Source of the DNA: Lepidostoma basale
Taxonomy: Eukaryota; Arthropoda; Insecta; Trichoptera; Lepidostomatidae
Reading direction: 5' to 3'
NCBI GenBank assembly: GCA_022606425.2
Contig: JAHDVF020000673.1
Coordinates: 310,001 to 374,000, forward strand
Length of the DNA: 64,000 bases
Both the position numbers and the translations under genes were made by a program. Of this stretch, positions 1-64,000 are shown piece after piece. Positions within the stretch are counted from its first letter, which is position 1. Each line of letters starts with the position of its first letter. The notes under the pieces were generated by a model. It saw only the letters and a list, made by a program, of their open reading frames with translations, was not told the origin of the DNA and did no database searches.

Positions 1-430
1 TGCATATGAACAGAGTTTCCTCGAGGTTTTTATGCAAGTGTATTATATTCGGCGGCAGTGGTTGGCATGGCGTGTCTCGGCAGTATCAGTGTCGCAATTA
101 CTTGGCCCCACGCTCCGTCATAAAGCAACCCGAATGCCACGGGTTGGCCAGCACACTCCTTGAGTCATTATTGACTGCACACATTTGTCTCATGCCAGAC
201 TAATGCAGAAATAAACAAACGGTGCTGAAAAATACCCGAAGATGTTTCATGTCAACGCCGTGTCATTATTATAAATTTGTTTTTACTTTTAAAGATACCA
301 AATGCGATTGTTATTTATGGCTTAAATAAAGTAAAAAGTGTATTAACTGATTATATTAAACAAAATTGTATTTGTAAAAAGAATGTTTAATTGAATACCT
401 AAATAAGAAGTAAGAAAGTATGGCGGGTGA
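1..430. other. no recognisable gene or repeat
   Basis: Moderately AT-rich sequence. The only open frame is 65 codons and has no recognisable domain. Nothing here can be supported as a gene. Confidence 0.5.
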
Positions 431-455
431 ATAAGTCCAAAATAAAATTAAGTAA

Positions 456-720
456 GTGTCAATAAGATGGTTTGGACACATTCGAGTACAAAGATTGGAT
501 GAGGGAAGAATGGTTAAGATGATACATACAAGTATTTTGAATGGAAAAATAATACATGACATGACGAAATTAATCAATTGCTGGAAGGCGGTCGCGAGCT
601 TGCATGTCACGATGTGTGGATGTAGAAGAGGCGCGAGAGTTTGTAAGGATAGAACAGTGTGGCGGTCCATCCTCTCTGCCAACCCCTCCGACGAAACGAC
701 ATGATTATTAGTTAGTTTGT
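456..720 (+). mobile_element. LINE-A, 3' fragment
   Basis: A 5'-truncated non-LTR retrotransposon copy. The frame 456-704 reads R-W-F-G-H-I near the start and T-V-W-R-S-I-L-S-A-N-P near the end, the conserved C-terminus of the reverse transcriptase polyprotein. The stop is followed at once by a short TTAG-type tail. An internal deletion removes part of the usual R-P-R-K-T-W-H-D segment. Not functional. Confidence 0.8.
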
Positions 721-1545
721 TAAATTGTTTTTTTTTTTAGTGAATTACACACTTTACTTTTAACTATTTTTCTTTATATTCCATAGACAAATACGTTCAT
801 TTCATTTTGAAGAGTTTTTTTTAAATCGTTGCTTGTTCCTATAAGAATATGGAAAATATATTCATTTGTTTCAATTAAGGTGTAAAAATATTTTTTTCAT
901 TTGTTCCAATGACAATTTGAATAATTTGTTCAATAATATTTCAAAGTTCTTGCCGGTGTTGGTTTGTTTTAAGTGCCTAATTACAGTGAATTTTGAAAAT
1001 CGGGGAATACGCGGAATATAAATTAAATAAACACAAAAGTCCAGATCGTCCAGCTGACATCAAGTATACTATCTAAAAGAACATTATGGGTTAAATTATT
1101 TTTATTTTGTTATTTTATTTTATATCGTTGTATTGTTTATTATTTGTTTTAGATTTATTTTGTGGACGTTGGACGATCGAAGTGTGCGCGGGAGATGCCA
1201 ATTGTCATAAGAATATAAGATAACACTATCGTTTTTTAAATAAATTTTGCAATTATTGTAGTTTGAAATTATTCTGGTTTATCGTGAAGAGAACATACAA
1301 TAGAATTCACCCATACTTCAACATCTACATATAGTATGTTAAAGGGTAAATTTAATATAGTCACATGTTAATTAGTATCAGAGTATGTAAAGTGTTTAAT
1401 CCCTTTGAGCAGTGCAAATTTCAAATAATGGTGTTAGCCTGTGGGTTTCCCTTGTGTAGCCACGGAGACAAAAACTACACGACTATGGAAACACGAGACA
1501 ATACTGATTAGTCAATGGATGTTGTGGCATTCTCTGTCCTCCCGT
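721..1545. other. AT-rich intergenic, nothing identified
   Basis: Poly-T and poly-A rich sequence without a long open frame, a clear inverted repeat or similarity to the repeats elsewhere in the window. Confidence 0.5.
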
Positions 1546-1548
1546 ACA

Positions 1549-1614
1549 CATAATGGGAGAGCTGGCCATTGTTGGGGCTGGCATAATGGGAGAGCTGGCC
1601 ATTGTTGGTTGAGG
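1549..1614 (+). repeat. 33-bp tandem duplication
   Basis: Two head-to-tail units start at 1549 and 1582, each beginning CATAATGGGAGAGCTGG. The second unit diverges only in its last few bases. The duplication is in frame with an 80-codon open frame and doubles the peptide H-N-G-R-A-G-H-C-W, but there is no sign that this frame is a gene. Confidence 0.85.
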
Positions 1615-1683
1615 TTCGCAACCCATCACACCGCGTCTCTCGCGGGGACGAAAAGAGAAGGATGGAGGGCCGCATCGGTTTAA

Positions 1684-1752
1684 GTGGGGCAGTCCATTCT
1701 TTCTGCCTACCCTTTCGGGGAGACGGCATGATGTTTAGTTAGTTAGTTGGTT
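1684..1752 (+). mobile_element. LINE-A, extreme 3' end
   Basis: Only the terminal S-I-L-S-A-Y-P coding stretch, the TGA stop and the TTAG-repeat tail remain. The sequence before 1684 does not match other LINE-A copies, so this is either a very short truncated insertion or a remnant. Confidence 0.75.
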
Positions 1753-1755
1753 TAA

Positions 1756-3300
1756 TTAAGGCTTAACTAGTCTACAAGTCATCGACCATTGAAATATATT
1801 TTAAACAAGCATGTTGGCTTTAGTTTGGTTAAATTTGGCTCTAGATATAAATAAAATGATGTTAGAATAATGTAATAACTTTTTTTTAAATAATAATTGT
1901 TCAATGGTTCAAAATGTTACAAAAACCAGGAAAATACATCTGATTTTCGCCTGTATAATTCAAATACTTCTTCTTGTTCCTCTCCTGTCTTAGGTTGGAG
2001 GATATCATGGATATTTTAAATTTGGGTGCAGCAGCTCTAAACAGGACGTTATGATTCAACTGAACAATTCCCTTAAGTTTTCTAGCTAGAATTTTACATT
2101 GGATATTCAAATGCTATTTTCAAATAAAATATTCAGATATATGTATAATATATTTTGATAATTGTACCAATGCAGATTTACTTTAATAGGAATCTAAATA
2201 AAGCACGTATTATAATGAGGCTAAATGTTATATGTAATTTCGTTAAATTAGAAAAGAAAGAAAAGAGTGGTTTGAAAAATGATTTTTTGAAATTTATAGA
2301 CTCCATCTACAGGCAATCGATATAACACGAAATTTCCACTAGTGGTTCTGATCTCGGCTTAAAGTGAACCTTTAGTGAAGACGCGGGCGGAAAATTACTA
2401 GCCGTAGTTGCAAATGAAACCGATAGATGGCGGTACTGTAGATGAAATTCGAATCACCGAAACGGAATGAATTCTAAACATGAATGGACGCTGAATCTAA
2501 GATGGCCGCCCGGTAACAGCTGATTCGCGTCAAAATAGTGCGGGAAGCAAAATAAAGCGAGGGAAAATCGATATCTTCGTGTTATGGAATGCTTTAATGG
2601 AAAATTTAGAAGACCTGTACAGTTGTTACGAACATATTTTATTGATTTTGTGCTGTAACGTATGTAATTTATATTTTACAGAGCGAGATGGGCGAAGTAC
2701 GCATATTTGTAGATATAATAAAGAAATACAATTCAGCGTTAATAGTTAGAAAATAATACTGCAAAATTCAGAAGAAACCCACAAAGGAATGTTTTCTTTC
2801 CTAATAATTTTTAACCAGAATATTGTTTTAAAGATCATAACTTTAAAAACATAACATTAAATTGATTATTACTGGTATATTACGTAATCTGCTATATCCG
2901 ACTTGAAATTAAATGTATTTATTTTATTTGTTATGTGTTAATTTTCACTACAAGTTATTCTTTGCTAATTTAATTTTTGAATGATTATTTATCAAGTACA
3001 TACAATATAACATTACATAAAGTGGTATATGTAAGTTTTTTAATAGCTACAAAATCGTACTTGGTAAATGCCTATTTTAAAATACCTTTATTTATAAAAT
3101 AGCAGAGCGGAAGTTTACTTCTATATACCATAAAATAAAACTTTGTATTCCGCAGAATATAAATGACTTATCTATGAAACATGAACAATATAATGAGCTG
3201 GAAAACTGTGACGAGGTTTTAGCAAGGGATATAATGGTTTCCTACAATGTTATCATGAAAATACTAATTAACTTATCATGTTCCTACTTCGAACATGGCT
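1756..3300. other. intergenic, nothing identified
   Basis: AT-rich sequence with a less AT-rich patch at about 2300-2580. No open frame above 70 codons, no inverted repeat with long arms and no match to the local repeat families. Confidence 0.45.
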
Positions 3301-3602
3301 ACCTTTTAGTATTTAGTTAATTTTCTCATGCCGTTTTTTTTGGTTTCCTCGACGCCTTATTTCCAGTCAAATTACCTGTATATATCTTTATAACCATTCT
3401 TCACTCATCCATTCGATCCATATGTCCAAACCATCTTATCGACCCTCTCTTAATTTTATTTACGACGCATTCATCCATTTGGATATATTCTATCGTACAT
3501 TGTATTTCTGCACATTCTTCTAAGTGATCTCATTTCTACGGCATTGATTCTACATTCATACTTCTTCTGCCAGCTCCAGCTTAACTTCCATACATAAGGT
3601 AT
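3300..3602 (-). mobile_element. LINE-A, internal fragment
   Basis: On the minus strand this reads the M-Y-G...W-Q-K-K, S-L-R-R-M-C-G and R-W-F-G-H segments, then a degraded R-G-R-P-R-K stretch. The 3' end and tail are absent. Frameshifts and stops break the frame. Confidence 0.7.
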
Positions 3603-3624
3603 TTTTAATGAAGATTTTTTTTTA

Positions 3625-3725
3625 GTTGTATTCCACTTATTACTTAGGTTCGACCGGTTTTGTTCTAATCAGAAGATGACACGAGAGCTGTCGAAAGCGG
3701 TCACAACTAAAAAAACAAGTGCAAT
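3625..3725 (+). repeat. family F9, hammerhead-like palindrome remnant
   Basis: At 3670-3702 CAGAAGA is followed by T, a GACA/TGTC stem with a 7-nt loop, then GAAAG and CGGTC. A partial opposite arm at 3650-3668 contains the reverse complement of a GTTTCG-like core. This is a degenerate member of the set described in the findings. Confidence 0.45.
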
Positions 3726-3774
3726 AAATCTGAATAATAATAAAGCCCGCAAGGTGTTATTGTCATGTTTAGTC

Positions 3775-3890
3775 ATGAGATTAGGGGAGAAAAATATGAA
3801 TTGCTACACCTGATTATTCAGGGCGAAATGGGGGTCGTCGAGGTGTTGGCAGGAGGCAAATCTCCTGGTTCCATTAAAAAAAAGAATGGT
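3775..3890 (+). mobile_element. LINE-C-like fragment
   Basis: A frame reading Y-E-L-L-H-L-I-I-Q-G and G-G-K-S-P-G resembles the RTE-type C-terminal segment seen in LINE-C copies (K-I-E-G-R-R-G-P-G-R). Short and degraded. Confidence 0.45.
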
Positions 3891-4009
3891 CTGGCTTAAA
3901 ACCCGCTGTTTTGGTTCGCCCGTTGTAAGTTGTCGTAGACCCCTGGGGGTCTATATAAACCACTTTGGGAATCACTGGTCTACATAGAAACTTCAATTAA
4001 CAACATTAA

Positions 4010-4475
4010 TATTATTGATGGTTGAGGTTTTTGTTTTGTAAAACTCCATTATAATTACTGTATATAATAATAAACGCGATTGTTTAATGATTTTACTTGA
4101 TTTAATTCATATATTTACTTATTATATATAAATATAATAGTATCTATGCATCTGCATCTAATATTGAAGGGAAAAATAGAGGGCCGCAGGGGGGCAGGCA
4201 GAAGGCAGATCTCTTAGCTGCGTAATGTGTGGGAATGGACGGGAATCAGAATTTACCAGAGTGATCGCCAACGTCGCGGAACCTGACAGGGCACTTTAAG
4301 AAGAAGATATAAATAGTAGTTACAAATTTGTTTCGCCTTGCGAGGGCATTTTCAAACTCTGAAAATGCCCTCGCAAAGCGAAACAAATTTTGTAACTACT
4401 ATTTATATAAGTAATTATATGAATTAAATCAAGTAAAACCATTAAAAAACCGCGTTTATTATTATATACAATAAC
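4010..4475 (+). repeat. family F3 palindromic element, split by LINE-C
   Basis: Inverted arms lie at about 4065-4134 plus 4307-4355, and 4359-4470. The central part is a near-perfect palindrome around CTCTGA. Each arm holds the hammerhead-like order: CTGANAA, T, a GCC/GGC-type stem, GAAAC, then the self-complementary ACAAATTTGT. On the plus strand GTC has become GTA. The left outer end has TGTAAAACTCCAT, the terminal module also seen in F1 and F2. Confidence 0.65.
4135..4306 (+). mobile_element. LINE-C 3' end inserted in F3
   Basis: Reads G-K-I-E-G-R-R-G and V-I-A-N-V-like segments, and ends in an AAGAAGAAGA tail. The flanks repeat ATATAAATA (4126-4134 and 4307-4315), a 9-bp target-site duplication. 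The palindrome arms of F3 are contiguous once the insert is removed. Confidence 0.75.
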
Positions 4476-5095
4476 ATTAATATTTCTAACGTTAAGGAAC
4501 CCGAAAAACAAGATGATATAATGGTAAAAAAGGTGTGTAATAATAGATTCTTCGATTCACAAAAACAAAATATGAATACGTGATATAAGCGTATACATAA
4601 TATACATGTATTAACCTATATTTCAGCGTACACACAGATATATTGTCATTTCCAATACATACGCGAATAAAATACATATACCGTATACATATAGTACGTA
4701 TCGAGGAGCACGTGAAGAATACTTATAATTTTATCAATTGTGTTTATGGTTATGATAAAAAACGTCATCTCAAGGTAAGCACCATTATTATCTTGCATTG
4801 TTTTTATCTATGGTCTTGAAGCGTCTAAGAATTATTTGATCGCATACCGGTGTCGTGGACGTTTGGAATAATACATTATTCATCCGGTATTACGGCGGCC
4901 CATTAAAAAATAATAACTTCATGTGTATGAAGATAAATATTACTCACCCAGAGTACTCAGCCGTTGCTAAGGTAATCCATCATTTCCCATCTTTGACGGT
5001 CAGCCAACAGATGTCATCTTGCTGCCGTTCTGGAATAAGGAATTCAAAATATTACTCTTTTGATGGTTTACATGTTGGCCACGATGTTACATGAT
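4476..5095. other. intergenic, nothing identified
   Basis: AT-rich. Short open frames on both strands have no recognisable domain. No repeat match was seen. Confidence 0.45.
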
Positions 5096-5121
5096 AATAT
5101 AATATATAGTAAATTCCTTCG

Positions 5122-5775
5122 TTGTGTCACGACTTGATTATTGTAATGGAATTTATGCAAACATTCCAAAACAACAAATAAACAAACTTCAATCTGCGTT
5201 CAATGCAGCAGCAAGACTCATTAAAGGCATTCCAAAAAAGTCCCATATAACACAACATCTCAAAGAACTTCACTGGCTTAAAAGTCCAGAAAGAATCCGG
5301 TATAAACTCTCCTGGACAGTTTTCAAAGCGCTACATGGAATGGCACCAAGTTATATATCTGAACTCTGTATAACGGAAGCCTAAATACAAGGAAATCCAC
5401 ACTTCGCTCGGCGAACTCCTCGCCAATAGGAAGATTAGTTGAGCCGAAGCGTTGCCCCAGTACAAATTTCGGGGATCGAGCGTTCGCGGTAGCCGGTCCA
5501 TCAGCTTGGAACAATCTCCCTTCACACCTCAGATGCATAAATGATCCGACAGATTTCAGATCTAAACTGAAAACCCATCTTTTTCATATTTCATACCAAA
5601 TTTAAACATTTATATTTTGTTCTTCTATACTTGCTAACCGATCGCGAAAATCAGATGTAGCGTTGACATTGAGATTTTTAGATTTAAAACACGTTTTAAT
5701 GCGCCCTTGAGGTGATTAGATCACAAAAACGGCGCTTTAAAAGTTAGCATATTATTATTATTATTATTATTATTA
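5122..5775 (+). mobile_element. LINE-G (CR1/Rex1-like), 3' portion
   Basis: A 5'-truncated LINE encoding the end of a reverse transcriptase. The first frame (5124-5384) reads S-R-L-D-Y-C-N, N-A-A-A-R-L-I, L-H-W-L and A-L-H-G-M-A-P-S-Y. After a frameshift near 5385 the frame to 5606 reads R-A-F-A-V-A-G-P-S-A-W-N-N-L-P and F-R-S-K-L-K-T-H-L-F, the usual C-terminal signature of CR1-group elements. It ends in an ATT-repeat tail at about 5750-5775. Clade assignment is from motif memory. A well-preserved but non-functional copy. Confidence 0.8.
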
Positions 5776-6035
5776 CTTTTTTTATTTATCTTAATTTTAT
5801 TTTTTATTTCCAGTACTATTAGTATTTTTAACTCTTAAATATTATGTATAGCCTCATTTTGTCTTAGTTTAACTTCAATCTCGTTTCACACTGTCATTTG
5901 TTAACTGTTAACTATATTTTATATTTGTGGTAGCATGTAATTGGCCTTGCTTTAATTCTTCTAAATGTTTTATTATATATATATGTTATTGATATCGCTG
6001 TATGTTACCCTTAATAAATAAATAAATGTTAATAG
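5776..6035 (+). repeat. repeat H (possible LINE 3' UTR)
   Basis: Matches, as its reverse complement, the split repeat at 52425-53110 over most of its length. It contains no frame and ends in AATAAATAAATAA, consistent with a retrotransposon 3' UTR. It directly follows the LINE-G tail, but other LINE-G copies lack it, so it is treated as separate. Confidence 0.6.
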
Positions 6036-6084
6036 CACAACCAAACACATATCTGGTTGATCATATTGCATGCATAAAGTTAGC

Positions 6085-6515
6085 TTTGAAGTGAAGCTTG
6101 GAGCTGGCAAAAAAATAATGAAAACAGGATAAATGCCGTAGAAAAGAGATCACTGTAAAGAATGTGTGGGAAAACGATATATGATAGAATACCGAACGAT
6201 GAAATAACGAAGAAATATAAGGCAGATGATGGTTTGGACATATGGAACGAATGAACGAGAAAATAATGGTTAAAATGTTATATACAAGCAGTGTGAGTAG
6301 AAAGAGAGGCCGTGGAAGACCAAGAAAAGCATGGCATAACCAAATTAATCAAATACTAAAAGGCGGCCATATTCGAAGTCGGAAAAATCACGACCGTGCA
6401 TGTCACGATGTATGAATGTGAATCTATAGAAGCATGTCAGGACAGAATGATATGGCGGTCCATCCTCTCTGTCTACCCCTCTGAGGAAATGCATGATGGT
6501 TGGTTAGTTAGTTTT
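6085..6515 (+). mobile_element. LINE-A, 3' third
   Basis: Starts in the S-W-S-W-Q segment, passes through R-M-C-G-K-T, G-H-M-E-R-M and R-G-R-P-R-K-A-W-H-N, and ends at the S-I-L-S-V-Y-P stop with a GGTTAGTTAGTT tail. Several frameshifts and stops. Confidence 0.8.
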
Positions 6516-6524
6516 TTTTAATAA

Positions 6525-7065
6525 CATAAGCCTTTTAAAATATAAAAAATCGCGGTAAGATCGTAGAATGTAAATTTACAAATAATGAAAATTACTAAAA
6601 TAGAATGAACAAGTTTACTATATAAATATAGCTCGTTAAAATTAAATTAAAGACATATTTTTGTTCAATTACCAAACGTAGGTAACCTTAATGAATATAA
6701 AACAGATCATCAAATCAGCTTGAATCTATTCAGATGATCAGGTAAGACTAATCAAAAATGCATTTTTAATGTTCTTATTATATACGAGTATAATCCCTTT
6801 TTAATTATTTAAAACTCTTTATTAATCATTGAATATTAACGAAAATGTTCATTTTCTAGAATAATCATTATAATACTTTATGGTAACATGTTTTGACTAC
6901 CTATAGCAATATCAAATATCTTTAAAATGTTAAATAGACATCTGATAATGTAACAGCAAGGCAAAACATGCTGCTTCCCTAATTACGTCTCTTCTAGAAA
7001 TCTGATGTTCCCATCATTATTAAATTTACATTATTGTTAATAGAGCAATTATTATTAATATTATA
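6525..7065. other. AT-rich intergenic
   Basis: No open frame of note and no clear repeat. A diverged F1-like ATGTTTTGAC stretch near 6890 may mark the start of the F1 copy at 7070. Confidence 0.35.
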
Positions 7066-7069
7066 TTAG

Positions 7070-7200
7070 CAAAGTGAAACACGTCTTTCACATACAATAT
7101 TACAAGACTTCTAGAAAACAGTCGTTTTCATTAATATTTAATTTGGAGTTTTACGTTTTTGTCTAAGAAACGGTAAATATCTTATTTATCGTTTATTGAA
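7070..7200 (-). repeat. family F1 half element
   Basis: Holds GAAACACGTCTTTCACATA, then CTTCTAGAAAACAG, CGTTTTCATT and the terminal GGAGTTTTAC...AAGAAAC module. Only one arm is clear. Confidence 0.5.
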
Positions 7201-7640
7201 CAATCTCGATGAAGAAAGAAGGGTTAAGAAAGTAGACGTTAACGATGTGAAGGGATTGCGGAATCGAGCATGACCGAGGAAAACATGGCATGACCAAATT
7301 GGCATGGCATAATCAAATATTAAAAGTCGGTCATATTAGTAGTCTGAAGAATCGACGTACGTGTATGACTCGCTGTATGAATTTGAAGAAAGCTAGAGAG
7401 GCGTATCATAAGACGTTAACGATGTGAATGGATTGCAGAGTTGAGCATGACCGAGGAAAATATGGCATGACCAAATTAATCAAATATTAAAAGTCGGTCA
7501 TATTAGTAGTCTGAAGAATCGACGTACGTGTATGAATCGCTGTATGAATTTGAAGAAAGCTAGAGAGGCGTATCATAATAGAATAGTTTGAAGTTCCATT
7601 CTCTCTGCCTACCCTTTTGGAGAAACGGCGTAATGGCTCG
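7200..7640 (+). mobile_element. LINE-A 3' part with internal duplication
   Basis: Reads E-E-R-R-V-K-K-V-D-V-N-D-V onward to S-I-L-S-A-Y-P-F and a stop, with a degraded tail that runs into the downstream SINE. The stretch between is present twice (see the 177-bp tandem duplication). Confidence 0.8.
7235..7580 (+). repeat. 177-bp tandem duplication inside LINE-A
   Basis: Unit 1 begins GACGTTAACGATGTGAA at 7235 and unit 2 begins with the same bases at 7412. Both end in GCGTATCATA. Unit 1 carries an extra GGCATGGCATAA-type insertion and unit 2 does not. The duplication is confined to the LINE copy and so happened after, or during, its insertion. Confidence 0.85.
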
Positions 7641-7664
7641 TTGTTGTTATTGTTATTTAGCCAT

Positions 7665-7918
7665 CGTTATTAACGACCTTAGTGGCCGTGTGGTAAGTGC
7701 TATAAGTGCCACAGCGAAGGTCCCGAGTTATAATCCCGGCGATGACAGACACCGTGATTGACACACTGTCTTTGGTCTGGTGTAGAATTCACGAGACAAT
7801 AAAATGGCGATAGATAAGCTATCTATCACATGTCACTAGAATCTATATGATAGCTAAACGCTTTACATCGATCTGGCTCGCGCTGTATATTTTATTCAAT
7901 AAAATAAAAATAATAATC
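7665..7918 (+). mobile_element. SINE-S, tRNA-like head, full length
   Basis: The 5' head resembles a tRNA with a box A region (GTGTGGTAAGTG) and a box B region (GGTCCCGAGTTATAATCCC), the internal RNA polymerase III promoter of tRNA-derived SINEs. It is followed by a shared body (GTCTGGTGTAGAATT, ATGGCGATAGAT, CTTTACATCGAT) and an A/T-rich AATAATAAT tail. Five other copies occur in the window. Box B is mutated here. Confidence 0.8.
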
Positions 7919-7930
7919 CCCTCATGCATA

Positions 7931-9251
7931 CGAGGTCTGTTCAAAAAGTATCGCGAATTTTGAATTTCCGCTGGCTACGTGTATTTGATTTTTGATTTTT
8001 TTGTAGCGTTATGTTGGTACTCATGTCCCTTATTTATGCTGACAAGGTCGGCCATTTTGAATGTTTAGTTAATTTTTGACAGCTGTTTTGCTTGGATGTG
8101 TTTTGGCTCGTCTTCGATTTTTGCCTATTCCAAAAAATGGATCAAAGAATCTGTATCAAATTTTGTGTGAAAAACAAAATAAAGTGCGCGGACGCATTTC
8201 GAATGTTGACTGTGGCATATGGTGAAGCTACCTTGGACCAAAACAACGTTTATCGGTGTTACAAAATGTTCTCAGAGGGCCGATAAGATATGAACGACGA
8301 AGAGCGTGCCGGACGCCCGAGCACGTCAACAACAGACGAAAACATTGATAAAGTGAAGAAAATAGTATTAGCCAATCGTCGAATCACCGTTAGAGAAGTT
8401 GCTGAGGACCTAAACATATCGATTGGCTCGTGCCATTCGATTTTAACCAATGATTTGGGCATGAGTCGGGTCGCCGCGAAATTCGTGCCAAAATTGCTCA
8501 ATTTCGACCAAAAACAGCATCGCGTTAACATTGCTCAGGAGATGTTGGACTCGGTCCGTGACGACCCAAATGTGCTCCAGAGGGTCATAACTGGTGACGA
8601 ATCATGGGTTTATGGTTATGACGTGGAAACCAAAGCTCAATCATCCCAATGGAAGCTGCCGCATGAGCCAAGACCAAAAAAAGCGTGCCAAGTTCGGTCG
8701 AACGTGAAGGTTTTGCTCACAGTTTTCTTCGATTGCAGGGGCGTGGTGCATCATGAGTTCTTGCCACAGGGTAGTACGGTCAATAAGGAATATAACCTGC
8801 AAGTTATGCGCAATTTGCGCGAAGCAATCCGCCAGAAACGCCCGGATTTGTGGAAGAACAAAAACTGGCTTTTGCACCATGATAACGCCCCTGCTCACAC
8901 ATCGTTGCTTGTGCGCGAATATTTGGCCAAAAACAACACAGTAATGGTGCCGCAGCCACCGTATTCCCCAGACCTGGCCCCCTGTGACTTTTTCCTGTTT
9001 CCAAAACTGAAGAGGCCCATGAAAGGACGACGCTACGCCACGATTGAGGAGATAAAGACGGCATCGAAGGAGGAGCTGAACAAGATCACAAAAAATGATT
9101 TTTTAAGTGCTTCGAGGATTGGAAAAAACGTTGGCATAAATGTATTATATCCGAGGGGAATTACTTTGAAGGGGACAAAATAGATATTCATGAATAAATA
9201 AATACTTTTTGAAAAAATATAAAATTCGCGATACTTTTTGAACAGACCTCG
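7931..9251 (+). mobile_element. mariner transposon, near-complete
   Basis: A 1321-bp element. The terminal inverted repeats are about 30 bp, beginning CGAGGTCTGTTCAAAAAGTA at the left and mirrored at the right end. It is flanked by TA at 7929-7930 and 9252-9253, the target duplication of Tc1/mariner transposons. The length, terminal repeats and a single DD34D transposase frame are what an autonomous mariner has. It lies next to LINE-B on its right. The subfamily is uncertain; a vertumnana-like type is my best guess. Confidence 0.95.
8137..9197 (+). pseudogene. mariner transposase, two disabling lesions
   Basis: DDE/D transposase for cut-and-paste movement of the surrounding mariner. I take the start at 8137 (M-D-Q-R-I-C-I-K-F-C) because family members begin with such a helix-turn-helix segment; the upstream in-frame ATG at 8092 looks like leader sequence. 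The catalytic aspartates are at codons 154 (I-T-G-D-E-S-W), 249 (H-H-D-N-A-P-A-H) and 284 (C-D-F-F-L-F), with exactly 34 residues between the last two. P-H-E-P and Y-S-P-D-L-A-P are also present. Two lesions break it. Codon 50 is TAA (8284-8286) where relatives have a sense codon. One base is missing in the T-run near 9099-9106, so the last 30 or so codons are read out of frame; the original end would be at 9197. Apart from these the frame is clean, which implies a young copy. Confidence 0.9.
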
Positions 9252-9279
9252 TATGTGGATTCCTGATAACTGACCGGGG

Positions 9280-10000
9280 GGGGTGCGAGAGTGAGATTCG
9301 ACACAACACCCAAATGGCTAAAACTGCCATGACAAAGCTCACCAAGATATGGCAAGACAAAAATATCTCCAACAAGATGAGACTGGTTTAAACCCTTGTT
9401 TTCTCCACAATTCCTTTATGGTTGCGAGTCTTGGGCTATGCGAACACCGGAGTGGTCCAAAATTGATGCTTTCGAGATGTGGTGCTGGCGACAAGAATAA
9501 CAAACCAGTCAATCATTGACCAGCTGGGTATCAAGATGTGCTCTCAGAGAGTGTTGAAATATTTTGGACACACAGCCCGGAGAGATCAGGACAACCTTGA
9601 AAAGCTCATCATGGGCAAAGTGGAAGGAAGCCGACCACCGAGCCGCTGGTCCGATCAAAGACCTTGACGACCTTCGTGACCGAGTGGTAAGTGTATTGAC
9701 TGCCACCCCGAAGGTTCCGGGTTCGGTTTGGTCTGGTGTAGAATTTACGTGAAAATAAAATGACGATAGATTAGCTACCATTCTCATGTCACGAGAATCA
9801 CTATGATAGCTATAATACCCTTTACATCGATTTGGCTCATGCTGCCATGATGTAAAGAGCGATTCAATATAATCATAATAATAATAATAAATCAGGGATC
9901 TGACTGGTCTCTCATTAGCTGCGGCCTGGAGACTGATGGGTGACAGGAGCGCATGGCGTGCCATGGTCAGAAGCATATGAAAACGGTCGATATAATAACA
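9280..10000 (+). mobile_element. LINE-B, 3' portion, split by a SINE
   Basis: Reads K-T-A-M-T-K-L, M-W-C-W-R-like (frameshifted), then L-K-Y-F-G-H-T-A-R-R-D and G-S-R-P-P-S-R-W-S-D-Q up to about 9663. It resumes after the SINE at about 9891 with L-T-G-L-S-L-A-A-A-W-R and W-R-A-M-V-R. This is the C-terminal end of an RTE-like LINE. Frameshifts and stops are present. Confidence 0.75.
9664..9890 (+). mobile_element. SINE-S inserted in LINE-B
   Basis: Same repeat as at 7665-7918, with the head GACCGAGTGGTAAGTG and box B-like GGTTCCGGGTTCGG. The distal half of the head is partly deleted. Flanking ATCAAAGACC and ATCAGGGATC look like a diverged 10-bp target duplication, and the LINE-B frame continues across the site once the SINE is removed. 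Confidence 0.8.
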
Positions 10001-10039
10001 CCTGCTGATGAAAGCTGCTGACTGTAGGCCGAACGCAAC

Positions 10040-10610
10040 ATCAGATGAGAGTAGTGATGTCAGGAGTTCCACTAAAGAACGCCAAGGAGTTTGTCTATCT
10101 CGGGAGCAAAATAACAAGGGACGGACGGTCTACGAGCGAGGTCGACAGCCGTATACATCAGGCTAGGCTTGCATTTAATTAAAGGTTGAAAATAATATAA
10201 TCAAATAATATAGACCTAAAACTGAGAATACTCCTCATCAAGACCTATGTATGGAGTATCTTGATGTACGGCTGCGAGGCATGGTGCCTATCCGAAAGAG
10301 ATAAGCGGAGACTAGAGGCTTTTGAGATGTGGTCCCATAGAAGACTATTAGTAATTTCCTGGAGAGACCACATCACGAATGAGGAAGTTCAATAATATGT
10401 CAAGAAGGCCTCTTGCATGCCATAATGGAGGGTATGACCGAGGGGATAAACTCTAGGGGACGCCCACGCCTTGAGTACCTGGAGGACCTGTTGATGGACG
10501 TGCGCTGCTCATCATATGCATAATTCAAAAGAGCCGCTCAAGACAGGGAAGAATGGAAGAGAAGAATAGAAGAAATTGCTGCAAACCAATCCCAGGATTG
10601 AAACTTTCTA
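10040..10610 (+). mobile_element. LINE-B2, reverse transcriptase C-terminal part
   Basis: Reads A-K-E-F-V-Y-L-G-S-K-I-T-R-D-G, T-Y-V-W-S-I-L-M-Y-G-C-E-A-W, E-A-F-E-M-W and, near the end, R-G-R-P-R-L-E-Y-L-E-D and A-A-Q-D-R-E-E-W. The order of these motifs is that of RTE-like LINE polyproteins after the catalytic domain. Interrupted by stops. Confidence 0.75.
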
Positions 10611-10624
10611 ACTTATAACACCAC

Positions 10625-11190
10625 CGTGCACTGCCTTCATAACTATTTTACTTGTACAATAGTAGCGAGCAGATAGGATTTAGTTTGTGAAGACTATCGC
10701 TAGCTTGTACCCAGATAAAAGCCGTACGAACATGTGTGTATGTAGTTTAGTGTTGCCAGTCACTGCAGGTTAGGCTAGTCGCAAAACAGCTGTGCGGATC
10801 CATGTACTATCGCCATGTAACATAATTTATGTACCGGGCTATACATAATGCGGGCAGCTATGGCGGTGTGGGTGAGCTGTCGAGTGATGGCTTCGGCTCG
10901 TGTACGCGCGGCTTGCTGGTGTGTGTGGACCCAGCACACGGGTACTGCATACGTATAAACATTTGGCCGGAATCACACGCGGTTTCAAAGGCACAAGCGT
11001 CGGATAAATCAATACGAAAAACCCTTAGATGTATGTGTCTTAGAATGATGTACGACATAATTTCAAATGCCGATATAAGAATGGAATGTAAGGCGGAATA
11101 ATGTATTAAGAACAAAATTGTGAAAGGATTTAAGTTAGAAGAAAAAAATTTATAAAATAAATCAAGAGGGACCAGGCCACATTTAATCTA
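10625..11190. other. intergenic with a weak LINE-A trace
   Basis: Mostly unique sequence. The segment 11025-11100 reads L-R-C-M-C-L-R-M-M-Y-D-I-I-S-N-A-D-I-R, a diverged LINE-A R-M-C-G...D-R-I-S-N segment. Nothing else was identified. Confidence 0.45.
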
Positions 11191-11194
11191 CCTA

Positions 11195-11345
11195 CAACCT
11201 CAGATGTCCTGGCTCCATAAAATTAAGGAGTGGACCGGAATTCAGAGGGTGGGGGAGATGTTCCGTCTGGTACAAGACAGAGAGGCCTTCGCCAGAGTGA
11301 TAGCCGAAGTCGGGGGGACCCGACATGGCACTCTGAGAAGAAGAT
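11195..11345 (+). mobile_element. LINE-C 3' end
   Basis: Reads Q-M-S-W-L-H-K-I-K-E-W-T-G-I-Q, F-R-L-V-Q-D-R-E-A-F-A and V-G-G-T-R-H-G-T, then an AGAAGAAGA tail. It lacks everything upstream. Confidence 0.8.
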
Positions 11346-11805
11346 GCATTGACAATCCGACAGATTTGAAATCTCGCCTAAAAACCCACCTTTTCAAAAT
11401 ATCGCATAAAATGTAAAAAACGGTTATTATTATTTTGTTAAATCGCTCTTTACATCATGACAGCATAAGCCAAATCGATGTAAAGGGTATTATAGCTATC
11501 ATAGTGATTCTCGTGACATGTGATAGGTAGCTAATCTATCGCCAATTTATTGTCACGTAAATTCTACACCAGACCAAAGACAGTGTGACAATCATACTGC
11601 CCTCGCCGGGAATCGAACCCGGAACCTTCGGGTGGCAGTCAATGCACTTACCACTCGGTCACGAAGGTCGTCAATTCGTTATCTGATTGCTGGTGTCACA
11701 TGTGGCTCTCATGACTAAAAACATTGTCAAAGGGCCCTTGAGGTGGGCTATTCACGATTACGGCGCTATACAAATTAGCCTTATTATTATTATTATTATT
11801 AAGAA
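11346..11805 (+). mobile_element. LINE-G 3' end, split by a SINE
   Basis: The first part (to about 11429) encodes D-N-P-T-D-L-K-S-R-L-K-T-H-L-F and a stop. The 3' UTR resumes at about 11676 (TTATCTGATTGCTGGTGTCA) and ends with an ATT-repeat tail at about 11783-11805. The copy at 30340 is uninterrupted and shows the two parts belong together. Confidence 0.8.
11430..11675 (-). mobile_element. SINE-S, full-length, antisense in LINE-G
   Basis: The best-preserved SINE-S copy. On the minus strand the head reads GACCGAGTGGTAAGTG (box A region), then GGTTCCGGGTTCGATTCCC (box B). The shared body and an A/T-rich tail follow. GGTTAT and CGTTAT next to the two ends suggest a short target duplication. 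Confidence 0.85.
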
Positions 11806-12130
11806 TATCTTAAGTATATCAGAAATTAGTCGGAATTTTTTTAACTCGTTCGTCATCAGACACGGTCCGATACGCGAGCGCTATTGCGAGACCGGCCTAA
11901 AGTCGCGAGGTATTATATTATTATTCCATTAATTGCGACCTTGGCCGCCATGTGGCGGGGCGGGGGCGGGTGGCGGGCGGGGGGAGCGGCTCCGCGAATG
12001 ATGTAGCGGCCACTGTCTGACGACCACCGCATTTGCCGTTCCCCTCTTCTGCTCCCCGGGCTATTTCACCAACTTCACCAAAAGCCCACAACACTAGAAA
12101 ATTTCATTTAAAAATATAAAACATACGTAA
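11806..12130. other. intergenic with a G-rich patch
   Basis: Contains a GC-rich stretch at about 11945-12060 with runs such as GGGGCGGGGGCGGG. No frame or promoter architecture could be defined. Confidence 0.35.
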
Positions 12131-12139
12131 TAATAAAAT

Positions 12140-12298
12140 TAAAACTAATTCATACAAATGAAAACTTCCGTTAGAAGTTCTATTAAATTTTATAAGAACA
12201 TTTCATATTTACTTAGCAAGGTTAAAAATGACATTCATATAAAATAATACAGAACTTCTAGTTAACAGGCGTTTTCATTCGGATATATTATTTAATAT
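12140..12298. repeat. family F1 palindromic element
   Basis: Inverted arms: ATGAAAAC...TAGAAGTTCTATTAAA on the left and CTTCTAGTTAACAGG...GTTTTCATTC on the right, around a diverged centre. The hammerhead-like core is decayed. Confidence 0.55.
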
Positions 12299-12299
12299 A

Positions 12300-12672
12300 A
12301 ATTATGACGTACGGAATAGAGGTCAGAGCCGATACCAATAGAACTAAGAACCTTCTTAGAGTAGCAGAAATGCGAACCCTACGCTCCATCGTAGGCAAAA
12401 CCCTCAGAGATCGGATCAGAAATGAAACAATAAGGTCTGTCAGTGGTGTTAAAGACATAGTGAGATGGGTAAGAAGCAGAAGGTGCTTTTAAAGAGAACA
12501 CGTGGACCGTATGGAGAATACAAGAATTGCAAAAATTGTTAAAGATGAAAATCCAAGCAGCAAGAGATTACCAGGAAGGCCGCCGAAGAGATAAAAGAGA
12601 TGGTTGGACATCATCATTCCAGGACAGCCCACCGTCACAAACAGGGCATACAACCTAAACTAAGAGGAAGAA
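12300..12672 (+). mobile_element. LINE-D2, 3' end
   Basis: Reads M-T-Y-G-I-E-V-R-A-D-T, T-L-R-S-I-V-G-K-T-L-R-D-R and D-I-V-R-W, then G-R-P-P-K-R, and ends with a GAGGAAGAAGAA tail. A stop after the R-R-C-F segment breaks the frame. Confidence 0.75.
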
Positions 12673-12675
12673 GAA

Positions 12676-13165
12676 TTCAAACGAATGAAAACGTCCGTTT
12701 TCTAGAAAACTTTGTTACATTTTATGGGAATGACATGTTTCGTATTAATTAAACGTGCATTTGATGCCCTTTGGTGGGTATCAGCCTCCTTCAAGAAACC
12801 AAATTCTTGGAAGTGTTCGTAACGAGATGAGGTTGTCAGCTTAACGCCCAATCAGGAGGACCAGAGTTTTTCTGTAGGGGTGTTCCTTCCCTTAGCTGGG
12901 GGTGACCGGTTTTGTGGCGCCGAAAATCGCCATTCGTCCTCTTTGGCAGCTGTGGCACATCAACATATGAGTACGTCCAATATGCCACACCCAGGGTTTG
13001 CGGGATCATAAAGATCACACGTGGACGCCAGAGAGTCGGACTACGTGGTAGTGATGGAGAAACATCATCACCATAAAATAATATAACACTTCTAGAAAAC
13101 AGATCTTTTCATTCGTATTTATTATTAAATTTGGATTTTTACACCATTGTTTAAAAAAACAATTA
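12676..13165. repeat. family F1 element with a foreign insert
   Basis: Left arm 12676-12750 (AACGAATGAAAACGTCCG, GGGAATGACATGTTTCG) and right arm about 13075-13165 (CTTCTAGAAAACAG, TTTTCATTCGTATT, terminal module). The centre is replaced by about 320 bp of unrelated sequence. Confidence 0.55.
12750..13070. other. unclassified insert in F1
   Basis: Less AT-rich than its surroundings. A 60-codon minus-strand frame contains P-Q-L-P-K-R-T-N-G-D-F-R-R and a proline-rich end. Probably a fragment of another interspersed repeat. I do not recognise it. Confidence 0.35.
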
Positions 13166-13285
13166 ATATGTTTTCTAGAAGTTTGATTGTATTTTATAGT
13201 CACATTCGATGACTTGTGAAATATGTCACTCCCATAAATATAATAAAACTTCTAGAAAACTGACGTTCTCATCTATATAATAAAT
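13166..13285. repeat. family F1 compact palindrome
   Basis: Arms GTTTTCTAGAAGTTTGATTG and AATAAAACTTCTAGAAAAC surround a short centre with GAAATATGTCACTCC, the decayed GAAAC-ATGTC core. Confidence 0.55.
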
Positions 13286-13289
13286 TTTA

Positions 13290-13554
13290 TGATGAGAGAT
13301 GGACCCCCAACCAATTCCCTGCACAAACATCAATCAGTCGTATTGGCTAGAACTTAGAATCGTGCATAAAATATTTTAAAAAAAATACAGCAATCATACC
13401 TGATTTACCAAGGAAATTCCCAATCAAAAATGCCATTGATCAGATTAAACATGACAATTTAAAAAAAAATTAAATGCATTTTTATAAATAAAATAATGTA
13501 TAAAATCTGGTTTTATTCTGTGAACCTGGTTTTGATGCAATTAATAAAACAGGG
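13290..13554. other. intergenic, nothing identified
   Basis: AT-rich with no frame or repeat recognised. Confidence 0.4.
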
Positions 13555-14073
13555 TTCTTGTTGAGAAATATGGCTGGTAAAAGAAATGGTGTCCTTTTAC
13601 CGAAATTAATGTATGGAAGCGAAGCATGGAACTGGCAAAAGAAGGATGAAAGTAGAATAAATGCAGTAGAAATGAGATCTCTCAGACGAATGTGTGGAAA
13701 CTCTGTGTATAATAATGTTGAATAAAATATAAGAAGTGAATGCGTTGCGAATGATTTTGTAATGAACAAAATAATGAAAGGATCATTAAGATGGTTTGGA
13801 CACATGGAAAAAAAGAATGGTAAAAAAAGTATATGTTAACGATGTAAATGGAACTAGAAATATTGGAAGATCGAGGAAAACGTGGCACGATCAAAGAAAT
13901 CAAATATTGAATATCGGCTAGGTACGTGAAGAGTTTGAGAAATCGACACGCGTGCATGACACGATGTATGAATGTTGAGGAAGCGAGAGAAATATTTCAG
14001 GAAAGAAAAATGTGGCAGTCCATTCTTTCTGCCTACCCCTTCGGGGAGACGGCGTGATGGTTAGTTAGTTAGT
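13555..14073 (+). mobile_element. LINE-A, 3' third
   Basis: Reads G-V-L-L-P-K-L-M-Y-G-S-E-A-W-N-W-Q, S-L-R-R-M-C-G-N-S-V-Y, S-L-R-W-F-G-H-M and, after frameshifts, S-I-L-S-A-Y-P-F-G-E-T-A before TGA and a GGTTAGTTAGTTAGTT tail. Confidence 0.85.
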
Positions 14074-14079
14074 TAAGAA

Positions 14080-14475
14080 ATTGTAAACTTTTTACTGCTG
14101 ATATTCTCTTTTCAAATGAGTTAGCGAGCACGGTAAGAGCGCATTTTTATTTTGATTAAAGTGCGCCTTTAAGAAATGCATGAAGACGACATGGCTGTAT
14201 ACTTAGCCGGAATATAATAGTAAATAAATGGAATTTTCCTTAAGGAATACCGACATCAAGCTCGATTCCCAGAATGCACTGCGACGGGCGTGCATACTGC
14301 TATACGGAAATACCAAAATACACCGCGTTCCAGGAACTATCGTAAAATATTCCATACTACTTTTTCTTACACTTTGCACAAACGCTTTTATGTGTACAAA
14401 AGCCTATAGAATATGCAAGCAGCCTTAAACGCGGAAACTAATTGATTAAACCATAATTAAGATATCAAATTTTTA
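14080..14475. other. intergenic, nothing identified
   Basis: A 66-codon plus-strand frame (14228-14428) has no recognisable domain. No repeat match. Confidence 0.4.
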
Positions 14476-14478
14476 ATT

Positions 14479-14750
14479 GTGTTAAGTAAGATTAAATCCA
14501 AACAAAGTGCCGAGAAACTACGAGTGACCCAAATAGCCATGGAAAGAGCCATGTTAGAAATAAGCCTAAGAGACAGAGTCAGAAACGATACGGTGAGAGA
14601 AAAAACAAAGGTCATTGACATCATCCACCGGGTGGCGACTCTAAAATGGCAATGGACAGGTTACGTAGCCAAAAGCCCGGACGAAAAATGTACAAGAAAG
14701 CTGCCGACTTGGAAACCGTGGACGGCAAAGAGGAGTGCAGGGCAAAGGAT
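14479..14750 (+). mobile_element. LINE-E (RTE-like) fragment
   Basis: Reads M-E-R-A-M-L-E-I-S-L-R-D-R-V-R-N, D-I-I-H-R-V-A-T-L-K-W-Q-W-T-G and W-K-P-W-T-A-K-R-S-A-G, a typical C-terminal RTE-type segment. It breaks off abruptly into LINE-A sequence at about 14751. Confidence 0.75.
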
Positions 14751-14751
14751 C

Positions 14752-15045
14752 TTTAAGATGGTCGGGACATATGGAAAGAATTATCGAAGAAAGAATGATA
14801 AAAAATTATATTTGAACTTCAATTATCTCAGAAGTAGTAATTTTGACTTAGAGTTTTTTCGCAGAATACCCGCGATATGTCCAAACCATCTTAATGATCC
14901 TTTCATTATTTTGTTAATAACATCATCATTCGCACCGCACTCACTTATTATATTTTCATTCGACACTCTATCATACACAGAGTATCCACACATTCGTCTA
15001 AGAGATCTCATTTCTATTGCATTTATTCTACTTTCATCCTTGGAA
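14752..15045. mobile_element. LINE-A pieces in opposite orientations
   Basis: 14752-14815 reads on the plus strand as R-W-S-G-H-M-E-R...E-E-R-M-I-K-N-Y. 14872-15040 reads on the minus strand as S-L-R-R-M-C-G-Y-S-V-Y-D-R-V-S-N-E-N-I to L-R-W-F-G-H. The two overlap in element coordinates, so this is an inversion or two insertions. Confidence 0.65.
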
Positions 15046-15262
15046 GTTGAAAATAACTTTGTTTAATCCACAAAATATTAAAAAACACGACATGTTTCGG
15101 AGGATTAAAAAAATGTAAAGGTGTAAAAAATATAATTAAAAAAAATAATAAAAAATAAAATTATATTTTTACACCTGAAGATCCTCCGAAACGTGTCGTG
15201 TTTTTAAAATATTTTTAAAAATATTTTGTGGATCAAACAAAGTTATTTTCAATTTCCTAAGT
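15045..15262. repeat. family F6 palindromic element
   Basis: Arms of about 75 bp: AATAACTTTGTTTAATCCAC at the left edge and its reverse complement near 15235-15255. Both arms carry a CGAAAC-TGTCG core (minus strand at about 15085-15112, plus strand at 15187-15199). The A/T-rich centre separates the arms. Confidence 0.75.
15167..15205 (+). ncRNA. hammerhead-like motif, F6
   Basis: CTGAAGA (from 15175) is followed by T, a very short CC-containing segment, GAAAC, GT and GTC. The four bases before CTGAAGA (ACAC) pair with GTGT after GTC, giving a plausible stem I. Stem II is weak. This is pattern recognition, not proof of cleavage. Confidence 0.4.
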
Positions 15263-15429
15263 ATATTTCTATAGAATTCCACAGTGTCAGTGCTTTAGTT
15301 TTCAATAAGTTGTAACATTTTTACTAATTCTTGGGATGCCACCTGAACCTTTAACGTGGTAGTTTCTCGTTAGTTTCCACATTTATATAGAGCAGGTTAT
15401 TTGAACCCAATTACTGTATGCATTTTTTT

Positions 15430-15573
15430 TAGCCATTGATTCTCACGACATCTATCGCCATTTTATTGCCATGCAAATTCTACACCAGACCTAGGATAGT
15501 GTGACAATCACACTGCCATTGCCGGGAATCAAATCATCAGAGATCCCGCAACTCTGTGACGAAGGTCGTCAAT
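15430..15573 (-). mobile_element. SINE-S, head and part of body
   Basis: On the minus strand: GACGACCTTCGTCACAGAG, a decayed box B (GATTCCCGGC survives), then the CACACTATCCTAGGTCTGGTG body. The 3' half is missing. Confidence 0.75.
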
Positions 15574-15629
15574 AAACAGTAATGAATAATATAGAAGAAA
15601 CCAATAGAAATATGGAGGCCACACATTAC

Positions 15630-16125
15630 AAGTAAAGTCAAAGCCGCGTCAAGAGCAATCTCAGCCCTCTACCCAATGTTAGCTAGAAACAGTCAACTAA
15701 GCACCGACAATAAACTCCTGATTTACAAGATCTTCACTTATGCAGCCCCAATCTGGGGCTATGCAGCTTCGAGTCACATACGAAAACTCCAAATCCTGCA
15801 AAATAAGGCTATCCGTTTATCGCTTGGTGCGCCTTCGTGGACCAGGATCACACAACTGCACCTAGAATCGGGAAACCCGATGATAGATGAATTCATTCTG
15901 AAACTTGCCGAACGTTTTTACAAAGGACTCCCTTCACATCCTAACCCCACAATAAAAAACCTCTCAAATTACGACCCAAACACCTCCAGCCGCCACAAGT
16001 CATGTCCCCGCATATATAAACAACCCACCAAATCACCTTCCAACAATGTTCCCATCAGACGTAAGAGGAATAGCCACATGAGCTGAACCTCTGTAAGCCA
16101 GAAGATCCAAGTCCAAGTTCAAGAT
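15630..16125 (+). mobile_element. LINE-J (jockey-like), C-terminal end
   Basis: The frame stays open from about 15632 to the stop at 16086 and reads N-K-L-L-I-Y-K-I-F-T-Y-A-A-P-I-W-G-Y, L-Q-I-L-Q-N-K-A-I-R and D-E-F-I-L-K-L-A-E-R-F-Y, the post-catalytic C-terminus of jockey-clade polyproteins. The stop is followed by CTCTGTAAGCCAGAAGATCC, which recurs at 25340. The clean frame suggests recent insertion. The 5' part, including the catalytic domain, is missing. Confidence 0.85.
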
Positions 16126-16129
16126 TTAC

Positions 16130-16650
16130 AACACAAAATATATTGTAATTGTATAAGTTATGATTGTTACGGGGTGTGATACACGCAGGTGAGGACATCA
16201 CCCAAGTAAGTTCACGACAAATGCGCGATAAATCGAGGAATATAAGTACACGTTCCGTGATAAGTATCGGCATTAAATGGAAACTTAATACCTCGACCTT
16301 GCTGTATACATATCAACTCCGCGGCTTGGTTGTGAGTCGGACTCGACGAGATTAAAGTGCAAGAATTATTAGAGACGTAATCTTAGCCGCACAATAATAT
16401 AATATTTATATCCAATAACAGCGGAGTATCACAATGAAAACCCACTAATACCCAACAGATCCAATATTTAAACCAAAATCATTGCTTTCTAAAACATTTG
16501 TTTTTATCTTTTGCATATTATTACTTTTTTTACGATGGTTGACAATTTATATTTACCTCACGAGGCCACGAGTCACGAGGTTCGGAATTCGATTCCTGAC
16601 AGTACCTCAGATTATTCATTTCTTAAGAAATTCTCCATTCTGCGGTGTGA
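16130..16650. other. intergenic; no gene identified
   Basis: 16167-16395 begins TGTTACGGGGTGTGATA and contains a TATAAGTACACG stretch, a little like a solo LTR, but no target duplication or second copy was seen. The rest is featureless. Confidence 0.35.
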
Positions 16651-16654
16651 ATCA

Positions 16655-17080
16655 AAAATTCCTCTTCCTTATTGTAGATCTAAGTGGTCTGTTCTCCAGA
16701 GTGTTGCTTCTCTTGTGAGGTAGATTCCCAGCTGTCCTTCCATCTTTTAGGAGGTCTTCCACGAGGACGAGTCCCATGAGGTTGATTATGCAATGCAATA
16801 TAGGGGAGTCTGGTGGTGTCCATTTTTTTAATATGACCGTACCAGTCCCTTTTTCGCTGTCTGCTCCATCTTATAATATCTTCAACCTCACATATCTCTC
16901 TTATTCTGGTGTTCTTCACGCGATCTCTCAGTGTCTTGCCTGCTATCGTCCTCAGTGTCTTCATTTCGGAAGTCCTGAAAACTTGTTTGGTCCTTACTGT
17001 GTCTGACTTTGCTTCGGCGCCATATTTTATTATTGGTCTTACGCATGCTTTATAGATTATCATCTTACTCAATCTCATCT
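16655..17080 (-). mobile_element. LINE-D1, 3' end with open frame
   Basis: The frame 16680-17078 is open: I-Y-K-A-C-V-R-P-I-I-K-Y-G, M-K-T-L-R-T-I-A-G-K-T-L-R-D-R, D-I-I-R-W and G-R-P-P-K-R-W-K-D-S-W-E. It is the C-terminus of an RTE-like LINE. A GGAAGAGGAA tail follows the stop. Truncated at the 5' end near the Y-K-A-C-V-R-P motif. Confidence 0.8.
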
Positions 17081-17189
17081 CATCTTAATCAAAAATTGTA
17101 TCATCAAATACACCTGTAATTCATAAATAAAACAACTATTAATTTATTTGTATCAACTAGCTTTAATTTACTCCAGTATTATAATTGAA

Positions 17190-17430
17190 ACCTTATTTAT
17201 TTATTGTTTCTTAAACAATGATGTAAAACTCCATATTAAATAATTAATACGAATGAAAACGTGTGTTTTCTTGAAGTTTTATTTTATTTTAAGTGAATGA
17301 AATGTTTCGGCTATCTAAGGCATCAACTAATGTAGCTACATTTGATAATACAGCAGAAAAATGTCATTTATATTAAATATAATAAAACTTCTAGAAAACA
17401 GCCGTTTTCTCGTATTAATTACGAAACCTT
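17190..17430. repeat. family F1 element, near complete
   Basis: The left end has the terminal module (TGTTTCTTAAACAATGATG, AAACTCCATATTAAAT), then the left arm (GAATGAAAACGTGTG to GAAATGTTTCGG). The right arm is CTTCTAGAAAACAGCCG to CGTATTAATTAC. GAAACCTTA appears at both flanks (about 17187 and 17424), a candidate 9-bp target duplication. Confidence 0.65.
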
Positions 17431-18290
17431 ACTTACTTACTCTCACGATAATTCGAGAGATATGATGGTAGGAAGATGGATTTACATACTTCAGCCTTCT
17501 GCACATGAATATAGTGTACATTTTCTCTGTTTATTCTCTATTTCATGCTTCATTAAAATCACTAACTATGATAACGTTAAAAAAATTGTTGCGCATACAC
17601 AATATTTAATAATAAGCAACATTTAACTTAACGTCATCACTTTTTTATATCCTGCATTTTCATACAATTTCAAACAGTTATACTGCACTCATTCTTATTT
17701 TTCTAGTTTCTTGCATCGCTTTTATACATTAGGCCGAGTACAAGAAAACCATCATACGAGTATATCCCAAGCATAGCTTAGGTCAACAGTATCTCACTGC
17801 ACATTAAACTTTGTTGTAAATATTAATTTCTTCTTAAAATATTTTACTTTGCTTAGATTCTTCCCATTCTGACACTGCTCCTCTTCATTGTCCTCCGGAA
17901 ACAGACCTACTTCTGCCACGTTCACTAACCTTCCATGATTGAATGAAATAAGTACGACTTAAGCATGAACACAGAAATAGTTCCCGCCTAACGGACCACC
18001 AAACTACACTTTCAACAGTGTTTTCAAGGAGTTAAAGGAATAGAAATCAGCAATAATAATATTATTGCTGAATTTCTGTATCCCAAAATATCCAAGTCCA
18101 AGTTCTAAACACTTTAAAACATATTAATGCTGCTGTAGTATTTAAGTATTAATTTTTTTTTTAATGTTACTTTGAAAATAATTCGTATTATGTAGTTGTA
18201 AGGTTGCAGATGACTTGAATTAAGGTATCTGTAATGTTTGTAATCGTAATATAATAAAATAAACGAAATAAATAAATATTCCGCTTTTTT
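17431..18290. other. intergenic, nothing identified
   Basis: Unique AT-rich sequence. A short ATCCAAGTCCAAGTTC stretch near 18088 resembles the LINE-J 3' end. No frame of note. Confidence 0.4.
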
Positions 18291-18292
18291 TC

Positions 18293-18530
18293 CAAGTGCC
18301 CTGTCGGGTCCCCCCAACGTTGGCGATCACCTCGGCGAACTTGTCCCTGTCCTGCGCCGCTCGGAACAGCTCCTCCACACTTCGGATGCCGGTCCACTCC
18401 CTCACGTTTCGCAGCCAGGACATTTGTCTCCTACCGGGCCCTCGGCGTCCCTCAATTTTCCCCTCCAATATCAGTCAGAGAAGGTGGTACTTTTCCCCAC
18501 GCAGTATATGACCCAGATGTGAGATTTTTC
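18293..18530 (-). mobile_element. LINE-C, 3' end, best copy
   Basis: The minus-strand frame reads L-E-G-K-I-E-G-R-R-G-P-G-R-R-Q-M, S-W-L-R-N-V-R-E-W-T-G-I, L-F-R-A-A-Q-D-R-D-K-F-A and V-G-G-T-R-Q-G-T, then the A-rich tail. Upstream of it the remnant of the conserved G-E-K-Y-H-L-L segment is visible. RTE-like. Confidence 0.8.
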
Positions 18531-18611
18531 GAACCTTGATAGTTGATAACAGTAAATAAATAAATAAATAAAATAAATAAATAAACGAAATTAATGTATT
18601 TACAAAATTTA

Positions 18612-18915
18612 AATGAAATGTTCAAAAGAACAAACTATGGCTGTGGCAACGAGACATTTTGTTATATTTCTCCATTTGACATCAGGCTCTTGGAAAAGAC
18701 TGTGTTTATACATATACAGTACTGTTCTTTATATATTTTATTCTTTAAAACATATTAATATCTAGATGTTTTTAAATATTTTTAATGAAATGTTTTAAAG
18801 AACAAACAGGTGTGGCGATAAGACATTTTGTTAAACGTCTCCATTAGATATAAGGCTCTTCGAAAAGGCTTTGTTTATACATATACATCCCTGTTCTTTA
18901 TACATTATATTCCTC
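18612..18915 (+). repeat. 172-bp diverged tandem duplication
   Basis: Two units start AATGAAATGTT at 18612 and 18784. Both share AGACATTTTGTTA, GGCTCTT and TTTATACATATACA. Identity is visibly below that of the 177-bp duplication at 7235, so it is older. No coding potential. Confidence 0.75.
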
Positions 18916-19239
18916 ACCTGAAGGAATGAGGCACCCGCTCTGTGGAGGCCTAGACGCTTCGGATTCGTCTGCCGAAACCGGTTTAGTTTGGGGAGCGAAG
19001 GCGTGTTATGGGCCCCTATATACACTACAATATACTAAAGATGTATTCACTATGTCCAAGATGTAAAAGAACACGGGGTCCGACAGCAAAAATTCAAACT
19101 TAATATTTAAACATCGAATATAATACAATTATTTCTTGGAGCTTTTATTAATATCTCTATTCATTTAAGTTTTGAAGTATTGGATTTTTTGAAGAATACC
19201 CTAAAAAATCACTAGAACATTTTCATTCGAGTGGCTATG
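18916..19239. other. intergenic with a weak hammerhead-like string
   Basis: 18916-18990 contains CCTGAAGGA followed at a distance by GCCGAAACCGG. The intervening stem would be unusually long, so I do not call it. The remainder has no feature. Confidence 0.35.
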
Positions 19240-19560
19240 TAGAATAATAATAATATTATTTATATTTAAAATAAAAAATAAATAAAAACACTGCACTTTG
19301 TTTTTCACCACTATGCGGTTATTTTAATTGCAGACTAGTTTCGCTTGTACCCAAGCTTCCTCAGAGCTTCATAATTAACAGGGATTACGAAGCCCTGAGG
19401 AAGCTTGGGTACAAGCGAAACTAGTCGGCAATTAAAATAACCGCATAGTGGTGAAAAACAAAGAGCAGTGTTTTTATTTCTATTTTATTTTAAATATAAA
19501 AGATACAATTTATTAAAATGTCTTACCACAAAGTGAATGCTTCGTACGAAAATTTAATAA
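19240..19560. repeat. family F4 palindromic element, complete
   Basis: Long arms at about 19281-19372 and 19386-19495, with CACCACTATGCGGTTATTTT and its reverse complement. Each arm holds the hammerhead-like core. The right outer end, CTTACCACAAAGTGAATGC, is repeated in inverted form at the left end of the copy at 27140, which identifies the true terminus. Confidence 0.8.
19391..19429 (+). ncRNA. hammerhead-like motif, F4
   Basis: CTGAGGA (19395-19401) matches the core CUGANGA exactly. One extra A follows, then AGCTT/AAGC-type stem II with a GGGTAC loop, GAAAC, the self-complementary ACTAGT and C. GCC before the core pairs with GGC after GTC (stem I). The minus-strand arm carries the same motif. 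Confidence 0.5.
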
Positions 19561-19587
19561 TAATTTGGCATATTTGTATAGCGTCGT

Positions 19588-19695
19588 GTGGTAAAAAAAG
19601 TATATGTTGTGCGATGTAATTTGAAAGAAAAGTGTGGCAGTCCATTCTTTCTGCCTACCCTTTCGGAAAGTCGCCGTGATATTTAGTTAGTTAGT
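19588..19695 (+). mobile_element. LINE-A, extreme 3' end
   Basis: Reads to the C-terminal S-I-L-S-A-Y-P segment with a TTTAGTTAGTTAGT tail. Immediately follows the F4 terminus. Confidence 0.75.
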
Positions 19696-19699
19696 ATTT

Positions 19700-20340
19700 T
19701 ACGTGATATTTTGAAAATTCATTACATTTTTCACAGACCTATTTTATTATTAACACAAATTTTTTCAATATTAATTTTTTTTAACTTTTGTACATTGTAA
19801 AAAAACATATTTTATTATTTGAAAAAGTTATGTCATAACTGAAACCTGTCAATGAAAAGTTTAATAAAGTGTCGTAAAAAGACTAATTGCGGTTACATTT
19901 ATTTAAATTTGGTAACTATATCTTATTTTTGGTTTAAAGATTAAGTGTATAAGAGACTGTTATAAAAAGTGATGCAATTTAATATAAAAATAACACGCTG
20001 ATGTGTTTTTATTTGAATTAGTAAAAAAACGTATTTTATTTTCGGGACTTGATTACTTTTGCCTTTCCACTACCGATATCCTCCCTGCAATGACGCGACC
20101 GGCACTTGCCCTTGAAGCTCGAGATTATGCAATACAACCGCGGATCGGGTTCGCCAAATGTGGGTACGGAACGGTATATCCTTTGTGGTATCTAAGTCCA
20201 GACTTCGGGCTTGAGATGGGGAGGACGTGCATATACTCGTATATTCAAATCATTTTTTTATTCCATTTTTGAAATTCCTAAATGGCAGATAAGTCCACTT
20301 AAATTAGTATACTAGTATACATTTTTCATTTTAGTATACG
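19700..20340. other. intergenic, nothing identified
   Basis: An 89-codon plus-strand frame (20003-20272) has no recognisable domain. No repeat match. Confidence 0.4.
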
Positions 20341-20344
20341 TTTA

Positions 20345-20530
20345 ATAAAATGAAATCACTATTCTGCAATGATAACATAAATTTAAAACTCCGCCAAAGA
20401 ATGATCAAATGCTATGTGTGGTCTATTTTATTATATGGATGTTCGAGCGGCACAGGACAGGGACAGGTTCGCCGAGGTGATCGCGAACATTGGGGGGACC
20501 CGATAGGGCACTTGAAGAAGAAGAAGATAC
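20345..20530 (+). mobile_element. LINE-B/LINE-C chimeric fragment
   Basis: The frame reads N-I-N-L-K-L-R-Q-R-M-I-K-C-Y-V-W-S-I-L-L-Y-G-C (LINE-B type). It switches within a few codons to GACAGGGACAGGTTCGCCGA...GGGGGGACCCG, the LINE-C 3' end with its GAAGAAGAAGA tail. Either template switching during reverse transcription or two abutting fragments. Confidence 0.65.
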
Positions 20531-20634
20531 ATTTTGCAGCAACACTATCATCTCGAGAACGACATGAACACAACATAATTCTTCCATGTATGTTTTCTCG
20601 AATAATGTGTTAAAACACCAAATTATTATAATTA

Positions 20635-20740
20635 ATTAATACTAATAAAAACGTTCGTTTTCTAGAAGTTTTATTATATTTTATGTGAATGAAATGTTTC
20701 GCCTTGCTAAGGCATTATCAATTGTTTGATACATTTGATA
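20635..20740. repeat. family F1 half element
   Basis: Left arm only: ACTAATAAAAACGTTCG, TTCTAGAAGTTTTATTATA, GAAATGTTTCGCCTTGC and GGCATTATCAATTG. Confidence 0.65.
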
Positions 20741-20789
20741 TTCCCAGAGAAAGGCAATGCCTTTACAACACATGCGAATCATGTCATTA

Positions 20790-20995
20790 CTAATTTATTT
20801 AACCACGGTATGGTTATTTTACTTGATGCCAACTAGTTTCGTTTGGACCCAAGCTTCACTGACGTAGTATTATAACTAAAACTTTTGTTTTAACTAAAAC
20901 AAAAGTTTTAGTTATTATACTGCCCTGATAAGGCTTAGGTCCAAGCGAAACTAGTTGGCATCAATTATAATAACCATACCGTGGTTAAATAGAAA
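20790..20995. repeat. family F4 variant with inner hairpin
   Basis: Outer arms about 20795-20868 and 20919-20990 (ACCACGGTATGGTTATTTT and its complement). At the plus-strand core CTGATAA is followed by a GCTT/AAGC stem, GAAAC, TAGTT and GGC. Between the arms lies a second near-perfect hairpin (20871-20917, TAACTAAAACTTTTGTT arms). Confidence 0.7.
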
Positions 20996-21525
20996 GTGTC
21001 CTATTATTTTATATCTGTGTTTAAAATGTCTTACCATAAAGTGAGTGCTTCATATGAAAATTTAAATTAATGATCTTTTCTGATCGACTATTTATGAAAA
21101 AGCATTTATTATTTTCTTCTAAATCGCTGTAAATTGTGGTTTTTTGTAGTAGTGGTAGTAGTTATTAAGTGAAAATGTACTGTAATTTCATATTTTATGA
21201 TTTGGCATTGAATTATTTTTATTTTGTGAGTCTAAAATCCACAATATCGAAAAACAAAGACACGCCCATTAATAGTTAGATAAGAATCTATAAAGCATGC
21301 GTAAGACCAATAATAACATATAGCGTTGAAGCAAGGACAGACACAGTAAGAACCAAACAAGTTTTGAGGACTTTCGAGATGAAGACACTGAGGACGATAG
21401 CAGGCAAGACACTGAGAGATCGCGTGAGGAATGCCAGAATAAGAGATATGTGAGGTTGAGGATTTTATTAGGATTTTATTATTTTATAGACAACGAGCAT
21501 GTACTACAAGTCCTGGTCAATAGTA

Positions 21526-22611
21526 GGGGAGATGTAGGTAATGGGAGTCACTTAAGCGAGAATTGAAAAAGAAAAAAAAACTATTTGTTAACTATTTATT
21601 GCTTAAGCCTTATTATAAACTTTAGTTATTAAACTATTAATTGAGATCACCTTTAATCACTTTGGCTTTTTACTTTTGGAACAATAATCAATTTAAAAAA
21701 AACAGGTTTGATCACCATTGCCCACATCTGTTGGCAATGGTGATCAGTATGTTGGCAATGGGGGTCAACACAAATCGTACACATAATTGCAAGCTGAGTC
21801 CCACCCAGTGCAATCTGAATGAGCCCAAAGCCCACATGAAGTGCATCGGAACCATATCTCATTATCTCGCCCGAATTCGCCGCATACAAGACATTGGTTG
21901 TCAGAATCTTCTGCATCATCGTTTTTGTCGTCCTGGTACAAGTCATCAGTGTTCATATCTGACGCTGAAGTATTGTTCGATTCCTGCAGAATTTTCTTCT
22001 TTATCTATTTTCTTCGCGTACCTCTTCTGAAGACTCGAAAATGGGATGTTCATTGTTTTAGCGGCTTTTCTTATTGAATAACCTTGTTCATCGATGAGCT
22101 CCACGGCCTTTTTCAGGTTAGCTATAGACCAGTTAGCCTTATTTGTCTTTCTAGGACGAACGTTCGGTATCTACAAACCAAAAATAAGATTATTTTATCG
22201 AAGACAGGAAATGTTAACAATAAGGGTCACCTGACTCCGATTGCCTACATCGGTAAAAAAGAGAAAAAACCTACCTTGACATAAAAGTAAAAGTGATAGT
22301 GGTAAAATGAGTTTGAAATCACGATCTAAAATGCTTTAGTCATTACATATCACAAGCGCAAAAAGAAACACTCAGTAGTTTGATCCTTACCTTCGGATTT
22401 GTCCACTCGAAAAATTAGATCAGAAGGGCCCGAAAACTTGTTACGTCTACCACTCTCTAGCACGTGATGCGAACTGACTAAGCTGCATACCGCGGATGTT
22501 ACCGGCAAACAGCTAGCATATGACGTCACTGAAACCGCCATCACGCGTATTGTTTTCGAATTAAAGGGGTGACTCCCATTGCCAACTGACTCCCATTGCC
22601 TACATCTCCCC
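21526..22611 (-). mobile_element. pogo-like transposon, internally deleted
   Basis: A 1086-bp element. The terminal repeats begin GGGGAGATGTAGG and continue with AATGGGAGTCA at both ends. TA is duplicated at 21524-21525 and 22612-22613. Subterminal GGCAATGG/CCATTGCC motifs recur at least six times near both ends. Inside is a deletion-derived transposase gene on the minus strand. TA targets, these terminal repeats and an HTH plus zinc-finger protein fit the pogo/Tigger group. Confidence 0.8.
21765..22190 (-). pseudogene. pogo-like transposase lacking its DDE domain
   Basis: The N-terminal part (about 22175 to 22030) encodes N-W-S-I-A-N-L-K-K-A, E-Q-G-Y-S-I-R-K-A-A-K and I-P-F-S-S-L-Q-K-R-Y, a Pipsqueak-type helix-turn-helix that binds the transposon ends in pogo transposases. 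The C-terminal part (21956 to 21765) encodes an acidic stretch, then C-L-V-C-G-E-F-G and C-T-S-C-G-L-W-A-H-S-D-C, a PHD-like zinc finger common at the end of insect pogo transposases. The central DDE catalytic domain (normally some 300 residues) is absent. The two parts are one base out of frame with each other. TTTGGTTTGTAG just before the HTH could be a splice acceptor. An internally deleted, non-autonomous derivative. Confidence 0.75.
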
Positions 22612-23522
22612 TATGTATGAGGTATGCATGTGAAATAATCTGATGATGAATGTTAATAAGTCTACGGTAATGATTTGTGAAAATAAAGAAATAATGACAT
22701 TCTGCAACATTAGCGTGAATGGTGAAAATTTGGAGCAAGTAGATAAGTTCGTGTATTTAGGTAGTATGTTTACAAAATATGGGCGAGTGAAGTGGGATAT
22801 TGAAAGAAGGGTTGGGGCAGGCAACAAAGTGAAAAATTAAGATGGTTTGGACATATAGAAAGAATGAATGAAGAAAGAATGGTAAAAAATTATATGTTAA
22901 CGATGTAAATGGAACTAGAAAAAAGGAAAACCGAGGAAAACGTAGCACATAAATCCTATATTTAATGTCGGCCAAGTGAGGAGTCAGAGAAATCGACGCG
23001 AGTGCATGACACGATGTATGAATGTTGAGGAATAGAGAGAAATATGTTAGAAAAGAAAAGTGTGGCAGCCCATTCTTTCTGCCTACCCCTTCGGGTGATG
23101 ATTAGTTAGTTTTTATTTTTATTTTATTAGATCGAGGACACAGCGAAAAAGGGACTGGTACAGTCATGTCAAAAGAATGGACACCACCAGACTTCCCTAT
23201 ATTGCACTAATTAATCAGTCTCATGGGACTGGTCCTCCTGAAAGACCTCCTAAAAGATGGAAGGACAGCTGGGAGTCTACCTCACAGGAGAAGCAACACT
23301 CTAGACAGCAGACCACATAGGTCTACAACATGGAAGAAGAAGAATAAGAAGAAAAAGGAGATATAAGTTTAAAGATTAAATAAATCATTTTCCTAAATTT
23401 GTTATTTAAAAAATGCATCCTTACAAGCTTACAACACGAATATAAAATATCAGGTATGTATATTTGTATTGCATGTAATTTAAATTTTATTAAAATTGCC
23501 TAACAGATTAAATATATATTAA

Positions 23523-23606
23523 AACTAACTAATTTAGTATCACGCCGTCTCACTGAAGGGGTAGGCAGAAAAAGTGGATTGCCACATTGTTCTGTTTTGA
23601 CGTACA
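23523..23606 (-). mobile_element. LINE-A, extreme 3' end
   Basis: Tail ACTAACTAA then ATCACGCCGTCTCACTGAAG on the plus strand, the reverse complement of the coding end and stop. Confidence 0.75.
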
Positions 23607-23619
23607 TTATCACTACATA

Positions 23620-23760
23620 ATATGCCTCATGGGACTAGTCCTCTAGAAGACCTAAAATATGGAAGGACAACTGGGAGTTTACCTCACAGGAGAAGCAACA
23701 CTCTGGAGAGTAGACTACATAGGTCAGCAACAAGGAAGAAGAAGAAGAGTTAAAAAAAAA
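23620..23760 (+). mobile_element. LINE-D1, extreme 3' end
   Basis: CATGGGACTAGTCCTCTAGA...GGAGAAGCAACACTCTGGAG and a GGAAGAAGAAGAAGAG tail match the end of the copy at 23131-23350 and the one at 49384. Confidence 0.8.
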
Positions 23761-23764
23761 CTCA

Positions 23765-24140
23765 CCCCCGGACAGGTAAAGATTTTTGGATGCAGAGCGC
23801 AGATATTCCATATCAGAGAACGTTGTTCCGATTACATGACGCGGGAGATAACATTGTATCGACTGCATTGTTCGCCCTATCAAAATATTAGCATAGCTAT
23901 CGGGTCAGAGCATGAAGTGTCTTGTATCGCAAAAAGTAAACACCGAATAATGAGCCCGCAAGATAAAACACGTGTAGCCGTCACATCGCTTCGGTATTCC
24001 GGCTATCTCGGTAAATGAACCGGAAAAATTACTCATCGAAATATGCAAAATATTTTTGCTAATAACGTACGATACCGAAAATGTAAACAAAATATTCAAA
24101 ACATATACGCAACACAAATTCAACACATAATTAAAAATAA
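23765..24140. other. intergenic, nothing identified
   Basis: The plus-strand frame 23659-24018 begins in the LINE-D1 fragment and runs into unique sequence. I see no domain in it. Confidence 0.4.
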
Positions 24141-24182
24141 AAATAGAAATAAGATCTCTTAGACGAATGTGTCTTAAAATCT

Positions 24183-24340
24183 GTATATTATTATTTTGTT
24201 GAATCGCTCTTTACATCATTACAGCGCGAGCCAAAACGACAGACAAGAAAGCGTGACAATCACAATGCTATCGCCGGGAATCGAACCCGAGACATTCAGT
24301 GTGGCAGTCACAGTACTAAGCATTCAGCCACGAAGGTCTA
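24183..24340 (-). mobile_element. SINE-S with internal deletion
   Basis: Minus-strand head with a good box B (GGGTTCGATTCCCGGCG), then directly the CTTTACATCATT-type end and A/T tail. About 100 bp of body are missing. Confidence 0.75.
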
Positions 24341-24348
24341 TATTATAT

Positions 24349-24600
24349 ATAAACTAACTAACTAACCATCACGCCGTCGAATCTCACGAGATACGGGAAG
24401 GTAACCCCTACATAAAATCTCTAGAGAAGGCAACGGGAAACCACTCCAAAAACAACTTAATTTTCATGTGTACCCTTTGCCTCCCCTTTACCCTCACCCA
24501 ATGACCCCCTTTACCTCGCTCCAATCCAACCCCCCGCATTTTTCCTTCCTCTTTTCCCCCTCCCTGACTGTTCCGCCTTCCTTCCTCATATAACAACTAA
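24349..24600 (-). mobile_element. LINE-A tail joined to another repeat end
   Basis: 24349-24378 is the inverted LINE-A tail and stop region. It runs into AGAGAAGGCAACGGGAAACC (24421 on), a motif I associate with 3' ends of other insect interspersed repeats, and then C-rich low-complexity sequence. The second assignment is weak. Confidence 0.4.
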
Positions 24601-24604
24601 AAAA

Positions 24605-24800
24605 GCGCTTTGTCTTCACAATGATGCCTCGGTTAAGTTCACTGAATGTTAGCTGTAATAATATACTGTAAGTTTACATGTGTAAGTGCGGGATATAGAA
24701 GGGGGAAAAAATATTAGATTAAATGCGGTCTGGCATCCCTTTGCGATTGATATACAATGTTAAATGTACGTTCCGGATGATGAGGAATAGCTCTATTAAG
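24605..24800. other. intergenic, nothing identified
   Basis: No frame or repeat recognised. Confidence 0.4.
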
Positions 24801-24808
24801 TGCATGAG

Positions 24809-24850
24809 CGAGGCTGTTATAGGGCGCCACTGCGCCCTATAACAGCCTCG
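24809..24850. repeat. perfect 19-bp hairpin
   Basis: CGAGGCTGTTATAGGGCGC at 24809-24827 is repeated perfectly inverted at 24832-24850 around the loop CACT. The perfect arms imply recent origin or selection. It has no hammerhead-like core and is not flanked by T-run terminator sequence. Confidence 0.85.
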
Positions 24851-24894
24851 GGTATGTGGTGGGAACCCCTTCCTTGTACACTCCAAAAATACTT

Positions 24895-24980
24895 CCCAGT
24901 TAATCGCATTTGCCACAATAATCGCCAACGTCGAGGGGACTTGACATGGCACTATGGTATACATACCTGTATGAAGAAGA
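24895..24980 (+). mobile_element. LINE-C, extreme 3' end
   Basis: ATAATCGCCAACGTCGAGGG, GACATGGCACT and a GAAGAAGAAAAA tail match the LINE-C end, with an insertion before the tail. Confidence 0.6.
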
Positions 24981-25044
24981 AAAATATATAATTTTTCGCA
25001 TGTTTTAAGGCAGTGAGATCTTTCGGTATGCTAGGACATTGAAA

Positions 25045-25100
25045 AATCCCTGGCAAAATATGTCACTCCCATTTAATATAATAAAACTTCTAGACAACGG
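25045..25100. repeat. family F1 fragment
   Basis: TATGTCACTCCCATTTAATA and AAAACTTCTAGACAACGG belong to the right arm of F1. Nothing else of the element remains. Confidence 0.55.
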
Positions 25101-25329
25101 AATAATATTACATTCCATCAATATGACATATATTTCTTCTTTTATTTTTTTATTTATTGTATATGACAGGTCTTTAGAACCCAATTACTGTATACATTTT
25201 ACATTTACAAAAATAACACAGATATACATGTTAAAATAAAACACATATTAGTAATTGTGGTATGTACCTACCTATATGATCCTTAAAGGACGCATAGGTC
25301 ATTCGGAAATTTTCAATGAAAATCAACGT

Positions 25330-25382
25330 TTTGATGAGCTGAACCTCTGTAAGCCAGAAGATCCAAGTCCAAGTCCAAGATC
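25330..25382 (+). mobile_element. LINE-J, 3' end fragment
   Basis: GAGCTGAACCTCTGTAAGCC followed by AGAAGATCCAAGTCCAAG is identical in order to the end of the jockey-like copy at 16080-16120. Confidence 0.7.
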
Positions 25383-25384
25383 GT

Positions 25385-26080
25385 GTGTTGGCTTAATATT
25401 TGAATGTGTTGTTGTTTGCATTATATGAAGAATAATACTGGTAATTTCCAACTTTGGAAGGATCTCAAAGGGGTTATATTTGTCTGGGATTAGTTCTGGT
25501 GGTAATGAATGATGATATGGAACCGTCAAAATCGGCATTTCATATATAGGATCGTATAGTATCTTATCTTCTTAAATTCCAAATCGTTCGAATTTAAGGG
25601 GCAAAATACTATCTCATATTAAAAGAATTTAATTTTTGAAAGACGTCGATGTTCGAGCTGAATGATTGCTTTGCCACTATGCTGGTTCTGTCGGATTTTA
25701 ACTTAGCATATTAATCATATAAAGCTAGCACAATTGACTTTTATCTACGCAGAAGGTACACGTGTCTTCTCTGATTGGTGCAACCTTCGTCCCACCAGAT
25801 GGCATGCGCATTGAGCATGGATGCACCTATTACTTTAGCGTTTTACGAGATGAGCGCATGGGACGCACGTAGCTCTGTGGGTAGATGTTCTACGGCTGAC
25901 AATGTCATGACAAGGAGCGGAGGAACACGGTGACCGGAAATATCTTCACCCTTTTCTCGGATAATATTTGTTATATTGATAATAGGAGAACATTTTTTTA
26001 ATGAGATATTGGATTCAATCATATGGATGGCGCTATTATTTGACCTACATACATTGTGTGAATGAATGAAGAAAGTCTTC
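25385..26080. other. intergenic, nothing identified
   Basis: Unique sequence with no frame above 70 codons outside the LINE-D3 boundary. Confidence 0.4.
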
Positions 26081-26084
26081 TTCT

Positions 26085-26289
26085 GCTTCTTCTTCTTCTC
26101 CTTATAGACCTTTGGTCTGTTCCTGAGGACTGGCCTCTCTTGGGTGGTTGACTCCCAACTATCTCTCCATCTCTTCGGCGGTCTTCCTCCGGATCCATCC
26201 TCTGCACCTGCGCATTCCAGTATCTTCTGCGTTGTCTGCCCCATCTCACGACATCCTCCACCTTGCAGATCTCGTGGATAGCCGTGTGG
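26085..26289 (-). mobile_element. LINE-D3 3' end
   Basis: The minus strand reads I-C-K-V-E-D-V-V-R-W-G-R-Q-R-R-R-Y-W-N and R-P-P-K-R-W-R-D-S-W-E-S-T, with a GAAGAAGAAGCAG tail. It is cut at its upstream end by LINE-A. Confidence 0.75.
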
Positions 26290-26545
26290 TAAAAAAAAAT
26301 TGTGTAAACGATCAAAATGGAACTAGAAATATAGGAAGACCGAGGAAAACTTGGTACTATCAAATAAATCAAATATTTAATGTCGGACACGGAAGAAGTC
26401 TGAGAAATCGATGCGCGTGCATGACACAGTGTATGATTGTTGAGAAAGCGAGATAAATATGTCAGCAAAGAAAATTGTGGCGGTCCATTCTTTCTGCCTA
26501 CCCCTTCGGAGAGACGGCGTGATGGTTAGTCAGTTAGTTTAGTTA
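26290..26545 (+). mobile_element. LINE-A, 3' end
   Basis: Covers R-N-I-G-R-P-R-K-T-W, R-S-L-R-N-R-C-A-C-M-T and S-I-L-S-A-Y-P, with a GGTTAGTCAGTTAGTTTAG tail. Confidence 0.8.
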
Positions 26546-26681
26546 TATTGATTCTCTTGTCAACAACAAAAACTAATTGACAAATAACCCTACTCCGAGA
26601 CTTAATACCTCCTCCTCCTTTTTTCCATTGTTATTTTTTCGTTTAGTATATTAGTAAATATTTTATTTCATTATACTGTTA

Positions 26682-26735
26682 AAATTTATACACTCAGGGA
26701 GGACGTCAGTATCCCGAAACTTGTTTGTGAAAAGT
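26682..26735 (+). ncRNA. hammerhead-like motif, F11
   Basis: CTCAGGGA, a stem with GGA/TCC bases, then CGAAAC, TTGTT and TGTGAAAAG. AATTTATACA upstream pairs with TGTGAAAA downstream (7 of 8), giving a long stem I. The core has a C where U is expected. Related copies are at 44543, 49076 and 52239. Confidence 0.4.
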
Positions 26736-26749
26736 GAAAATATTTTTTT

Positions 26750-26865
26750 TCCATTCTTTCTTAAATTATGATGTAAAACTCCATATTAAATAATTAATTT
26801 GAATGAAAACCTCTGAATGACATATATCGCCTATCATAGGCATTATTAAAACATTTGGTGCCAAG
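26750..26865. repeat. family F1 half element
   Basis: Terminal module (ATGATGTAAAACTCCATATT) then GAATGAAAACCTCTG and GACATATATCGCC. An internal deletion has removed the TTCTAGAAG segment. Confidence 0.55.
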
Positions 26866-26867
26866 TT

Positions 26868-27135
26868 TTCCTCGGTCTGCAACTCCGTACTCCATTCACA
26901 CCGTTAACGTATACTATCTTAACCATTCTTCCTTCATCCATGCGTTCCTTTGTGCAAAAAATGCAGTAATCCTTTCATAATATTGTTCATAATATGTTTA
27001 TAAAAAGAGATCATTTAGATGATTTGGACATATGAAACGAATGATTAAAAGTTACAATGTGAGGATAGAGCAGTGTGGCGGTCCATCATCTCTGCCTACC
27101 CCTCCAGAGAAAAGGCGTGATGGTTAGTTAGTTAA
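26868..27135. mobile_element. LINE-A pieces, minus then plus
   Basis: 26868-26995 is minus-strand LINE-A (R-P-R-K back to I-M-N-K-I). 27000-27135 is plus-strand, from F-G-H-M-K-R-M with a deletion to the C-terminal end and the GGTTAGTTAGTTAATTAATT tail. Could be a 5'-inverted single insertion or two events. Confidence 0.6.
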
Positions 27136-27139
27136 TTAA

Positions 27140-27400
27140 TTAAATTTTCGTATGAAGCATTCACTTTGTGGTAAGACATTTATAAAAATATATTATTTGT
27201 ATTTAAAATAAAATAAAATAACAAAAAATGCACTTTGTTTTTTTGTTGTTGTTCTGTTATTGCGAAGCCCTGAGAAAACTTGGGTACAAGCAAAACTAGA
27301 CGGCAATTAAAATAACCGCATAGTGGTGAAAAACAAAGTGCAGTGTTTTTATTTTATTTTATTTTAAATACAAATAATATACAACATTTTGAATGTATAC
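27140..27400. repeat. family F4 element, left arm shortened
   Basis: The left terminus AGCATTCACTTTGTGGTAAG is the inverse of the right terminus at 19530. The plus-strand arm holds CTGAGAA, a CTTGGGTACAAG stem and AAAACTAGAC in place of GAAACTAGTC. The left arm core is deleted. Confidence 0.7.
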
Positions 27401-27536
27401 AAATTCTTGTAGACATTCAAAATGTTGTAAAAACAAAAAACTGGTCCAAGTTATAACATATAAATTGAAGTTACATCTCCAGGCGTTATCTAGCAATACG
27501 ATAATGGCGGTAGCCTTTCACATTGCGTTAACAAAA

Positions 27537-28500
27537 AGATCTTCTGTTTAATGCTTAAAATCCAATCTTCATAGATGGCGCTAGGGTGTAGATTAAAACT
27601 ACCATGTGATGTGTGGTGTTACAGATTAACAAATATACAACTTCCAAAAATTTGTCGGACATGGTGGTCATAAGAAAAGGTGGAATGGGGAATGTTATAT
27701 TACATAAAGCGTGCGCTTAACCCAACCAATCACAGTTCATAAGTCCTGTAAACACCTCGATCGCCATATTCTGTTTCCAATTTGCATCTTCGTCTCTATT
27801 GAGATACAATTAATCCATGAACAAAAAATATATTTTTTAGGTTAATAAATTAGTTACATTTTTTTTTATGACACTGTATCTTTGTTCTGCCCTATGTGAC
27901 GTACTGAGGTAAATAGGATCGTATTGTGTGGTGTAATAGGGGCTATTATACCGAGCAGTTGGGTCCGCTTGATGCCGCGCACTGGATGACAAATAATCCC
28001 ACAATAAGCCTCCATTAACGCTGACGTGGACCATTTAAAACCTCTTGGCAGTCCCATTACACACGATCTAATCATAAAAACACAAATCCAATCATCAAAA
28101 TGGCAAATGACCGAACAAAATCAATACTCAAACAGAATTTAAACAATATTTGGATGCCTACGAAAACAATCGACAATCTTCTTTCTTCTTTCGCCTAGCC
28201 ATTTCCGTTATTTTTTTTCGGGTCTCAAACAAATTTGTTTCGAGAATCAATTGTATCTCAATAGAGACGAAGATGCAAATTAGAAACAGAATATGGTTGA
28301 TCAAGGTGTTTACAGGACTTATAACCTGTCATTGGTTGGGTTAAGCGCACGCTTTATGTAATACAACATTCCCCATTCCACCTTATTTTTCTTATGACCA
28401 CCATGTCTGACAAATTTTTGGAAGTTGTATATATGTTTATCTCCAACACCACCCTTTACATGGTAGTATATTCAATCTACACACCAACGCCATCTACGAA
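27537..28500. mobile_element. family F8, transposon with 260-bp inverted ends
   Basis: 27555-27812 and 28238-28500 are inverted copies (ATTTGTCGGACATGGTGGTC, GGAATGGGGAATGTT, GTCTCTATTGAGATACAATT). The 425-bp interior has only short frames (for example 65 codons on the minus strand). No transposase domain and no hammerhead-like core. A third, single arm occurs at 31455. A non-autonomous DNA transposon or fold-back element of unknown superfamily. Confidence 0.75.
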
Positions 28501-28519
28501 GATTGAAAAATTGAAAATG

Positions 28520-28690
28520 AAAATTGTTTCGCCTTGCGAGGGCATTCTCAAACTCAAAGTTCGAGTTTTGAGTTTGAGTTTTCGCCTTGCGAGTTTGAAA
28601 CTCAGTTTGAGAATCCCCTCGCAAGGCGAAACCAATTTGTCACAATTTCTATAATTCATATAAATTAAATCCAAGTAAAACCACTAAACA
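28520..28690. repeat. family F3 palindromic element
   Basis: Left arm TTGTTTCGCCTTGCGAGG, right arm GAATCCCCTCGCAAGGCGAA, with an extra copy of the centre between them. The plus-strand core is TTTGAGAATC, CCC..GGC stem, GAAACCAATTTGTC. Confidence 0.65.
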
Positions 28691-28699
28691 ATCGTGTTT

Positions 28700-29185
28700 A
28701 CTATTATAAATAAATAAAAAAATGACATTATTTTTAGACAAAAATAGGCATTTAATTAAATATTAAAAAATAATCATTTTGAGTTCTAGTCAAGAATAAA
28801 CTTATATTACGCATAAGATTATTTTTAACTTATAAATTCTACAATGTCAAGACATTCGTGTCTACAGTATTGATTTTTTAACTCACATGAATAACTTATT
28901 TGAAAGAACATATAGTGATGTGTTCTCCATAATATAATAATAATAAATTGGATAATTTATAGAGCGCCATTTTTATGAATTACTCATCTCAAGGGCGCTG
29001 AAACTAACCATAATTAAAATAAATTATATAAACCATTATTTTGGTGAAGGTTTAGAAGTTAGACTCTTGTGTCCTGATCCAGGGGCATGGAATCCATCCT
29101 TGAGCAGCACATAAACTAATGTGTATAATGTATTATATTATACAAAATTAATTGTTTATTGATGGTTTAGGTATTAGTTTTGTAA
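28700..29185. other. AT-rich intergenic with a LINE-G trace
   Basis: 28930-29005 (AATAATAATAAATTGG..GCGCCATTTTTATGA..AAGGGCGCT) is a diverged, inverted LINE-G 3' end. Near 29150 an F3-type terminal module (TTTTGTAAAACTCCATTATT) occurs. Confidence 0.4.
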
Positions 29186-29199
29186 AACTCCATTATTAA

Positions 29200-29825
29200 T
29201 TTCAACCCTCATGTATGGAAGTGAAGCTTGGAGCTGGCAAAAGAAGGATGAAAGCAGGATAAACGCCGCAGAAATGAGATCACTAAGAAGAATGTGCGGG
29301 AAAACGTTGTATGATAGAATATCGAACGATGAAATAAGAGAGAAATGTAAGGCTCCTTGAGATGGTTTGGACATATGGAACGAATGGATGAGAGAAGAAT
29401 AGTTAAAAAGTTGTACACAAGCAGCGTGAGTGGAAAAAGAAGCCGAGGACGACCGAGGAACACATGGCATGATCAAATTAATCGGGTGGTGGTCTAGGGG
29501 ATAGAACGCTTGTCTTCTGAGGGGACATGGGTTCAAGGCTGGACACGACCAGATTCCTTCTTCATAATAATGAGCTATTTTCAGCTCACATTGAAGATTG
29601 TAAAATGAATTTTAATATCATTGATATAAATCCTTGATGTTAGTTTAAAAAAAAATCAATTACTAAAAGGTGGCCACTTTCGAACTCGGAATAATCGACG
29701 TGCGTGCATGGTACGATGTATGAATGTAGAGGAAGCCCGAGAGATATGCCAGGACAGAGCATTGTGGCGATCCATCCTCTCTGCCTACCCCTCCGGGGAA
29801 ATGGCGTGATGGTTAGTTAGTTACT
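29200..29825 (+). mobile_element. LINE-A, split by a second SINE type
   Basis: Reads L-M-Y-G-S-E-A-W-S-W-Q, S-L-R-R-M-C-G-K-T, L-R-W-F-G-H-M-E-R-M-D-E-R and R-G-R-P-R-N-T-W-H-D-Q-I-N. The coding order resumes after the insertion with the C-terminal R-A-C-M-V-R-C-M segment and ends S-I-L-S-A-Y-P. The GGTTAGTTAGTTACTT tail follows TGA. Confidence 0.85.
29484..29654 (+). mobile_element. tRNA-like SINE, second type, in LINE-A
   Basis: Begins GGGTGGTGGTCTAGGGGATA, with a box A-like GTGGTCTAGGGG and a box B-like GGGTTCAAGGCTGG some 40 bases later. It ends in a run of A. It interrupts the LINE-A codons between N and Q; AATC borders both sides. Unrelated in body to SINE-S. Confidence 0.65.
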
Positions 29826-29834
29826 TAATTTTAG

Positions 29835-30035
29835 AAAAACACGATTGTTTAGTGTTTTTACTTGGATTTAATTTATATAAATGAAATAAATGGTGACAAA
29901 TTTGATTCGCCTTGCAAGGGAATTCTCAAACTCTATTGATTGCCTTGCTGGTTTGAGAATGCCCTCGCAAGGCGAAACATATTTGTCACAATTTATATCA
30001 ATTAAATCCAAGTAAAACCACTAAACAATCGTGTT
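29835..30035. repeat. family F3 palindromic element, complete arms
   Basis: Outer arms AACACGATTGTTTAGTG...TTTTACTTGGATTTAATT and the complement near 30000-30030. Inner arms carry the core: plus strand TTTGAGAATGCCC, then GGC and GAAACATATTTGTC at about 29951-29986. Confidence 0.75.
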
Positions 30036-30044
30036 TACTGTTAA

Positions 30045-30200
30045 AAAATTAATTGTTTCTTGATAAATGAATTAAAACTCCATATTAAATAATTAATACG
30101 AACGAAAACGCCTGTTTTATAGAAGTTCTATTATACTCGTATTTTATGTGAATGACATGTTTCTCTTGTCTAAGGCATTATCGAATGTTTTGACATTTTT
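30045..30200. repeat. family F1 half element
   Basis: Terminal module, GAACGAAAACGCCTG, ATAGAAGTTCTATTATA, GAATGACATGTTTCTC and AAGGCATTATCG. The right arm is missing. Confidence 0.65.
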
Positions 30201-30339
30201 TGTTTTCATTAGTATTAATTACCCAAAACTAATTATTTTAATATAAAAAACTAAAACTTTCACTCGAGAGATAGTTAAAAAAAATTATAGGCTCTTTAAA
30301 TAAAATTATCATATTTCACACTGAAAGAATCTAGTACGA

Positions 30340-30700
30340 TATAAATTATGCTGGACGGTTTTCAAAGAGCTTTCCAGAATGGCACCAGCCTATATATCTG
30401 ATCTCTGTATTGCTGAGAGCCCTTATTTGAGGCAATTTACGCTTCGATCAGCAAACGCTTCGGCAATATGCTGATTAGTTAATCAAAGCGCAGCCCCCGG
30501 ACAAATTTTGAAGATTGGGCTTTCGGGGTGGCAGGTCTGTCAGGCTGGTATATGCTCCCTGCACGTCTCAGATGCATTGACAATCCGACTGGGTTTAAAT
30601 CTAATTTAAAAACCCACTTTTTCAAAATATCATATAAAATATAAACAACTATTATCTGATTGCTGGTGTCAGATGCAACTTTCATGACTAAAACATTTGA
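30340..30700 (+). mobile_element. LINE-G, 3' end, uninterrupted
   Basis: Reads F-K-E-L-S-R-M-A-P-A-Y-I-S-D-L-C-I and, in a shifted frame, the R-A-F-G-V-A-like and L-P-A-R-L-R-C-I-D-N-P segments and K-T-H-F-F-K. The 3' UTR (TTATCTGATTGCTGGTGTCA) is the same as around the SINE insertion at 11676. Confidence 0.75.
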
Positions 30701-30739
30701 GAGGGATTTCATTTATTTATTTTAAACATATCTAAAGCA

Positions 30740-31070
30740 TTACAGAATTTTTTTCCCAATACACTAAAGATACAAGTTAGAGATACACAATAATATACAT
30801 AACTCTTTAATTGAACCACTGTTGATAATATCACAATTGATTTAATTTCTATGAAATTGTCGCGATAGCTGTATCGCTAACCAATATTAGCATCATCAGG
30901 TGTTACAATCAAGTTGATACACCTGATGATGTTAACATCGGTTAGCGGAACAGCTGTCGCGACAATTTCATAGAGATTAAATCAATTGTGATATTACATA
31001 ACAGTGTTTCAATTAAACGGTTAATAATGTTGAAATATCAAAGTGTTTCCGCCAAAACAATGGATTATAA
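30740..31070. repeat. family F5 palindromic element
   Basis: Arms about 30815-30908 and 30917-31025, more than 90 bp each, with ACAATTGATTTAATTTCTA and its complement. Both arms hold the core with CTGATGA. Confidence 0.8.
30917..30966 (+). ncRNA. hammerhead-like motif, F5
   Basis: CTGATGA (exact) is followed by T, a stem ending in TTAGC, GGAAC (one change from GAAAC), the self-complementary ACAGCTGT and C. The minus-strand arm pairs GCTAA with TTAGC more cleanly. Stem I is not obvious here. Confidence 0.4.
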
Positions 31071-31074
31071 TTAT

Positions 31075-31450
31075 AACTAATACGAACGTTAGAACAAGCA
31101 GGAGCTTATGGGTTAAAGTAATTGCTTGAGAAACGTATGTAATATTAAGAATCTTGAGCAAGTTTTTGCCTCGCCCCTAGCGTTTGAACGGAAACATATG
31201 TTTTTGCCGTCGTCTCATTACTAATTCCTGAGTATCGACTGAGTTGCCGAGGAAAGTTTGAAGGAATGTATTATTCAGAGGTCGGCAGCTGTTGGAGCCG
31301 AAAATCGATACGAAGCTAGTTGCGTTCTGACGGAGAATCCGCAGGTGGAAACCGAGGGAACTAACGTGCCTGACTTATGTACGGGTTTTTAGAAGAAAAA
31401 AACGATTAAAATAATATTAACACACTTATATTAGATTATACAGCACTATT
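31075..31450. other. unique sequence, nothing identified
   Basis: A less AT-rich stretch at about 31150-31390 without a frame above 60 codons or a repeat match. Confidence 0.4.
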
Positions 31451-31454
31451 TTTT

Positions 31455-31720
31455 TTCAAGAATTAATTGTATCTCAATAGAGACGAAGATGCAAATTGGA
31501 AACAGAATATGGTTAATCGAGGTGTTTACAGGACTTATGACCTGTCATTGGTTGGGTTAGTGTGGTGTAATACAATATTCCCCATTCCACCTTTTTTCTT
31601 ATGACCACCATGTCTGACAAATTTTTGGAAGTTGTATATATGTTAATCTGTAACACCACTTTTTACATGGTAGTTTTTCAATCTATGAAGATTGTATTTT
31701 AAGCATCAAGCAGAAGATCT
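31455..31720. mobile_element. family F8, single arm
   Basis: AATTGTATCTCAATAGAGAC through GGAATGGGGAATATTG (as complement) to CAATCTATGAAGATTG and TTTTAAGCATCAAGCAGAAG. Gives the outer end of F8 independently of the 27537 copy. Lacks interior and second arm. Confidence 0.7.
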
Positions 31721-31799
31721 TTTTTTTTTTACTATTTTTTTTTTGTTAAAACCTTCGTCAGGAAAAAAAGTGTTTCGTCAGGGTTACAAAAGACTTCCA

Positions 31800-32400
31800 A
31801 AGACACTTCTAAGAGGAAGAGTCTCATTAGGCTTACTATTTAGTGCAATATTGGTGATTCTGGTGGGATCCATTCTTTTTTCAATACCGTACCAGTCCGT
31901 CCTTCGCTGCCTATTTAATATTCTTCAAACTTTAACTAAGTAACTAATCATCACACCGTCTCCCCGGAGGGGTAGGCAGAAAGAATGGAACGCCACACTG
32001 TTCTGTCCTGACATACTTCTCTCGCTTCCTCTACATTCATACATCTTGTCATGCACGCACGTCGATTTCTCCGACTCCTCACGTGACCGACATTCAATAT
32101 TTGATTGATTTGATCGTGCCACGTTTTCCTCGGCCTTCCTCTATTTCTAGCGCCGTTCACGCCGTTTACATATACCATCTTTACCATTCTGTCTTCACTC
32201 ATTCTTTCTATCTCTGCTTCTTCAAACTCAAGCCCACAAATCTTTCTTGTTCGTGTTCCTCGCTCCTCTTGGTGTCCTGCATGCTATCATTCTCAATGTC
32301 TTCATTTCAAAAATCCTCAGAAATCATTATCCTGACTGTGTCGTTCCTTGATTCAACACCGTATATTTTTATTGCTTTTGTGTATACCTTCTTCCTCTTA
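31800..32400 (-). mobile_element. LINE-D1 copy, split by LINE-A
   Basis: 32229-32400 encodes diverged Y-G-V-E-S-R-N-D-T-V-R and M-K-T-L-like segments. 31800-31931 continues with R-T-G-T-V-L-K-K-E-W-I-P-P-E-S-P. TTCTTCAAACT at 31921-31931 and 32218-32228 is the 11-bp target duplication of LINE-A. Confidence 0.7.
31932..32217 (-). mobile_element. LINE-A inside LINE-D1
   Basis: The minus frame 31951-32202 is fully open: S-E-D-R-M-V-K-M-V-Y-V-N, R-G-R-P-R-K-T-W-H-D-Q-I-N-Q and A-C-M-T-R-C-M-N-V-E-E-A-R-E-V-C-Q-D-R-T-V-W-R up to the end. Its clean frame makes it one of the younger copies. Confidence 0.85.
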
Positions 32401-32404
32401 TTTT

Positions 32405-32790
32405 TTTAGACCTTTGGTCTGTTCCTGTAATCAGGCTGGCCTCTCTTGGGAGATCGACTCCCAGCTATTCCTCCATCTCTTTGGCGGGCTTCCGGGAGGA
32501 CGGTAGTCGGCAGAAATCTGATGCGCCACAGCGTGTGGAGTTCTGGAGGGATCCAGTATCTTCTGCGTTGTCTGCCCTATCTTACGACATCTTCCACCAT
32601 GCAGATTTCGCGGATAGCCGTGTTGCTCACCCTATCTCGAAGAGTCTTTCCTGCTATCATCCTCACCGCCCGCATCTCTGCCACCCGCACTTTCTTGTGG
32701 AATCTGCTCTGGTCTCAATGGTATATGTCAATATAGGCCTTACGCAGGTTTTGTATATTCTGACCTTACTGTCAGTTCTCATGTACTTGT
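32405..32790 (-). mobile_element. LINE-D3, 3' end
   Basis: From the M-R-T-D-S-K-V-R-I-Y-K-T-C-V-R-P segment to R-P-P-K-R-W-R-N-S-W-E-like and a short GAAGA-like tail. The sister copy at 46523 has the same 3' sequence. Confidence 0.75.
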
Positions 32791-33105
32791 TAATAATAAT
32801 AATAATATGCTAACTTTTAAAGCGCCGTTTTTGTGATATAAACACCTAAAGGGCGCATTAAAACGTGTTTTAAATCTTAATGTGAACGCTGATCTGATTG
32901 ATATTCGCGATCGATTAGAAAGTATAATAGAACAAAATATGCATGTTTTAACTTGGGTATGAAATATGAAAAATATGGTTTTTCAGCTTAGATCTGAAGT
33001 CTGTCGGATCATTTATGCATCTGAGGTGTGAAGGAAGATTGTTCCAAGCTGATGGATCGGCTACCGCAAACGCTCGATCCCCGAATTTCTTCCCCCTCGT
33101 TCTTC
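32791..33105 (-). mobile_element. LINE-G, 3' end
   Basis: Inverted ATT tail, the GCGCCGTTTTTGTGATATAA UTR segment, then coding sequence for W-N-N-L-P-S-H-L-R-C-I-N-D-P-T-D-F-R-S on the minus strand. Close to the copy at 5122. Confidence 0.8.
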
Positions 33106-33199
33106 CAAATGATCTCCATAAGACAACCTGATACCGCCAAAGCTTTTGTTGACTTGTCCCATTATTTCACAGACAAGATTTTGTATATTAATATTTTAT

Positions 33200-33495
33200 A
33201 AAAAATCATCATTCATTCATTTCTCGGCGCTACATCCCGGTGTGGCACTTGGCCTCCTCCACAACGGTCCTCTACTGACTTATGTCTCTGGTCATCTCTC
33301 TCCATTCCCCAGCTCCTTCCATTTTCTCCCAATCTTCTTTCCACGCAATCCGCCCATCTTTTCCTAGGTCTGCCTCTTGGTCTCTTTTCGCGGGGCACCC
33401 ATCTGGATATAATTTGTGGTGTTCTACCCTCTGGCATTTTTTCCACATGGCCAGCCCACCGTAGGCGTTGAGACTTACAGAATCTCACTACTGTT
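33200..33495 (-). mobile_element. LINE-I (RTE-like), C-terminal segment
   Basis: The open minus frame 33213-33488 reads R-L-R-W-A-G-H-V-E-K-M-P-E-G-R and R-P-R-G-R-P-R-K-R-W-A-D-C-V-E. Only copy of this family in the window. Confidence 0.75.
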
Positions 33496-33499
33496 TCCT

Positions 33500-33840
33500 G
33501 GTTAATTCAAGTTCAAGGTTTCATTTGATTCTGTAAGTCCAATCCTCCAGCGTGGGTCCAAAAATTACTTTATAAAAAATATCTACTCATTTACGCAATG
33601 TGAAATCATAGCCGTTGACTGGCAGAGATCATGTTTGTATCATAATGTAAACATACTCGCAATATTATGTCTGTAGGAAGTGTGTTATGAATTATTTATC
33701 ATTCACTAGTCACTAGTCACGTGGAGAGCCAGGTGCTTCCCGCAGATAACAAGCCCCGTCGCTCTCGAGATAACCAACACTCCTGCGTATAATGGATAGA
33801 CCGCCAGGCACTTTTATCCAGACATTCCACTCAAACGTCT
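33500..33840. other. intergenic, nothing identified
   Basis: No frame or repeat recognised. Confidence 0.4.
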
Positions 33841-33844
33841 CGAT

Positions 33845-34195
33845 TATGACGACCTTCGTGACAGAGTAGCAACAGCTATTATACCGCAGGTCCTGGGTTC
33901 GGTTCCCGGCGATGACAGTGTGTTTCTCACAATAAAATTTTATAAAATGACTGCAACTGATTGTCCAAGGTAAAATTAATGTAAAACGAAGTGTTGGGAG
34001 AAGAAGAAAAAACTGTCTAGAAAACTTTGGAGAATGTTTCAGTTGCAGCACAACATCCCTGTTTAAAGCTGCTATATCAAGACGAATAAAACTGCGATAG
34101 ATTAGCTCCCTATCGTGAGAATTATTAGCTACCTATCGATTTGCTGTCGCTGTCCCAGTAATGATGTAAAGAGCTATTTAACAAAATAATCATCT
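33845..34195 (+). mobile_element. SINE-S, interrupted
   Basis: Head with box B CCTGGGTTCGGTTCCCGGCG at about 33889-33908. The body breaks at about 33955 and resumes near 34083 (ACTGCGATAGATTAGCT) to the ATGATGTAAAGAGC end. The intervening 130 bp are unrelated. Confidence 0.7.
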
Positions 34196-34197
34196 AC

Positions 34198-34335
34198 TTC
34201 TGGTGCTGTGTCAGGTCCTCCCAACATTGGCGATCATTGCAGCGAAAGTATCTCTGTCCTGTGCTACTTGGAACAGGTTCTCAACTTTGCTTATTTCTGT
34301 ACAATCCCTTACATTCCGCAACCAGGTGGCAACAG
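34198..34335 (-). mobile_element. LINE-C, 3' end
   Basis: The minus strand encodes T-W-L-R-N-V-R-D-C-T-E-I, L-F-Q-V-A-Q-D-R-D-T-F-A and I-A-N-V-G-R-T. The GAA tail is lost. Confidence 0.7.
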
Positions 34336-34454
34336 ATAGACCAAGATAGAAAATATTGAAATAGTTTAGAAGATGCCTATATCCAGCAGTGAAGTAAAAT
34401 TGGCTGAAAAGAAGAAGAAGAACTATTACTGTATCGTGGCATACACGCACGTCG

Positions 34455-34604
34455 TATTTTCATAATTAATACGTATAAAAAGTATGTTGTCTAGAAGTTT
34501 TATAATAGTTTATGGGAATAATATGTTAGAAAGGCGGAACATGTCATTCCCATAAACTAATATATAATAAAACTTCTAGAAAACAGACGTTTTCATTTGT
34601 ATTC
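34455..34604. repeat. family F1 compact palindrome
   Basis: Arms GTTGTCTAGAAGTTTTATAA and AATAAAACTTCTAGAAAAC with the centre GGAATAATATGTTAGAAAGG...CGGAACATGTCATTCC. Right core has GGAACATGTC. Confidence 0.75.
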
Positions 34605-34850
34605 ATTCCACTTTTTTCTTTATTTCGAGAGCGACTGGTTTCGCCAGGCTCGCTGGCATCGATATACTTTGTCGATGCCAGCGAGCCTGGCGAAACCGGT
34701 CTCTGTCGAAATAAAGACAAATGTGGAAGTAGGTCCACATCGTTTTAATTTTATTATTTGAAATGAACTTCCGTCAAGAGATTTCAGTAAAATCATTTGA
34801 TTAATTTAATATTGAGTTTTATATCATTGTTCAAGAAACAATAAATCATA
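34605..34850. repeat. family F2 palindrome with terminal module
   Basis: Arms around 34665: CGACTGGTTTCGCCAGGCTC and GAGCCTGGCGAAACCGGTCT. The plus core is TTGTCGA, T, GCCAG/CTGGC stem, GAAAC, CGGTC. To the right the sequence runs through GAACTTCCGTCAAGAG into ATTGTTCAAGAAACAATAAA, the same module that ends F1. Confidence 0.75.
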
Positions 34851-34854
34851 TATT

Positions 34855-34980
34855 TATACTTTGTTTGCCAGTTCAGTGCTTTACTTCCATACATTAGGGT
34901 CGGCACAAGAACACCATTGTGCACTACCATCTTAGCTTTCGCCGAAATATTTATCAGGAATAAACTGACATTTATGAGTA
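34855..34980 (-). mobile_element. LINE-A, internal fragment
   Basis: The minus strand encodes K-M-V-V-H-N-G-V-L-V-P-T-L-M-Y-G-S and A-L-N-W-Q. No 3' end. Confidence 0.7.
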
Positions 34981-34984
34981 CATC

Positions 34985-35345
34985 ATTCCTATAGTAAGAA
35001 TTGAACACATAATATTCATAATTATTTATTTTTGTCTCCACATTGGAGTAACTTAATATCAAATTTCATACATCAATACTGAAGCAACAATGAATGTCAA
35101 ATGACGTTGCTACACCTCCATTTTAATATTTGATTAATATAATTTGAAAAAAACATATTTCATACTGATATACTGTCGAGTCGAATTATATATATTTTTT
35201 TTAAACTTGATATACAATTCTGAAATGTAGGATTCTAAAGAGTTAGAATTTTGATATTGATCTATTAAATCAATTAAACACTTTTAAAAATTCAAGTTTT
35301 TCTCAAAGTCATCAAGGTTTCTTAACACTTTCATTGCGCAATATT
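34985..35345. other. AT-rich intergenic
   Basis: No frame or repeat recognised. Confidence 0.4.
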
Positions 35346-35349
35346 TTCA

Positions 35350-36035
35350 TTTATGGAAAAAACAATTGCTTTGAAATTTTGTTATTTACCGATTGCTTCG
35401 AAATATAAAAAAGGGTTGCATTAAAATACGCGGGTGTTTTTTTAAATACCTACTATTCTCTTTTTCTTCTTCTTCTCTTCTTCTTCTTTTGTAAGAATAC
35501 GATCGTTTTGAAATTTTGTTATTTACCGATTGCTTCGAAATTTTGACAAAACGTTGCACTGTTTTTATATACTCTTCTTCTTCTTATTCTTTTGGAAAAT
35601 AAACTGATTGCTTAAAATTTTTGTTATTAACCGATTGCTTCGAAATTTGGACACAACCTTTCATTAGTTTATTGTTTCTTGAACAATGATGTAAAACTCC
35701 ATATTAAACAATTATTACAAATGAAAACGTCAGTTATCTAGAAGTTTTATTATATTTTATGGGAATGACATGTTTCGCCCTTCTAAGGCATTATCAAATG
35801 TGACGAAACTTTAACTCGTTGCAGTTTATATACACTAGTAAATGGAGCAGAATATTGTAATTAACGAAAATTGATGAGACTTTATAAATTTTGAACAAAT
35901 AATTATTTGGGTAGGTTCAGAAAAAATTGGAAAGAGTTTTTTTTTCTTTTTTCCTTTCATTAGAATACGTGCGTGTTTTTATATTCATACCTACTCTTCT
36001 ATTTTTTCTTCTTCTTATTTTGGAAATAACCGATT
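35350..36035 (+). repeat. tandem array of about 120-140 bp units
   Basis: Three or more diverged units share TTTGTTATTTACCGATTGCT, TCGAAAT, TTGCATT and a TTCTTCTTCTTCT tract. The array is interrupted at about 35662-35920 by an F1 copy and resumes with CCTTTCATTAGAATACGTGC, so it predates that insertion. Confidence 0.7.
35662..35815. repeat. family F1 half element in the tandem array
   Basis: Terminal module (TGTTTCTTGAACAATGATG), ATGAAAACGTCAG, TCTAGAAGTTTTATTATA, GGGAATGACATGTTTCGCC and AAGGCATTATCAAATG. CCTTTCATTAG borders the region on both sides (about 35660 and 35960). Confidence 0.65.
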
Positions 36036-36114
36036 AATTTCTGGTAAGATGATGCCTAAATTGTGTTTTTATTTAATTGTAAAATATAATCTATAGAAAT
36101 TATTACTATCGACT

Positions 36115-36255
36115 AATCGACATGCGTGCATGGTACGATGTATGAATGTAGAGGAATCCCGAGAGGTATGCCAGGACAGAGCGTTGTGGCGGTCCATCCT
36201 CCCTGCCTACCCCTCCGGGGAAATGGCGTGATGGTTGGTTAGTTAGTTAGTAGTT
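36115..36255 (+). mobile_element. LINE-A, extreme 3' end
   Basis: Reads the C-M-V-R-C-M-N-V-E-E-S-R-E-V-C-Q-D-R-A-L-W-R segment to the stop, with a GGTTGGTTAGTTAGTTAGTA tail. Confidence 0.85.
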
Positions 36256-36259
36256 AAAT

Positions 36260-36715
36260 AATTACTTTATTTTGTATATATTGTATACACGTCGATGAGC
36301 AACCACAAACGCGCTGGGCGCGTATTGAGCACTTAACGAGATTTCGGTTGTACGCGCCTAACGCGTATTCAACGGGTTAATCTCTGATTTAATACCATAG
36401 ATTAAACCGTTCGATTGTTCTCATTTTAAATTACACCAATTGACAAGATGGCGTCCGTAGTATAAAAAATGTGATCCGTTATATGATTAGCAAGCGACGT
36501 GTTACGTAAATCGACCTCTGCAGTTGTGTGCGAATAATGGAAGTTGCGAATTAACCTTGGTGCCTGCAAGAGGGCGAGATGTGCATAGTAACAGTAAGTG
36601 ATCTAATTCAATTAACATCTGAAGGTAGAAGGCTAGTTTATCATGTGTCATAAGAGGACTGAAATTGTACGAGTGGTAATACTATGACATAAGTAATCAG
36701 TAAGTAATAAATAAC
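36260..36715. other. unique intergenic sequence
   Basis: CpG-containing, somewhat less AT-rich. No frame above 60 codons. Not similar to any repeat in the window. Confidence 0.4.
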
Positions 36716-36720
36716 ATTAA

Positions 36721-37175
36721 CCTCATGTACGGAAGTGAATCTTGGAGCTGGCAAAAGAAGGATGAAAGCAGAATAAACGCTGTAGAAATTAGATCACTAA
36801 GAAAAATGTGCGGGAAAACGTTGTATGATAGAATACCGAACGATGAAATAAGAAAAAAATGTAAGGCAGATGACTGCATCGTGGATAAAATTAAAAAAGA
36901 TCAGATGGTTTGGACATATGGAACGAATAGATGAGAGTAGACTGGTTAAAAAGTTGTACACAAGCAGCGTGAGTGGAAAAAGAAGCCGAGGACGACCGAG
37001 GAAAACATGGCATGACCAAATTAATCAATTACTAAAAGGCGGTCACATTCGAAGTCGGAATAATCGATGTGCGTGCATGGTACGATGTATGAATGTACAG
37101 GAAGTCCGAGAGGTATGCCAGGACAGAGCATTGTGGCAATCCATCTCCGGGGAAATGGCGTGATGGTTAGTTTGT
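36721..37175 (+). mobile_element. LINE-A, 3' third
   Basis: Two overlapping frames (36725-36934, 36870-37163) are offset by one frameshift near the R-W-F-G-H motif: M-Y-G-S-E-S-W-S-W-Q, S-L-R-K-M-C-G, then G-H-M-E-R-I-D-E-S, R-S-R-G-R-P-R-K-T-W and R-E-V-C-Q-D-R-A-L-W. A 12-base deletion removes most of S-A-Y-P before the stop. Confidence 0.85.
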
Positions 37176-37177
37176 TA

Positions 37178-37955
37178 ACTAATTAACCATCACGCCGTTC
37201 CCCGGGGGGGAAGGCAGAGATGATCGACCACCATACTGCTCTGTCCTGACATATCTCTCGAGATTCCTCTGCATCATAGGTTCTCAACGGGGGCGGTACC
37301 GCCCCCCAGTAGGCGCTAGACCTTTGCATGGGGGCGGTATGTATCCAAAGGTAAATGAGGAGCTTTGAGGCAGTTAAGGGAGGTAGTTGTGGTTTACGTA
37401 TTTTAATAAATAATAATGAATGCTTTTAACAACAACGAACAATTTAAGAAACAATCCAAATATAAACATTTCTCATACATTCGATAATCTTTTTAATTTC
37501 AACCTTGTGATTATAAATAGGTACAGATAATGTTGAATCATTATTATGAAAGAGGGGGGTGTTTTTTTTCTTGTGAAGTGGGTGGTGATCCAGAAAAGGT
37601 TGGGGACTTATGTTCTACATTCATATATCGTTACTTGCACACTAGTCGATTTTTCCGACTTCGTAAGTGATCGCCTTTTAATATTTGATTAATTTGGTTA
37701 TGCCGTGTTTTGCTTGGTCTTCCACGGCTTCACTTTACACTCACACTGCTTTTATATAACATTTTAACTATTCTTCGTTCCATACGTCACACCACATCAG
37801 GGATCATTTTATAATTTTACTTATGATATTATCATTTATCTTACATTTCTTCCTCAATTCGTCAATCAGTATTCTATTACACATCGTTTGCGCAAACACT
37901 CTTCTTAGTGATTTGATTTCTACGGCATTTATTCTACTTTCATACTTCTTTTATA
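37178..37955 (-). mobile_element. LINE-A, split by a hAT-like element
   Basis: Inverted tail and C-terminus at 37178-37274; upstream coding parts at 37613-37955 (R-P-R-K, G-H, R-L-like, then the K-K-Y-E-S-R-I-N-A-V-E-I segment). Its tail abuts the tail of the plus-strand copy ending at 37175. Confidence 0.8.
37275..37612. mobile_element. hAT-like non-autonomous element
   Basis: 338 bp. Ends CATAGGTTCTCAACG and, inverted, CATAAGTCCCCAACC. The flanks CTCTGCAT and TTCTACAT match at 6 of 8 positions, and the LINE-A frame is continuous if one copy is removed: an 8-bp duplication as hAT elements make. Runs such as GGGGGCGGTACCGCCCCCC lie just inside the left end. No coding capacity. Confidence 0.65.
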
Positions 37956-38033
37956 AGTAACAATTATCGTTGATTAACACGATTGGTATGAAAATTCAGA
38001 TATTTTTGTGTAAACAGTGTTCCGTGCAAAAAA

Positions 38034-38177
38034 CTAGCTAACTATCACGTCGTTTCTCTGTAAGGGTAGGCAGTGAGGATGGACCGCCATGCTACTCAAT
38101 CCTGACAAGCCTCTAAAGAATCCTCTATATTCATACTTCGTTACATGCGCACTGGTCGATTTTTCCGACCTCAAATG
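38034..38177 (-). mobile_element. LINE-A, extreme 3' end
   Basis: Inverted tail (CTAACTATCACG) through the C-M-R-N-E-V-like and S-D-like segments. Degraded. Confidence 0.7.
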
Positions 38178-38179
38178 CA

Positions 38180-40240
38180 GCAACAGTGAAAAGAAATGTG
38201 AGTACGACAGAAATATATAAATTTGTTAAAAATGTGAAAGTGAGAGTGAAAGAAAGCAAGGATATTAAATTATAAGGAGAGTAATAAAGAAAAGGGTATT
38301 CGATTCATTCAATCGTTCTGACTTCATTTAGGTGGTTAAGCTTACTGTTTTATTTTATAAGACTTACGCAATATTATTGTCATTAGGAATAAGGAAAAAA
38401 AAACTTCATTCACTTTCACAAAAAAAAATGAGATATAAAAAAATATTTCACGAGAAATTACGTATATTTTTAATATAATATAGAATATAAATGTTTATAA
38501 GCACTGAATAATGTAGAAACAAGTGCAGACATATTTTAACATTAAAAATATATTATATAATATAATATACGGTTTATTATTTTTGAATTTATTTATTTTG
38601 CAAATATATATTATTTGATTGTATTCCCATGAGTAGATTTCTCATTATGGGACAAAGTAATGATTAACATTATATACATACACAATATCCCTTCGGGGAG
38701 ATGGCATGATGGTAAGTTAGTTAGTTAGTCAGTTAAATATTCAATTATTATATAACATTGGGAAAATAGTAAAAACCAACACATTTCGAAATTTGATTAT
38801 CTTTTTATCAATATATTAAAGACAGAAAAAATAAGAGACACGAATAAACATATTATCAAAATGAATTGGTTATTGAAATTTAAAAATATAAATAATGGTA
38901 ATTAATTAAATAAAAAAGTTCGTTAAGTCCAGAAGATGATTCTATCGAAACCTGTCAAATCCATAACCCTTAGTTGATATTAACTTAATATGTAATTAAA
39001 AAAATACATAATTATATTTTTACTTTGTAATGTAAATTTAGGTTATTTTACTAAATGACTGCCCCTATATTATTACGTTATAAATATATGTTATTACTAG
39101 ATTTTTCTTTCTACAAAATATCACTATTAAATCATAAAGTGTTATCACACAAATAAATATACAATATAATATATTAATTCGCAAATAATTTAAAATTCCA
39201 ATAAGATCCAATTCGCGATTTAAGATGAGGTTCCCGAGAAATCGCTTAATTTAATTTTGGTTAAATCCTTATTTTATCATTTCAGAATTATTAAATACTA
39301 AATTTTAGTAGGTATTATTAGAAAAAAACAACGTGTTCAGATGATTTAATCATTATATACATATTAAAAAATAATTTATTTGTAATAAAACTAATTACCG
39401 TTATTTTAATTGATATTTAATATGTCACAATCATTTATAATTTAATTTAATTAATTAATGATTTGAGAATTAATAATGAAGATTTTTTTAGATAGGCGTT
39501 TCAATCGTCAGGTGAATTAATAATATAATAAATTAATTATGATTTAATTAAAATGTTTAACAAGAGAACAAGATCGTTTGGCGTAGAACACCTGGCTCTT
39601 GATTCAATGGTAGTGATTTCGCTTCAGATTACGACCTACATTCACAAAAAAATAATTCTGCTTCTTCATTAGATTATACTTCCATATTGAGAGACATAAA
39701 TGTAAAATCTATCAAATCAGAATTGTCTACTTCTATAAATTTTAACGATGGTCATATTTATAACCAATGTTGGTAATCCTACTTATGGAGTTACGCAATA
39801 CCGGATTATTTGCGATTTTTATAAATCTATGGAATATTGTATGAGTGTCTATTGCCTAAGCAATAATGTGAAACTCAATGTTAAATGGCAAAAATAAAAA
39901 TATAACTTCATGATTTTGAAATCGATACGGAAAATTTTCTAATCAGATTCCATGAAAATCATTTGTATGTTGTACGTATTCAGAAGAAATATTCATTAGC
40001 CTATAAGGATGATTATTTATTATTGTAGGTAATGTTTTTTTATTATTTATTTTTATTATTAATTAGAAACTTACTGTTTAAATCTTGTTTTATTGAGGAC
40101 GCCGGTCATGAAAAAAAAACCCGACTGGAAATGGGTTTTAAAATAAAATGTGTTTTAATCGCGTGCAATCTGCGTGCTATTGTCGAACGAAGAAAAGTGT
40201 TTTCATAGGCGAATGATATTTTAAAATGTAAACTTCGGCG
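38180..40240. other. AT-rich intergenic, mostly unidentified
   Basis: 38687-38737 is a LINE-A tail (CCCTTCGGGGAGATGGCATG plus TTAG repeats). 38770-38985 has a degenerate hammerhead-like pair: CATTTCGAAATTTGATTATC (inverted) and CAGAAGATGATTCTATCG with AAACCTGTC. The rest shows no frame above 70 codons. Confidence 0.4.
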
Positions 40241-41520
40241 ATTAGATTGAAAACGTGAAGCGGTCGTCATCGTAGTGTCATGTTTACAAAATGGCTGTCT
40301 CTAATGGGGAAAATCGCGTTATTATTATTGGTGATCGATATAAATCGGATATTCCGCGGTGCGGCTTCCTCGCCCGGCGGCGGTGGCGCGTCTGCTCGTG
40401 TAATTACTATTACGTTGCCATCCGAAAGACCGAAAATAGCAGGTAGGCTTCGCTCCCATCGGCCATTTTGTAGGAGGCAATTTACGCTGCGCTGAAAAAC
40501 TAGGGACTAAACAATACATTCTCGTTCTGCCACAAAAACACGACGTGAGTAATGTTTGCTCTATAACGTCATCGCCGCTCGGCGGGACTCGCGCGGGCCA
40601 TCGTCGCGGCAGCCAGGGCACTCGTACTCGGCGCGCCAGCCATATGCATCAGGAATAGTTTGAGGAAGACGTCCACGTATTGATTGGCCAGGTGCTCCGC
40701 TCCGGCAACTGCGTATTATGTCAAAACTACGAGAAGTTTGTTTACGTTGCCCTGTGACGCACTTATCTTTCCCGCCCACTCGAGATAATCGGGCGATGGG
40801 CATATGCTGGCGGTAATCGGCGGCAATCTGCGAACGCTGGGTCTGCAACGGCGAAAGCTGAAGCGAAAACAACTTACATGCGATGACGTGCGAGGGACGC
40901 CGCCGGCCGGATCCTCGCCCCCCGGGCTGCCGCCTCGCGCTGTGGTGCGGGAAGTGGCCGATGCTCGGCAAACCTCACAAATCACAAAATCCCGCTTTGT
41001 TTACAAAATAGCGATTTATCGCGCTCGCGTCCTGCGCGGATTATGTAACGCGGCTTTGTTCGGGGCCTGGAGCGGAGAGAGTGGTACCCCAGGCCGGCGG
41101 ACTGGTCGCGAATGGCGGTCCGGTACCTCGCGCTACGGAGACGGCCGCCCTCGGCCGCGCCATATTGCCTCCTCGGCGTGTATGCGGAACTATTCGAATC
41201 GAGAACCCAAGAGGAGCGGGCCGCGCCGCTATTGGTCGGCGCTCGGGCTCCGTCGGTTCTGCAATGCGGCGCGCGCAATCGCAGTGAGACGTGACCTTGG
41301 CATTGAACTTGGCAATGAGAGGAGCTAGGAACGATTTATACGCGCGTGTATGGGCCAAGGTGTACATGGGTGAGTGCATGCTGCGCCTGTCTGTGTGCGC
41401 CGCGCGCGTGTGTGCGTGCCGCTCTGCGCTCTGCTCTTCGCTCACACTACACACTACACACTACACACTCGCTGCTTCGCCATATTATACCTACACTACC
41501 AGTATTTAACATGCACGTAC
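40240..41520. promoter_or_regulatory. CpG-rich block, possible host promoter region
   Basis: In sharp contrast to its flanks, this 1.3 kb is GC-rich and dense in CpG, and contains none of the repeat families. Overlapping frames exist on both strands, which GC-rich DNA gives by chance. Such a block in an insect genome is most often a promoter or 5' exon region. A short CACTACA-type microsatellite lies at 41443-41470. Confidence 0.5.
40280..40442 (+). CDS. candidate first coding exon with signal-like N-terminus
   Basis: ATG at 40280 with G at -3. The first 25 residues include K-I-A-L-L-L-L-V-I-D-I, a possible signal or anchor segment, followed by a Gly/Ser/Ala-rich stretch and V-I-T-I-T-L-P-S-E-R-P. 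AATAGCAG|GTAGGC at 40442/40443 would be a splice donor in phase 1. A second ATG at 40289 in another frame has a better context (ACAAAATGG), so the frame is not settled. I do not recognise the protein. No downstream exon is identifiable. Confidence 0.3.
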
Positions 41521-41524
41521 TCGT

Positions 41525-42150
41525 ACTTACTTTCGCGAGCCTGATAACGGTCTAATCTCCACCTGAAACACAGAAAACTTCAAACCTATCCGTGGCATCA
41601 TCGCCAAACTGCGTACTTCATTCATCTACCCCGTAACATGTAGCCATCGGTCATCCAATTGGATATATACTCGTATAATACATCCAGAGGAATTTTCCAT
41701 AAAACAAATTGTTGTGAGGACATGCTTTTGTTTATTACAAAAAGTCGAATCAAATTCAGTTTTTCTGTATTTATTCTAAACAAAATAAAACACACATACA
41801 CATTTTTTGATTCCAAAAATCTTTATTATTCCATATAATTCATAATTTTGGAGACCGATTCTGAAAGCCGTCAAAATTTATATTTCTAAACATTGATTCA
41901 CTGGGCATATAATGGATCATATAATTAATCCTATCGTCATAACGTATAAATAGATATACATGTTTAATTGATTACGAATCATAATGACCCTGTAGCTAAA
42001 ATAAGTAATAGTTATTATGATTCAATAGCTCTAAATTTTAAATTGTTTAATACCAAAAAAATACTTTCGAAAACGGAATAATTTGCTACAGTTATTTAAG
42101 TATTATTTTAAGAGTTCTAAATTTAGAATCCCGTATTTGAATTTGAATCT
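41525..42150. other. AT-rich intergenic
   Basis: No frame or repeat recognised. Confidence 0.4.
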
Positions 42151-42428
42151 AACTAAATAATCACCACCCCGTTTCATTGAGCAGAGATGATGAGCAGAGA
42201 GATGAAGCAGAGATGATGGACCGCCTTATTGCTTTGTCCTGACATACTTCTTACATCGTAAGATGCACGCTCGTCAATATTGCCTACTTCGAATGTGGCC
42301 GCATTTTAGTATTTGATTAATTTGGTCACGACATTCTTTTCTTGGTCTTCCACGGCTTCTATTTCCATTCACATTGCTTATATAAAACATTATAACCATT
42401 TTCTTTCGTCCATTCTTTCCATATGTTT
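42150..42428 (-). mobile_element. LINE-A, 3' end, with small tandem duplication
   Basis: Inverted tail, then GAGCAGAGATGATGAGCAGA, a short local duplication within the C-terminal codons, then the R-P-R-K and E-E-R segments. Degraded. Confidence 0.7.
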
Positions 42429-42727
42429 AAAGTTTAAGGTATAATTCTCGATTATTTATATTTAGGAAACAAAACCCTTCCTTGGTAAGAATGAAAAAAA
42501 AAAACAATCAATTGTACATTAACTTTGTGGTTGCAAATGTAACTTAACCCCTTGGCTTACCTAATTTATTTATTTATTTGTTATTTGTATTGAATGTAGG
42601 AGAAGAAGAAAGTATTATGAACAAAAATTTAATTGTTTTAAGTTTTTACATATAAAATGCATGGATGAAGAAGGGATGGTTTAAACATTAAGCCATCTCA
42701 GGTATCTCTAAGAAAAAAATTATTTAA

Positions 42728-43518
42728 ACTAACTAACTAACCATCACGCCGTCTCCCCGAAGGGGTAGGCAGAAAGAATGGACTGCCACACCTTTCTTTC
42801 CTGACATATTTCTCTCGATTCCTAAACATTTATACATCGTGTCATGCACGCGCGTCGATTTCTCTGACTCCTCACATGGCCGACATTCAATATTTGATTT
42901 ATTTGATCGTACCACGATTTCCTCGGTCTTCCTCTGTTTCTGGTTCCATTTACATCATGAACATATAATTTTTTTTACCATTCTTTCTTCATTCATTCTT
43001 TCCATATGTCCAAACCATCTTAATGATCCTTTCATTATTTTGTTTATGACACCATCATTCGCACCGCATTCACTTCTTATATTTTCATTCGACACTCTAT
43101 CATACACAGAGTATCCACACATTCGTCTAAGAGATCTCATTTCTACTGCATTTATTCTACTTTCATCCTTCTTTTGCCAGTTCCATGCTTCGCTTCCATA
43201 CATAAGGGTCGGTAGAAGAACACCATTGTGCACTGCCATTCTAGCTTTTTTGGATAGGTTTTTGTTTGCGATGACAACTTTAAGTGCACCATTCACTTTG
43301 TTGCCTGCCCCAACCCTTCTTTGAATATCCCTCTCCACTCGCCCATCTCTTGTAAACATAGGTACTACCTAAATACACGAACTCAACTACTTGCTGCAAA
43401 TTTTCACCATTCACGCTAATGTTGCAGACTGTCATGGTTTCTTCCTTTTCAATAATCATTACCTTGGACTTATTAACATTCATCATCAGATCATTTCGCA
43501 TGCATACCTCATACATTA
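42728..43518 (-). mobile_element. LINE-A, longest uninterrupted copy
   Basis: Begins in the M-Y-E-V-C-M-R-N-D-L-M-M-N-V-N-K-S segment (43516), continues I-S-V-N-G-E-N-L and F-V-Y-L-G-S, then after one frameshift (near 43350) M-F-T-R-D-G-R-V-E-R-D-I, K-A-R-M-A-V-H-N-G-V-L-L-P-T-L-M-Y-G and S-L-R-R-M-C-G-Y-S-V-Y-D-R. A stop follows near 42955; the C-terminal part reads through G-D-G-V. TTATTTAA at 42720-42727 and 43525-43532 is a likely target duplication. Confidence 0.9.
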
Positions 43519-43539
43519 ATAAATTTATTTAACTAACAT

Positions 43540-44085
43540 TTATATATTTTTATTACTTACAATAAACTTCTAACGTGGAATTTCAAATAATTACATGAAT
43601 ATTTTTTTATTGTTATTGTTTTTAAAGTGTTTATTAAAGCATAGCAGACAATTAAAATTATAATTAGTATAATACAGCTGTCGTTTGTGAATTTTAATAA
43701 CTCAAGTTAAACAAATATTTCATTTTATTGTCATTGCTTCAGAAAACAGCTAAAATTCGGCTTTATCTATTTTTATAGATGTTTCTTACATTCATAATTT
43801 ATGAGTTATTAAATAAAAATCATTGCTTAATATTTATAGTTTTTCTTGAACAATACATATTTAATATTAATTATGATTTATGGGAGTGTCGTATTTCATG
43901 AGACACATTTTATTAAAATATTTAGAAGATGAATGTATTCAATAATATAATAAACAATAATAAACTGCTCAAATATAGTGATTCTATTTTCACTATCACA
44001 TTGTATTGTAGACTCACACTTCAAAAATATTTTAAAAACATTTTTTTTTTCACATTTCATAAACATGTAACGGATTCTATACATT
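43540..44085. other. AT-rich with an F1 trace
   Basis: 43830-43930 has TTTTTCTTGAACAATACATA, TTTATGGGAGTG and TTTCATGAGACAC, a worn F1 copy. No gene. Confidence 0.4.
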
Positions 44086-44091
44086 CATTTC

Positions 44092-44538
44092 TAACTAACT
44101 ATCACGCCGTTTTACTGGAGGGGTAGGCAGAGAGGATTGATCGCCATACCGTTCTGTCCTGACATACCTCTCTAGATTCCTCCACATTCATACATCGTAA
44201 CATGCACGCTCGATGATTTTCCCGACTTCGAATGTGGCCGCCTTTCAGTATTTGTTTAATATGGTCATGCCATGATTTCCTTGGTCTTCCATGGTTTCTC
44301 TTTCCACTCACACTGCTTGAATAAAATATTTTAACCATTCTTCTCGTTCATTCGTTCCATATGTCCAAACCATCTCAGGGATCCTCTTTTAATTTTACTT
44401 ATGATGCAATCAGTTGCCTTACATTTCTTCCTTATTTTGTCGTTCCGTTTTGTTATCATATATCATTTTCACGCACATTATTCATTCATATTTATCATTC
44501 ATCTTTTTTGACAGCTCCAAGCTTCACTTCCATCAATA
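44092..44538 (-). mobile_element. LINE-A, 3' third
   Basis: The minus frame 44102-44338 is open: M-V-K-I-F-Y-S-S-S-V-S-G-K-R-N, G-R-P-R-K-S-W-H-D and R-E-V-C-Q-D-R-T-V-W-R-S-I-L-S-A-Y-P. Upstream segments back to the S-W-S-C-like motif are frameshifted. Confidence 0.85.
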
Positions 44539-44542
44539 AATT

Positions 44543-44597
44543 TAAAAAATATACTGTAGAAGATGTACAAATCCCAAAACATATCTGTGAAAAGTGC
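44543..44597 (+). ncRNA. hammerhead-like motif, F11, worn
   Basis: GTAGAAGATG, short stem, CCCAAAACATATC and TGTGAAAAGTG. The core G of GAAA is changed. Included because of the shared TGTGAAAAGTG end. Confidence 0.25.
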
Positions 44598-44704
44598 AAA
44601 TAATTTTGTGGAAATACAATGTTCCAACCAAACATTTTAAAATATTTATATGTTATGGCATTCAGATAGTGAAAATTGATAATTATAAAACAAAAACAAA
44701 TCAA

Positions 44705-44945
44705 CAAACCATCACGCCGCCTTCCCGAAGGGTTAGTCTCATAAAGAATTAACCGCCACACTATTATTTTCTGAGAGACTTCTCTCGATTCCTTAACATT
44801 TATACATCGTGTCTTGCAGGCACGTCGATTTTTTCAATTCCTTACGTTTGTGCCACGTTTTCCTCGGTCTTCCCCTATATCTAATTTACTTATTTTTTAC
44901 CTTTCTTTCTTGATTAATTCTTTCCGTGTGTCAAAACCATCTTAA
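44705..44945 (-). mobile_element. LINE-A, 3' end, degraded
   Basis: Inverted AACCATCACGCCGCC stop region through the R-P-R-K-T-W and R-W-F segments, with several small deletions. Confidence 0.75.
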
Positions 44946-45270
44946 CTCTCTCTGCATTTCGAAGAGAAGGAAATCTTATAAACCATTTATTTAGATTAAT
45001 CAGGGAATATTTCGAGAACTTGGCTGTGCGGGAGGATGTTGGTCTTTTTGTCCCTGATAGATATCTCCGACAGCGACAGCACAGATTGTTTTACCTACTG
45101 GCCGCCGCGATGTCTCCTCGGATATCGACGTCTTTCATATTAGTGAAAGTACGTTCAGAAGACAAATACTTTTGACTTTGGAAAGTATCTTGTATTCCTA
45201 ATATCGAACCATCTCTCATGCGTTTCTGGTATTATGTTGTATGTATAAAATATTTTACCTGTGCTCAATT
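44946..45270. other. unique sequence, nothing identified
   Basis: A less AT-rich stretch at 45000-45160 has no frame above 60 codons and no recognised repeat. Confidence 0.4.
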
Positions 45271-45271
45271 A

Positions 45272-45780
45272 ACATTTATGATGGCAGTGCACAATGGTGT
45301 TCTTTTACCGACTCTTATGTGTGAAAGCGAAGCATGGAACTGGCAAAATGAGGATGAAAGTAGAATAAATGCAGTAGAAATGAAATCTCTTAGACGAATG
45401 TGTGGATACTCTGTGTATGATGTATCGAATGAAAATATAAAAAGTGAATGCGGTGCAAATGAACAAAATAATGAAAGGATCATTGAGATGGTTTGGAGAT
45501 ATGGAAAGAATGAATAAAGAAATAATGGTAAAAAAAATTATAAGTTAACGATGTAAATGGAACTAGAAATAGAGGAATACCGAGGAAAACGTGGTACGAT
45601 CAAATAAATCAAATATTGAATGTCGGCCACGTGAAGAGTTAGAGAAATCGACGCGCGTGCATGACATGATGTATGAATGTTGAGGAAGCAAGAGAAGATT
45701 GTCAGGAAAGAAATGTGTGACAGTCCAATATTTCTGCCTACCCCTTCGGGGAGACGGCCTGATGGTTAGTTAGTTAGTTT
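45272..45780 (+). mobile_element. LINE-A, 3' half
   Basis: Starts M-M-A-V-H-N-G-V-L-L-P-T-L, C-E-S-E-A-W-N-W-Q and S-L-R-R-M-C-G-Y-S-V-Y-D; ends S-I-like, A-Y-P-F-G-E-T-A. The stop region reads GGCCTGATGG, not the usual GGCGTGATGG, a marker shared with its inverted duplicate at 48570. Confidence 0.85.
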
Positions 45781-46149
45781 ATAAATCTTTTCGTAGTGTA
45801 TCCTATAGTTTTTATTTTTTAGGTAAATAAATCATACGTGTATTGCTTATGTAATTTAGCATCAAACTATTTCGTGGTAATTTAATATTCCTGTGGAGAA
45901 TCAATATTAATATCCTTAGATTATCTTTTTTTAACTTTAAAGTTGTAATGTGAGAACGGGTTCAGACATTTTTTGTTGGAGAAGGTAGCCATCTTGTCTG
46001 CCAGGAGAATGACGTGGAGTACCGAAGTATAGCTTTATAGCCCGTTCATCCAAATATGTTCCGTGTCTAGCACATATATTTTTTAAGTTTTTCTGTATTC
46101 ATGACTGTAGAATAAATATGTTTTATACCAAACGAACACAAACAATCGA

Positions 46150-46372
46150 ACCATTACACCATTTCTCCGAAGTGGTAGGCAGAGAGAATGGACCGCCACA
46201 CTACTCGATCCTGACACACCTCTCTAGCTTCCTCCACATTGCCAACTTTTAAAATGCTATTAATTTGGTCATGCCAAGTTTTCCACGATCTCCCACGAAC
46301 GTATGGTATACTTTCTTAACCATTATTCCTTCATCCATGCGTTCCATACGTCCAAACCAACTGTTCCAACCT
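46150..46372 (-). mobile_element. LINE-A, 3' end (left arm)
   Basis: CATTACACCATTTCTCCGAA through the C-terminal codons, with a deletion of the R-R-N-R-R-A-C-M segment, to R-P-R and E-G-I-M-V-K-K. The same deletion is present in the copy at 47998. Confidence 0.8.
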
Positions 46373-46522
46373 CTGTTCTCTACAAAATTTATTAAATTTT
46401 AAAAATGAAATAAAATAAATTTGTAATCACTCCACGTCCACAATGTCATGGTGGCCCAAATGTCAACGACTAAGAACACAATTTTGACAGATTTCTTAAA
46501 TTTTAAATTAATACCTTGATAG

Positions 46523-46950
46523 ATGAGAACTGACAGTAAGGTCAGAGTATACAAAACCTGCGTTAGGCCTATACTGGCATATAGCATTGAGACCAGAGCG
46601 GATACGACAAGAACGAAGTCTAAAGTGCGGGTTACCGAGATGTGGACGCTGAGGATGATAGCAGGACAGACTCTCCGAGATAGGGTGAGGAACACGGCTA
46701 TTCGCGAAATCTGCAAGGTGTAAGATGTCGTGAGATGGGGCAGACAACGCAGAAGATACTGGAATGCGCACGTGCAGAGGATATATCCCACCAAAATCCC
46801 ACACGCTGTGACGCATCAGAATCCTGCCGGCTATCGTCCCCCCAGAAGACCGCCAAAGCAATGGAGGGATAGCTGAGAGTCGACCTCCCAAGAGAGGCCA
46901 GCCTGATTACAGGAACAGACCAAAGGTCTAAAAGAAGAAGAAGAAGAAGA
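46523..46950 (+). mobile_element. LINE-D3, 3' end
   Basis: M-R-T-D-S-K-V-R-V-Y-K-T-C-V-R-P-I-L-A-Y, T-L-R-M-I-A-G-Q-T-L-R-D-R, E-I-C-K-V, then after a stop R-P-P-K-Q-W-R-D and an AAAGAAGAAGAAGAAGA tail. Confidence 0.8.
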
Positions 46951-47084
46951 CCTTGAATGATACGACGTTATCTAATAACTTTATTGAAATCTATTGATTA
47001 ATTATACATCTATAATAAATAAAACGAAGAATTTTAGGAACTTCTTTTACTTGCTACCACTACTTCTATATGGCGACATGCCTT

Positions 47085-47310
47085 TATATCCATTTCGACA
47101 GCGAACGGTTTCGCCAGGCATCGACAGACTAGTAATAAGACAAAATAAAGTCTGAACCCGTTCTCATGTTACAAGTTTTACTAAGGATTCGAACTATGCA
47201 ATAATTAATACTAAATTTTCACAGACTGGTTACCAGTCTGACGATGCTAGTAAACCTGTCGAAACCAGTCGCTGTTGAAATAAAGACAACAGTGGATGTG
47301 GTTTTTATAA
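47085..47310. repeat. family F2 palindrome, interrupted
   Basis: Left arm to 47135 (CGACAGCGAACGGTTTCGCC), about 85 bp of unrelated sequence, then the right arm from 47220 with AAACCTGTCGAAACCAGTCG and AAATAAAGACAACAGTGG. Confidence 0.7.
47233..47275 (+). ncRNA. hammerhead-like motif, F2
   Basis: CTGACGA (47238-47244) matches CUGANGA exactly. T follows, then a GCTAG-containing stem, GAAAC, CAGTC. CAGT before the core pairs with GCTG after GTC as a 4-bp stem I (one G-U). Confidence 0.5.
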
Positions 47311-47314
47311 AATA

Positions 47315-47850
47315 TGGTTTTATTATTTAATATTTTTAATTCTATGAAATATATCGACCCTCATATAAGGACCTCTCGAATGGTTCAGAAGTTGCATATC
47401 TAGACAGGTTCAGCCAGTATTGATATTCAACCAGTCACTCGCCCCACACCAATGCCTCTTCAACCATAGGACATGGAGAATTCCAACCGCTTACCCGAAG
47501 CTGTTATAGGCGAACGGCGCTTTTCGTCAGCTTCGCTCATTTAATTCGCGGGATGGTTCTACACAGTGGCAGGTGAAATAATCTATGTTGCCTTTGTCGC
47601 AGATAATTGTCAGGGACAAACAAAGTCAAGTCATTCAAAATATCCGAGTTATGTATTCGACCACGAATCAGTTGAAAAAAATAAATAAAACCATACATAG
47701 TTTGCAGAGTGCAGGTGCAGTTTCATGACCGATTCTTGTCTGCGAAGTCGCTGTTTTTTATACATTATTTCGGAACCGATTTATATGAATGGACTTTAAC
47801 TGACTTTTATTATCTGTTGCTTCTTAGTACGTGTACTTTGTACTCTGCAG
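47315..47850. other. unique sequence, nothing identified
   Basis: Spacer of the inverted duplication. No frame of note except a 77-codon one at 47709-47942 that runs into the LINE-D3 remnant. Confidence 0.4.
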
Positions 47851-47997
47851 ACATACGGAAACATGCTATATGCCAGTATAGGCCTAACGCAGGTTTTGTA
47901 TACTCTGACCTTACTGTCAGTTTTCATCTTTCAAGGTATTAATTTAAGAAATCTGTCAAAATTGTGTTCTTAGTCGTTGACATTTGGGCCACCATGG

Positions 47998-48180
47998 ATG
48001 AAGGAATAATGGTTAAGAAAGTATACCATACGTTCGTGGGAGATCGTGAAAAACTTGGCATGACCAAATTAATAGCATTTTAAAAGTTGGCAATGTGGAG
48101 GAAGCTAGAGAGGTGTGTCAGGATCGAGTAGTGTGGTGGTCCATTCTCTCTGCCTACCACTTCGGAGAAATGGTGTAATG
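47998..48180 (+). mobile_element. LINE-A, 3' end (right arm)
   Basis: Mirror of 46150-46372, starting GATGAAGGAATAATGGTTAA and ending CTACCACTTCGGAGAAATGG. Confidence 0.8.
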
Positions 48181-48555
48181 GTTCGATTGTTTGTGTTCGT
48201 TTGGTACAAAACATATTTATTCTACAGTCATGAATACAGAAAAACTTAAAAAATATATGTGCTAGACACGGAACATATTTGGATGAACGGGCTATAAAGC
48301 TATACTTCGGTACTCCACGTCATTCTCCTGGCAGACAAGATGGCTACCTTCTCCAACAAAAAATGTCTGAACCCGTTCTCACATTACAACTTTAAAGTTA
48401 AAAAAAGATAATCTAAGGATATTAATATTGATTCTCCACAGGAATATTAAATTACCACGAAATAGTTTGATGCTAAATTACATAAGCAATACACGTATGA
48501 TTTATTTACCTAAAAAATAAAAACTATAGGATACACTACGAAAAGATTTATAAAC

Positions 48556-48785
48556 TAACTAACTAACCATCAGGCCGTCTCCCCGAAGGAGTAGGCAGAA
48601 AGAATGGACTGCCACACTTTTCTTTTTTGGACATATTTCTCTCGATTCCTCAACATTCATACATCGTGTCATGCAGGCGCGTCGATTTCTCTGACTCCTC
48701 ACGTGTCCGACATTCAATATTTTATTTATTTAATCTTGAGTCTTCCCCTATTTCTAGTTCCATTGACATCGTTGAAATATAATTT
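48556..48785 (-). mobile_element. LINE-A, 3' end (right arm)
   Basis: Mirror of the end of the copy at 45272, with the same GGCCTGATGG-type stop marker. A short internal deletion affects the R-P-R-K-T-W codons. Confidence 0.8.
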
Positions 48786-49075
48786 TTATATGACGTCAAC
48801 ATAAAAAAATGAATATGTTAATAAAATAATTTAGTTCATTTGTGCTATTATGTAATAGATTGCGGAAATTAAATACTGCAAGTGTAACAATAAAGTCACG
48901 GACATGTTAAAGTTCATAAAAATCGACGTGTGTGCATAAACTGCTAGTTGAATGTGGATAATACCGATGAATGGTATTTCTGTGTAGAAGATGTGGCGGT
49001 CTTTTCAGACTATGTCAAAGGGGAAATATTCGAATATTTTTTTGAAAGCAACAGAAACAACTTTTTTTTTGCTCT

Positions 49076-49125
49076 CGTCACAAACATGTTTCGGAACACA
49101 GACGCCAATTCTCAGTGTAGAAATT
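49076..49125 (-). ncRNA. hammerhead-like motif, F11
   Basis: On the minus strand: CTACA, CTGAGAAT, a stem ending TTCC, GAAACATGTT and TGTGACG. CTACA pairs partly with TGTG. Position 8 of the core is A not G. Confidence 0.35.
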
Positions 49126-49129
49126 TTAA

Positions 49130-49380
49130 TGTAAAATATTGGTTATCATCAGCGTCTTGTATGTCATGTTCAGTTTTGATTGTAACCTATTTTGTCCATT
49201 GAGAATTGAGGTTTAATACCATAAACTTTTTATTTCTTAATGAATAATGATGTTAAACAATATAAGGGACTCGACTGGCTTGAGAAGCTTTGAGCTGTTT
49301 GAGCTGCCAGGGACAGAGACTCGTACTCACAATTGAAAACACCGGAAAAATAATAAGAAAATAAATTAAATGATACAATA
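49130..49380. other. intergenic, nothing identified
   Basis: No frame or repeat recognised. Confidence 0.4.
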
Positions 49381-49383
49381 AAT

Positions 49384-49695
49384 TGGCGATAGCAGGCAAG
49401 ACACTGAGGGATCGCGTGAGGAACACCAGAATAAAAGAGATATGTGAGGTTGAGGATATTATAAGATGGGGCAGACAGCGAAAAAGGGACTGGTACGGTC
49501 ATGTTCAAAGAATGGACTCCACCAGACTCCCCTATATTGCATTGCATAATCAACCTCATGGGACTCGTCCTCGTGGAAGACCTCATAAAAGATGGAAGGA
49601 CAGCTAGGAATCTACCTCACAGGAGGAGCAACACTCTGGAGAACAGACCACATAGGAAGATACACCAATAAGGAAGAAGAAGAAGAATAAGAATA
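49384..49695 (+). mobile_element. LINE-D1, 3' end, uninterrupted
   Basis: A-I-A-G-K-T-L-R-D-R-V-R-N-T-R-I-K-E-I-C-E, D-I-I-R-W-G-R-Q-R-K-R-D-W-Y-G and R-P-R-G-R-P-H-K-R-W-K-D, stop, then a GAAGAAGAAGAAGAA tail. Serves as the reference for the split copy at 21270-23350. Confidence 0.85.
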
Positions 49696-49699
49696 AATT

Positions 49700-50050
49700 A
49701 ATGAAAATGTCACTGGCAATGCTGATATTATGAGATGTATGTACGTTCATATATCTGGAGCAAATAGAGTCAACTCCTTCGAGATTATGGCATTAGTAAA
49801 AACAGTATGCCTCAGTTTTCCTTGCCAAGATTCTGGAAGTATTGGATACATGGGTAATTTGTTTTTCCTTGATTTTCATTGATCGCGCGCAATGTGGGCG
49901 ATACGTTTCCCAAAATATCCCGTTGCAGGCTGGCGCCAGATGCACGGAGATGCAGAGCGTAAACCACATTGCATCAGAATCTAATAAGAATCTGAAAAAT
50001 AAAGCGATGTTTCGAAATATTCGAAACGTATAATATCAATCATTACGATA
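49700..50050. other. unique sequence, nothing identified
   Basis: A 63-codon frame at 49842 has no recognised domain. Confidence 0.4.
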
Positions 50051-50052
50051 TT

Positions 50053-50250
50053 TTTATGAATTAAAACACTGTTTTTTCCACCTTTGAGTTTATTCTTCTC
50101 TACATATAAACACACTCAACGACGACGATATAAACTCACGATACATATAAACAATTTATATTGGGTTTATATCGTTTTTCCGATGATGAAGGTGTAAAGC
50201 CTTCGAAACATGTCGACAAAAATTAACTCAAGTGTTTTAATTCATAAAAA
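50053..50250. repeat. family F7 element
   Basis: Short outer arms ATGAATTAAAACACT and AGTGTTTTAATTCAT bracket about 165 bp. Only the right side holds the ribozyme-like core. Confidence 0.65.
50176..50217 (+). ncRNA. hammerhead-like motif, F7
   Basis: CCGATGA (U4 changed to C), T, then a clean GAAGG/CCTTC stem with a TGTAAAG loop, GAAAC, the self-complementary ACATGT and C. TTTT before the core can pair with GACA after it only in part. Confidence 0.45.
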
Positions 50251-50364
50251 AAAATCGTCACAATGGATTTCCACAGTGTTAAATTTATCTACAAATATCA
50301 ATCATTATACTATTATATTATTATATATTAACCCTTAATTAGACGCAAGAAAACTGATTATCTA

Positions 50365-50565
50365 AATTGATATTAATACGAATGAAAAGGTCTCTTTTAG
50401 GGGAATGACATGTTTCGCCTTGCTAATACTTGAACAAAGGCGAAACATATTATTCCCATAAAATATAACAAAAATTCTAGAAAACAGACGTTTTCATTAG
50501 TACATATTAATCAATTAATATGGAGTTTTACATAATTGTTCAAGAAACAATAAATTTATTTATAT
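50365..50565. repeat. family F1 element, complete
   Basis: Left arm ATTAATACGAATGAAAAGG, centre GGCGAAACATATTATTCCC, right arm TTCTAGAAAACAGACG, then the terminal module TTCAAGAAACAATAAAT. The left TTCTAGAAG segment is deleted. Confidence 0.7.
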
Positions 50566-50639
50566 TGTTTTCAAACTTCTTCTTCTTCTTTTCTTGTCCT
50601 GTCACACCTCCGTGGTGCATATAGCCTCAAGGAACAGTA

Positions 50640-51296
50640 TGTGTAAACCATCTTAGTGAACCTTTCTTGATTTTATTTATCACGCATTTTTTTTATTTTT
50701 TTTATTATACGATTTTATTTTGGGAGTATCGTGAGAGGACTCTCATTACTGATACCCCATTATTTATGATATGACTTTTTAATACATTATTATAAACAGG
50801 AAATATACTTATTGTAAAAAATTATACATAGAATTACTTAAAACTAACTAAACTAAATAATCGAGCAAATACAAATTACGGCAAGTCAAAATCACAATTA
50901 AATTTAAGTTTTTTAAAAGTTAAATATAAATTACACACATTCCTTACATTCTTACATTCCTTTCTTACTTCATCATTAGATAAATGTAAATCGATAATAT
51001 ATATCATAAAGATAAAATAAATCAAATATTGAATGTCGGCCATGTGAGCGATGACGCGATATATGAATGTTGAGGAAGCGAGAGAAATATGTCAGGAAAG
51101 AAAAGTGTGGCAGTCCATTCTTTCTGCCTACACCTTCGGCGAGACAGCGTGATGGTAAGTTAATTAGTTAGTTATCATTAGATATTCTTTCGTACATTGT
51201 TTTTGCACACATTCTTCATAGTGACCTTATTTCTACGGCATTTATCCTACTTTCATCCTTCTTCTGCCAACTCCAAGCTTCACTTATGAGAGCTTC
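50640..51296 (-). mobile_element. LINE-A copy with two insertions
   Basis: Three pieces in order: 50640-50690 (K-N-Q-E-R-F-T-K-M-V), 50940-50982 (K-K-G-M-like) and 51175-51296 (S-W-Q-K-K-D-E...T-M). The first gap holds 250 bp of AT-rich sequence; the second holds a plus-strand LINE-A. Confidence 0.7.
50983..51174 (+). mobile_element. LINE-A inserted in LINE-A
   Basis: 3' end from the N-Q-I-L-N-V-G-H segment to the stop, with a GGTAAGTTAATTAGTTAGTT tail. ATCATTAGATA at 50972-50982 and 51174-51184 is an exact 11-bp target duplication. Confidence 0.85.
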
Positions 51297-51313
51297 TTTT
51301 TTATTTTCATTTA

Positions 51314-51913
51314 GGGTAAGCAGTACAATGATTGGCACTCTAAGAAAAACTTTTCATGTTTCATGTCTATGCGTCTCACTTTTAATGTTTATGATTTTTT
51401 TCTTTTTAAATTCATATTTTATGAACTATTTAGATAATAAAAAACACACACAGCAATCCTTCTGAAATAACCATTAGTCGTAGATTTTTTTGCAAAAAAA
51501 ATATCCTAAAAACATAATCATTGGCACCTCGAGTATAATGATTGACATGACGTCAATGTATAATTATTGGCACAGTAAATATATTTATTCAGAGGGATCA
51601 TTCTCATTATCTACTTCTAAATTGGTTGTTTCTGTACTAATCCAAGTAGGTTTAAGTTTTTTTGTAAATATTAAATAATGCATTGAAATCATGTGACTTG
51701 TTGACGTTTTTTTTCCATTTCCATTTCTTTTTCCATTTCTCAATTAGTTTTACCAGGCATGAAAAAATAAATTCCTCAAATGCAAAATATATTAATTAAA
51801 GATTTTAAAACAGTGCGAAAATTTTTTATTTCGACAATTTTACAGTTTCTACGTGCTATTGAAACGAAGAGTGCCAATCATTGGGGGGGTGCCAACATTA
51901 GTACTTCTTACCC
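51314..51913. mobile_element. pogo-like MITE, 600 bp
   Basis: Ends GGGTAAGCAGTAC and, inverted, GGGTAAGAAGTAC, flanked by TA. The subterminal word ATGATTGGCAC or close variants occurs near 51328, 51517, 51538, 51562, 51871 and 51888, on both strands. This layout parallels the pogo-like element at 21526. Interior AT-rich, non-coding. Confidence 0.65.
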
Positions 51914-51919
51914 TATAAC

Positions 51920-52235
51920 ACTTCAGCCTAATTTAACTGACTTTTTTTTTTTCAAAAATCGAATATATCGAAATTCTATTATTATGTCTGAGAACTGTCG
52001 TAGGTAATGTACTTTTCGTTTGTGGATTTTCTTTCTCGAATGTTTGCCCCTTTCCGGGGGTATATAAGGTGGTGGCGGGCCCGCAATGCTGAAACTCTAT
52101 ACCTCGCCCAAGTGATGGGAGTCTAGTGGGTACGGGCTCAAAGTAAATGCAGTGATGACCCTGAAACAGCACGTGTAGACCGGATCAGAAGGGTAACCAT
52201 GAGTCATGAAAAAACATTTAAATATCACATTTTTT
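51920..52235. other. unique sequence, nothing identified
   Basis: Less AT-rich between 52020 and 52200. A 79-codon minus frame (51933-52172) has no recognised domain. Confidence 0.4.
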
Positions 52236-52238
52236 CCA

Positions 52239-52288
52239 CTTTTCACAAACATATTTCGGAACAATAGATGTCCTTCATCAGTGTAAAA
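52239..52288 (-). ncRNA. hammerhead-like motif, F11, best stem I
   Basis: Minus strand: TTTTTACA, CTGATGA (exact), A, GGACA...TGTTCC stem II with one bulge, GAAAT, ATGTT, TGTGAAAA. The eight bases before the core pair with the eight after GTT (one G-U), a full stem I. The cleavage triplet would be GUU, allowed by the NUH rule but less common than GUC. Confidence 0.5.
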
Positions 52289-52301
52289 AAATTAACAATA
52301 C

Positions 52302-52412
52302 TAACTAACTAACTAACTAACCATCACGCCGTTTCTCAGAAGGGGTAAGCAGAAATAACGAACTGCTACACTTTTCTTTTCTCATGTTCCTCAACATTCA
52401 TACAACGTGTTA
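52302..52412 (-). mobile_element. LINE-A, extreme 3' end
   Basis: Five inverted tail units (CTAACTAACTAACTAACTAA), stop region and the last codons back to the N-V-E-E segment. Confidence 0.8.
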
Positions 52413-52424
52413 TTAATTAATTAA

Positions 52425-53110
52425 TTTATTAAGGTTAACAAACAGCGATATCAATAACATATATATAGTTTTTTAGAGGTATACAATACATTTTTAAAAT
52501 GAAAAAAAAAACATTAAAATAATGTTAATGTCTAAGATATTGGCTTTATTTAATAGATAATTTTATGCCATTATTGTTTGAATATGATTTCGGGCGTATG
52601 AGCGCCACGGCTAGCTCGAATGAAGCGCAATCGTGAAATCCAATTTCGACAACTATCGTCTTTGTGGATGCGTATTATCCACTAGAGTGTATAATACGCA
52701 TCCACACCACGTGTCGACCGTAAAATGGACGTACCTAGTGCACGATAATTTTGGCAAACCGAACCGTGATTTTCAAAATAAATTTGCACAATTTGCAACC
52801 GCTGTTCGGACGTCAGTCTATTTAAAGTAAAATGGCAAAACGTACTGACTACAAATCAACTATTAATTGTCAAGTTGACAGTCTGTAGAAACAATGTTCC
52901 CAGTTTAAAAACCAAACCTCTAAAAAAAACAGTCTCTATATAATAAAACATTTAGAAGAATTAATGTAAGACCAATTACATGCTACCACAAATAATAATA
53001 GTTAACAGTTAACAAATGACAGTGTGAAACGAGATTGAAGTTAAATTAAGACATAATACTCGTATTTAAGAATTAAAATACTTATAATACTGGAAATAAA
53101 AAATAAAAAA
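52425..53110 (-). repeat. repeat H, split by a small transposon
   Basis: 52425-52472 and 52939-53110 together match 5776-6035 in inverted order: AACAGCGATATCAATAACAT, then TAAAACATTTAGAAGAATTA and GACAGTGTGAAACGAGATTG. Confidence 0.7.
52473..52938. mobile_element. small TIR element in repeat H
   Basis: About 465 bp, ends GTTTTTTAGAGGT and the inverse ACCTCTAAAAAAAAC, with TATATA on each side. Contains an inner hairpin GTGGATGCGTATTAT / ATAATACGCATCCAC at about 52666-52706. No frame. Superfamily unknown. Confidence 0.55.
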
Positions 53111-53202
53111 AGTTATGTATTATAATATCAATTAACAACGTGGTCACATCCACGCCGAAATATTACTCTGGTCATTTTTTTTAATTTTCGCTCGTTCAAA
53201 TG

Positions 53203-53250
53203 GTCGCGTGTCATGCACGCATGTCGATTTCTCGGACTCTTCGTGTGGTG
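53203..53250 (-). mobile_element. LINE-A remnant
   Basis: CGTGTCATGCACGCATGTCG and TTTCTCGGACTCTTCGTG encode the R-V-R-E-I-D-M-R-A-C-M-T segment on the minus strand. Nothing beyond. Confidence 0.6.
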
Positions 53251-53344
53251 ATTTAATTATTTTCATATGTTTAGTTAAATTTAATGAAACTGATTTGATA
53301 CTAAATAGTGAGGTGTAACCATTATTTACAATGAACTATGAAAT

Positions 53345-53530
53345 TTCAAATAACACTATATTTTTTAGTAGTCTTATTATATTTTATGTGAATGACATGT
53401 TTCGAATGTCTAAGGCATTATCAAATGTCATTCACATAAAATATATAATGATACAATTTCCAGAAAACAGTCATTTTGATTCGTACTGATTATTTAATAT
53501 GGAGTTTTACAACATTGTTCAAGATATATA
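53345..53530. repeat. family F1 element
   Basis: GTGAATGACATGTTTCGAAT, AAGGCATTATCAAATGTCAT, then CCAGAAAACAGTCATTTTGA and the terminal module. Confidence 0.65.
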
Positions 53531-53559
53531 TAAATAAATAATAATATTTAAATAAAACG

Positions 53560-53725
53560 ATGTTTTTTAAAACTAATTCAACTTTTATAATTATTTCACC
53601 AGGTTTCACCAGGTTAGCTGGCATCGACAGACTTACCGGTCTATTGATGCCAGCAAGTCTGCTGAAACCGGTCGCTTTCGAAATAAAGATAAAAGTGGAA
53701 GTAGTTAAAAATAACATATTTGTTT
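53560..53725. repeat. family F2 palindrome
   Basis: Arms CACCAGGTTAGCTGGCATCG and CGATGCC-like CCAGCAAGTCTGCTGAAACC. Right core near 53642-53684: TATTGATGCC, CAGCA...TGCTG stem, GAAAC, CGGTC. Confidence 0.7.
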
Positions 53726-53739
53726 TAAATTATTATTTA

Positions 53740-53965
53740 TAAAAAAATACTTTATACGAATAAAAACGTTAATTTTCTAGAAGTTTATTTATAATTTATT
53801 GGAATGACATGTTTTGTCTGTCTAAGGAATTATGTGTATACCAAATGTCATTTGATAACACCTTAGACAGTGAAACATGTCATTACCATAAAATATACAT
53901 TTATAAAAGTTCTAGACAACAAGCATTTTCATTCGTATTAATTGTTTAATATGCGAAAGTGGAAG
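53740..53965. repeat. family F1 element, complete palindrome
   Basis: Left arm ATACGAATAAAAACG to GAATGACATGTTTTG; right arm from AACACCTTAGACAGTGAAAC to TTTTCATTCGTATTAATT. Very similar to 58210-58455, and both follow an F2 copy, so F2+F1 may have been copied as a unit. Confidence 0.75.
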
Positions 53966-54234
53966 TATTAAAAAAAACATCGTTTTATCAAATTATTATT
54001 TACAATAAAGTGAACTTCCACACGGGATTTTAGTAAAATCATTAGATTTTAGTTAATTTTATTTATTTTTTAATAGTGGTTTTTAGTAAAATCATTAGAT
54101 CTTAATAAATAAATATTTAATATTTCATAAAAGTTTTTATTTTTTTAGTATAATTTCGAATAGAGCATTGATAATTGTACATAAAAATTGACTTGAACTT
54201 TCAAATACATTTTTTTTTTGTTAATAATTAAATA

Positions 54235-54335
54235 AAACGATGTTTTTTAACTACTTCGACTTTCGTCTTTATTTCAACAGATACCGGTTTCACCAGATTC
54301 TCTGACATCAACAGACTGGTCGATTTGGTAGACTG
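54235..54335 (-). repeat. family F2, one arm
   Basis: CTACTTCGACTTTCG, GATACCGGTTTCACCAGATT and ATCAACAGACTGG. The second arm is absent. Confidence 0.65.
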
Positions 54336-54339
54336 GACA

Positions 54340-54730
54340 TTTTTTTTAGATTACGTACCGAAATGCATACTTTTCCCTTTAAAAACGAAGGGTTGCGAAT
54401 TGGCGCCGTGGTCACCTGAGCGTTACGCTGTGTGAGTGTGTGCGCGGCATTCAAAGGTATATTTATGACAAAGAGAACGTGTATAAATAGACCTGCATAC
54501 TAACTTGCACTCAGCTGTGTGCTGCACCAACACAGCGGCAGTGCAGTACCTACCGAAGATTTGCTCGCCGGAGCGGCAACAGTGTAGACCCGCTGATGAA
54601 CCACTTTGGCTAGTTCGCAAAATGGCTTCAGTTCAACCGATGTTTGCTTTCATTACTATTTAATACAACTATACACGTGTTCTAATTAAAAACCATTTAT
54701 TACATAGTAAAGAATAATGATAAATAGTCT
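54340..54730. other. unique sequence, nothing identified
   Basis: 54420-54620 is less AT-rich and encodes a 65-codon minus frame without a known domain. Confidence 0.4.
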
Positions 54731-54731
54731 A

Positions 54732-54950
54732 AAACTAACTAACTAACCATCACGCCGTTGGACTGCCACACTTTTCTTTCAAGACATATTTCTTTCGCTT
54801 AACGTATCTCTAACATTACAATTATTTATTGTTTCTTGAACAATGATGTTTAACTCCATATTACATAATTAATTAGAACGAAAACGTCTGTTTCTAGATG
54901 TGTTATTATATTGTAGTTTACGGAATTGACATGTTTCACCATTCTAAAAA
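54732..54950. repeat. LINE-A tail fragment and F1 half element
   Basis: 54732-54800: inverted LINE-A tail and stop with a deletion. 54825-54950: F1 terminal module, GAACGAAAACGTCTG and GGAATTGACATGTTTCACC. Confidence 0.65.
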
Positions 54951-54959
54951 ATAAAAAAA

Positions 54960-55210
54960 ACAAATTAACCATCACGCCGTATCCAGAAGGGGTAGGCAGA
55001 ATGAATGGACAGCCCCACTTTTCTTTCCTGACATAATTCTCTCGGTACCTCAACATTCATACATCGTCGATTTCTCTGACTCCTCACGTGGCCGACATTC
55101 TATACTTTATTTATTTGATCGTGCCACGTTTTTCTCGGTCTTCCGATTCTATTTATAGTTCCATTTACATCGTTAACATATATATTTTTTTATCATTCAT
55201 TATTTTCATG
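54960..55210 (-). mobile_element. LINE-A, 3' end
   Basis: Inverted stop region with a shortened tail (AATTAACC), the C-terminal codons and the R-P-R-K and N-D-V-N-G segments. Confidence 0.8.
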
Positions 55211-55264
55211 ATCTACGATATAATAATTGTGGCACGATAGTAAATAGTAAATAGTATTTATGGT

Positions 55265-55347
55265 TGCTTGAAACCAGTATGGCGGTCCATCCACTCTGCC
55301 TACTCCTCCGGGAAAACTGTGTGATGTTTGGTTGGTTAGTTAGTTTT
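55265..55347 (+). mobile_element. LINE-A, extreme 3' end
   Basis: The last codons (S-I-H-S-A-Y-S), stop and GGTTGGTTAGTTAGTTTTAT tail. The tail provides the TTAA used by the next element. Confidence 0.75.
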
Positions 55348-55352
55348 ATTAA

Positions 55353-56726
55353 GGGGTTAGGGGCAGTCAGAGGTATGAAAAAAACTAACATTTTTAATAA
55401 ATTATAATTGTTAGTAATTTTCATTATTTTATAAAACCAACAATATAAAATTATTATATTAAGTTTTAACTTGATTTGACCCAAATTTAAAAAAAATATA
55501 CAGAAATTATATATGAAGTTATCGCTATGTCTCTTGGACCCTATTCCATAATGCGGTGACCAGTATAAATTCTTACAGGTTCATCTTAAGGTGTCTGGTA
55601 ACTTAAGCCGATTTTCGTGTCTTTTTTGGAGGGCGTTTTTTTGTAGGAAAATGAAAAAGAATCGTTTTGGAAATTTAGGATATTTTTATTTACATATGAT
55701 TTGATTGATACAAAAAAATTAAAAAAAAAAAAATTAATAGTTAATATTATTAATCGAAGTTGGCACCTCGAAAAAAAAAGCGCGTGGGTGGCCCGGGTGA
55801 TTTTGGCTCTTGATGTTATCTGAAATCAAAATTTCTTGAAAATTCTTAATCTAAAGACATGTCATTCTGGTCGGAACTACAGAAATTAAATTTCATGGAT
55901 AAATAACAAAATGGCGGACTTTGAAAAATAGGCAGCGAAAACAAAAAGTTAGGGGTGAAAAACTGACATGTCTTTAGATTAGGAATTTTCAAGAATTTTT
56001 TATTTCAGATAACATCAAGAGCCAAAATCACCCGGGCCACCCACGCGCTTTTTTTTCGAGGTGCCAACTTCGATTAATAATAATAATAATAAACTATTAA
56101 ATTAAAAAAAAAAAAAATTGTTTCTTTAATATGTAAATAAAAATATCCTGAATTTCCAAAACGATTCATTTTCATTTTCCTACAAAAAAACGCCCTCCAA
56201 AAAAGACATGAAAATCGGCTTAAGTTAACAGACTACTACCTTAAATCATTCAAATAAAAAAAATATTACTAAAGTTAATCTAGTGCCTGATCGGATGATT
56301 TTTTCTTTTTAAAAACTAATATTTATTATAAACAATTAACTGTTGCATTTTTCCTTGAAAATCCATAAGTAAATTGCCAATGGCCGGCATTTTGTTTATT
56401 TGCAAATAAAATAAAATAAAGACTTCGATCTGGCATTAGATTAAGTATGTGTTTATTTATTATAATATTTTATTTATTTATTTGAATGATTTTAGATGAA
56501 CCTGTAAGAAATTACAATTAACCCCGCAAAGCACCACTAATAGAACAGGCTCCAAAAAATATGGCGATAGCTTCATATATACATATCTTCAAATTTGGGT
56601 CAAATTATGTTAAAACATAATATAATAGTTTAATATTGTTGGTTTTATAAAATAAATTAAATTACTGACAATAAATATATATTGAAAATACATGTTTTTT
56701 CATACCTCTGACTTCCAATAAACCCC
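55353..56726. mobile_element. TTAA transposon (piggyBac-like), outer
   Basis: Ends GGGGTTAGGGGCAGTCAGAG and, inverted, GGGGTTTATTGGAAGTCAGA, continuing to AGGTATGAAAAAA. TTAA lies at 55349-55352 and 56727-56730. Arms extend inward for over 200 bp each side. Non-coding. TTAA target duplication is the hallmark of piggyBac-type elements, though the ends are not typical piggyBac ends. Confidence 0.75.
55590..56240. mobile_element. TTAA transposon, inner, nested
   Basis: 651 bp with arms of about 275 bp. Starts GGTGTCTGGTAACTTAAGCC and, inverted, GGTAGTAGTCTGTTAACTTA. TTAA flanks at 55586-55589 and 56241-56244. Removing it gives GGTTCATCTTAAATCATTC, which matches the undisturbed opposite arm of the outer element (about 56485-56505, complement GGTTCATCTAAAATCATTC). 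Confidence 0.85.
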
Positions 56727-56812
56727 TTAAGAGTTATTTTTTTAAATTCCTATAAAATATTTTCAAGGAATTCAACCTTTTCTTATGGTAGAATAACACA
56801 CTATTAATATTA

Positions 56813-57390
56813 GGTCCTTACATATGAAATTGGCGTTTTGCCGTACTGGCAACTTTGATCTCAAATATCTTCTCTTTGGTTAAGAATTCCAAATTCAAAT
56901 TTATACAGCTATTTACTCAAGTATTTGTATTTCGAAAATTATAATTCATTTGTTTTTTCCTCAATTGTTTTTTTTCTTTGCGTCATCTTTGCGTTAATCG
57001 CTCTAGGCCACTGCTGCTTCATGATAACGCTAGACCACACACTGCACAACAGACGGCTACCAAATTAGAAGAGTTTCAATTGGAATGTCTAAGACATCCA
57101 CCGTACTCTCCGGACCTTGCCCCAACAGATTACTATTTTTTCGAAATTTGGATAACTTCTTGCAAGGGAAAAAATTCAACTCCGATGGGGCAGTCCAAAC
57201 CGACTTCAAAGATTTTATTGATTCCCGTCCGAATGGTTTTTTTAGTAAAGGAATCGATGAACTACCTATGAGATGGCAAAAGTGCATAGATAGCAATGGT
57301 ACATACTTTGATTAAATAAATATATTATATTTAAAAAAAATCAACTTTATGTTCCTCCCATACAAAACGCCAATTTCATATGTAAGGACG
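56813..57390 (+). mobile_element. mariner, internally deleted (second type)
   Basis: 578 bp. Ends GTCCTTACATATGAAATTGG and CGTTTTG at left, inverted at right. TA flanks at 56811-56812 and 57391-57392. Keeps the left leader and the last third of the transposase; roughly the first two thirds of the gene are deleted. Confidence 0.85.
56985..57315 (+). pseudogene. mariner transposase, C-terminal remnant
   Basis: R-P-L-L-L-H-D-N-A-R-P-H-T-A and R-H-P-P-Y-S-P-D-L-A-P-T-D carry the second and third catalytic aspartates, 34 residues apart. One T is missing in the T-run near 57135-57141; after it the frame 57085-57315 continues L-D-N-F-L-Q-G-K-K-F-N-S-D-G and M-R-W-Q-K-C-I-D-S-N-G to the stop. The DNA-binding N-terminus and the first aspartate are deleted. 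Confidence 0.85.
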
Positions 57391-57469
57391 TAATATTATT
57401 CATCAAAACATTAAGTGGAGAATTATTGAAGATTTCAAAAGATACACTGTTTCCCTTATTATACTCGTA

Positions 57470-57610
57470 GCTTGCACGCAAGTCGATTATTCAATCTTTT
57501 CATTATTTGTGATTTCCTCGGCTTCTTGATCCATTCGCACCGTTCGCGTACAATTTCTTCATTCATTCATTTCATACGCCACGAAAACCTTATTGGTGTT
57601 TTGTTTATTC
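57470..57610 (-). mobile_element. LINE-A remnant, degraded
   Basis: Scattered matches to the I-D-L-R-A, K-P-R-K and N-G-A-N-G segments on the minus strand. Low identity. Confidence 0.45.
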
Positions 57611-57614
57611 TTTT

Positions 57615-57925
57615 CATAAAGCCCATGGCAGCTTAGCGTTTTCTTTACATTTGAAAATAACAAAACATCTACATGTATGTGAAATTGGTTCCTAACGTTC
57701 CACCTGAAATGTTAGAAATAAATATTTTCAAGATGAAGGAATCGTTTCTTTTGTTTCTGTATTTTTATGCAAAATTTTAGGTACTTTCAAAGTGATTAAA
57801 TTTAAAATAATTTATGTATTATATTATTTTTACGTATCTAAATGATTAATATTATTTTTGTGATTTCTTCACATCCATTAATCCTATTCACTTTGGGATT
57901 GTTTTACATATATTATATTCCTTGT
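57615..57925. other. AT-rich intergenic
   Basis: No frame or repeat recognised. Confidence 0.4.
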
Positions 57926-57929
57926 TTGT

Positions 57930-58205
57930 TGTTTCTTGAATAATGATGTACAACTCAATATTAAATATTCAAATGATTTTACTGAAATCTCTTGATGGAA
58001 GTTCATTTTAAATAATAATGAAAAAACGATGTTTTTTTAACTACTTCCATTTTTGTCATTATTTCGACAGCGACCGGTTTCGCCAAGCTCACTGGCATCG
58101 ACAGACTGGCACCAGTCTGTCGATGCCAGCGAGCCTGACGAAGCCGGTCGCTGTCGAAATAAAGACAAAAGTGGAAGTAGTTAAAAAAACATATTTTTTA
58201 AAATT
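57930..58205. repeat. family F2 element with terminal module
   Basis: Module TTGTTTCTTGAATAATGATG at left, GATTTTACTGAAATCTCTTG, then arms ACTTCCATTTTTGTCATTAT...CGACAGCGACCGGTTTCGCC and the complement. Centre GACTGGCACCAGTC. The best complete F2. Confidence 0.8.
58111..58154 (+). ncRNA. hammerhead-like motif, F2
   Basis: CTGTCGA (A6 changed), T, GCCAG stem, then GACGAAGCCGGTC where one C-to-T-type pair of changes has altered GAAAC to GAAGC. The minus-strand arm keeps GAAACCGGTC. CAGT/GCTG can form stem I. Confidence 0.4.
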
Positions 58206-58209
58206 ATTA

Positions 58210-58455
58210 TCCATATTAAATACTTTATACGAATAAAAACGTTAATTTTCTAGAAGTTTATTTATAAATTATGGAAATGACATGTTTTGTATGTCTAAGG
58301 AATTATGCGTAAACCAAATGTCATTTGATAACACCTCAGACAGGTGAAACTTGTCATTACCATAAAATATACATTTATAAAAGTTCTAGACATCAAGCAT
58401 TCATTCATATTTAAAATAAGTTTACACCATTGTTTAAGAAACAGTAAATATACTT
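58210..58455. repeat. family F1 element, complete
   Basis: Near duplicate of 53740-53965, with right arm AACACCTCAGACAGGTGAAAC-like core, and the terminal module CACCATTGTTTAAGAAACAG after it. Confidence 0.75.
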
Positions 58456-58489
58456 TTTATTATTATTTATGTTTAAAATAAAATCAAAT

Positions 58490-59195
58490 AAAAACACTAC
58501 ACTTTGTTTTTCACCACTATGCGGTTATTTTAATTGCCGACTGGTTTCGCTTGTACCCAAGCTTCCTCAGGGCTTCGTAAAGCGATATTAGTCGGTAATT
58601 AAAATAACCGCATAGTGGTGAAAAACAACGAGCAGTGTTTATATTTTATTTTATTTTAAAACTAACTAACTAACTAACCATCACGCCATTTCCCCGGAGG
58701 GGTAGGCAGAGAGGATGGATCGCCACACTGGCCTGTCCTGGCATACCTCTCGGGCTTCCTCATTCTACTCTCATCCATTCGTTCCATATGTCCAAACCAT
58801 CTCAGGGATCCTTTTTTAATTTTATCCATGATGCAGTCATCTGCCTTACATTCCTTTCTTATTTCATCGTTCGGTATTCTATCATACAACGTTTTCCCGC
58901 TCATTATTCTTAGTGATCTCATTTCTACAGCGTTTATCCTGCTTTCATCCTTCTTTTGCCAGCTCCAAGCTTCACTTCCATACATGAGGGTTTGCACTAG
59001 AACTCCATTGTGTACTGCCATCTTTGATTCTGTGAATATATTTCTATTTGCAGTAATGCCTTTGAGTGCACCATTTATTTTATTCCCAGCACCAACCCTC
59101 CTTTCGATGTCTAACCTTTCGATTTAATTTTAAATACAAATAATATATATTTTTAAATGTCTTACCACAGAGTGAATGCTTCATACGAAAACAGT
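58490..59195. repeat. family F4 element, split by LINE-A
   Basis: 58490-58661 holds both arms (right core deleted: TTCGTAAAGCGATATTAGTC). The right terminus CTTACCACAGAGTGAATGC is at 59161-59180. ATTTTAAA at 58654-58661 and 59127-59134 is the target duplication of the LINE. Confidence 0.75.
58662..59120 (-). mobile_element. LINE-A inside F4
   Basis: The minus frame 58674-59021 is open: M-A-V-H-N-G-V-L-V-Q-T-L-M-Y-G-S-E-A-W-S-W-Q, S-L-R-I-M-S-G, L-R-W-F-G-H-M-E-R-M-D-E-S-R-M, then a deletion to R-K-P-E-R-Y-A-R-T-G. Tail of four CTAA units. Confidence 0.85.
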
Positions 59196-59199
59196 AAAT

Positions 59200-59635
59200 A
59201 AATATTTATTAATGTTAAATATGCTTTACAAAATAGGTGATTTATTTTTAAGTAAAATTAATCATAAATTATCAAGTGTCACATCTGTCATTAACTCACG
59301 AGAAGAACTGAATCTTGTCGAGTCTTGCGATGCGATACTTTTGGTGCCAAAGCGACTAGCAAAATGTTTACGTAACGAGACTTGGCAACTTCCTCTGCCC
59401 AAATATTTGGGAAATGTAGACCGTACCTTATATCTAGTATATTATACGAGTACTATATACTATTTATGCGCGATGATACAATATCGATTTAGTTTTCTTT
59501 CCGAACGGAAATTCTCACAACACCCCGTATTTTCTCTGTAAAACAGATTTTTTTTAATTAATAAAGTTTACGGCAGTGAATTTATCAATGAAAGCATAAA
59601 TGGTTGTTCAGAATGGAGTTTTCATTTCATTTTCG
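59200..59635. other. unique sequence with an unexplained 121-codon frame
   Basis: The plus frame 59176-59541 starts inside the F4 terminus and has no recognisable domain, so I do not call it a gene. Confidence 0.4.
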
Positions 59636-59732
59636 TTTTCATTTTCATTTATTTGAATAAAAATCACAAACATTACAGACATAATTCCAGATCGTTTGCA
59701 ATTACATCATAAGAATTTATAATAGAAGTATA

Positions 59733-60127
59733 CAACAACAACAACAACAAACCATCACGCCGTTTCCCCGTAGGGGTAGGCAGAGAGAATGGACCGCCAC
59801 TCTACTCTATCCTGGCACACCTCTCTAGCTTCCTCCACATTCATTTGGCTTCTGACATGACCAACTTTTAATATTTGATTAATTTGGTCATGCCATGTTT
59901 TCCTCGGTCTATCTCGACTCCTTACTCCATTTACATTGTTAACGTATACTTTTTAACCATTCTTTCTTCACCCATGCGCTCCATATGTCTGAACCAACGC
60001 AGCGAACCTTTCATAATTTTGTTCATAATACCTTCTTTCGCTCTACATTCCTTCCTAATATCAGCATTTGATATTCTGTCGTACATCGTTCTACCACACA
60101 TACGTCTTAGGGACCTCAGAATGGAAG
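59733..60127 (-). mobile_element. LINE-A in F10, first
   Basis: Tail of CAACAACAACAACAA instead of CTAA units, then stop, C-terminal codons with a deletion, V-G-H, R-P-R-K, K-K-Y-T-L-T-M and S-L-R-R-M-C-G-R-T-M-Y. ATAGAAGTATA at 59722-59732 and 60128-60138: an exact 11-bp target duplication. Confidence 0.85.
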
Positions 60128-60184
60128 ATAGAAGTATAAAAAACATTAAGATTAGAATTAAACATGAAGAATTAGAAAGAATCA

Positions 60185-60342
60185 AACAAACCATCACGCC
60201 GTTTTCCCGCAGGGGTAGGCAGAGAGAATGGACCGCCACACTACTCTATCCTGGCAAACCTCTCTAGATTCCTCCACATTCATACAACGAGTCATACACG
60301 CACGTCGATTCCTCCGACTTCTAACATGACCAACTCGATAAT
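60185..60342 (-). mobile_element. LINE-A in F10, second
   Basis: The minus frame 60194-60376 is open: V-G-H-V-R-S-R-R-N-R-R-A-C-M-T-R-C-M-N-V-E-E to S-A-Y-P-C-G-K-T-A. GAATCA at 60179-60184 and 60343-60348 flanks it. Confidence 0.8.
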
Positions 60343-60754
60343 GAATCATAACGTTGATATTGCATCCCTGAGGCAACTCACACTATCACGAAATATGTCG
60401 ACCTCCGAGGCGACCCTATTAAGCAATAAGATTGCCCTACCCACCAGATTATTTTATTTGCCGCGCTGCAGAACCAACCTGCCAATGGTTATGCCTGTGG
60501 GTAGGGGAATCTTATTGCTTAATCGGGTCGCCTCGGAGGTCGACATATTTCGTGATAGTGTGAGTTGCCTCAGGGATGCAATAGCAATGTTATGATTATT
60601 TCTACTTCCTTAATCTTAATGTTTTTTTTATGCTTCTCTTATAAATTATTATTATGTTATTATGGCAAACGATCTAGAATTATATGTCTGTAATGTTTGT
60701 GATTTTTATTAAAAATAAATTAAAATGAAAATTAATCAAAAATGAAAAAATGAA

Positions 60755-60865
60755 AATGTTGAGCAAGCGAGAGAAATATGTCAGAAAATAAAAATGTGGC
60801 ACTCCATCTTTCTACCTACCCCTTCGGAGAGTCGACATGATGGTTAGTTAATTACTTAGTTACTT
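60755..60865 (+). mobile_element. LINE-A, extreme 3' end
   Basis: Last codons, stop and a GGTTAGTTAATTACTTAGTT tail. Confidence 0.75.
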
Positions 60866-60869
60866 CTTT

Positions 60870-61335
60870 AAATATAAAAATTCATATACTTTTATAGAAT
60901 TTTCACTTATGGACTAATTTCGCAGAAGGAGATATTTTCTTCCATCTCGAAAAGCGTAACCTTAAAGTTACTCGAAACCATTTAGATTTAAGTACTTGTT
61001 ACAGTACCATGAATGTGCCATTGAGTAGGAACCGCCCCCTCTAAATACACAATGATATAAGTGCTATTTTAATACCGTGAATTCTGGGTTCTTATTGCCA
61101 TGGTAACCTCTATTAAAAGTACAAAAATGGCTGAAATCCTCTAGCGGATAATATAGAGAGAGGGATCACCAATCTCTTGGGGGAATAATAGAGGTGCGGA
61201 GGTACCCCCTTGTTGCCGGGGAGTTGTAAACAATCTGATCTCTGGAAACTCAATACATGGCGAGAGCCTTTACACTTCGTCAGGTTCTCCACACCACAGT
61301 TTTTCTTTCTTTCTTTATTGGTATCAAAATATAAT
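60870..61335. other. unique sequence, nothing identified
   Basis: A 90-codon minus frame (61113-61385) is lysine-rich by low complexity and has no recognised domain. Confidence 0.4.
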
Positions 61336-61339
61336 GATC

Positions 61340-61606
61340 GTTGTTGGTGATTCTTCTTCTTCTTCCTCAGCCTATTCCCGTCCACTCCTGGACAAAGGCC
61401 TCCTCCATTCGCTTCATGTCACTCTGTCCTGTGCAGACTGCATCCAGGTTATTCCGACGTGTCTGTTCAGGTCATCCTTCCACCGTAGTTGCGCTTCTTT
61501 TTGCCGTCCACGGTCTCCAAGTCAGTCTTCTTGTCCAGTTTTCATCTGAGCTTCTGGCTACGCGACCCGCCCATTGCCATTTTAGAGTCGCCACCCGGTG
61601 GATGAT
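61340..61606 (-). mobile_element. LINE-E (RTE-like), 3' end
   Basis: Minus strand: I-I-H-R-V-A-T-L-K-W-Q-W-A-G-R-V-A-R, N-W-T-R-R-L-T-W-R-P-W-T-A-K-R-S, a shifted K-R-M-E-E-A-F-V-Q-E-W-T-G segment and an inverted GAGGAAGAAGAAGAAGAA tail. It is fused in frame to LINE-D at its upstream end. Confidence 0.8.
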
Positions 61607-62668
61607 GATATTGGCTGTATATGCGAGTCTGTCACCATCCATTCGGGCTACATGGTCCCTCCAGTATCTTCTTATGGATCTACTCCACTGAACGATATCC
61701 TCTATTTCGCAGGTTTTTCTTATGTCTGCGTTGCGGACACGATCTCGGAGGGTTTTTCCAGTAATTGATCTTAGGACCTTCATCTCCGATGTTCTTAGTA
61801 GTCCCTTGGTTCGCACAGTGTCAGCCCGCGTCTCTACAGCGTACGTCATGATGGGTCGCACGCATGTTTTGTAGATTCTGATCTTGCTGTCGATACGCAT
61901 GTGCTTGTTTTTCCAGACCAGATTCATTAGGCATCCTGACACGGCAGAGGCTTTACTGACTTGTTCACGTACTTCGGTATAAAGGTCACTTTGGCTGCAG
62001 ATCTCCACTCCCAAATACCTGAAACTCATCACCTGCTCCACAGGTATATCATCAACAGTCAGTTTACATCTTGCAGGTTGCCTAGATATAGTGAGACTTT
62101 TTGTTTTGTTGACTGATATAGCCATATTTAGCCTTTGGGATACTGTGTGGAATTTGTACAACATTCTTTGCAGGTCATCTTCAGACTCTGCTATTAATGC
62201 GGCATCGTCCGCATAGCAAATGACATTCACAGTTTTACTGCCCATTTTATAACCTAGTCCCAGGCCAGCTACCTCTTTTATAATTTCGTCCATAATAAGA
62301 TTGAACAGAAAGGGGCTCAAACTATCTCCCTGTCTTATATCATTGCTTGCAGGAATTTCCCTAGATAGTTCATTGTCAACCTTAATTTTCGTTTTGCAAT
62401 TGGTATATAGATCTTGGACAGTCTTTATCAATGTATTGGATATTCCTCCTTCCTGTAATTTTCTTACAATATCTCTTAGCAACACCCTGTCAAATGCCTT
62501 AGTCAGATCGACAAAACATATATAGGCTACTTTATTATATTCAATTGCTTTCTCTTTCAGTTGCCTATTAGTTATCTTTTGCTCAAGTTTCGTTTTCAGA
62601 ATACTTGTAAATAGCTTAAGCATTGTGCATAATAAGGAGATACCTCTGTAGTTCTCTAGGTTTTTCAA
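61607..62668 (-). pseudogene. LINE-D reverse transcriptase, partial
   Basis: RNA-dependent DNA polymerase that copies LINE RNA into nicked target DNA. The minus frame is open from 62668. Motifs: L-E-N-Y-R-G-I-S-L-L (residues 4-13), motif A F-V-D-L-T-K-A-F-D-R-V (52-62), motif B R-Q-G-D-S-L-S-P-F (112-120), catalytic Y-A-D-D (152-155), then Y-L-G-V-E-I and I-Y-K-T-C-V-R-P-I-M. All three catalytic aspartates are present. Between Q-L-K-E and K-A-I-E about 25 residues that normally hold the G-F-R-x-G-R-S motif are missing, in frame. The endonuclease and N-terminus are lost by truncation. The frame runs into LINE-E sequence at 61606, so the 398-codon product is a fusion. Confidence 0.85.
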
Positions 62669-62675
62669 AATTTAG

Positions 62676-62822
62676 CAAAAATTGTTAAAGATAAAAACTC
62701 AAGCAGCAACAGGCTACCAGGAAGACCGCCAAAATGATGCAGAGATATCTGGACATCATCATCCCAGGACAACTCACCGTCACAAACAGGTCATAGGACC
62801 TAAACTAAGAAGTAGAAGAAGT
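62676..62822 (+). mobile_element. LINE-D2, extreme 3' end, opposite orientation
   Basis: AGCAAAAATTGTTAAAGATA, AGGCTACCAGGAAGACCGCC and GACATCATCATCCCAGGACA match the end of the copy at 12520-12672. It begins within 8 bp of the start of the inverted LINE-D frame. Confidence 0.75.
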
Positions 62823-62824
62823 TG

Positions 62825-63484
62825 TTTTAAAATTTTAGTTCTATATTAAGAGTTAACTTTCAATTCTACAGAGTTGTTACAATCAAGCAAATCTATGTCA
62901 AGCTATCTATATGGGTCCATGGGCTATCATTATATATGTTACTAGCTGTAAGACACAGCTGAGGAAACCATGGAAAACCTCAACCGGAACATTTAGGGTA
63001 TGACTATGGGGAGAATAAAAGATGTTCGAAAATGTTTATTATTTAACACAAGTCAAAAAGGCTTATTGCCCAGTATTACATGTTTTATTATTATTAAATT
63101 AAATCCATGTACACAGCATTGCTATAATGCAATTATGCTGTCTTCAAGGCAAGAAGATCGCTTTACTCTGTTATCTTAATATTGTATAATATTGTATTAT
63201 ATTATATTACTCTAGATGCATCCACCTTCTTCATGTCTTATAATGAATTTCCTCATTAATGATTGTAAATAACATATATATGTTTTCCACAAGAATTTTA
63301 CATAACTACTGATTTATTGAAATATTAACTCAATGTGAAGTTTTCCGTCATCGTGTGAGTCTTTTTCTGTCGTAAAATAATGTTTTTTAAGCAAATCAAA
63401 ATAAAATATAATATTTGAAAAAACATTTCAGATAAGAAACTAGAATCATGTTCAGCGAAAATATTTCAAAATTGAAAAGGATGT
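62825..63484. other. AT-rich intergenic
   Basis: No frame above 60 codons and no repeat match. Confidence 0.4.
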
Positions 63485-63663
63485 TTATAGATTTGTAGTG
63501 ACGTATTCTGAAGAAGTATTCCGCGCTAAGAGAGGGATTCAAGGGTCGAGGGAATACAGAACGGCGCGGCGCTGGGTAGGTACCCTGCCCTGCCGGCTCC
63601 GACCCCCGCGGTGCCTAGCCGCTCGATACAGCCTGGTGACGTAGCGGCAGCCGCGCGCCTTCT

Positions 63664-63689
63664 GGAACGTTCGAATATTCGAACGTTCC
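63664..63689. promoter_or_regulatory. 26-bp perfect palindrome of GAANNTTC units
   Basis: Three abutting GAANNTTC words flanked by G and C form a perfect palindrome. Heat-shock elements use alternating GAA/TTC units, but there the spacing is two bases between GAANNTTC blocks and here it is zero, so heat-shock factor binding is only a possibility. Confidence 0.45.
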
Positions 63690-63698
63690 TGCTCACGG

Positions 63699-63707
63699 TC
63701 AAGGTCA
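63699..63707 (+). promoter_or_regulatory. TCAAGGTCA nuclear-receptor half-site
   Basis: TCAAGGTCA is the extended half-site bound by monomeric nuclear receptors such as FTZ-F1 and ERR. It lies 10 bp after the palindrome, and GGTCACGG recurs near 63735. Nine bases alone are weak evidence. Confidence 0.35.
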
Positions 63708-64000
63708 CGGCGCGGGCGTTTTCTCTCTTTGTCTATGGTCACGGTTTCGGCGGGAACGGGGGGCCGCGTCTGCTGTCACGGATGTCGTTTTTCTTTTGCC
63801 GCCCGCGGCTCCCAGCTGTTTCGCATTTGACCGGAACGAAATGTAATTAAATTGATACGCATCACGACAGATCAGCCCTGAAGTGTTCCGCAGCCCTCGG
63901 TTTGCACAATTCACTTCAATAATTCATTCAACATTCATATATAAACAAACATATTTAGGTCAAACAGCAGGCGAGATTAACCTTACCTATACGGATTTAG

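Follow-up and report, generated by a model that had tools for sequence, protein, structure and literature searches.

Repeat families in the window

The window, by which we mean the whole 64-kb stretch of Lepidostoma basale DNA analysed here, contains repeats that have different arms and share one ordered string: CTGANGA or a near variant, one extra base, stem II, GAAAC, a self-complementary stem III and H17. We sorted these repeats into families A to J, ten in all, with A' as a sub-family of A (Table 1). Families A, A', B, C, D, E and I are palindromic, their palindromes consisting of two copies joined head to head. An earlier sequence-only reading had placed the string in about ten unrelated palindromic families; the count of ten and the difference between arms stand, but A and A' proved to be related, F has only 20-nt outer arms, and G, H and both J sites had no inverted repeat at the script threshold of 14. 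Window copies of families G (CAGAAGA, with an imperfect stem III), H and I are either weak or damaged, and intact copies of I occur elsewhere in the genome, in loci of Penelope-like elements (PLEs). Many window copies are individually decayed. The one transposase open reading frame (ORF) seen in the window, at 8287-9183, is of mariner type, and none of the six window ORFs scanned combined a reverse transcriptase (RT) with a GIY-YIG domain.

Table 1. Hammerhead-like motifs, palindromes and possible coding starts, in window coordinates (R1, covariance model; training or held out, inside or outside its training set)
Feature	Position	Strand	Evidence
Family A palindrome, two putative leader copies head to head, motif on each arm	19252..19508 (ends approximate)	.	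Inverted repeat I1, 127-nt arms, 92%
Family A motif, CTGAGGA, extra base A, stem III ACTAGT, GTC	19325..19372	-	R1 45.6 bits, E 9e-11, training
Family A motif, opposite arm, identical core	19387..19434	+	R1 45.3 bits, training
Family A motif in palindrome ~58459-58663; core lost from other arm	58531..58578	-	R1 45.9 bits, training
Family A' motif, extra base G; palindrome 20796-20991	20917..20964	+	R1 40.9 bits, training
Family A' other arm, decayed	20824-20869	-	
Family B motif, left arm; palindrome ~30798-31023	30858..30907	-	Inverted repeat I7; R1 35.4 bits, training
Family B motif, right arm	30915..30964	+	R1 31.7 bits, training
Family C motif; family of the genome's PLE P0100	58064..58112	-	R1 39.3 bits, training; compared with L006-L016
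Family C motif, opposite arm	58109..58157	+	R1 24.4 bits, held out
Family C palindrome nested in E unit; outermost ~57924-57965 is E tail	57924..58210	.	
Possible first codons of family C PLE ORF, MNFHQEISVKSF, 99 nt past core start	57971..58006	-	
Family C motif, left arm, decayed core	34625..34673	-	R1 28.0 bits, held out
Family C motif, right arm	34661..34709	+	R1 36.9 bits, training
Family C motif, CTGACGA core intact, imperfect stem II	47230..47278	+	R1, training
Family C palindrome centre, two decayed motifs	53584..53681	.	R1 E 0.087 and 0.2
Family D palindrome, motif per arm (left E 0.14), core TTGAGAA	29891..29991	.	R1
Family D palindrome, both motifs, minus-arm stem III ACAAATTTGT	4317..4398	.	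Inverted repeat, scan, R1
Family D palindrome, both motifs	28515..28645	.	R1, both held out
Family E unit: motif, ~60 nt, then ATG and possible MEFYIIVQETIN codons	35667..35805	-	
Family E palindrome, long end and short end, GAAACCTTA flanking repeats	17198..17421	.	
Family F motif; ATG and possible MDFHSVKFIYKYQSL 84 nt past core start	50172..50222	+	R1 37.4 bits, training
Family G motif, CAGAAGA; inverted repeat absent at threshold used	3662..3710	+	R1 35.9 bits, training
Family H motif, weak, non-palindromic	38922..38964	+	R1 18.3 bits, E 0.0085, held out
Family I palindrome; motif 15167-15205, stem II lost	15042..15257	.	R1 E 0.022, held out
Family J motif, non-palindromic, 8-bp stem I by reading	52240..52289	-	R1 21.0 bits, E 0.0014, held out
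Family J motif, non-palindromic	49075..49123	-	R1 20.6 bits, E 0.0018, held out

Frequency of the string against chance

The string was concentrated at an insertion of exactly one base. When stem III was demanded and no more than one mismatch allowed, the window held six sites at insertion 1 and none at insertions 0, 2, 3 or 4, and 40 local dinucleotide shuffles gave no site at insertion 1; the six sites are partly non-independent (families A, with two arms, A', B, C and F). When up to two mismatches were allowed, insertion 1 had 11 sites, the shuffles averaging 0.4 (maximum 3), and insertions 0, 2, 3 and 4 had 0, 0, 2 and 1. The excess was smaller when the stem III requirement was dropped (25 sites versus 7, 9, 3 and 10 at 0, 2, 3 and 4; shuffle means 3.9-4.8). 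Across 29 loci fetched from the same genome, we found 16 distinct motifs at insertion 1 compared with 3, 0, 4 and 0 at the other four lengths, and shuffle means were 0-0.1. Both the window and the fetched-loci scans demanded H at position 17. The possibility, raised with the original observation, that the string is as common as chance would have it was contradicted by the shuffles of both sets.

A covariance model (R1) built from 15 window sites matched 42 sites in the window at E<=2 and 29 at E<=0.01, 14 of the latter outside the training set; the palindromes at 60344-60597 and 55586-56244 had no match at E<=2. The Rfam 15 hammerhead models, run without a positive control, reported no copy of the motif. 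Since the Rfam models are silent, annotation relying on them may record such repeats only as nameless palindromes or as weak hits to microRNA hairpins. None of six single motifs folded clearly better than its shuffles (z -1.42 to 1.22).

Core letters, extra base and stem pairing

Nearly all sites carry one extra base and so depart from the textbook hammerhead, in which stem II directly follows A9. Among the 34 best rows this base was T in 25, A in 6, C in 2 and G in 1. The core strings CTGANGA and GAAA, ordered around stem II, are exact in family A and several fetched loci and have one or two changes in most other families and loci. Families A and B, like several fetched loci, have a whole CTGANGA; GAAAC is also intact in A and at loci including L018, L032, L033 and L036, and several window families show core changes (CAGAAGA, CCGATGA, CTGTCGA). 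The site ending at position 17 is mostly GTC and sometimes GTT or GTA, with G at position 17 in the copy at L025:17-64.

Positions 3 and 8 tended to change together. The 34 rows comprised C-G in 16, T-A in 11, C-A in 4, T-G in 2 and A-G in 1 (p=2.9e-4 ignoring relatedness, 0.055 on 11 family representatives). C-G is replaced by T-A in families D and E; the family D core TTGAGAA thus reads T and A at these positions.

Stem I played no part in site selection. Within families, stem I positions were paired in 15 of 18 cases in the window versus 10.0 expected (permutation, p=0.0024), and in 14.9 of 18 versus 9.3 expected in other copies from the same genome (p=4e-5; range for these copies 2-4e-5). 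An alignment control gave 22 double changes compared with 8.3 and a covariation of 0.41 compared with 0.17, with none of 500 shuffles as high; two further measures lay within the shuffle range, namely pairs with a double change (94 of 500) and pair types (55 of 500). In this control 62.2% of stem I cells were paired, with families B and D out of register, and stems II and III were 97.8% and 80% paired, both having served for selection. The motif accordingly has the three-stem pairing of a type I hammerhead, in stem I by permutation and in stems II and III as selected, and the absence of covariance that would have spoken against the sequence-only reading was not what we found. That reading had allowed the extra base to mark either a variant class or an inactive relic; given the recurrence of the base from family to family and the maintained pairing of stem I, a variant class fits better.

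Architecture of the palindromes and their ends

All nine pairs of neighbouring window motifs no more than 60 nt apart are head to head. Among the 17 neighbouring pairs within 260 nt, ten are head to head, three tail to tail and four tandem, each tandem pair joining two different families. In the family E unit that surrounds a family C palindrome, unit positions 74-131 align with 57976-57924 and positions 4-100 with 58306-58210.

The ends of the units fall into short and long forms. In each of the eight family C PLE copies examined, one end lies near 93 nt and the other near 140 nt, with a few nucleotides of play in L015 and L011. Of 26 family E arm ends, ten lie at 88-101 nt, seven at 127-135 nt and nine elsewhere. 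The optional one-ended PLE tail of about 30-40 bp is thus present in the C copies and partly in the E arms. Six of the eight PLE copies have flanking repeats of 12-13 nt (chance 0-0.0175 each), as in PLE target site duplications, and two sit in (TA)n; only one of 19 window palindromes had a clear flanking repeat near its ends. Near-identical arms are common (1423 of 1424 aligned positions in L011), and at sites that vary between copies the arms differed in only three of eight PLE copies, a count in which L009 and L010 may be non-independent.

Association with Penelope-like elements

A search of the same genome for GIY-YIG domains gave 62 matches. One of them, P0100 (L010:2507-4780), is a 758-aa ORF with RVT_1 at residues 302-478 (1.4e-13) and GIY-YIG at 651-734 (6.6e-5), similar to RT proteins of other insects; family C thus has a genome copy with an RT and a C-terminal GIY-YIG domain. 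A family C motif lies 378 nt past the end of this ORF and an inverted one past its other side, and L009 is alike. From the 62 matches we chose 20 further loci, 19 of which could be placed with P0100. Nine of these 19 carried ten same-strand motifs 0-500 nt downstream, against two motifs on the opposite strand, and the other ten had no same-strand motif in that interval. Seven of the nine (L018, L019, L020, L021, L028, L031 and L033) form one related group with 78-94% DNA identity, and two of the ten motifs are weak matches (L019, E 0.051; L026, E 0.069). Given the group of seven, the weak motifs and the ten blank loci, the direct link extends to roughly four PLE groups rather than ten; no PLE ORF was seen next to motifs of family A, B, F, G, H or J. 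A terminal repeat (pLTR) with the hammerhead motif adjoins the ORF in L009 and L010, and a motif adjoins the GIY-YIG match in these nine loci. The earlier suggestion that the repeats are Penelope-like terminal repeats or their relatives is supported, as the search for a PLE RT near copies succeeded for family C and the motif also lies beside GIY-YIG domains.

The same suggestion gains from the long repeat ends, which in some families could encode PLE N-termini. The putative start codon apparently lies 84-124 nt after the core start. When ATG peptides were compared with 71 PLE N-termini, the scores of A, A', E and F were matched by only 2-13 of 1331 window ATG peptides; those of C and B were unremarkable (48 and 121 of 1331 as high). 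An M-x-[FY] start occurs in only 17 of the 71 PLE proteins, and we recovered no leader-ORF junction. In the family C element, the core lies ~29 nt past the end of a TATA-like box, which would place transcript starts at the ribozyme edge.

Origin of the units and palindromes

Taking the observed motif, extra base, stem I pairing and PLE ORF or GIY-YIG association with the observed head-to-head order, unlike ends and flanking repeats of the PLE copies, we consider it quite probable that the units are PLE 5' leaders and the palindromes integration products primed on both target strands. Each unit would be the leader of one PLE family, headed by a type I hammerhead in which stem III is self-complementary and A9 precedes one extra base, followed by about 50-90 nt and, in long copies, by the start codon and the first 12-15 codons. 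The PLE enzyme would cut both target strands, and reverse transcription would begin inside the RNA at two sites, one directly before the start codon, giving the short end, and one ~47 nt further, giving the long end or PLE 'tail'. Extension of both strands would run along the leader RNA as far as its 5' end, and the resulting pair of copies would be joined, so that hammerheads meet centrally and start sites face outwards. Self-cleavage, the transcription start, the ORF start and two-strand priming are what we infer in this scheme, and two-strand priming is the favoured source of the palindromes.

The units could be PLE leaders and still owe their head-to-head form to self-priming on an antisense transcript, with the cDNA folding back and copying itself. 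Self-priming has been proposed for Adineta Penelope elements, which have abundant head-to-head inverted repeats and palindromes at the junction (PMC3846280, as available in part), and it suits the near-identity of many arms. The unlike outer ends of all eight PLE copies are instead what two separate start events would give, and arm differences in three of these copies, together with the extension of both strands by an Anolis PLE protein in vitro (the accessible part of PMC11167929), also argue against it; we regard self-priming as unlikely. Slightly less unlikely, to our minds, is that the leader keeps its hammerhead fold as a structure that binds protein or serves at the start site, with self-cleavage weak or irrelevant. 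The same part of PMC11167929 reports that hammerhead-dead mutants still insert in vitro, that cleavage requires protein and that reads showed no RNA ends at the predicted site, and the altered cores of several window families agree with such a role. Against it stand the intact cores of other families and loci and the co-change at positions 3 and 8, with the weaker value on family representatives noted above.

The two remaining explanations detach the repeats from PLE leaders. Retrozymes, non-autonomous tandem hammerhead repeats that spread via RNA circles, have a similar size and a type I hammerhead, and small animal retrozymes may be mobilised by PLEs (PMC7229834 and PMC7761336, partial texts); they are direct tandem repeats, however, and no same-family tandem pair occurs among the 17 neighbouring pairs of the window, which makes this origin very improbable. 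That the palindromes are relics of DNA transposons (MITEs), with the string a chance or DNA-level motif, would account for the inverted repeats and the size of about 200 bp, but we give it almost no weight in the face of the shuffle tests, the within-family pairing and the PLE association.

Beyond the reading as PLE leaders primed on both strands, we tentatively suggest, with less than even confidence, a distinct class of hammerhead shared by the PLEs of this insect, with an obligatory base between A9 and stem II and, in natural versions, a U3-A8 core pair, placed at the transcription start, the palindromes being fossils of two-strand priming. Such a position would yield short leader RNAs reverse-transcribed from both target strands, and the genome, filled with hammerhead palindromes, would then be a fossil record of PLE two-strand priming with a ribozyme on each strand. 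At stake are the role of the hammerhead in PLEs, called unknown in the consulted part of PMC7761336, and PLE integration, on which the available parts of PMC3846280 and PMC11167929 differ. This genome offers several families that are arranged alike, PLE copies that have flanking repeats as well as clean short and long ends, and a near-constant core insertion.

Comparison with known systems

Minimal type I PLE hammerheads (Cervera and de la Pena 2014; Lunse et al. 2017), as described in citing papers, likewise adjoin PLE ORFs, and their stem III, tiny or self-complementary as in L. basale, would favour dimers. The L. basale motif nearly always has a base between A9 and stem II, which may set it apart from them. 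The plus-strand hammerhead of chrysanthemum chlorotic mottle viroid (PMC3705267) shares one unpaired base between A9 and G10.1, although it belongs to a viroid RNA and not to a retroelement, and its extra base is A. There the extra A moderately lowers the rate and C or G is harmful; replacing that A by U, the counterpart of the T that is commonest in L. basale, reportedly makes trans-cleavage 3-4 fold higher.

Inverted pLTR pairs of Adineta vaga (PMC3846280) share head-to-head repeats and palindromic junctions, with a one-end 31-bp tail and 8-10 bp target duplications as further parallels. The Adineta pairs surround ORF-bearing copies, whereas the window palindromes appear to be leader only; the word 'hammerhead' is absent from the available text. 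Animal retrozymes (PMC7229834) are likewise small non-coding units with type I hammerheads, but form tandem direct repeats that give RNA circles. The Anolis carolinensis element PAc (Poseidon; PMC11167929) shares an RT and GIY-YIG ORF, a hammerhead at the leader-ORF junction and two reverse-transcription start sites with the tail between them. Its protein cuts and extends both strands with two internal start sites, and the known 30-40 bp tail is the sequence that separates these. The ORF of PAc starts at stem II, with the cut 26 nt after the start codon, in contrast to the apparent start codon 84-124 nt past the core start in L. basale. There are precedents for hammerheads in PLEs, for insertions of a single base and for inverted repeats of PLEs; the variant here is the near-constant extra base.

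Hammerhead-like motif and its inserted base

In substance, the repeat families of the window (A with sub-family A', and B to J) carry hammerhead-type motifs of probable leaders of Penelope-like retrotransposons (PLEs, with a reverse transcriptase and GIY-YIG ORF), in a variant with a single near-constant extra base, and most of the families are arranged as head-to-head copies. The sequence-only reading had proposed an ordered hammerhead-like string with one constant additional base between CTGANGA, which ends at A9, and stem II. We scanned the window allowing 0–4 inserted bases after CTGANGA. Requiring stem III and allowing no more than one mismatch, we found a one-base insertion at six sites and insertions of 0, 2, 3, or 4 bases at none, and 40 local dinucleotide shuffles gave 0 sites with one inserted base. 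When two mismatches were allowed, 11 sites were found, compared with a shuffle mean of 0.4 and maximum of 3; scan sites are partly non-independent because some are both arms of one palindrome. The string and its single inserted base are therefore real, and the string exceeds the chance level given by shuffling. Trained on 15 sites of the window, a covariance model matched 29 sites at E ≤ 0.01, including 14 outside its training set, and revealed the two sites of family J, which were previously unnoticed. Many window copies have a damaged core and are relics.

The extra base was T in 25 of 34 model matches, A in six, C in two, and G in one. Across 29 loci fetched from elsewhere in the genome (200,076 bases; at most one mismatch; means of 0–0.1 in 10 shuffles), there were 16 distinct motifs with an insertion of one base, three with 0, and four with 3, although at least one of the three and two of the four were the same sites, or sites of family I, in a different register. 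A chrysanthemum viroid carries an A at this place in its plus-strand hammerhead; the A reportedly slows cleavage moderately, C or G is reported as harmful, and a change of A to U as raising trans-cleavage three- to fourfold (PMC3705267). By analogy, the extra base would be compatible with activity and has precedent, since this viroid hammerhead carries a base at the same place. The unusual point is that it recurs across about 10 families. At the level of titles and abstract openings, we found no literature description of PLE hammerheads in which a base constantly follows A9.

Window features by position
Position	Strand	Feature	Observation
595–725, 13940–14075, 29690–29830, 42727–42860, many more	both	~120-nt dispersed repeat	Adjoins a TTAGTTAGTTAG run in several places; resembles a SINE or the 3' end of a LINE
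8287–9183		Open frame for a transposase of mariner type	298 aa; Transposase_1, DDE_3
15042–15257		Family I palindrome	Covariance model, E 0.022
19811–19858, 39485–39519, 22632–22659		Candidate motifs, rejected	E 0.04–1.1; probably chance
55586–56244		~660-nt self-complementary stretch	Inner arms 93 nt, 97% identity; no hammerhead model match
~57966–58210		Family C palindrome	Inside a family E unit
60344–60597		Inverted repeat, rejected as additional family	No covariance-model match at E ≤ 2; arms 101 nt, 96% complementary
61472–62671	−	Reverse transcriptase fragment	RVT_1 2.1e-28; relatives with names are from insects, mostly beetle and fly, which marks the window as insect DNA; GIY-YIG not found in it

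Evidence for a hammerhead fold

Pairing in stems II and III is partly built in because both were used in the search, while stem I was not. We compared stem I pairing in nine window families, one representative each, with a null in which 3' strands were swapped between families (20,000 permutations). Over the first 18 positions, 15 paired versus 10.0 expected (p=0.0024); with three positions, the values were 19/27 versus 13.3 (p=0.012), and with A', G, and H left out, 11/12 paired (p=0.0056). Copies elsewhere in the genome (24/25 distinct motifs, hand-grouped into nine families; all 362,880 permutations) gave family means of 14.9/18 versus 9.3 (p=4e-5) and 21.7/27 versus 12.8 (p=2e-5); seven of nine families were common to both tests, so the copies in the second were new but most families were not. 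In an alignment of 15 window motifs, double-sided changes occupied 22 cells versus 8.3 (0/500 shuffles), and slid structures paired 15%–45% of cells versus 80%. Stem I pairing is thus kept within families, both in the window and elsewhere, and the absence of stem covariance that the sequence-only reading named among its refuting outcomes was not observed. Two other measures from this alignment were close to the shuffles: pairs with a double change (5 versus 3.6; 94/500 shuffles as high) and further pair types (13 versus 10.6; 55/500 as high).

The active fold pairs positions 3 and 8, as shown by mutants cited in PMC11167929. Over the 34 model matches, these positions were C-G in 16, T-A in 11, C-A in four, T-G in two, and A-G in one, an association with p=2.9e-4 when kinship is ignored and 0.055 on 11 family representatives. 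The first pair of stem II was G-C in 15/15 model rows. None of six single motifs folded clearly better than its own shuffles. Rfam 15, searched without a positive control, yielded no hammerhead for the window under either gathering scores or E ≤ 10, nor for nine PLE loci at E ≤ 5; its microRNA matches on the palindromes were all under gathering scores and are accounted for by long hairpins. Together, sequence comparison indicates that the window motifs are in substance hammerhead-type, a variant with a near-constant extra base. One hammerhead-like motif elsewhere in the genome (L025:17–64, minus strand; 7-bp stem I by reading) is probably uncleavable there because position 17 is G.

Association with Penelope-like elements

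A GIY-YIG search of the whole genome (769-Mb assembly, 1572 contigs) gave at least 62 matches, with 150 of 541 candidates scored. Of the PLE-type frames in the fetched loci, the longest is P0100 (758 aa, on L010), which contains RVT_1 and GIY-YIG in PLE order and resembles reverse transcriptase proteins of Phthorimaea, Euphydryas, Schistocerca, and Diabrotica. The family C motif known from the window lies in its terminal repeat (pLTR), 378 nt past the ORF, with a second, inverted copy on the other side; a TATATAAA box spans approximately −36 to −29 relative to the core. Twenty further loci were drawn from the 62 places, and in 19 the position of the domain could be fixed by comparison with P0100. 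A same-strand motif lay 226–493 nt downstream in nine of these 19 (10 motifs, two weak), compared with two opposite-strand motifs in this interval; overall, same-strand matches numbered 31 and opposite-strand matches 22. The suggested Penelope connection is thereby supported. Seven of the nine motif-bearing loci (L018, L019, L020, L021, L028, L031, and L033) carry motif I and form one related group (DNA 78%–94% identical); L029 carries family E, and the motif of L026 belongs to another family. Counting family C, the direct link therefore extends to about four PLE groups. In the remaining window families, a putative link rests on the shared motif and putative N-terminal codons. The other 10 of the 19 diverse loci had no same-strand motif within 500 nt downstream, through either decay or absence of the motif from some PLE families.

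Two contigs, C102 (L001/L013) and C729 (L003/L014), have long bacterial-type ORFs, UvrC-like by reading, around the GIY-YIG match; they look bacterial and are perhaps from a symbiont or contaminant.

Head-to-head copies and their ends

All nine motif pairs within 60 nt were head to head, three of them including a match with E above 0.05. The C3-C3 gap was 0–30 bases in 11 of 14 pairs (exceptions 55, 62, and 110; positions partly hand-placed). In all eight PLE copies bearing C motifs on both sides (L006–L011, L015, and L016), one end lay near 93 nt and the other at ~140 nt, with a few nucleotides of play in L011 and L015; six had flanking repeats of 12–13 nt and two lay within (TA)n, and L009 and L010 are near-identical and may be non-independent. 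Given the unequal ends and flanking repeats, each copy has the appearance of a single integration event that started at two distinct sites. Among eight E palindromes, two had two short ends, three had a short and a long end (one long end at 143 nt), and three were unclear. Clear flanking repeats were found in only one of 19 window palindromes, perhaps because the copies are old.

The protein of PAc, the Poseidon PLE of Anolis carolinensis, cuts and extends both strands, and has two internal start sites whose spacing equals the PLE tail (PMC11167929). A PLE enzyme priming on both target strands, with short leader RNA as template, would produce palindromes of ~150–300 bp with motifs central and start sites outermost, as in the window. 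Head-to-head Penelope copies have also been attributed to self-priming on antisense RNA (PMC3846280), a mechanism that we consider less likely here. An arm-difference test for two templates gave a weak signal. The best explanation, which we regard as probable, is that the repeat units are PLE leaders and the palindromes integration products; two observations reduce its strength: seven of nine motif-bearing loci fall into a single group, and families C and B have unremarkable N-terminal peptides.

Palindromes can also be nested: the E unit interrupted by a C palindrome continues as two parts, at unit positions 4–100 and ~92–131, whose ~9-nt overlap is like a target duplication. At L006:320–368, the left flank, a family C PLE is inserted near the predicted cleavage site of a hammerhead-like GAAACATGTT string of another family. 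PLEs may favor each other's leaders as targets.

Leader and putative ORF start

Counted from the core start, 10 of 26 family E arms end at 88–101 nt and seven at 127–135 nt; the remaining nine, including the seed, end elsewhere. Long ends contain an ATG 84–124 nt past the core start, followed by codons for MSYHKVNASYENLII in A, MNFHQEISVKSFEYL in C, MEFYIIVQETIN in E, and MDFHSVKFIYKYQSL in F. We scored the ATG peptides gap-free against the N-terminal 12 residues of 71 PLE-like proteins, selected from 120 for a length of at least 790 aa and an initial M. Among 1331 stop-free window ATG peptides, a set that includes family copies, equal or better scores numbered two for A', seven for A, seven for F, 13 for E, 48 for C, and 121 for B. 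The top N-terminal partner of A was MEYHKVSEDYVL and that of F was MDFHQVKAENIY, and an M-x-[FY] start occurs in only 17 of the 71 PLE proteins versus 10% of window ATGs. Placement of the motif within a leader, ahead of a putative ORF start, is well supported by these peptide comparisons for A and F and has fair support for E; for C, the leader reading rests on the PLE copies themselves.

The extra T could itself create a start codon (A9-T-G10.1 reading ATG), comparable to the start of the PAc ORF, but we rejected this for family C because the frame stops after 11 codons in all 16 C copies of the eight PLE copies. A second ATG downstream could start the PLE N-terminus in this family. This kind of system is already known, and what is worth pursuing is the extra base and the record of short and long ends. 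In PAc the ORF starts at stem II, whereas here the putative ORF start lies beyond it, at the 84–124 nt spacing.
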